Below, in pieces: positions 1-24,681 of a DNA stretch of 24,681 nt; the stretch's first letter is position 1, and each line of letters opens with the position of its first letter. The DNA lies in IMG/VR virus record IMGVR_UViG_3300009034_000200, positions 1-24,681 of that record, one strand, 5' to 3'. A model generated the notes under the pieces. The model saw only the letters and a list, made by a program, of their open reading frames with translations, searched no databases and was not told the DNA's origin. This DNA comes from a virus. The translations under genes were made by a program, and so were the position numbers.

Positions 1-60
1 GACGGTTATCATAAAACCGCAGACGGCGCGTTAATGTATTGTGGCAGGGTGGGCGGGTAA
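1..60 (+). CDS. C-terminal end of an unidentified gene (partial)
   Basis: Reading from base 1, frame 1 is open for 19 codons and ends in TAA at 58-60. The residues are DGYHKTADGALMYCGRVGG. The stretch has the look of a real protein tail: hydrophilic, no rare-codon clutter, stop just before a terminator at 117-158. It loosely recalls the C-termini of small cysteine/histidine-containing phage proteins, but 19 residues are too few to name a family. The strand and position fit the rest of the module, so I read it as the last gene of an upstream transcription unit. It could also be a chance open frame. Confidence 0.4.
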   Translation, partial: DGYHKTADGALMYCGRVGG

Positions 61-116
61 GATATAAATATAATACTTGTATTTTTCTTGACTATAGGTT
101 AAAATAGTTAAGATAG

Positions 117-158
117 CGGATGGGCAGCATCCAGAAGATGCCCATCCGTTTTTCTTTT
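117..158 (+). terminator. Rho-independent terminator upstream of the HNH gene
   Basis: A perfect 10-bp stem (117-126 CGGATGGGCA with 139-148 TGCCCATCCG) with a 12-nt loop is followed by TTTTTCTTTT at 149-158. It closes the transcription unit ending at base 60 and sits about 30 nt before the HNH start codon. The left arm can instead pair with 159-169 (see findings). Confidence 0.8.
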
Positions 159-189
159 GGGTGCTGCCCCCGCATTGTAGGGGTAGAAA

Positions 190-693
190 ATGAAAGAGCC
201 AAGCTGGACGTTAAAGGTCAAGATAAGAGACAATTACACCTGTAAGTTTTGTGGTGAAGGGACTTTCGACCACGAATTTGTAGATGCCCACCACATCAAG
301 CCCAAAAAAGATTATCACCATCTCGCTGAAGTTGTAGAAAACGGTGAGACACTTTGTATGCTATGCCACATAAAAGAGCATTATAAGCGGGGAGATTGGT
401 GGAGTTGCGTATTGATAATATTCAGATTGTTGTATTTGATGATGAAACGGGCGCGGTGGCCGATCTTTACTTTCAAGGATTACAGTACGGTAAGGGCGTT
501 ATATCACGAATGTTCGCTTAAAGGGTTTAATTACTCTGATGCAGCACAAATACTTCAATGTAGTGAATCTACCATTCGCCGCCGCCTAAAAAAAATAAAA
601 AGATATTTCCCCCACATAATAGACCAAAAAGGCCGTATTATCTACCAGCCATTGCCGCCAAACTGGGAATCCCATATAAAACAGCAACTCTAA
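190..693 (+). CDS. HNH endonuclease with C-terminal helix-turn-helix
   Basis: This 167-aa protein has a zinc-bound HNH nuclease fold. C18xxC21 and C56xxCH60 form the zinc site, H34-H35 supply the catalytic histidine region and N51 the middle asparagine. After a hydrophobic, tryptophan-rich linker (about 70-92), residues 113-135 form a helix-turn-helix (FNYSDAAQ..C.ESTIRRRL), so the nuclease is fused to its own DNA-binding domain. The start follows an AGGGG ribosome-binding site about 7 nt upstream. HNH proteins encoded beside terminase genes are known to assist DNA cleavage during packaging in cos-type phages. Here a zinc ribbon and TerS follow immediately, so that role is plausible. A homing endonuclease is the alternative: such proteins also fuse HNH with DNA-binding modules, and the position between transcription units would suit a mobile gene. 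Family assignment is firm, role is inferred. Confidence 0.9.
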   Translation: MKEPSWTLKVKIRDNYTCKFCGEGTFDHEFVDAHHIKPKKDYHHLAEVVENGETLCMLCHIKEHYKRGDWWSCVLIIFRLLYLMMKRARWPIFTFKDYSTVRALYHECSLKGFNYSDAAQILQCSESTIRRRLKKIKRYFPHIIDQKGRIIYQPLPPNWESHIKQQL

Positions 694-699
694 TGACAC

Positions 700-729
700 A
701 TTCAGCCTATAAGTATAGAGAGGCTGAAT
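700..729 (+). promoter_or_regulatory. Hairpin covering the ribosome-binding site of the zinc-ribbon ORF
   Basis: ATTCAGCCT (700-708) is perfectly complementary to AGGCTGAAT (721-729), with a 12-nt loop. The Shine-Dalgarno sequence GAGAGG (718-723) runs into the right arm, and the start codon ATG (730-732) follows the stem directly. No U-tract follows, so this is not a terminator. It would hide part of the ribosome-binding site when folded. The HNH gene ends at 693, so ribosomes finishing there would disturb the stem. The regulatory role is inferred. Confidence 0.5.
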
Positions 730-865
730 ATGTCGAATCAAATCAAATTGAGCGGTCACAACGCACCCCGACCACCTACGATTTCTATAGTAAAAGAGCT
801 AAAATGCTGCCCCTCTTGTGGAGCTAATCGAAGCCTGTTATTGTGAATGTGGTTATGGGTTCTAA
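730..865 (+). CDS. Small zinc-ribbon protein, reading frame interrupted (probable +1 shift)
   Basis: From ATG 730, behind GAGAGG, the frame encodes MSNQIKLSGHNAPRPPTI and then a CCPSCG zinc knuckle. It then runs into SLLL and a TGA at 844-846. In the +1 frame the same DNA reads IEACYCECGYGF and stops at TAA 863-865. This is exactly the second half (CxC, CG) expected of a zinc ribbon that opens with CPSCG. The two halves join somewhere in 815-832 if one base is skipped. The most economical reading is a short zinc-ribbon gene of about 45 codons with a one-base insertion, either a real mutation, a sequencing/assembly error or a programmed +1 shift. Small zinc ribbons occur near phage terminases, but no function can be given. 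The repaired end also gives TerS a natural start three bases later. Confidence 0.5.
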
Positions 866-867
866 AA

Positions 868-1308
868 ATGCAGTCAGGTGTAAAAGAAAGATACGATACA
901 TTCATAGCAAATATGGTAGCAAATGGTATGAATGGGGCTTTAGCTGTAAGGGAAACGCCCGGATATAGCAACAAGTATGCAAGAACTACAGCTCGTCGCC
1001 TATCTACAATTGACTACATAAAAGACGGAATAGCCAAAAAGCAGGCAGAATTACTTGGAAAACTGCATATTACAGCCGAGGAAGTGGTTCAAAGATTTAT
1101 AGATGTAGCAGACAGAGCGAAAAGCGCGAGCGACTTTGTCAACGAAAACCGAGCATTAGAAAATCTTGGCAAGCATTTGGGCATCTTCAAAGAAAGCGCT
1201 CCGCATCCAGAGAGAGAAAAGGCCAGGCGAGCATTGCAGGAAGCTGAACGCATAGAATTGACGAGACTTGCAAGGCTGAGAACAAATGAGTTGTCAAATA
1301 GGAACTAA
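868..1308 (+). CDS. terS: Terminase small subunit
   Basis: This 146-aa protein matches the layout of the Terminase_2-type small subunits, which recognise phage DNA and recruit the large subunit. An N-terminal HTH-like segment (FIANMVANGMNGALAVRE then GYSNKYARTTARRLST) is typical of the 'NATQAAIRAGYS..TA...A.RLL' pattern. It is followed by an oligomerisation region (KKQAELLGKLHITAEEVVQ, then ENRALENLGKHLGIF) and a charged helical tail. An in-frame ATG lies upstream at 847, but it has no Shine-Dalgarno sequence and would add MWLWVLK, which overlaps the repaired zinc-ribbon frame. I prefer 868, three bases after that frame's stop. TerL lies about 1 kb downstream behind four or five small ORFs, wider than usual. 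Confidence 0.82.
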   Translation: MQSGVKERYDTFIANMVANGMNGALAVRETPGYSNKYARTTARRLSTIDYIKDGIAKKQAELLGKLHITAEEVVQRFIDVADRAKSASDFVNENRALENLGKHLGIFKESAPHPEREKARRALQEAERIELTRLARLRTNELSNRN

Positions 1309-1328
1309 TCTGGTAGGGTGGACGAAGT

Positions 1329-1487
1329 ATGATACGAAGATGGATAAAAAAATACGGCTACAAAGTAACACTGATTGATAAGAGTCCATTTGGAGATGTT
1401 ACGATGCGGTTTCTTGAGCCTAAAAACATAATTGGTTATATAGATAATTGGTGTCGCATTTTCTTCTCCAAATTCACGGGAAAATAA
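1329..1487 (+). CDS. 52-aa hypothetical protein
   Basis: ATG 1329 follows a GGGTGG purine run and opens a 52-residue frame ending at TAA 1485-1487. It starts MIRRWIKKYGYKVTLIDKSP, contains FGDVTMRFLE and NWCRIFFSKFTGK, and has a basic N-terminus. I do not recognise a family. Support comes from context: it fills the only gap between TerS and the next ORFs, and its stop overlaps the next start (TAATG), a junction used repeatedly in this genome. Too short for domain analysis by eye. Confidence 0.55.
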   Translation: MIRRWIKKYGYKVTLIDKSPFGDVTMRFLEPKNIIGYIDNWCRIFFSKFTGK

Positions 1488-1585
1488 TGAACAAAGATAA
1501 TATAAAGTTTTACATAGTGGCCTTTGGCGCCCCACTTATAGTTCTCATTAACTTAATAACCCTGATTATTATTCTTTTGAAATGA
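1487..1585 (+). CDS. 32-aa single-pass membrane peptide
   Basis: ATG 1487-1489 overlaps the preceding stop and opens a 32-residue frame ending at TGA 1583-1585. That stop in turn overlaps the start of the SEC-C gene (ATGA). The peptide begins [18 protein letters not shown], and residues 8-31 form one uninterrupted hydrophobic helix ending in a single lysine. The double overlap (TAATG in, ATGA out) supports genuine, translationally coupled expression. The role is unknown. A holin-like or membrane-regulatory peptide is possible, but nothing beyond hydrophobicity says so. Confidence 0.5.
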
Positions 1586-1899
1586 TAGCTCCAATAATCA
1601 AAGTCAAAGAGCCGGGCAGAAATGAGCAGTGCCCATGTGGTAGTGGAAAGAAGTACAAAAAATGCTGCATGGTCAAGCAGAACAAGCGGCTAACTCAACA
1701 GGGCTTTGAGCTATGCTTTAAGAAGCTCGTAAAGGACGCTGGAGGCTCACTTGACATATCCTGTATGGATATAGAGCTATTACCCAAAGATGAGGCCTTG
1801 GCCCTCGGCTACAACGCAGAGGAAGATTCATTCCACTTTGAGGTTGTTAAGTTCAAGAAAAGCCCTATAATACAGGCTGATAAAAGGATAAGAGTATGA
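1582..1899 (+). CDS. SEC-C motif (zinc-binding) protein
   Basis: This 105-aa protein has an almost canonical SEC-C motif near its N-terminus: [19 protein letters not shown] at residues 11-29, with zinc ligands C17, C19, C28 and C29. The motif is named from the SecA C-terminus, where it binds SecB and ribosomes. It is also found alone in many small bacterial and phage proteins, whose roles are mostly unknown. The remaining 75 residues ([16 protein letters not shown], then [10 protein letters not shown]) look like a small alpha/beta domain that I do not recognise. The start overlaps the stop of the 32-aa peptide and its stop overlaps the next start (ATGAC), so it belongs to a coupled chain 1329-2087. 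The zinc motif is certain, the function is not. Confidence 0.85.
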
Positions 1900-2087
1900 C
1901 GACCCAAGAAAAACTACAAGCGATATTGGCTGACGGATGGGAGATAAAGATTTATGCAAGGGATTATCCTACTAACGTAGGGTATAGTGCTACAAAAGGC
2001 GACCGAAACATATCAGATATAAATCATTCATTTGATGAATATATAAATATGGTTTATGTCGTATTAGCGGGAGAAAAGTTTGGATAA
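1896..2087 (+). CDS. 63-aa hypothetical protein
   Basis: The ATG at 1896 overlaps the SEC-C stop by 4 nt (ATGA). The 63-residue product begins [20 protein letters not shown] and continues with an acidic, aromatic stretch ([18 protein letters not shown]). It looks like a small soluble alpha/beta protein. The 'L..GWEI.IYA' opening resembles many short phage proteins of unknown function. It is the last gene before the terminator at 2126-2158, so it closes the HNH-TerS unit. Confidence 0.75.
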
Positions 2088-2125
2088 CTAAACAAATCCA
2101 CCACAGGGATTTAGAACTTAGAGAT

Positions 2126-2158
2126 AGGTCGTTAAGGTAAAACTTAGCGACCTTTTTT
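2126..2158 (+). terminator. Rho-independent terminator before the TerL operon
   Basis: An 11-bp stem (2126-2136 AGGTCGTTAAG with 2143-2153 CTTAGCGACCT, one G-U pair) with a 6-nt loop is followed by a T run to 2158. The next ribosome-binding site (TTGGAG, 2160-2165) begins at once and the start codon is at 2175. No promoter fits between terminator and gene. Confidence 0.87.
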
Positions 2159-2174
2159 ATTGGAGAAAAAACAA

Positions 2175-2351
2175 ATGACCAGAATAGACAAATCAAGAGA
2201 CGGGATAATTGGGCCAAAGCCAGTAGCGATTATTGACCCTGAGCCTATTGGGGAAGTGATGGTTATGCCCGAAACAAAACCCAAGAAGAAAGCCAGGAAG
2301 AAAGCAAAGAAGTTCACGCCGGTAATGAAGGCCAGGAAAACACGGAAATAA
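2175..2351 (+). CDS. 58-aa lysine-rich peptide upstream of TerL
   Basis: ATG 2175 sits 9 nt after TTGGAG. A TTG at 2160 is in frame but lies inside that ribosome-binding site, so I reject it. The product starts MTRIDKSRDGIIGPKPVAII, is proline/acidic in the middle and ends in a strongly basic tail (KKKARKKAKK, KARKTRK), which suggests nucleic-acid contact. The stop overlaps the TerL start (TAATG), so the two are translationally coupled. No family is recognised. A basic tail this close to TerL may mark a packaging accessory, but that is inference. Confidence 0.72.
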   Translation: MTRIDKSRDGIIGPKPVAIIDPEPIGEVMVMPETKPKKKARKKAKKFTPVMKARKTRK

Positions 2352-3991
2352 TGGATCCCCAAAGCCAAAAACCTGAAGAGATAGCTGCCATAGATGCCCC
2401 GTACTGGATGCACCTCAATCAAATCCTGATAGACGGCCAGCCCTTTGATTTGAACGGCAGGAAATATCAGCAGGATATTATGCGCGCAGAAACTCCTGAC
2501 GGGAAATTCAAGCATAATGAGGTCATTCGCAAGGCTGCTCAGATAGGCATTACCATTATAAAGGTGGCAGAGACTACGCACGGTGCTCTGTATGGCATTT
2601 ATCCGCAGGGAATTATCATTTACTTTCCCAATAAGACAGCAGTTGAATTATTTAGCAAGGACCGGTTCAAGCCGTTTGTGGAAGACAATCCGGAAACTAT
2701 CGGAAAGTTCATGGGCAAGACTGACAGTGTTTATATCAAGAGATTTGGAAAGACTAATATTCGTTTCTTCGGCGGCACAGCGACAAAGAGAATAGCGGGA
2801 ATTAAGAAGGATGCTATGGCTGTTCGACAAACGCCCGCAGACTGGATACTCTTGGATGAGCGGGATATGTTTGACGAGGACATGGCTCAACAGGTCAATC
2901 AAAGGCTCGCCAACTCCAAGATATGGCGCAGAACGGACATGGGAACGCCGACTATACCCGACTATGGGCTTGATATGTTATACAAGAGGTCTAATCAATG
3001 TCGCTGGCAGATACAATGTGAGTCCTGCAAGAAGCATACTTGCGTAGAGACTGAGTTCCCTGGCTGCATTAAGAAATCGGATATGTATGACTATTATTTG
3101 AAATGTTCACATTGTGGCGAAAGGCTCGATCCGAACAACGGAGAATGGATAGCAGATTATCCAAAGCGAGATACGGTAGGCTACTGGCCTTCGAGATTAC
3201 TTAATCCAAACTGCAAGTTCGACATCGTTCTCAAAGAATATGCGGACCCCGAAGGAAACAACACGACAGAGGGAGAGTTCCAGCGTACCGTCATGGGCTT
3301 GCCTCATATCGACTCAGAGGACGAATTATTAGAATCAGATGTTTTCGCTTGTTGCGGCAGGGACCAGATGGCGCTTGACAGCAAAATGGGCTGCGCCATG
3401 GGTGTCGATGTGGGAAATCCGCTCCATGCCGTTATCGGCTATCGTAAAGACCGGGGCCGTTATCAGGTAATCAAGGTTGCAAGAGTTCCTGACTGGGGAG
3501 CTTTGCATGATTTGGCGAGGCAGTTCAACGTCAAATCAGATGTTATAGATGCGCTCCCCGAATATCACCGGGCGAGGGAGTTCCAGAAGGCCGAAAAACA
3601 CGCCGTATATCTATGCCATTACAACGAAACACAGAGGCAGTTTGATGTATGGACGGCGGAGAATATTGTCACAGTGAATCGAACAGAGATATTTGACGCT
3701 ACGCACTGCATGGTCAAAGACCCCGGAATACTGACCATTCCTCGATGCAACGAGGAGATAAAGGTATTCGCTCATCAGATGACACGCTCTGTCCGTGTTC
3801 TGGAAACTGATTTAAGGACAGGCTCTAAAATCTATCGTTATCGGCGCAGAGGAGACAAGGAAGACCACTATAGAAATGCTCTTAATTATTTCTTATTGGC
3901 TTGTAAAAAAATAGGAATACCAAGAGAAATCAGGGCCGACCACAAAAGAGCCGTTATGCAAGATATGAGTTATAAAGTAGGAGTACCATAA
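2351..3991 (+). CDS. terL: Terminase large subunit (GpA-like ATPase/nuclease)
   Basis: This 546-aa protein is the packaging motor that cuts concatemeric DNA and pumps it through the portal. It follows the lambda GpA-type plan. The N-terminal ATPase has a degenerate Walker A region around 60-68 (RKAAQIGIT, in the position of the family's 'SAQVGKT/S'). A Walker B follows at 165-170 (WILLDE) with the catalytic acidic pair. A zinc ribbon (C223xxC226, C252xxC255) lies between the ATPase and nuclease domains, as in GpA relatives. The RNase H-like nuclease begins at GVDVG (351-355, first aspartate D353) and ends with a conserved-looking DHYRNALNYFLLA helix. Length is normal for a podovirus-type GpA relative. 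The start overlaps the 58-aa gene's stop and the stop overlaps the next start. GpA-type terminases usually make cohesive ends, which would fit an HNH partner. The end type cannot be read here. Confidence 0.95.
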   Translation: MDPQSQKPEEIAAIDAPYWMHLNQILIDGQPFDLNGRKYQQDIMRAETPDGKFKHNEVIRKAAQIGITIIKVAETTHGALYGIYPQGIIIYFPNKTAVELFSKDRFKPFVEDNPETIGKFMGKTDSVYIKRFGKTNIRFFGGTATKRIAGIKKDAMAVRQTPADWILLDERDMFDEDMAQQVNQRLANSKIWRRTDMGTPTIPDYGLDMLYKRSNQCRWQIQCESCKKHTCVETEFPGCIKKSDMYDYYLKCSHCGERLDPNNGEWIADYPKRDTVGYWPSRLLNPNCKFDIVLKEYADPEGNNTTEGEFQRTVMGLPHIDSEDELLESDVFACCGRDQMALDSKMGCAMGVDVGNPLHAVIGYRKDRGRYQVIKVARVPDWGALHDLARQFNVKSDVIDALPEYHRAREFQKAEKHAVYLCHYNETQRQFDVWTAENIVTVNRTEIFDATHCMVKDPGILTIPRCNEEIKVFAHQMTRSVRVLETDLRTGSKIYRYRRRGDKEDHYRNALNYFLLACKKIGIPREIRADHKRAVMQDMSYKVGVP

Positions 3992-4191
3992 TGACAGGTG
4001 GCGGAAGTAAAACCATAAGACCAAAAACAACACCACCACCGGACCCGGCACCGACTCCGTTAATTATAGATGAGATTGAGGCCGCTAAAGAACGCCCAAG
4101 GAGAAGGAAAAAAGGCCGCCTTTCAAACATCCTGGCCGGGCGAATGATGACAGAACGCTCTCAAATATTAAAAACTAAGTTTGGAGAATAA
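3991..4191 (+). CDS. 66-aa basic peptide, first copy of a tandem pair
   Basis: ATG 3991 overlaps the TerL stop (TAATG). The product has a Gly/Pro-rich start (MTGGGSKTIRPKTTPPPDPA), then IIDEIEAAKERPRRRKKGR and a C-terminal LSNILAGRMMTERSQILK. It is clearly homologous to the next gene over its last ~50 residues. The 'KKGR..NILAGR' segment recalls the 'GR.STILTG' motif of short proteins found near the portal in many podophages, a few of which are reported virion components. That link is tentative. The basic patch suggests contact with DNA or another virion protein. Confidence 0.8.
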   Translation: MTGGGSKTIRPKTTPPPDPAPTPLIIDEIEAAKERPRRRKKGRLSNILAGRMMTERSQILKTKFGE

Positions 4192-4427
4192 AATGTCAGG
4201 AAGAGGAAGATATTCTAAAGAAGGATATAAAGGAATTGGAGAAAGAATAAAGCAATATCAACCTGGTGCTGAACCGACTCCGGCAACTATAGAGGAGATT
4301 GAGGGTGCCAAGAAACGCGGAAGGAAAAAAAGGAAAAAAGGCCGCTATGCAAACATCCTGGCTGGGCGATTGATGACGAAACGCTCTCAAATACTAAAGA
4401 CTAATTTTGGAGAATAAAAATGTCAAG
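4131..4427 (+). repeat. Tandem-duplicated DNA block, two ~70-nt near-identical copies
   Basis: 4131-4200 and 4357-4427 are nearly the same. Both run from CCTGGC(C/T)GGGCGA through TGATGAC, AACGCTCTCAAATA, TTTGGAGAATAAAA and ATGTCA. The repeat includes the C-terminal codons, the stop, the Shine-Dalgarno sequence and the first codons of the following gene. The spacing is 226 nt. Confidence 0.75.
4193..4417 (+). CDS. 74-aa basic peptide, second copy of a tandem pair
   Basis: ATG 4193 follows TTTGGAGA. An in-frame TTG at 4181 lies in that ribosome-binding site and is rejected. The N-terminus (MSGRGRYSKEGYKGIGERIK) differs from copy 1. From about residue 27 the two align almost residue for residue: EPTPATIEEIEGAKK, then KKRKKGRYANILAGR and LMTKRSQILKTNFGE. 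The pair arose by tandem duplication, and the duplicated block carries the next gene's ribosome-binding site. Function unknown, with the same tentative comparison as copy 1. Retention of two diverged copies suggests that both are used. Confidence 0.85.
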   Translation: MSGRGRYSKEGYKGIGERIKQYQPGAEPTPATIEEIEGAKKRGRKKRKKGRYANILAGRLMTKRSQILKTNFGE

Positions 4428-5001
4428 ACAACAATTTTCAGAAAGCTGGTTGAGCCATTATTACTGGCACATGCACGGCAGTAAGACACCCTGGATTTCC
4501 CCTACTGACGGCATTGATGCAACTTACAATGGCACTATAACCACTCAATGTGACTCTGCGGATTATGCGGTAACTGCGAGAGACAATGCTTCCGTTGTGG
4601 CATTAGCTGCTGCTAAAAAGGTGATAATCAAATTTCCGCCCGGCATAGTTTCCGTAGAATTTAGATTCAGGTTCAATGGTATTGCCGGCGACCAACACGT
4701 TTTACAGAAGTTTATTGCTGCTGGTGAGGACTATTACGACCTCGTAGATGTCCTGACGATTGACCAGGGCACACAACAGCATACATCCGGTGCGGCTGGG
4801 ACGGGTATATGGTTCTGCGATACCGTCTCATCAGCAGGTGAGAAGTGGCTGACTGCTACTACGCAGCTAAGCGATACATCTAATCATATAGGTCGAGATA
4901 CTCAAAATGTTCATGGCTATGACAGAGTTTGGTTTGTGGCCTCAACCCTCGATACGGCAAATTCTGGAACTACTCTTTATATCGACTGGAAGCAACTCTA
5001 A
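4420..5001 (+). CDS. 193-aa beta-rich putative virion protein
   Basis: The protein begins MSRQQFSESWLSHYYWHMHG behind TTTGGAGAAT. It has the alternating Thr/Ser/aromatic pattern of a beta-sandwich (IIKFPPGIVSVEFRFRF, HGYDRVWFVAST, TLYIDWKQL) and no signal peptide. I do not recognise the family. It is the first of six genes between TerL and portal whose products look like surface, decoration or fibre proteins. Its C-terminal pattern (YDRVWFV..LDTANSGTTLYIDW) resembles the ending of the next-but-one gene (NRVRVIY..TYDADGATVHTNCRI), so the two may share a fold. A decoration or tail-associated role is inferred from context only. Confidence 0.85.
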   Translation: MSRQQFSESWLSHYYWHMHGSKTPWISPTDGIDATYNGTITTQCDSADYAVTARDNASVVALAAAKKVIIKFPPGIVSVEFRFRFNGIAGDQHVLQKFIAAGEDYYDLVDVLTIDQGTQQHTSGAAGTGIWFCDTVSSAGEKWLTATTQLSDTSNHIGRDTQNVHGYDRVWFVASTLDTANSGTTLYIDWKQL

Positions 5002-5013
5002 GGAATAAAACAA

Positions 5014-5304
5014 ATGGCTTTAGAAATTGAATTTAAGAACATAGATGTAAAAAGAAAACTTCGTGGACAATATAGAATCTCGACAGATATGGAATTGGTT
5101 GATGGGACGAATATTTTATTTTCTTACCCTTTCGGTTGTGATTACAAACCTGGTGACAATATTGCCGACAGGATTGACAATGTCAAAGAAGAATTACAGG
5201 ACGCACTCGATAATTTTGGCTTGGAATACCAGTTAAAGAACAATCCGACACTGAGCAATAAGTTAAACGGCCTCAAATCGGAGCTCACAATCCCTCAATT
5301 ATAG
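5014..5304 (+). CDS. 96-aa hypothetical protein
   Basis: Starts MALEIEFKNIDVKRKLRGQY after AAGGAA and has no signal peptide or membrane segment. A short N-terminal beta region (ELVDGTNILFSYPFGCDY) leads to an acidic helix (ADRIDNVKEELQDALDN) and a polar tail. No family is recognised. It sits between two beta-rich putative surface proteins with 9-12 nt gaps, so it is probably cotranscribed with them and may be a chaperone or adaptor for one of them. Confidence 0.82.
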   Translation: MALEIEFKNIDVKRKLRGQYRISTDMELVDGTNILFSYPFGCDYKPGDNIADRIDNVKEELQDALDNFGLEYQLKNNPTLSNKLNGLKSELTIPQL

Positions 5305-5314
5305 GAGTGAAACA

Positions 5315-6046
5315 ATGAATAAAGTTAAATCAATAATGTGCAAATACTGGACAGCCTGGCTTTTGACGGTATGTTGCGTTTTACTTTTCATTATTCCAGG
5401 CACACCGGTTCAGGCAGCCTTGACAAAAAGTGTAGCGGCAGTTGACGAATGGGCGGAGGTGGCCCAAAACACAATAAGAGAAGGGGCTACCGTTGATGTA
5501 TCAGGTTGTTATACTGCGACATTACATATATATTGCTGTTTATCGAGTGCAACAGCCCATACCGGAACTGAAATAATTGTCCAACTATCAAGTAATACAT
5601 CCGGTGATGAGGATTGGACGCCGTTGACAAAGTTCATCGGGCCGATAGGAACTGCACACAAAATTGACCTTGGCGGTGATGAGGCCGCCGCTCAAACAGT
5701 TTTGACGGTTACGGACCCTGTTACTAACAATTTAGACCACAACGGGAAATTCATATTTATTGAACATACAGGGACGGTAGCCAACAGTGAAATTGTATAT
5801 CAAACCACCAATAGCGGGGATGCCGGCGATACTATTACAATACTGGATGGTCTTACTAATGCACAGACGGCGGCGGCAAGCGATTTTTATGATATTGACC
5901 ACGCGACTAATTCCGCTGTTGGTATGTATCCGATTCCTTTACCAATGTCGGCAAATCGAGTCAGAGTCATTTATAACAACACCTATGATGCTGATGGTGC
6001 GACTGTTCATACTAATTGTAGAATAACAAAAACAACAGCTTTATGA
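5315..6046 (+). CDS. 243-aa putative virion or surface protein with signal peptide
   Basis: GGAGTGAAACA precedes ATG 5315. The first 34 residues form a textbook Sec signal peptide: a basic start (MNKVKSIMCKYW), a long hydrophobic core (LLTVCCVLLFIIP) and a V-x-A SPase I site (PVQA|ALTK). The mature part is beta-rich and cysteine-containing (VDVSGCYTATLHIYCCLSS), with a repeated hydroxy-rich pattern and the ending NRVRVIYNN. The cysteines would suit an oxidising compartment. An internal Met8 still leaves the hydrophobic core. I know no function. It stands in a row with two further signal-peptide proteins, and its stop overlaps the LamG gene start (ATGA). Placing an exported protein inside a head-and-packaging module is unusual. 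Confidence 0.88.
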   Translation: MNKVKSIMCKYWTAWLLTVCCVLLFIIPGTPVQAALTKSVAAVDEWAEVAQNTIREGATVDVSGCYTATLHIYCCLSSATAHTGTEIIVQLSSNTSGDEDWTPLTKFIGPIGTAHKIDLGGDEAAAQTVLTVTDPVTNNLDHNGKFIFIEHTGTVANSEIVYQTTNSGDAGDTITILDGLTNAQTAAASDFYDIDHATNSAVGMYPIPLPMSANRVRVIYNNTYDADGATVHTNCRITKTTAL

Positions 6047-6918
6047 GAAAATTCCCGACAATATTTCTGCTTCTTTTACTGACAAGTTCAGTTTTCGGCC
6101 AATGGTCGGGCATGAAGCCGATGTTAGGCCGACAAGCCAATCGCGCACATCCACTCGCTCCTGATGCCGACTGCTTATTGATGAACGAAGGCTCAGGTAA
6201 TAAAGTCTCTGATTTGAGCGGGAATGGGAATAATGGAACACTTGTAAACGACACTCATTTTGTTACAGGCAAATTCGGTGGCGCCCTGGAGTTTGATGGA
6301 ACTGGGGATTATGTTACCGTTGCAGATAATCCTACCATTGATTTAGCAGGTAGTTTTACTATTTTGGTCTGGATTAAACCAGGAGATATTACTACCCAAC
6401 AGCGAATAGTTGCTAAAAATCTTGCTTATTATTTTGAGATAAATACGAGTAAACTGAGAACTTATTGTTATGGTCTGAGTGCTCCCGGCTATCATAGCTC
6501 GAATGGGGCGCCAACAATCAATGTTTGGCAACAAGTTGCGGTTACTTATGACGGAACCGCAATTAGGTTTTATTTCAATGGTATATCAGATGGCAGTGCA
6601 GTAGCAACAACTGGAAGCGTTACTAATACAGCTAACGCACTTACATTCGGGGGTGTTGGAATAGGACAACCCTATTTAGGACAAATCGACCATGCAATGA
6701 TTTACAACCGTGCCTTGTCTGCTTCTGAAATTGCCTTACTTTATCGAAAGCCGTTCTGCTTTATGGAACCTTCGTGGAATCCGATTTTATATGGTGCAAT
6801 AAGTGCGCCTTCGGTTGTTCCAACACCTTATTATTATCGAGCAGAGTTTTTTGGATTCGGCTTTGTTATCTTTACTGTTTTTTGTTTTATTATGGGAAAA
6901 AGAAAATGCGCCGCCTAA
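6043..6918 (+). CDS. LamG-domain protein with signal peptide and C-terminal membrane anchor
   Basis: The 291-aa protein starts with a signal peptide (MRKFPTIFLLLLLTSSVFG|QWSG). Residues ~42-235 form a LamG/concanavalin A-like lectin domain with its usual landmarks: LLMNEGSGNKVSDLSGNGN, GALEFDGTGDYVTV, FTILVWIKPG, VWQQVAVTYDG, RFYFNG, GQIDHAMIYNRALSASEIA. The tail has one hydrophobic helix (GFGFVIFTVFCFIMG) followed by KRKCAA, so the predicted topology is type I with the lectin fold outside the cytoplasm. LamG folds generally bind glycans or proteins, so a surface-binding role is likely. Alternatively the VPTP, helix, basic-cluster tail could act as a sorting tag. The start overlaps the previous stop by 4 nt. 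An internal Met23 could give an unexported form, but it has no visible ribosome-binding site. Confidence 0.9.
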   Translation: MRKFPTIFLLLLLTSSVFGQWSGMKPMLGRQANRAHPLAPDADCLLMNEGSGNKVSDLSGNGNNGTLVNDTHFVTGKFGGALEFDGTGDYVTVADNPTIDLAGSFTILVWIKPGDITTQQRIVAKNLAYYFEINTSKLRTYCYGLSAPGYHSSNGAPTINVWQQVAVTYDGTAIRFYFNGISDGSAVATTGSVTNTANALTFGGVGIGQPYLGQIDHAMIYNRALSASEIALLYRKPFCFMEPSWNPILYGAISAPSVVPTPYYYRAEFFGFGFVIFTVFCFIMGKRKCAA

Positions 6919-7859
6919 TATTCCTTTTAATAGTCTTATTGATGGCATCTAACTGCTGTGCCTTACAAAAGAATGTTGCAAGTCAGAAGTGGGTGGTATT
7001 TGCTTTTGACGATACTGACAACTCAGCCAAGACCGGCGATGCCGGTAATATTACAGCTAATCTGAGGATTGATGGTGCGGCGGCTGATGGCGTTGACGAC
7101 ACAAACCCTACAGAGCTTGAGGATGGATATTATATATTTGATTTAACCCAGGGTGAGACCAATGGCGATTACATCTTAATATGTCCTGCCAGCACAACGG
7201 CAAACATTCAGGTTATAGGCTGTCCAATGGCTGCCTGGACTATGCCACCTTATTTCTCTTCATTTTCCATAGATTCCAATGGAAGGATTGATGTGATAAA
7301 GATAGCTGGTACATCTCAGACAGCCAATGACATGTCGGGAGATATTGACGATATATTAACAGATACCAGTACAACCTTAGACGACTTTATAGATACTGAA
7401 ATTGCAGCTATAGTCGCAGCAGTTATTACTAATGCCGCCGGTACGGATATAGCCGCCGACATCATTGCTATCAAGGCTGAAACTGCGAGTATTTTGACTG
7501 ATACTGGAACAACCATCCCCGGTACGATAACAACGGCACAGAATGACCTTGATACTATAACAGGTGGAAGCGGTGTGCTTATAGATACCGATGCAGTTGA
7601 CGCCGATGCTTTGAAAACTGACGCAGTAAACGAGATATGGGCGAAGGCTATGAGTGATTTGGCTGCCGGTGCTCCAAGTGCAACGGCCTCTGTTCTTACT
7701 GCAATCAATTATCTATACGAGGCATGGCGAAACCAAACATGGGCAACATCATCAGAGATTGCAATATACAAAGATGATGCGTCAACGAAATTGGTTGAAT
7801 CAACAATATCAGACGATGGCACAACTTTTAAGCGCGGAGAGATGAGGAATCCTGACTAA
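6906..7859 (+). CDS. 317-aa low-complexity putative tail/fibre protein with signal peptide
   Basis: I place the start at ATG 6906, 13 nt inside the LamG gene, because GGGAAAAAG precedes it and a clean signal peptide follows (MRRLIFLLIVLLMASNCCA|LQKN). An upstream in-frame ATG at 6774 would fuse in the LamG tail read in another frame. The mature protein has a beta domain (KWVVFAFDDTDNSAKTGDAG, then NLRIDGAAADG, DGYYIFDLTQGE). A long Asp/Thr/Ala/Ile-rich region follows (IDDILTDTSTTLDDFIDTEI, then IIAIKAETASILTDTG). It ends in a small domain (AIYKDDASTKLVES, DDGTTFKRGEM). Similar Ala/Thr/Ile-rich regions occur in phage fibre-like proteins, but I cannot name a family. The stop overlaps the next start (TAATG). 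Confidence 0.87.
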   Translation: MRRLIFLLIVLLMASNCCALQKNVASQKWVVFAFDDTDNSAKTGDAGNITANLRIDGAAADGVDDTNPTELEDGYYIFDLTQGETNGDYILICPASTTANIQVIGCPMAAWTMPPYFSSFSIDSNGRIDVIKIAGTSQTANDMSGDIDDILTDTSTTLDDFIDTEIAAIVAAVITNAAGTDIAADIIAIKAETASILTDTGTTIPGTITTAQNDLDTITGGSGVLIDTDAVDADALKTDAVNEIWAKAMSDLAAGAPSATASVLTAINYLYEAWRNQTWATSSEIAIYKDDASTKLVESTISDDGTTFKRGEMRNPD

Positions 7860-8092
7860 TGGCCATAGATAGTCGTGACAAACGTGCTGCTGCAATATCG
7901 GCGGGGATACCATTTATTGTCATTACTCCTTTGGCGGATGGAACTATTAGTGCAGCCGACCGGCAAATGATAGCAGATGTTTATGTTGGCATCCCTGCTG
8001 GGGCCGCTGGTGAGACCATGCACGGCATGATGAGAATGATAAGAATGGTAAGGACTAAACTCCTGCCTTACGGCTCAATGTATATTGAATAG
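7859..8092 (+). CDS. 77-aa hypothetical protein
   Basis: TAATG overlap with the preceding gene. The product starts MAIDSRDKRAAAISAGIPFI, has SAADRQMIADVYVGIPAGAA in the middle and a Met/Arg-rich end (MHGMMRMIRMVRTKLLPYG). Proteins opening 'MAI..RDKRA..I..G.PF' are common small neighbours of phage structural genes, with no function known to me. No membrane segment or signal peptide is visible. Placement between the signal-peptide tail-like protein and the collagen-like protein suggests a minor virion or assembly part. Confidence 0.78.
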   Translation: MAIDSRDKRAAAISAGIPFIVITPLADGTISAADRQMIADVYVGIPAGAAGETMHGMMRMIRMVRTKLLPYGSMYIE

Positions 8093-8099
8093 GTGAATA

Positions 8100-8687
8100 A
8101 TGGGTACAGGAATAGATTTCAGGAAATCTGATGAGCAGTTAATAGCAACGGAAATTGCCAGGAATCTCAAGGTTAAAGACGGGAAACTGCTTTATCGCAA
8201 AATTGCAATACCAATAACATTGCCAGGGGAGAAAGGGCCAAAAGGCGATAAAGGAGAAGATGGTAAGGATGGCAAAGATGGTCGTGATGGCAGGAATGGA
8301 AAAAAAGGATTAAGAGGCGAACATGGCGAAAAAGGTTTAGCCGGTGCTAAAGGTGACAAAGGCGACAGGGGTGAACAAGGAAGACAAGGTGACAAAGGCG
8401 ACAGGGGAGAACAGGGTGATAAGGGACCAAAAGGCGACATCGGCCCCCAAGGCGATAAGGGTGAACGTGGTGAACAAGGTGTAGCCGGCAAAGATGGCAA
8501 GCCCGGCAGAACACCAAGAAAAGACGTTGATTATCGTGATGGTAAAGACGGCGAACCTGGCAAGTCAGCCGAGTTACCTGAATCCGAAAGCATCTTACTA
8601 CTTCTTGATGCAGACCTTGTTGTAGGTCCAACAGGCAAGGCTGCGCTTGAAAAGAAATTTCAGAATATAAAAGTATTAAAGGTATAA
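8100..8687 (+). CDS. Collagen-like fibre protein
   Basis: In this 195-aa protein, residues 43-138 are 32 uninterrupted Gly-X-Y triplets (GEKGPKGDKGEDGKDGKDG and similar), rich in Lys/Asp/Glu/Arg and containing few prolines. This is the bacterial/phage style of collagen triple helix, which relies on charge pairs rather than hydroxyproline. A 42-residue N-terminal cap (IDFRKSDEQLIATEIARNLK) and a C-terminal domain (ESESILLLLDADLVVGPTG, ALEKKFQNIKVLKV) flank the helix and may drive trimerisation or attachment. Phage collagen-like proteins are usually thin side or tail fibres. It has no signal peptide, unlike its neighbours. The underlying DNA is internally repetitive (GGTGACAAAGGCGACAGGG occurs twice, 8350-8408), so the triplet number may vary between relatives. 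Confidence 0.9.
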   Translation: MGTGIDFRKSDEQLIATEIARNLKVKDGKLLYRKIAIPITLPGEKGPKGDKGEDGKDGKDGRDGRNGKKGLRGEHGEKGLAGAKGDKGDRGEQGRQGDKGDRGEQGDKGPKGDIGPQGDKGERGEQGVAGKDGKPGRTPRKDVDYRDGKDGEPGKSAELPESESILLLLDADLVVGPTGKAALEKKFQNIKVLKV

Positions 8688-8690
8688 GCA

Positions 8691-10325
8691 GTGGCAACTG
8701 AAACTACAGCATTGGAATACATAGAGAGAATGGAGCAGTACGAGGCAGACCGCTCAAATTGGAATTCTCTGTATCAGGAATGCGCCGATTATGGCCTGCC
8801 GGGTGACAATCAGATAACGCACACACAGAATCCGGGCGAAAAGAGGGTCGATACCTTCCAAACAGAGGGTGAGAACTCAGTCATCCAGCTTGCATCAGGT
8901 CTTTACTCCTGGATGTTCCCAACGGATGCCAAGGCGTTTACTTTGAAGATTGACGATGAGCAGGCCGGAGATAAAGATGAAGTAAAGCAATATCTTAATA
9001 AGGTGACAGATACTGTTCACGAACACTTGATACAGAGCACCTTCAGGCAGACATTTTTTGAGAATTTGAAATCTCTGGGATGTTTCGGTACAAGCTGTTT
9101 ATATTCTGAGCCGGGCCGTACTCAACCAATTAACTATATAAGCTTTCATATAAAAGACTGTTTCGTTGACATTGACGAAGATGGCAATATAGATACAGTC
9201 TATCGCAGATTTGAGTACACCGCTCGTCAGGCGGTAAAGAAGTTCAAGGAAAAAAACCTTGGTACGACTGTTCTTAACGCCTACAAAGACAATAAACAGA
9301 GGCGCAAGAAGTTCAAGTTTATCCATATCGTAGAGCCGCGAGAAGGCGTTGACGGCAAGAACAGTGACCCTTTGACTATGGACATAAAGAGTATCTATGT
9401 ATGTCGGGATGATAAGTTAATTGTCCAAGAGAGCGGTTATCCTGAAATGCCTTACCAGATAACCAGGTTCGATAGGGATGCCAACGAGAAACTTGGGCGC
9501 TCACCGATGATGAAGATGCTGCCTGACATAAAGCAGCTCGGAGCAATGAATAAGGTACAGATAAAGGCGTGGGAGAAGATGTGCGACCCGCCCATCGTTA
9601 CTCCGGATGATGGAAGCATTTGGCCGCTTGCTACACAACCGGGCGGCGTAATTCATAAAATGCCGGGAGCTGATGACCCTGTATGGTTTGAGTTTAAAGG
9701 TAATCTTGTGGGCCTTAAAGATGCAATCGAAACAATAACACAAAAAATCAAGTCAGGGTTCTTTCTTGATTTGTTCGATGTTCTTGTGGATAGAAAGAAT
9801 ATGACGGCCACAGAGATAAGGGCAAGGATAGAGCAGCAGTTAAGATTTCTGACTCCTATTATCGGCAGACTTCAAAGCGAGCTATTCAATCCGATGATCC
9901 ACAGGGCCATAGGAATATTGGGAAGGGCGAAAAAGCTGCCTGATATACCTGAAGCAATAATGGACAAGGAATATACCATCGAATATCTCGGCCCGCTTGC
10001 CCTTGCAATGAAGACGCTTGAGACTCAGGGTTTCGTTATAGCGATGGAACAATTAAAGTCATTTGGCGAAATGGAACGGTATGAATATCTGGATAACTTT
10101 AATATTGACCAGATTAGCCGCGATTTGCCCAGAAACAACGGTGTACCGGCGACATGGCTGAACGGTGAGGAGGAAGTTGACCAAATAAGAAAGGAACGGG
10201 CGGCTCAGGATAATCTGGCAGCCCTTATGGAAAATGTGCCCGGTCTGGCAAAGGCACTTGGTGATATGAGCAAGAAACCCGAAGATGGCTCGATTACTCA
10301 GGGGATTATGGATGCAGCAGCTTAA
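8691..10325 (+). CDS. Portal (head-tail connector) protein
   Basis: This 544-aa protein has the layout of the T7/Bbp-type head-tail connector family. The N-terminal helical segment (ALEYIERMEQYEADRSNWNS) leads to 'QECADYGLP'. The conserved region DTFQTEGENSVIQLASGLYSW-MFPTD follows. The wing/stem part contains LGRSPMMKMLPDIKQLG and MNKVQIKAWEKMCDPPIVTP. The C-terminal MTATEIRARIEQQLRFLTP and LQSELFNPMIHRAIGIL are typical of this family. It forms the dodecameric ring through which DNA enters and leaves and to which the gp11-like adaptor binds. The start is GTG at 8691 after AAGG (8679-8682). No nearer ATG keeps the N-terminus. Its last 14 nt overlap a 40-aa ORF. Confidence 0.94.
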   Translation: MATETTALEYIERMEQYEADRSNWNSLYQECADYGLPGDNQITHTQNPGEKRVDTFQTEGENSVIQLASGLYSWMFPTDAKAFTLKIDDEQAGDKDEVKQYLNKVTDTVHEHLIQSTFRQTFFENLKSLGCFGTSCLYSEPGRTQPINYISFHIKDCFVDIDEDGNIDTVYRRFEYTARQAVKKFKEKNLGTTVLNAYKDNKQRRKKFKFIHIVEPREGVDGKNSDPLTMDIKSIYVCRDDKLIVQESGYPEMPYQITRFDRDANEKLGRSPMMKMLPDIKQLGAMNKVQIKAWEKMCDPPIVTPDDGSIWPLATQPGGVIHKMPGADDPVWFEFKGNLVGLKDAIETITQKIKSGFFLDLFDVLVDRKNMTATEIRARIEQQLRFLTPIIGRLQSELFNPMIHRAIGILGRAKKLPDIPEAIMDKEYTIEYLGPLALAMKTLETQGFVIAMEQLKSFGEMERYEYLDNFNIDQISRDLPRNNGVPATWLNGEEEVDQIRKERAAQDNLAALMENVPGLAKALGDMSKKPEDGSITQGIMDAAA

Positions 10326-10434
10326 ATTCGATGATAGAGTTCAATTATTTTGTTCGTTTCTTGCGATAGTTTTAGCTGTCATAGCTTTGATATTAAACTA
10401 TATAAACGAAATAGATATAGCCGAGTTACACTAA
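10312..10434 (+). CDS. 40-aa single-pass membrane peptide overlapping the portal end
   Basis: ATG 10312, 7 nt after GGGG (10301-10304), opens a 40-residue frame in a different phase inside the last codons of the portal. It ends at TAA 10432-10434, where the next gene's ATG begins (TAATG). It reads MQQLKFDDRV, then one continuous hydrophobic segment of about 20 residues (FCSFLAIVLAVIALILNYI), then an acidic end (NEIDIAELH). Coupling on both sides, a good ribosome-binding site and complete filling of an otherwise empty 108-nt gap support it. It could be a holin-like, spanin-like or membrane-docking peptide, but none of these can be shown. Confidence 0.6.
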   Translation: MQQLKFDDRVQLFCSFLAIVLAVIALILNYINEIDIAELH

Positions 10435-10697
10435 TGCCGCAGCTTAACGAGGAACAGAAAGCCGAAGTAATGCGCAGGATTGAGCGCTCTGCTGCTTTTC
10501 AGAGGACGTTCACCGGCAAGGACGGCGAGCTGGTATTGTCTGAACTAAAAAAGATGCGCAGGGGTTTTGACCCCGACCCATATATTAACGCATACAATAC
10601 ACGAATGAGAGATTTATTGGACTTTATTGATACTACAATGAGCCAGGATGTAGAAAGCGCCCGGAAAATCCTGGAAGAACAGAAGAAAGAGGAATGA
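10434..10697 (+). CDS. 87-aa helical hypothetical protein
   Basis: ATG 10434 overlaps the stop of the 40-aa peptide. An upstream in-frame TTG (10350) would translate the peptide's DNA in another frame and is rejected. The product (MPQLNEEQKAEVMRRIERSA, then FQRTFTGKDGELVLSELKKM, and a C-terminal helix ending ILEEQKKEE) is helical and charged. 'F.RTF....G..VL..L' followed by a region with a PxxxxxxxG.R..L.F/I pattern is seen in small phage proteins next to portals, sometimes called Bbp19-like. That similarity is tentative. It is probably a virion or assembly accessory. Confidence 0.8.
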   Translation: MPQLNEEQKAEVMRRIERSAAFQRTFTGKDGELVLSELKKMRRGFDPDPYINAYNTRMRDLLDFIDTTMSQDVESARKILEEQKKEE

Positions 10698-10698
10698 T

Positions 10699-10827
10699 AT
10701 GACAGTAAAAGGCAGAAGAGTCGTGCATTGTCACGGCAAAAACAAAAGTAAGACAATATCAAGGCATAGAACTCACAAAGCAGCGGTTAAGGCTCATAGA
10801 GCTATTCAAGCCAATAAGAAAAGGTAG
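10699..10827 (+). CDS. 42-aa basic, histidine-rich peptide
   Basis: ATG 10699 comes 1 nt after the preceding stop, with AAGAGGA upstream, and the frame ends at TAG 10825-10827. The product (MTVKGRRVVHCHGKNKSKTI, then SRHRTHKAAVKAHRAIQANK) has many Lys/Arg/His residues and almost no acidic ones. Short peptides with an 'H.T..KA..H/Q.RAI' helix are frequent in phage structural operons. A role in DNA or capsid contact is only a guess. It is the last gene before the terminator at 10854. Confidence 0.6.
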   Translation: MTVKGRRVVHCHGKNKSKTISRHRTHKAAVKAHRAIQANKKR

Positions 10828-10844
10828 TTAAGCTATAGCTTAAC
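10827..10844. repeat. Perfect 18-bp palindrome
   Basis: GTTAAGCTATAGCTTAAC is its own reverse complement across all 18 bases. It starts at the last base of the stop codon of the 42-aa gene and lies 9 nt before the terminator stem. As DNA it has the form of a dimeric-repressor operator. As RNA it gives at best a short-loop hairpin. Confidence 0.6.
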
Positions 10845-10853
10845 AAATTGAAC

Positions 10854-10875
10854 GCCCCGGAAACGGGGCTTTTTT
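10854..10875 (+). terminator. Rho-independent terminator between portal unit and scaffold/capsid unit
   Basis: A GCCCCG/CGGGGC stem (10854-10859 with 10864-10869) closed by a GAAA tetraloop is followed by six Ts (10870-10875). The scaffold ribosome-binding site (GAAAGGAA) starts about 6 nt later. No promoter fits between. Confidence 0.88.
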
Positions 10876-10893
10876 AATTGAAAGGAACTGAAA

Positions 10894-11736
10894 ATGTCTG
10901 ATCCCGCAAACTCACCAGCAGGTGACCCGGCCAACTCAGGCGATGCTGTAAGCGTTGTTGATGTTGACGGAAACTTTACTGAGAACTGGACTGAGCAGTT
11001 CGATGAGGCCGATCGGCCTACGTTGGAACGCTTTACAAAAACAGGATTTAAGAGTTTGGGCAAATCGTATGTAGATTTACAGCGGCAATTTAGAAGTCCT
11101 GATGATTATGTCAAGATGCCCAAAGAAGATTCATCAGACGACGAGAAGGCCGAATTTCACCGGAAACGAGGAGTGCCGGATGACGCTAAGGGTTACAAGT
11201 ACGAGCAACCGGAAACACTTCCAGAGATTCTCAGAAGTGATGAGGAAGAAATGGCGCTTTATTATCAATTAGCCAAGAGCGCCAACCTTACTCCTGCGCA
11301 ATTCAAGATTATGGCAGATGGACATTTTTCCAACATGGAGAAAGTTCTCGCTGCTAATGATTTGATTGCTGAAGATGAAAACCGAAAGGCCAACTCTGAG
11401 GCCGAGAAAACATTAAGGAAGAAATTCGGCAAGGCATACGAAGAGAGAGTGGCAAGGGCCAATGCCGTTATGCTAAAGTACGGCGGAGATGAAGCGGTGG
11501 CCGCCTTAGGGCTTGAGAACAATCCTCTGATGGTCGAATTCTTTGATAAAATCGCCGAGGACATGGCCGAGGACAGAATCAAGGGCATAACGCAAACGAC
11601 CGTTCCTACGAACCAGGCTTTAGATGAACAAATGAGAGAACTAAGAAAGCATCCCGCCTATTACAATAGCTCTCACCCGGAACACAAGGAAGTAATGGAA
11701 AAGAGAAAACAATTATCACTGCAAAGAACAGCATAA
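10894..11736 (+). CDS. Capsid scaffolding protein
   Basis: This 280-aa acidic protein lies directly upstream of the capsid gene region, where podoviruses encode the scaffold that guides procapsid assembly and then leaves. It has a disordered Pro/Ala/Asp start (MSDPANSPAGDPANSGDAVS), then ENWTEQFDE. The next segment is YVKMPKEDSSDDEKAEFHRK-RGVPDDAKGY, a pattern common in scaffold-like proteins ('P...DE..AF...LGVP..P..Y'). Long charged helices follow (LIAEDENRKANSEAEKTLRK, KFGKAYEERVARANAVMLKY). The tail HPAYYNSSHPEHKEVMEKRK is basic, as expected for the capsid-binding helix-turn-helix. Good AAAGGAA start signal. Identification rests on composition and position. Confidence 0.85.
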   Translation: MSDPANSPAGDPANSGDAVSVVDVDGNFTENWTEQFDEADRPTLERFTKTGFKSLGKSYVDLQRQFRSPDDYVKMPKEDSSDDEKAEFHRKRGVPDDAKGYKYEQPETLPEILRSDEEEMALYYQLAKSANLTPAQFKIMADGHFSNMEKVLAANDLIAEDENRKANSEAEKTLRKKFGKAYEERVARANAVMLKYGGDEAVAALGLENNPLMVEFFDKIAEDMAEDRIKGITQTTVPTNQALDEQMRELRKHPAYYNSSHPEHKEVMEKRKQLSLQRTA

Positions 11737-11748
11737 GGAGAAAAAGTA

Positions 11749-12042
11749 ATGGTATCCGACAGGCCGATTAAAATGTTCATCTACCAACCCCTCTATTTGA
11801 AGGGCAAGGGCGTTAAACCTGAGTATGTAAATTGCAAGACCTACAAATTCCCATACGCCAGAATAGAAGTAGGCGATGTATTCACAGGAGAGAAACGAGT
11901 TGCGGAATTTCTCAAGATGAAAGAACGCTCCGTAAGCAAGGTAGTATCGGTAACGTACAATTACGCCGACATGACCTGCGGCATAATACTCGAAGACAAG
12001 ATTTTCAATACAATGGAGAAATTAAACAAATATGTAAGTTGA
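11749..12042 (+). CDS. 97-aa hypothetical protein between scaffold and capsid
   Basis: A strong AAGGAGA precedes ATG 11749. The protein (MVSDRPIKMFIYQPLYLKGK, FPYARIEVGDVFTGEKRVAE, then KVVSVTYNYADMTCGIILED) looks like a compact alpha/beta or small beta-barrel fold, with no membrane or signal segment. I recognise no family. Lying between scaffold and capsid genes with a strong ribosome-binding site, it is probably made in quantity and could be a head accessory or assembly factor. Its stop is followed by a 156-nt non-coding leader of the capsid gene. Confidence 0.83.
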   Translation: MVSDRPIKMFIYQPLYLKGKGVKPEYVNCKTYKFPYARIEVGDVFTGEKRVAEFLKMKERSVSKVVSVTYNYADMTCGIILEDKIFNTMEKLNKYVS

Positions 12043-12198
12043 CCGCTGTGTAAGCGGAAAAGTTGCGCATAACGACCGGCCAACCCCGCAAGAGACCCGG
12101 CACCGAATCGCCGTCGAGCAGACGTTAAATGCAGGAAAGCCCCACTTGTGGCCAACCTTTCCGAATAAATGAAAACTTATTTTCGGAAAGGAAACACT
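12043..12198 (+). promoter_or_regulatory. Structured leader of the major capsid gene, possible RNA switch
   Basis: This 156-nt stretch holds no convincing ORF and looks richer in G+C than its surroundings. Visible structures are a 5-bp hairpin at 12043-12057 (CCGCT/AGCGG) and a short CGGC/GCCG stem (12098-12101 with 12110-12113). A strong 10-bp perfect stem pairs CCTTTCCGAA (12156-12165) with TTCGGAAAGG (12182-12191). The right arm of the strong stem contains the capsid gene's Shine-Dalgarno sequence (AGGA, 12189-12192). The left arm's CTTTCC (12157-12162) can alternatively pair with GGAAAG at 12134-12139, an upstream copy of the Shine-Dalgarno arm. This makes two mutually exclusive folds, one hiding and one freeing the ribosome-binding site. 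The pairing is seen directly, the switching is inferred. Confidence 0.6.
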
Positions 12199-13161
12199 AT
12201 GGCTATTACACTAAGTGGAGGCATTCCGACAAACTTTGTCGATGACTTCAAAGGCGACCTGTATCACGTCTGCCAGCAAAAAAAGTCACTTCTGGAAAGG
12301 GCTGTAAAGATTGAGCCTATCATGGGCGCTGAAGACAAGGCGTTCGATATGATAGACAAAATCGAGATGCAGCGCAAAGAAGGACGAAACCCGGAAACGC
12401 CTCGAAACGATATATCCACACAAAGACGGTGGGTATTCCACGACCCTTATCATAACGCGTTCCAATTCGACAAGGACGATGACCTCGAACACAAGCTCGA
12501 CCCTGCCGGCGCAACTGTTACCGCTCTTAGGCGTGGCAGGAACCGGCAAGTGGATGATATTATTCTGGCCGCCTTCGATGCAACTGTTACATCCGGTAGA
12601 CGGAACAACTCAAGCTCGATTACCTGGGCGTCCCAGGGCGGCGACACAGCCTATACAGACACATCCGGGGGGCGGACGATAAATTACGCCTGTACAGAGG
12701 GCAACTGTTCGTCTGCCGATACCGGAATGACAGCGGAAAAGGCGGAGTTGATTGTCGAGTACTTCGCTAAAAACGAAGTTGATGAGGACATTCCGATTTT
12801 CTGTCTTATATCACCACGTCAGTCCACGCAATTGTTTGGTCAGGAGCAGTACGTCAACGCCGACTATAACAGCCAAAAACCTCTCGTAACCGGACGTTTC
12901 CTGCGTGAGTGGATGGGCATCAACTGGATTCAATCCAACAAGATTGTGAAAGGTTCGAGCAACGATATTGGTGCCGCTGCCGATGTCTATGAGTGCTGGG
13001 CGTGGGCACGGGACGGGATAATTCTCGGAGTAGCCGATTCAATCACAGTCGAAATGTCCATTCGTGACGACCTCTCATACGCTCAGCAGGTCTACGTTCA
13101 CATGAACATGGGAGCGATGCGCCATGACGAGGACAAGGTTCTGAAAATCGAATGTCAATAA
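12199..13161 (+). CDS. Major capsid protein
   Basis: I start at ATG 12199, 6 nt after GGAAAGGA. The in-frame ATG at 12169 lacks a ribosome-binding site and would add the leader stem as coding sequence. The 320-aa product (MAITLSGGIPTNFVDDFKGD) fits the HK97-fold capsid proteins of podoviruses by size, composition and gene order. It has an extended E-loop-like region (DKIEMQRKEGRNPETPRNDI, then RRWVFHDPYHNAFQFDKDDD). There is a glycine/serine-rich insertion (SGRRNNSSSITWASQGG). The C-terminal DDLSYAQQVYVHMNMGAMRH-DEDKVLKIE resembles the end of phage capsid proteins ('..A.QVY.....GA.R.....V..I'). It forms the icosahedral shell with the scaffold. No protease gene is seen nearby and the N-terminus has no long delta domain, so maturation is probably scaffold-dependent. 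Confidence 0.9.
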   Translation: MAITLSGGIPTNFVDDFKGDLYHVCQQKKSLLERAVKIEPIMGAEDKAFDMIDKIEMQRKEGRNPETPRNDISTQRRWVFHDPYHNAFQFDKDDDLEHKLDPAGATVTALRRGRNRQVDDIILAAFDATVTSGRRNNSSSITWASQGGDTAYTDTSGGRTINYACTEGNCSSADTGMTAEKAELIVEYFAKNEVDEDIPIFCLISPRQSTQLFGQEQYVNADYNSQKPLVTGRFLREWMGINWIQSNKIVKGSSNDIGAAADVYECWAWARDGIILGVADSITVEMSIRDDLSYAQQVYVHMNMGAMRHDEDKVLKIECQ

Positions 13162-13180
13162 TTTTTTGAAAGGAAAAACT

Positions 13181-13990
13181 ATGTCTTACACAAATTACAA
13201 CTGCGAATTTAGGCGGAACAAGATTACTCTGCCGCCCGGTGCGCGATTAGTTGACGCCGCGGACATATTCAGTCCCCATGCCTCACAGATATATACGCTT
13301 GGCACTATTCTTGAAATGGATGATGGTACTGGCAGAATGTTCCGCTACTGCAAAAACTCCTCAGCCGCCACTCTTGCCAAAGCTCTTATGAATGTGGCGC
13401 AAGTTCACGATGCTCAGGCAATCACATCAACAGTTCAAACAGCTTATGGCGCTTCAGCGGGTGCGACAAAGTTTGATGTGCTGCAAACATCCGGACACGC
13501 ATGGACTGCCCATGCTCTTATAGATGGCTGGCTACTTGTCGGTGATGGCGGAACGGCAATGAGCGATATGTATTTTATTACCGACAATACATTGACCTCT
13601 ACTAATGTTGTTAATGTCGAAATAGCCGACCGAGGCGGTCTCAGAACTGCCATTGCCGCAACCGATGATGTCGTTCTCTTTAGAAACAAGTGCAGGGACA
13701 CTATCGTTGCCCCAACTACTCAGACCAATGGTGGTGGTGCTGTCGGCGTATCCCTTGTTGATGTAACAGCAAGCTATTACTACTGGGCGCAATACAGAGG
13801 CTACTGTCCTATGGTTCTTGATACGACTGATACCATTGTTGTAGGTGAGCCTGTTGGCAGGGCGGGAACTCTCGATGTTGCCGGATGTGTCGGCCTGGTT
13901 GCAAATGACGGAACCGACCAGGTGTGGGGTGTATGTGTGTATGCCTCTACTAACGCTGAGTGTGCGATTATTGACCTGATGCTCCCATAA
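13181..13990 (+). CDS. Putative head decoration/structural protein
   Basis: ATG 13181 follows GAAAGGAA. A TTG at 13166 in the same frame overlaps that ribosome-binding site and is rejected. The 269-aa protein (MSYTNYNCEFRRNKITLPPG) is beta-rich and lacks a signal peptide. It has KFDVLQTSGHAWTAHALIDG-WLLVGDGG in the middle. Near the end it has TLDVAGCVGLVANDGTDQVW, a pattern like the small beta-barrels of head decoration proteins that pair with HK97-type capsids. It follows the capsid gene by 19 nt with an almost identical start signal, so similarly high expression is likely. Decoration is the best guess. A tail or capsid-fibre protein is possible. Confidence 0.82.
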   Translation: MSYTNYNCEFRRNKITLPPGARLVDAADIFSPHASQIYTLGTILEMDDGTGRMFRYCKNSSAATLAKALMNVAQVHDAQAITSTVQTAYGASAGATKFDVLQTSGHAWTAHALIDGWLLVGDGGTAMSDMYFITDNTLTSTNVVNVEIADRGGLRTAIAATDDVVLFRNKCRDTIVAPTTQTNGGGAVGVSLVDVTASYYYWAQYRGYCPMVLDTTDTIVVGEPVGRAGTLDVAGCVGLVANDGTDQVWGVCVYASTNAECAIIDLMLP

Positions 13991-14006
13991 AAAGAAAGGA
14001 AAAACT

Positions 14007-15581
14007 ATGAAAAGTAAAATTGGAAAAGTAATAGCTCCGATACTTCTGGTACTGTTGTTAATGGGGGTAGTGCTGTTCGTTATGTTCTCTCCTTCACAGG
14101 CGGTCCCGATCGGCGGCACTTATCCTGAAAGAATAGGTGCTTTTACCGGCCCTGTAGGCGGCACTGCCCAGGATGATAACATCAAAGCCTCACTTGACCT
14201 TGCTCATACCGACCTTGATGCGATGATTACCTACGATACCGATGTTCTTAGTCTATTGGGATTAGGTAACGGCAATGTCTATTATGTGGATGCAAGCGTA
14301 GCTGGAAGCGCCGGAACAACGTGGGCGACAGCAGTAGCGACAATAGATGCTGCTGTTAATCTGGTTGCTGCGGCCACTGAAGCCGATACGCACGCGATTA
14401 TCTTGGTTGCCCCAGGCCATACTGAGACACTCGGTACTGGTGCTGATGGTTGTGATGTTGACCAAACCGATGTTACAATTATCGGCCTTGGTAAAGGCGA
14501 GAACCGCCCAAAGATTGACTACGATACCGCTACGGATGAATTTGTAATCGGTGCTGATGACGTTGTTATCCGCAACCTATGGTTCCATGCCAATGTTGAT
14601 TCAGTAGTTAAAGCTATTGATGTAGAGGCCAACTGCGAGAATTGGGCCATCATAGATTGTGTGTTTGATACCGAGACTCCAGGGACGGATGAGTTTGACG
14701 ATGCGATTCTCACTAATGCAGGTTGTTACGGAGGTCTGATCAAGAATTGTCTCTTTGATATGGGCGGAACTTCAAATGCCAATACGCAATCTGCTATTTG
14801 CATGCTTGATTCGGACTATACCTTGATTGAAGGCAATAGAATCTTTGGTGATTATGCTGTAGCCTGTATCGAGCAAAAGACTACTGCGGCTGATTTTCTG
14901 ACAATTAGAGACAATCTTTTAGTCAATGGGATTATCGGTGGTACTGCCGGATTAAATACAGTAGCTTGTATTTCATTGGCGGATGACTCCCAGGCCATAA
15001 TTACTGACAACAGATGCTTCACCAATGTTGCAACACCTAACTTGGCAATAGTGGCACCAGATGGTCTCCTAAGCGGCAATACCTATTGTGAAACTGAAGG
15101 CCCTGCTGCCGGAAGTGTTCCCATTGGTTCTGCTTCAGTAGGTGAACGATGTGTCCAAAAGAGTTTATCTACAATAGCAAACGGCGCTAATAACTTGTTC
15201 GCAGTTAGCGGCGGCCCGATAAAGATGACGGAGTTCGTAATTTACATTGACAGTGTTGTGCAAACACAGGCAACGCTTGTCGGTGGAAATATCGACCCGA
15301 CAACTCCTGCAACAGATACAACCTTTGGCACAGATGGCACCGCAGTGGATTTCACCGCTGCTGCTGCTGGTACTGTCTTTACATGGGATGGTGTCCTTGC
15401 GACAGATTTTGCAAAGCAGGCTAACGGCGTTGTACTTGGAATGGGTACTGACATTTCGTATGGACTGTTTGTTCCTGTTGGCATGATAGAACTTACATCT
15501 TCTGCTGCATCAACAGGCACTTTGACGGTTTATATGACGTATCTACCACTTGGGCCACACTCTATTGTGACTCCACAATAA
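14007..15581 (+). CDS. Beta-helix protein with N-terminal signal peptide/anchor
   Basis: The 524-aa protein opens with a basic start, a 20-residue hydrophobic core (VIAPILLVLLLMGVVLFVMF) and a possible SPase I site (SPSQA|VPIGG). Residues ~95-360 carry the marks of a right-handed parallel beta-helix of the pectate-lyase/tailspike type. These are evenly spaced rungs such as HAIILVAPGHTETL, VTIIGLGKG, VVIRNLWFH, WAIIDCVFD, GLIKNCLFD, YTLIEGNRIF and QAIITDNRCF. A C-terminal beta domain (IKMTEFVIYIDSVVQTQATL, then LTVYMTYLPLG) follows. Beta-helix proteins of phages usually bind or cut surface glycans. No catalytic residues can be assigned. It is the last gene before the terminator at 15596 and shares its 16-nt start context (GAAAGGAAAAACTATG) with the gene before it. 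A membrane-anchored tailspike would be odd. Confidence 0.88.
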   Translation: MKSKIGKVIAPILLVLLLMGVVLFVMFSPSQAVPIGGTYPERIGAFTGPVGGTAQDDNIKASLDLAHTDLDAMITYDTDVLSLLGLGNGNVYYVDASVAGSAGTTWATAVATIDAAVNLVAAATEADTHAIILVAPGHTETLGTGADGCDVDQTDVTIIGLGKGENRPKIDYDTATDEFVIGADDVVIRNLWFHANVDSVVKAIDVEANCENWAIIDCVFDTETPGTDEFDDAILTNAGCYGGLIKNCLFDMGGTSNANTQSAICMLDSDYTLIEGNRIFGDYAVACIEQKTTAADFLTIRDNLLVNGIIGGTAGLNTVACISLADDSQAIITDNRCFTNVATPNLAIVAPDGLLSGNTYCETEGPAAGSVPIGSASVGERCVQKSLSTIANGANNLFAVSGGPIKMTEFVIYIDSVVQTQATLVGGNIDPTTPATDTTFGTDGTAVDFTAAAAGTVFTWDGVLATDFAKQANGVVLGMGTDISYGLFVPVGMIELTSSAASTGTLTVYMTYLPLGPHSIVTPQ

Positions 15582-15595
15582 GTTAGTAAGTTTTT

Positions 15596-15629
15596 ATGGG
15601 GTAGGTTTAATCGCCTGCCCCATATTTTT
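15596..15629 (+). terminator. Rho-independent terminator between capsid and tail units
   Basis: An 11-bp stem (15596-15606 ATGGGGTAGGT with 15613-15623 GCCTGCCCCAT, two wobble pairs) with a 6-nt loop is followed by ATTTTTC. A TTTTT run also precedes the stem (15591-15595). The tail adaptor's ribosome-binding site (AAGGGG) follows a few bases later. Confidence 0.82.
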
Positions 15630-15643
15630 CTAAGGGGCAAAAA

Positions 15644-16408
15644 ATGTCGATGACTGAGAACGCCGCCAATATTGCAGTCTGCAACCAGTCTCTTGGCTTA
15701 TTGGGTGCGGCGGAGATAGAGGTTGACGGCTCGACCACAAATCACGGTTACTGCACCACGTTTTTCGACACATCACGCGATGAGATATTAGTCTGTCATC
15801 CCTGGAACTGGGCAAGAAAAAGGGCTTATGCCATACAGACCACAGACCGGATATTCGGCCCTGACAACGCCTTTACTGTGCCTTCCGACTGTCTTAGAGT
15901 CCTTACTATAGAAGAAGACCCTCATGCCGTATGGAGTAGAGAAGGAAGTGTCATAATTACAGACGAAGGCAATGCTGCCCAGGACTACGATGATGACAGT
16001 GTGGACTATCTTGCCGGAGAGTACATCTCTTCTGATGATTCCGGTGACGACCTCACTTACCTGGTTGATACGGCTTTTACATCGAGTGATGAAACGAGCG
16101 ACTTGAGCTCATATTGTACGAGCCAGGGTGACGACTTAGAAATCTTAAAAGTAGAGTACATCTATCAGGTAACGGATGTTTCGACCTATCCTGCCTATAT
16201 GAATCAATGTCTGGTTGTGAATCTTGCGATAAAACTCTCCTCTCCAATAGTACAGGGTGCGACAACGGGATTATCACTTGATTTACAAGCAATGTTATTC
16301 GGAGGACCGAAAAATTACGGCTATTTACAAATGGCCAAATCAATTGACGCCCAGGAGGGCGGCGGCGAGGTAATCAAAACAAGTAAATGGCTGGATGCAA
16401 GGAGATAA
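15644..16408 (+). CDS. Tail adaptor (T7 gp11-like tail tubular protein A)
   Basis: This 254-aa protein has the hallmark of the gp11-like head-to-tail adaptors. An N-terminal helix (ENAANIAVCNQSLGLLGAAE) is followed by 'FFDTSRDEILVCHPWNWARK-RA' at residues 40-61, corresponding to the family's 'Y...RDE.LR.HPWNFA.KR'. The next segment (FTVPSDCLRVLTIEEDP) is also conserved in it. The middle part has an acidic beta region (GEYISSDDSGDDLTYLVD). The C-terminus returns to helices typical of these adaptors (YPAYMNQCLVVNLAIKLSSP, QAMLFGGPKNYGYLQMAKSI). It forms the dodecameric ring beneath the portal and carries the nozzle encoded by 16647-20465. Starts with AAGGGG, GC-poor spacer, ATG. Identification is firm at family level. 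Confidence 0.92.
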   Translation: MSMTENAANIAVCNQSLGLLGAAEIEVDGSTTNHGYCTTFFDTSRDEILVCHPWNWARKRAYAIQTTDRIFGPDNAFTVPSDCLRVLTIEEDPHAVWSREGSVIITDEGNAAQDYDDDSVDYLAGEYISSDDSGDDLTYLVDTAFTSSDETSDLSSYCTSQGDDLEILKVEYIYQVTDVSTYPAYMNQCLVVNLAIKLSSPIVQGATTGLSLDLQAMLFGGPKNYGYLQMAKSIDAQEGGGEVIKTSKWLDARR

Positions 16409-16411
16409 AAA

Positions 16412-16639
16412 ATGAGATACCAAATACATCATCAATCCAAGAGAGATGGAAGCACCAAATTTATAGCTCAATCGGATGATATAGCTGAAAACGAAGAGGC
16501 ACAGCAAAAATTTAGAGAATGGTCTTTGGATATTGGCTCAAGACATCCACTTCCAGAAGGTTATCAATGGCTTGTTTGTAATGAGAAGTCTAATTATTTT
16601 GCCTGCACCTTTAACGAGGAAAGTTTAGTCCAGACTTAA
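16412..16639 (+). CDS. 75-aa hypothetical protein between adaptor and nozzle
   Basis: AAGGAGA precedes ATG 16412. The product (MRYQIHHQSKRDGSTKFIAQ, then EEAQQKFREWSLDIGSRHPL) ends in PEGYQWLVCNEKSNYF. Short proteins with a 'HPLPEGY.WL.CNE....F' ending occur between adaptor and nozzle genes in podophages, but I know no assigned function. It has a small alpha/beta look, no membrane segment. Cotranscribed with the tail genes, so a minor tail or chaperone role is the likeliest context-based guess. Confidence 0.8.
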   Translation: MRYQIHHQSKRDGSTKFIAQSDDIAENEEAQQKFREWSLDIGSRHPLPEGYQWLVCNEKSNYFACTFNEESLVQT

Positions 16640-16646
16640 CTATTAA

Positions 16647-19600
16647 ATGAAAAAAGCACTTATTATCTTATGTCTTTGCAGTCTTGCTATAGCACAGGAC
16701 AAGCCCTATCGAAGTCTTAACTCCTTTGGTTCGGGCGCATTATCAGAGCTATTGAGCGCGCGTGAGGACCTCTCCAAATATCATTCCGGCTGCTCGGTAA
16801 TGGAGAACTTTATCCCGCTTCCCCAGGGCGGCGCCGAGAAGCGCCCGGGGACTGTCTATGTGGCCGAGTCCAAAGAGAATACAAAGATACGGCTTATTCC
16901 CTTTCAATACTCTACTGAAAAATCATTCATAGTTGAATTGGGCAACCAATATGCCCGATTCTTTACTGATAGCGCTCCCGTCAATACCGGCAATGGCACA
17001 GAGACCCTGGCTCCCGGTAATATTATAGCACATTATCTACTCAATGAAACAATAGGAACTACCGTTGCCGATGATGATGGCGCAACTCATAACGGCACGG
17101 CAACTGCAGATTGTTCTATACTTAATGCGGATGGTAAGGTTGGAACCGGTTGCTTTGACTTGGATGCTCAATACACGGTTGAGATGTCAGACCATGCTGA
17201 TTTTAGTTTTACTGATAATTCAAACGATTCTGCTTTTAGCATTTCTTGCTGGGCCTATGTAACTCAGCAAACTAATACTCAAAATCTCATATCAAAGTGG
17301 CGAGACGATTCATTACTGAACGAATGGCGATTCAGTTTGAACAATGACCGAAAACTGCAATTACATTTAAGCGATTCCGGTTATGATTTAACCAGCAACA
17401 GGATTGCCCATTGGAAATTGAATGAGGATGCTGCTAATAAAACCGTCTTGGATGATGATGCTACTTCTCACGATGGCCTTACCCAAACAAATAATACGGG
17501 GGTCTTAACTGCAACAGGCATAGTGGGCAAATGCCTGGATTTTGGTGGCGCAGATTGCGTGGTTATTACCAATGACCATGATGAATTGAGTTTCGGCGAT
17601 AGTACAAACGATAGTGCTTTTAGTATCTCTGCATGGGTATATGTAACAGATGGAGATACGCAATCTATCCTTTCAAAATACGATGCAACTGCCGGTGCTG
17701 CTGTACAAGAGTGGTTATTTCTCATAAATGTTGCTCAAGGTCTATCTGCGAGTTTAATCGATAAGAGTGCCAATTCCTCTAAACAAATGAGCACAGACGA
17801 TGCTCTTACAACCGGCTGGCATCACGTTGTACTTACTTACAGCGGTGTTGAGAGTGATAATGCGGACGATAGTATAATATTATATGTTGACTCTGTAGCC
17901 GTATCTCAAACTGGGGATGATATTGGCACTTATATTGCAATGGAAAATACGGCTACCAAGGTGGTTATAGGGGCAGCCTATGATTCAAGTGGAAACCTTG
18001 GCTATTTCTTTGAAGACAAAATAGACAATGTTATGTTACTTAATATTGAGCTTACCCAGGCTCACGTTGACGGGCTGTATAACGATGGCGGCGGAACAGA
18101 AGATTTAACAGTATCTAATGCTTTGGTCTCGGCAATATCAGATGATGCTATTTCTGTGGGCTGGCATCATCTTGTCTGTACCTATAGTGCACCTGCCGAT
18201 GAGACTACAGCCGCCGATGGCATAATCCTCTATGTAGATGCCGCTGTGGTAGATTCCACCGCCACTAATAATGCAAATTATACCGCAATGCAGAACGGCG
18301 CTGAGGAAATAAGAATCGGCTCTCAGCGCAACTCTGCTGATAGTGCAAATGAAAAATTCTGGGGAGACAAAATTGACGCAGTTGCAGTATTCGGCGATGT
18401 TCTAACGCCATCTGAAATATCTACTCTTTATGACGAGACTCCATACGAGATAGAAACGCCTTACTTAACCGCCGACCTTTTTGAGCTAAAGTTTGAGCAG
18501 TCTGCCGATGTTCTTTACATTACACATCCGGATTACGAGCCGAGGAAATTATCACGCAATTCTGATGTAGATTGGACTATGCCTGTCTATGGAGCAGAGA
18601 ATGGCCCGTTTAGAGACCAGAATACAGATGAGGCAGATACAATTACAGCGAGTGCAACAACAGGCTCGATAACCCTAACGGCCACGGGATGTACTCCCTT
18701 TTTGGAAGGAGGCACAGCCGGACATGAGCCAGGCGGATCTGCTGCAACCAGCAAATCTCAGACAGGGGCCTTATTTAGATTAACCCATCCTGTTGACACA
18801 TTAGAGTATAGTGAAAAACTTGAAGATAATTACACTAATTCCCAGGTTGAAAATACAAGCTGGCTGGATTGTGGGACGGTTTACAAGGGTACAACCTGGT
18901 ATCTTACCACTCTGGGAACCTGGACGGGCGTTTTAGAGATACAGCGAAATTACACAGTCGGGGCGGCCCACGGAGCTTCCGGCTGGGAGAAAGTCTTTGC
19001 CTATGCCTCAACTGATGACAGGAATGTTTCAACGAACTCCACGGAGGACGAGGCCGCCGCTTCCTACCGTGCCATTCTTACCGAATCAGGCGATGCGGCA
19101 GAGGTTTGCAAAGTTTATTTTAGAACAAATCAAACCGACCACGATGGGATTATACAAATCACGGGTGTTGCAAGTCCAACTTCGGCCACGGCTACAGTCC
19201 TGACGACTCTTGGCTCGACCAACGCAACTCACAAATGGTCGGAAGGCTCCTGGAGTAATTATCGGGGCTGGCCTCGCACAGTTACTTTCTTTGAAGACCG
19301 CCTGACATTTGGTGGGAATATCTCTCAGCCGGATACCATCTGGGCCTCCGTAACCGCTGATTACGAGAATATGACCGAAGGAGCCGATGATGACTCGGCC
19401 CTTCTTTTCACTCTGTCCTCAAGAGAAGTAAACATTATCAACTGGCTTGTAGGCAAGAACAAAATCCTCATTGGTACAAGTGGGGCCGAATGGACTCTTG
19501 CCGGCTCATCTGATGAGCCTCTTACTCCGTCCAATGTAAAGGCCGAGCAGCATTCAACCTATGGCAGTGCCGATTTGCAATCAACACTTGCAAATGAAAG

Positions 19601-20465
19601 CGTTCTCTTCTTTCAGCGCGGCGCAGAAAAGATGCGGGAACTGGCCTATAACTGGGAGCTTGATTCGTATGTCGCACCGGAAATGACTATTCTTGTCCCT
19701 GAGATAACCGGTGAGGGAATTACGGATACGGCCTACCAGCAAACTCCAAATCCCATTCTATGGTGTGTTAAGGAGAATGGCGAGATTGCAATATTCGTTT
19801 ATGAGCGCAAGGAGCAGATCACATCATGGTCAACACAAATTACCGATGGCGATTTTGAATCGGTGGCCGTAATTTCCGGGGACGCTGAAGACCAGGTATG
19901 GATATCGGTAGAGCGGGTCATTGGCGGTAACACGAAAAGATACATCGAGTATTTCTCTGAGCGTGATTTCGGCACGGACCTCGATGATGCCTTCTATGTT
20001 GACTGTGGAATTACTTATGACTCCACAGCAACTACAACCATTACCGGTCTTGACCATCTTGAGGGCGAAACTGTGGCCGTTCTCGGCGATGGTGCTATCC
20101 TGGACAATGAGACGGTTGCCAGCGGGCAGATAACCATAGATGAATCCTCTACCGTTCAGGCAGGTCTTCTTTATGAGGCAAAACTAAGAACAATGCCGTT
20201 AAGCTGGATTGCCGAGGGCATGACTATACAGGGGAGAATCAAGAGAATCAACCAGGTAATCGCCCGCTATTATAACAGTGGTGATTTCAACGTGGGCAGA
20301 AGCGCCACTATAGGAGAGACCATCAGCATATCCGGTATGGATACTGACGAACAACCGATAACTTTCCCGGCCGGCTATGACCGGCCCGGATATGTCTATG
20401 TTTACCAGAACTCAGCAGAACCTCTAACTCTGCTGGCTCTGATGGTTGAGTTTATGATATTTTAA
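16647..20465 (+). CDS. Tail nozzle (T7 gp12-like) with nested LamG insertions and a signal peptide
   Basis: The 1272-aa protein contains the nozzle core of gp12/tail tubular protein B relatives. Near the N-terminus lie YRSLNSFGSGALSELLSARE and SGCSVMENFIPLPQGGAEKR-PGT (48-69). The core resumes at about 597 with TPYLTADLFELKFEQSADVL-YITHPDYEPRKL. Later landmarks include NYRGWPRTVTFFEDRLTFGG and NIINWLVGKNKILIGTSGAE. Between ~120 and ~597 sit two LamG domains, one inside the other (separate entry). The protein begins MKKALIILCLCSLAIA|QDKP, a perfect signal peptide with an AxA site. A TAA stop lies immediately upstream in frame, and no ATG, GTG or TTG occurs before the conserved core, so this start is forced. 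The ribosome-binding site is weak. The nozzle closes the channel and holds fibres, normally assembling in the cytoplasm, so the signal peptide is unexpected. The LamG domains are probably receptor-binding. Confidence 0.92.
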   Translation: MKKALIILCLCSLAIAQDKPYRSLNSFGSGALSELLSAREDLSKYHSGCSVMENFIPLPQGGAEKRPGTVYVAESKENTKIRLIPFQYSTEKSFIVELGNQYARFFTDSAPVNTGNGTETLAPGNIIAHYLLNETIGTTVADDDGATHNGTATADCSILNADGKVGTGCFDLDAQYTVEMSDHADFSFTDNSNDSAFSISCWAYVTQQTNTQNLISKWRDDSLLNEWRFSLNNDRKLQLHLSDSGYDLTSNRIAHWKLNEDAANKTVLDDDATSHDGLTQTNNTGVLTATGIVGKCLDFGGADCVVITNDHDELSFGDSTNDSAFSISAWVYVTDGDTQSILSKYDATAGAAVQEWLFLINVAQGLSASLIDKSANSSKQMSTDDALTTGWHHVVLTYSGVESDNADDSIILYVDSVAVSQTGDDIGTYIAMENTATKVVIGAAYDSSGNLGYFFEDKIDNVMLLNIELTQAHVDGLYNDGGGTEDLTVSNALVSAISDDAISVGWHHLVCTYSAPADETTAADGIILYVDAAVVDSTATNNANYTAMQNGAEEIRIGSQRNSADSANEKFWGDKIDAVAVFGDVLTPSEISTLYDETPYEIETPYLTADLFELKFEQSADVLYITHPDYEPRKLSRNSDVDWTMPVYGAENGPFRDQNTDEADTITASATTGSITLTATGCTPFLEGGTAGHEPGGSAATSKSQTGALFRLTHPVDTLEYSEKLEDNYTNSQVENTSWLDCGTVYKGTTWYLTTLGTWTGVLEIQRNYTVGAAHGASGWEKVFAYASTDDRNVSTNSTEDEAAASYRAILTESGDAAEVCKVYFRTNQTDHDGIIQITGVASPTSATATVLTTLGSTNATHKWSEGSWSNYRGWPRTVTFFEDRLTFGGNISQPDTIWASVTADYENMTEGADDDSALLFTLSSREVNIINWLVGKNKILIGTSGAEWTLAGSSDEPLTPSNVKAEQHSTYGSADLQSTLANESVLFFQRGAEKMRELAYNWELDSYVAPEMTILVPEITGEGITDTAYQQTPNPILWCVKENGEIAIFVYERKEQITSWSTQITDGDFESVAVISGDAEDQVWISVERVIGGNTKRYIEYFSERDFGTDLDDAFYVDCGITYDSTATTTITGLDHLEGETVAVLGDGAILDNETVASGQITIDESSTVQAGLLYEAKLRTMPLSWIAEGMTIQGRIKRINQVIARYYNSGDFNVGRSATIGETISISGMDTDEQPITFPAGYDRPGYVYVYQNSAEPLTLLALMVEFMIF
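17022..18436 (+). other. LamG domain split by a second LamG domain (within the nozzle gene)
   Basis: Residues ~126-246 are the first half of LamG-A (IIAHYLLNETIGTTVADDDG, SAFSISCWAYVT, WRFSLNNDRKLQLHLSDSGY). LamG-B is complete at ~251-485 (RIAHWKLNEDAANKTVLDDD to KIDNVMLLNIELTQAHVDGL). LamG-A then resumes at ~486-596 with exactly the missing half (VGWHHLVCTYS, GIILYVDAAVV, KIDAVAVFGDVLTPSEISTL). The inserted stretch is bracketed by an 8-nt direct repeat GATTTAAC at 17385-17392 and 18102-18109, 717 nt (239 codons) apart and in frame. A and B are paralogous (SAFSIS.WAYVT and SAFSISAWVYVT). Confidence 0.8.
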
Positions 20466-20467
20466 TA

Positions 20468-20884
20468 ATGGCTGTCTATATAAGACCATTTAAGATAACT
20501 GATTTGGATGCTTTCGAGACCATTGAAGAAGACATAAATAGATGTAATCCTGAATGGGCCAAGGCGATTGAAAACTCCGGCCTTGCAATTACCGGTATAA
20601 GGGAAGGTAAGATTTTCGGCTCTGGGGGTGTCCATCCTCTCAATGAAGAGCAGGGCGAAATATGGATGAGGCTCAGCAAAGATTGCCTTGACCATAAACT
20701 TGATACTCTTCGATGGATTAGAGAAGGATTCAAAATCATCGAGGACATTTATCCATTTAGAGAGATTATTGCAGTAGTTAGATGCGATTTCACAAAGAGT
20801 ATAAAACTGGTTAAGTTTTTGGGCTTTGCTCAAACAGGAACCAAAGAGGATATGAATATTTATAGTAAAAGGGTCAAAGAATGA
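20468..20884 (+). CDS. GNAT-fold internal virion protein (T7 gp13-like)
   Basis: This 138-aa protein has a GNAT-like outline. It opens with MAVYIRPFKITDLDAFETIE (beta1-alpha1 with the usual 'R....D'). AITGIREGKIFGSGGVHPL is the central beta hairpin. It ends with FTKSIKLVKFLGFAQTGTKE, the 'A..L..K.GF' helix and strand that closes the acetyltransferase fold. The acetyl-CoA P-loop 'Q/RxxGxG/A' is not clear, so catalysis is doubtful. T7 gp13 and many podophage homologues (DUF2833-type) share this fold and position after the nozzle. They are needed for virion core assembly rather than known catalysis. The start lies 2 nt after the nozzle stop, and the stop overlaps the next gene (ATGA). No clear ribosome-binding site, so expression probably depends on coupling. 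Confidence 0.82.
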   Translation: MAVYIRPFKITDLDAFETIEEDINRCNPEWAKAIENSGLAITGIREGKIFGSGGVHPLNEEQGEIWMRLSKDCLDHKLDTLRWIREGFKIIEDIYPFREIIAVVRCDFTKSIKLVKFLGFAQTGTKEDMNIYSKRVKE

Positions 20885-21381
20885 CCTGGGGAGCAGTTGG
20901 TAGTATAGCAATGGCAGTTGGTTCTGGGGTCGTAGCATATTCTCAGTACCAGCAGGGCAAGACTGCGGCTGCACAGGCCAGGCAGGAAGCCGCCTGGCAC
21001 GATTATAATGCAAAAGTGGCAAAGAGGGAGGCCGAGGCGGAGCGCAAGGCCGCCGAATTTGAGTCCACTCAGCATGAAAGAAAAGCTAAACAACTTCTTG
21101 CCCGACAAAGGGCTTTAATTGGTGCGAGCGGCGTTACAATGGAAGGTTCACCCCTTCTTCTGGCTGAGGACACGGCGGCCCAACTGGCGCTCGAGAATAT
21201 AAATATCAGAATGACCGGGGCCAGAAGGGTGGGGGCATGGAAATCAAAGTCTATTCTTGATATTTCAAAGGCAAGGTTCGCCCGCGAATCCGCCCCCGGT
21301 TTAAGACGAGCAGGCTATCTAAGTGCAGGCAGCTCATTATTACAGGGTGCGGGAACAGTCGCATATATGAGCCAAACATAA
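20881..21381 (+). CDS. Internal virion protein B-like (T7 gp14-like)
   Basis: The 166-aa protein matches the gp14 plan. A short hydrophobic N-terminal segment (GSIAMAVGSGVVAYSQYQ) is followed by an Ala/Glu/Lys-rich coiled coil (AAQARQEAAWHDYNAKVAKR). The signature KQLLARQRALIGASGVTMEG, SPLLLAEDTA then follows; 'RQRA..AASGV....GSPL..L..' is common in these proteins. A Gly/Ser-rich hydrophobic end (YLSAGSSLLQGAGTVAYM) closes it. gp14 is ejected first and forms the outer-membrane part of the DNA channel in T7. The start overlaps the preceding stop. Family assignment by motif and gene order, no sequence search done. Confidence 0.88.
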   Translation: MTWGAVGSIAMAVGSGVVAYSQYQQGKTAAAQARQEAAWHDYNAKVAKREAEAERKAAEFESTQHERKAKQLLARQRALIGASGVTMEGSPLLLAEDTAAQLALENINIRMTGARRVGAWKSKSILDISKARFARESAPGLRRAGYLSAGSSLLQGAGTVAYMSQT

Positions 21382-21382
21382 T

Positions 21383-23080
21383 ATGAAACTACCCAGATAT
21401 TCAGCGCAGACACCGCCGCCAAGAAGTTCTGGTTTAGTCACAGCTTCTGGTAGTGATATAAGTGCTTTAGTCCGCAGCAGTGACATAGCCAGGTGGCAGT
21501 CTGTTGGAACTTTTGGTCAGGCTTTGGGCTTCGCCGGCGAATTAACTCTCAGGGCTTATCAGAACAGACAGGCGATTGACGATACTATCGAGTGGGGGAC
21601 GGCAACGAGCAGAGTAAAGGACAGGTTCAGGCTGGCCGCCGATGCTGCGGAGCGTATGGATGTCAGTATGGATATGCCGGACCCCGATGACCCAAATTAT
21701 CTAAAGACATTAACGTCATTTTCAACAATCAAAAGAGACCAGCTCCTAAAAGAAGCGCTAAAGGACATCGAAAAAGATGTAGGCAGGTTATCTCAGGGAT
21801 TTTCTAATCCTAAAATCAAGGCGCAATTCGAGAACTGGTACAACGATAACTATGGCAATTTGGCGGATGGCGTAAGGTCGATGTACACAAAAAAGCTCGA
21901 CTCTTACCAGAGGGCTAAAATGTCAAAACTAAGCCAGAATGCCGCCGAAAATGGAGATATAGAGACCGCCGACCATTTTGTAGAGTTGATGGATAAATAT
22001 GAGCTTATCACGCCCGAACAAGCCGAAGCCCTGAAGAAGAACAATAAAGTAATCGCAGATAAAAGCATAACATACAGAAGCGCTCAGGCTATTATGGCCA
22101 TAAAAGGCTATCAGGAAGCTATTAAATTTGTGATGGCACGGGACATAGATATTGAAATTAAGAAAGATATTGTCAGCGACCTTAACTTTGAGGCTGCCCA
22201 ACAACGAGAACAGCTTGAAACAGCAAAAGAAGCAGACAGGGATGAAATATCAAAACTGATACGTTCAGGCCATTCGGCAACTACGCGCATAGAGAACAGT
22301 AAACTTGATGAGAATGAGCAGTGGACGTGGTTTGAGAGGGAAAGGGTGGAATCAGAAAGATTAGCAACCGGCAAGGCAATAGTTACCAATGAGGAAATTA
22401 AAGGTCAGCTTGAATCTATGGCTTACGATATACCTACCGGAGCTGTAGCGTTATCTGAGATTAAAAAACGATTATGGAATGAGCGATATACAGAACTAAC
22501 AATAGATAATGCGGCTTATGATGAGATATTCAGTCTGGCCCAAAGAGAGTTTAAGAGCTATCAGGCAGGAGCGATGAAGGAGCGTGAAGTTCATGCCTTA
22601 GGCCAGCTTGTCACTCATCCGAGCGAGCTTGGCTATGCAGAAATGCTGGCCCAGCTTACTTCTAAATTAGAAAAAGAACAAGCACAAGTTTTAAGACAGT
22701 TACAATTTGATAATCTTGACAAATACAAAAAGGCATTAAGGGACTGGCTAAAGACGAAACCGGACGCCGATGCCGACGAGATTTACGAAGCAGGTCGAAG
22801 CCTGCTTAGACATTTTCGTAAATCACCCGACCAACTAAGAAAAGAGACTGAGACTAAAATTCGACCTCCAACGAAAGAGCAGATAGAGAAAATATCCAAA
22901 GGGATACAAGATACAATAACCGGCATTACTAATTTAAAACCAAAAGAAAAAGTTGATTTAACCGGTATTCCTGAACCAAAGGACAGAAGGGAATTTATAA
23001 ATAAATTGCGTGAGCTCGAAAAAGACAATCCCGATTTGAGCCGGGCATATTACAATAAGTATCTGGACAAATTCTGGTAA
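21383..23080 (+). CDS. Internal virion protein C-like (T7 gp15-like ejection protein)
   Basis: This 565-aa, almost wholly alpha-helical, highly charged protein starts two bases after gp14 and just upstream of the large ejection protein, the gp15 position. The N-terminus (MKLPRYSAQTPPPRSSGLVT) resembles the 'R......P..G.......' starts of these proteins. Long heptad-like helices follow (VKDRFRLAADAAERMDVSMD, ADHFVELMDKYELITPEQAE, LGQLVTHPSELGYAEMLAQL). No signal peptide or membrane segment is present, as expected for a core protein that refolds after ejection. The C-terminus (NPDLSRAYYNKYLDKFW) ends with the next start overlapping (TAATG). Sequence identity to T7 gp15 is probably very low, so assignment rests on helical character and order. 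Confidence 0.8.
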   Translation: MKLPRYSAQTPPPRSSGLVTASGSDISALVRSSDIARWQSVGTFGQALGFAGELTLRAYQNRQAIDDTIEWGTATSRVKDRFRLAADAAERMDVSMDMPDPDDPNYLKTLTSFSTIKRDQLLKEALKDIEKDVGRLSQGFSNPKIKAQFENWYNDNYGNLADGVRSMYTKKLDSYQRAKMSKLSQNAAENGDIETADHFVELMDKYELITPEQAEALKKNNKVIADKSITYRSAQAIMAIKGYQEAIKFVMARDIDIEIKKDIVSDLNFEAAQQREQLETAKEADRDEISKLIRSGHSATTRIENSKLDENEQWTWFERERVESERLATGKAIVTNEEIKGQLESMAYDIPTGAVALSEIKKRLWNERYTELTIDNAAYDEIFSLAQREFKSYQAGAMKEREVHALGQLVTHPSELGYAEMLAQLTSKLEKEQAQVLRQLQFDNLDKYKKALRDWLKTKPDADADEIYEAGRSLLRHFRKSPDQLRKETETKIRPPTKEQIEKISKGIQDTITGITNLKPKEKVDLTGIPEPKDRREFINKLRELEKDNPDLSRAYYNKYLDKFW

Positions 23081-24681
23081 TGGCAAAAAAACCTACATAC
23101 GAAGAATTGCTGGCGGGCGATGCCAATGATATATCAAAACCCTCTTTCGATGAGCTTCTAAAAGGTGATGTTGATGAATTAAATCCAATGTTCCGTACTG
23201 CTACTGCCGTTCTCGAAAAAAAAGACACAAAGCAGATTATGGGACTGGCGGATGATTTGGAATTACCTGTTGATTATGTCGATAGGAATTTTGACTCATT
23301 TAAGACACCACCTATCTATAGAAGTTTGGGTATTGGCTCACTTGCTCCTTTCGGTTCGCCCCCCGATTCTTTGATTGATAAATCCATTGAAGCGGGCAGG
23401 CAATCCATCAAAAGAGTCGAATCTTCACAGGCAATAGCAGATGCCTATCTAAGCGGTAAGGATATAACTAAGTTATTAAAGGACAGGCACGCTTTGTCCT
23501 TAAGGCCGGAAGTTAAAGGCGAAACCTTTTTCTCCGATATATTATATAAGAATATCGCCGTTGCTGCTCCGATGGTTCAAAGTCTTTATGAAGCATCTCC
23601 ATTTGCGGCAATTATGATGGTCGGCGGTGGGATATTAGGCGGGATTGCCGGCAATCTTGTTGGTGGCCCTGCGCCCGAGGAGCTAATTACAGTGCCGGCA
23701 GGAGCGAAAGCGGGATTGACGGCAGGCACTCTTTTCGGTTTAAAAGCCGGTATAACCAGTAAGTCGGCGGAATATTGGTATCGGCAGGGTGTGGGTGATA
23801 TGATATACACAATGAGCCAAAAAGGTGTTGATATGAAATATGCCGGCCCGATAGCCGCCGTAGCGGGGATACCTTATGCCGCCATAGAATTTGCCCAAAT
23901 ACATCATCTTACCCCAGGTCTAAGAAAAGGCGTACAGGATATAGCTATACGCTCAACGCTCAAAGCCTTTACCGCCGCCACAAAAAGATATGGGCGGACG
24001 TACGTTCTTGAAAATATCGAGGAGGTTCTACAGGAAGTTGTTTTGATAGCCGCCGAGGATTTAGGAGAGTTTTTCCAGGATGGCACGGTGACAAATTATA
24101 AATATTTTATGCCAACGCCGATGTGGGCCTCAATAATGCCATCAGGCAAAAGAATACAGGTTACTAAAGAGCCGGTTGATATAAAATTGTTCGATAAAGA
24201 GGCTTTTATGGAAAGAGCCAATCGTCTGGCCGCCACTTCAGTTGAAGCCGCCAAGAGTATGCTGCTTTTGCCTTTGGGCGGCGCTGCTATGGATGTGCGG
24301 ACGGGATTGATTGAGGTTAAGAACAGAAACAAATTCATAAATGCCGTAAGGGAGAATATAGTTGACGACAAGAAAGCCGCCACATTAGCCGCCGATATGC
24401 TAAAAGAAGGCAGGCCGGTCCAGGAAGTTGACCAAATGCTGTCTTTGGCTAAAGCGGGATTAGAAGCCGAAATTGCCCAAGAGACAGTTGAGAAAAAAGC
24501 CGAGAAGCCGCCCACAGAAGCCATAAAAGCCCCAGAAATCGCCCCAGAACGAATAACTCCCGAAGAGGGGTTAGAAGTAGCCCCAGAAGCGAAAAAACTT
24601 CCTCCCATAGAAGAAACAAGAGAAGTGATGTTTGATGGAACTTTGTATCACAACACAACGATTGAATCAGCACAAGAAATT
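23080..24681 (+). CDS. Large ejection/polyvalent protein (T7 gp16-like position), 5' part
   Basis: ATG 23080 overlaps the gp15-like stop and the frame is open to the window edge (534 codons, incomplete). The N-terminus has a doubled motif, YEELLAGD and FDELLKGD, seen as repeated short motifs in some large delivered phage proteins. Residues ~178-225 form glycine-zipper hydrophobic segments (IMMVGGGILGGIAGNLVGG, AGLTAGTLFGLKAGI) suited to membrane insertion. A helical region follows (ENIEEVLQEVVLIAAEDLGE), then a Lys/Glu/Pro linker (~490-515). The last 13 residues (LYHNTTIESAQEI) look like the opening of an ADP-ribosyltransferase-type domain ('YHGT....A..I'). By position it corresponds to T7 gp16, which ejects first-in-line through the channel, but no transglycosylase domain is visible in this part. 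It may instead belong to the polyvalent proteins. Confidence 0.82.
   Translation, partial: MAKKPTYEELLAGDANDISKPSFDELLKGDVDELNPMFRTATAVLEKKDTKQIMGLADDLELPVDYVDRNFDSFKTPPIYRSLGIGSLAPFGSPPDSLIDKSIEAGRQSIKRVESSQAIADAYLSGKDITKLLKDRHALSLRPEVKGETFFSDILYKNIAVAAPMVQSLYEASPFAAIMMVGGGILGGIAGNLVGGPAPEELITVPAGAKAGLTAGTLFGLKAGITSKSAEYWYRQGVGDMIYTMSQKGVDMKYAGPIAAVAGIPYAAIEFAQIHHLTPGLRKGVQDIAIRSTLKAFTAATKRYGRTYVLENIEEVLQEVVLIAAEDLGEFFQDGTVTNYKYFMPTPMWASIMPSGKRIQVTKEPVDIKLFDKEAFMERANRLAATSVEAAKSMLLLPLGGAAMDVRTGLIEVKNRNKFINAVRENIVDDKKAATLAADMLKEGRPVQEVDQMLSLAKAGLEAEIAQETVEKKAEKPPTEAIKAPEIAPERITPEEGLEVAPEAKKLPPIEETREVMFDGTLYHNTTIESAQEI

Follow-up and report, generated by a model that had tools for sequence, protein, structure and literature searches.

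The single-copy tail nozzle gene of one clade of uncultured, short-tailed phages begins with a predicted signal peptide (SP) of the Sec/signal peptidase I (SPase I) type, which is conserved across the clade and under selection, and SPs of the same class are distributed gene-specifically over other outer virion-type proteins. From these sequences we consider the chances about even that the outer virion proteins leave the cytoplasm by export and are added to the DNA-filled heads made there once lysis breaches the membrane.

The window, i.e., the whole stretch of DNA that was analysed, is a linear IMG/VR virus record of 24.7 kb with a podovirus gene order. Its main genes are listed below; fractions are SP-bearing rows of a gene's homology group, and a slash marks predicted cleavage.

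2351..3991, + strand: large terminase, assigned by position (it precedes the portal, as it does in annotated relatives); SP 0/6
5315..6046, + strand: SP protein (GTPVQA/ALTK), no assigned function; SP-bearing orthologue in L187, 9871-10575
6043..6918, + strand: SP (SSVFG/QWSG), LamG lectin-like domain (PF13385, E 5e-29) and C-terminal hydrophobic segment
6906..7859, + strand: SP protein (SNCCA/LQKN) with a conserved C-terminal third; SP-bearing orthologues in L002 and L187
8691..10325, + strand: portal (PF12236); SP 0/16
10894..11736, + strand: scaffold/protease position; SP 0/21
12202..13161, + strand: major capsid protein (MCP; PF19821); SP 0/22
13181..13990, + strand: decoration-like protein after the capsid gene; SP 0/23
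14007..15581, + strand: beta-helix spike/fibre-like protein with a C-terminal beta-sandwich; SP (MFSPSQA/VPIG)
15644..16408, + strand: adaptor/tail tubular A (phrog_394); SP 0/23
16647..20465, + strand: tail nozzle (tail tubular B) with LamG insertions (phrog_376); SP (MKKALIILCLCSLAIA/QDKP)
20468..23080, + strand: GNAT-like, internal virion protein B-like and 565-aa proteins, by synteny with HTVC100P; no SP

Between terminase and portal, positions 3991-8687 are occupied by small and appendage-like genes, among them three of the five SP genes (5315-7859). The terminase call is supported by synteny with HTVC010P and BPP-1, and by comparison of portal and nozzle HTVC010P and other Pelagibacter phages are the closest cultured relatives. 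A tyrosine-integrase domain was looked for in the records of five relatives, and none was found.

The original prediction that the genes at 5315, 6043, 6906, 14007 and 16647 start with SP-like sequences was borne out, all five ORFs and N-termini being present as described. SPs were called by a rule set made for this analysis, not by SignalP. Each of the five N-termini carries a net charge of +2 to +3, followed by a 10-residue core whose Kyte-Doolittle hydrophobicity averages 2.7-3.7, and by a cleavage site of the A/G type; the basic n-region, hydrophobic core, small residues at -3 and -1, absence of proline at +1 and conservation among homologues are those of Sec/SPase I signals. The sole further window gene above our first cut-off, at 7859 (h 2.4), was a false positive. 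Background was low: on 72 contigs of non-clade relatives, 8 of the 550 genes that were 200 aa or longer (1.5%) had SP-type starts, as against 40 of 184 such genes (21.7%) in the clade, where a few genes are counted twice because L111/L183 and L117/L186/L187 are pieces of single genomes (the same holds for the gene-family rows). Five of the 13 window genes of this size carry an SP (p ~1e-6 at the 1.5% rate, by hand calculation). Nine annotated phage records held eight SP-like N-termini among 254 genes, and these genes were small (58-151 aa) and mostly of lysis type, the exception being one 917-aa protein. The best reading of the five N-termini is that they are functional Sec signal peptides, probably cleaved by the SPase I of the host. 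No recognisable signal peptidase gene was found in the records of the same five relatives; the host enzyme would suffice. As a test of disulfide need as a reason for export, cysteine content was compared between SP-bearing and other proteins, and no clear difference was seen.

The identity of the nozzle is firm: it aligns with phrog_376 over residues 25-1269 (PHROG E 6e-180), its family profile matches the PDB tail nozzle 8ck1_A (E 7e-199), and the gene has the family's context, in single copy after the adaptor and before the GNAT/internal virion genes. Full-length nozzle used as a single-protein query returned no matches in viral_contigs, and alignment queries were used instead. From its SP to its conserved domain the window nozzle has no ATG, GTG or TTG, so its SP is not a mis-called start. 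Genomes with a single-copy nozzle are 45-47 kb long; phrog_376 matches once each in G001, G002, G003 and G005, and the two matches in G004, one at each end of the contig, complement each other in the parts that they cover, the pattern of a complete genome that is circularly permuted. With one nozzle gene per genome, the virion nozzle must derive from the SP-bearing gene. In the precursor, 26 residues stand ahead of the conserved F, and the short N-terminus typical of the family appears only after predicted cleavage, which across the clade would leave 8-13 residues (mostly 9-10) ahead of an F-x-x-G motif. SP-less nozzles of nine annotated relatives have ~10 residues ahead of an F-x-GE-type motif, and nearly all nozzles of distant contigs likewise start ~10 residues ahead and have no SP; the cleaved nozzle would thus equal an ordinary nozzle in length. 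The short N-terminus before F-x-GE is here a variant feature rather than one that defines the family.

An SP was present in 23 of 23 nozzles of one clade (the window, L012, L013, L016, L102 and most of L104-L121) and absent from nearly all other homologues tested. The original prediction had held that homologues lacking the segment would speak against it; such homologues do occur outside the clade, and inside it the nozzle SP is universal. The clade has full (100%) SH-aLRT support in a tree from which the SP columns were excluded, and the trait needs only four state changes over 75 nozzles. SP-like N-termini elsewhere on the tree belong to L017, where the hydrophobic N-terminus has a poor cleavage site, L021, where an alternative ATG start after the SP is possible, and L019. 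Of 24 nozzle SPs, 22 have A and 2 have G at -1; position -3 holds A, V, S, L, T or I (mostly A or V), a bulky residue usually occupies -2, and Q, E, D or A predominate at +1. The site is ambiguous in L012 and L116. In neutral simulations at the nozzle's own constrained rate, all 23 SPs were kept in 0 of 300 runs, with a mean of 11 of the 23 tips staying SP-like, and even at half that rate all were kept in only 6 of 300. We conclude from the alignments and simulations that the predicted nozzle SPs are conserved and under selection.

The possibility that mis-called starts or chance hydrophobic N-termini have produced this pattern is very remote. Five nozzles (L115, L120, L121, L123 and L021) do lack an ATG at the SP start, as such an artefact might predict; however, the SP is conserved across 23 phages under selection and over a low background, and the in-frame SP is kept even where the start is an ATT behind a strong Shine-Dalgarno sequence. 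All clade nozzles with a readable N-terminus carry the SP, and those missed by the automatic calls were start-codon problems.

The other SP-bearing proteins are of a consistent kind. The family of the 14007 protein has an SP in 20 of 23 clade rows, the remaining three being aligned only from residue 74, 218 or 332. Its model (md280497e07af, mean pLDDT 68) shows an SP helix, a low-confidence linker, a beta-helix and a C-terminal sheet, with phage tailspikes and pectate lyases as the best PDB matches; an alignment of nine such proteins contained no stretch conserved enough for scanning. A 175-aa family, judged by eye to be homologous to the 14007 C-terminal domain, has an export signal in 8 of 8 members, one of which (L116) is lipobox-like (LLCG/C); its model shows an SP helix and a beta sandwich with a jelly-roll/cement-like fold, and among known structures it matches a trimeric phage cement protein best, at a borderline Z of 8.8. 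The C-terminal hydrophobic segment of the 6043 protein ends in KRK, giving a type I membrane topology; its L187 orthologue is 40% identical and has an SP, and the L002 counterpart retains the SP and C-terminal segment without LamG. The start codon of gene 6906 is an ATG inside a longer ORF, which itself begins with the GTG at 6774. The SNCC sequence of the 6906 product raised the possibility of a lipoprotein, which was ruled out as a lipobox is absent.

Within the clade, SPs occur only on the nozzle and on spike-, cement- or lectin-like proteins. Homology groups within the clade revealed none on portal, scaffold, capsid, decoration, adaptor or internal proteins, the counts for the last genes of the window being 0/15 (GNAT), 0/15 (internal B-like) and 0/14 (565-aa family). 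In the tail, the border between SP-free and SP-bearing genes falls between adaptor and nozzle. The SP-bearing set is thus of an exterior, beta-rich type, to judge by homology and models. One 45-kb relative has SP-bearing orthologues of all five window genes (5315, 6043 and 6906 on the L187 piece, 14007 and the nozzle on the L117/L186 pieces), and L002 has SP-bearing counterparts of 6043, 6906 and 14007. Outside the clade, SPs are seen on appendage-type proteins in L017 and L018, on four genes upstream of an SP-less nozzle in L135, and on MCP-neighbour proteins in L239-L241; several distant homologues of the same domain, in L242 and L244-L247, have none. Because SPs recur on appendage-type proteins outside the clade, appendage SPs are broader in distribution than nozzle SPs.

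As to the host, the SP nozzle of L102 is on a contig of a Planctomycetota MAG, where a gene for a Cache-HAMP-HisKA kinase stands ~1 kb away. The portal had no match in that MAG, and the 175-aa family had none in 392 Planctomycetota genomes, in a scan without a positive control. That the nozzle SP is simply a trait of Planctomycetota phages was rejected, as the other Planctomycetota nozzles with readable N-termini have no SP.

The original prediction that a shared export-based step would be unusual stands, given SPs that are conserved, gene-specific and under selection. Among its options, export to the envelope before lysis combined with completion of the virion outside the cytoplasm would fit these sequences best. 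Head, portal, adaptor and internal proteins would be made in the cytoplasm and the DNA packaged there, while the nozzle and exterior parts (spike/head-fibre-like, cement-like and LamG lectin proteins) would be exported, cleaved and held as mature proteins in the periplasm or envelope. Breach of the inner membrane at lysis would let the two pools meet, and the mature nozzle and outer proteins would then add onto DNA-filled, adaptor-capped heads. Here we infer export, cleavage, the meeting place of the pools, the stability of a nozzle-less intermediate and retention of DNA until nozzle addition. Packaged DNA is retained in P22-type phages with the help of the nozzle, so a nozzle left off until lysis would call for another plug, which counts against this scheme; the analysis turned up no candidate for one. 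The fuller statement, that a tailed-phage lineage builds its heads in the cytoplasm and has its nozzle and whole outer coat Sec-exported, SPase-processed and joined after membrane opening, we hold tentatively, at a little short of even chances.

A possible but rather unlikely alternative is that unexported chains build the virion, and that exported nozzle, spike and lectin coat the cell or block receptors, serving superinfection exclusion or acting as decoys. The SP, LamG domain and C-terminal anchor of the 6043 protein do give it the topology of a periplasmic lectin with a membrane anchor, and SP-bearing phage outer-membrane proteins (lambda Lom, PMC12309495) and exclusion lipoproteins (PMC11893012) are known. 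However, no start codon follows the SP of the window nozzle to give a cytoplasmic form, a second nozzle gene is absent, and a uniform SP on an essential structural gene exceeds what a side function would need. The nozzle is likewise not a dedicated, non-virion accessory protein of the superinfection-exclusion kind. The earlier option of surface change or exclusion thus fails for the nozzle, a single-copy structural gene, and is kept as a candidate for 6043; 6043, 6906 and 5315 may each encode a superinfection-exclusion envelope protein.

Two further readings were considered. The SP might serve as a tether and assembly timer, with nozzle and spikes unfolded or anchored at the inner membrane and virions finished there and not after lysis; the same sequence evidence would suit this, as would the long hydrophobic cores of the 14007-type SPs, but a conserved -3/-1 motif implies cleavage, and on the outer face of the membrane, and we consider this explanation doubtful. 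Still less probable is that uncleaved N-termini act as membrane-insertion tips in the virion, an option which the conserved -3/-1 residues and the restoration of a canonical nozzle length by cleavage led us to disfavour. The nozzle does lie at the tail end, and in L017 a poor site follows the hydrophobic N-terminus; against this, -1 is strictly A or G and -3 small or aliphatic in the 24 nozzles, the mature length matches that of SP-less nozzles, and the same class of signal, including one lipobox-type substitution, occurs on non-tail, cement-like proteins.

Tailed phages are taken to complete their particle in the cytoplasm, and a cleavable export signal on the only nozzle gene either contradicts this or reveals a new use of signal peptides; if proved, two-compartment assembly would be categorically new. 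To our knowledge, no tailed phage puts export signals on its nozzle and outer virion proteins, and our search of the open-access literature gave no earlier example of an SP on a nozzle or another virion protein. The proposal has a precise, testable border, with adaptor inside and nozzle outside, and predicts new mature virion N-termini. Signal-peptide filters applied to viral metagenomes may also place structural proteins wrongly among host or accessory genes.

HTVC010P/BPP-1-like podoviruses share the order terminase, portal, scaffold, capsid, adaptor, nozzle and internal virion proteins, with homologous portals and nozzles (nozzle ~32-41% identical), but unlike those of the clade their nozzles have ~10 residues and then F-x-GE, without an SP. 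Filamentous phages (M13-type) synthesise coat proteins that carry signal peptides and reach the particle at the envelope; these phages, however, have unrelated proteins and another genome type and are extruded through the membrane, whereas the window has tailed-phage head genes, encoding portal and capsid rather than an inovirus coat and extrusion. Phage lambda encodes the SP-bearing outer-membrane protein Lom (PMC12309495), and mEpimmI phages send exclusion lipoproteins to the host envelope (PMC11893012). Those are separate accessory proteins, whereas here the SPs are on the nozzle and spikes of the virion itself. The tail proteins of P22, which are cytoplasmic, are not known to carry an SP, whereas the nozzle and outer proteins of this clade do. 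Tail assembly of the P22 type proceeds stepwise through adaptor, nozzle and spikes, the nozzle being added after packaging, and it is exactly at the adaptor/nozzle step of this sequence that the SP border of the clade falls.

Three relatives carry nozzle (tail tubular protein B) genes whose predicted signal peptides are in frame although no ATG is present, the apparent start being ATT:
L120, ~9998-10003
L121, ~9971-9976
L123, ~5536-5541
A strong Shine-Dalgarno sequence, AAGGAGG, lies ~7 nt 5' of each, and, judging from the sequence, ATT seems to be the start codon. Signals of other types were also found among relatives:
L115, 9789-9992, lipoprotein-like gene inserted between adaptor (tail tubular protein A) and nozzle
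L116, 2605-3159, member of the 175-aa signal-peptide family, with a lipobox-type signal
L187, 15762-16136 (-), small protein whose N-terminal sequence, MNRRNFLKRCSILPFVGSLAAVAKSKA, resembles a Tat signal

Within the window, the coding region for the hydrophobic C-terminal segment and KRK tail of the LamG protein 6043 (6830-6918) overlaps the ribosome-binding site and start of the next signal-peptide gene, 6906; the L002 counterpart of 6043 lacks the LamG domain, yet retains the C-terminal segment and CAA end. Two further features are:
window 3991-4417, two adjoining small basic proteins
window 8100-8687, collagen-like GxY repeat protein directly upstream of the portal
The small proteins share their ends (...GRMMTERSQILKTKFGE and ...GRLMTKRSQILKTNFGE) and by sequence look like a tandem duplication. 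The collagen-like protein has no signal peptide in the clade of 23 phages with signal-peptide nozzles.

A contig from a Planctomycetota MAG, L102, bears two genes separated by ~1 kb:
272-2209 (-), Cache-HAMP-HisKA histidine kinase
3225-7091, signal-peptide-bearing nozzle
No portal match was found in this MAG, and the nozzle gene is possibly a remnant, a domesticated gene or a binning error.

Signal peptides also occur on appendage-type genes of other phages:
L135, 3287-7591, four successive signal-peptide-type genes upstream of the nozzle
L239, 5002-6417, capsid-neighbour protein with signal peptide
L240, 3544-6381, likewise
L241, 4906-6390, likewise
The L135 nozzle itself lacks a signal peptide. 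L239, L240 and L241 represent other phage types, and their signal-peptide protein shares the C-terminal domain of the spike/fibre-like 14007 and the 175-aa family.
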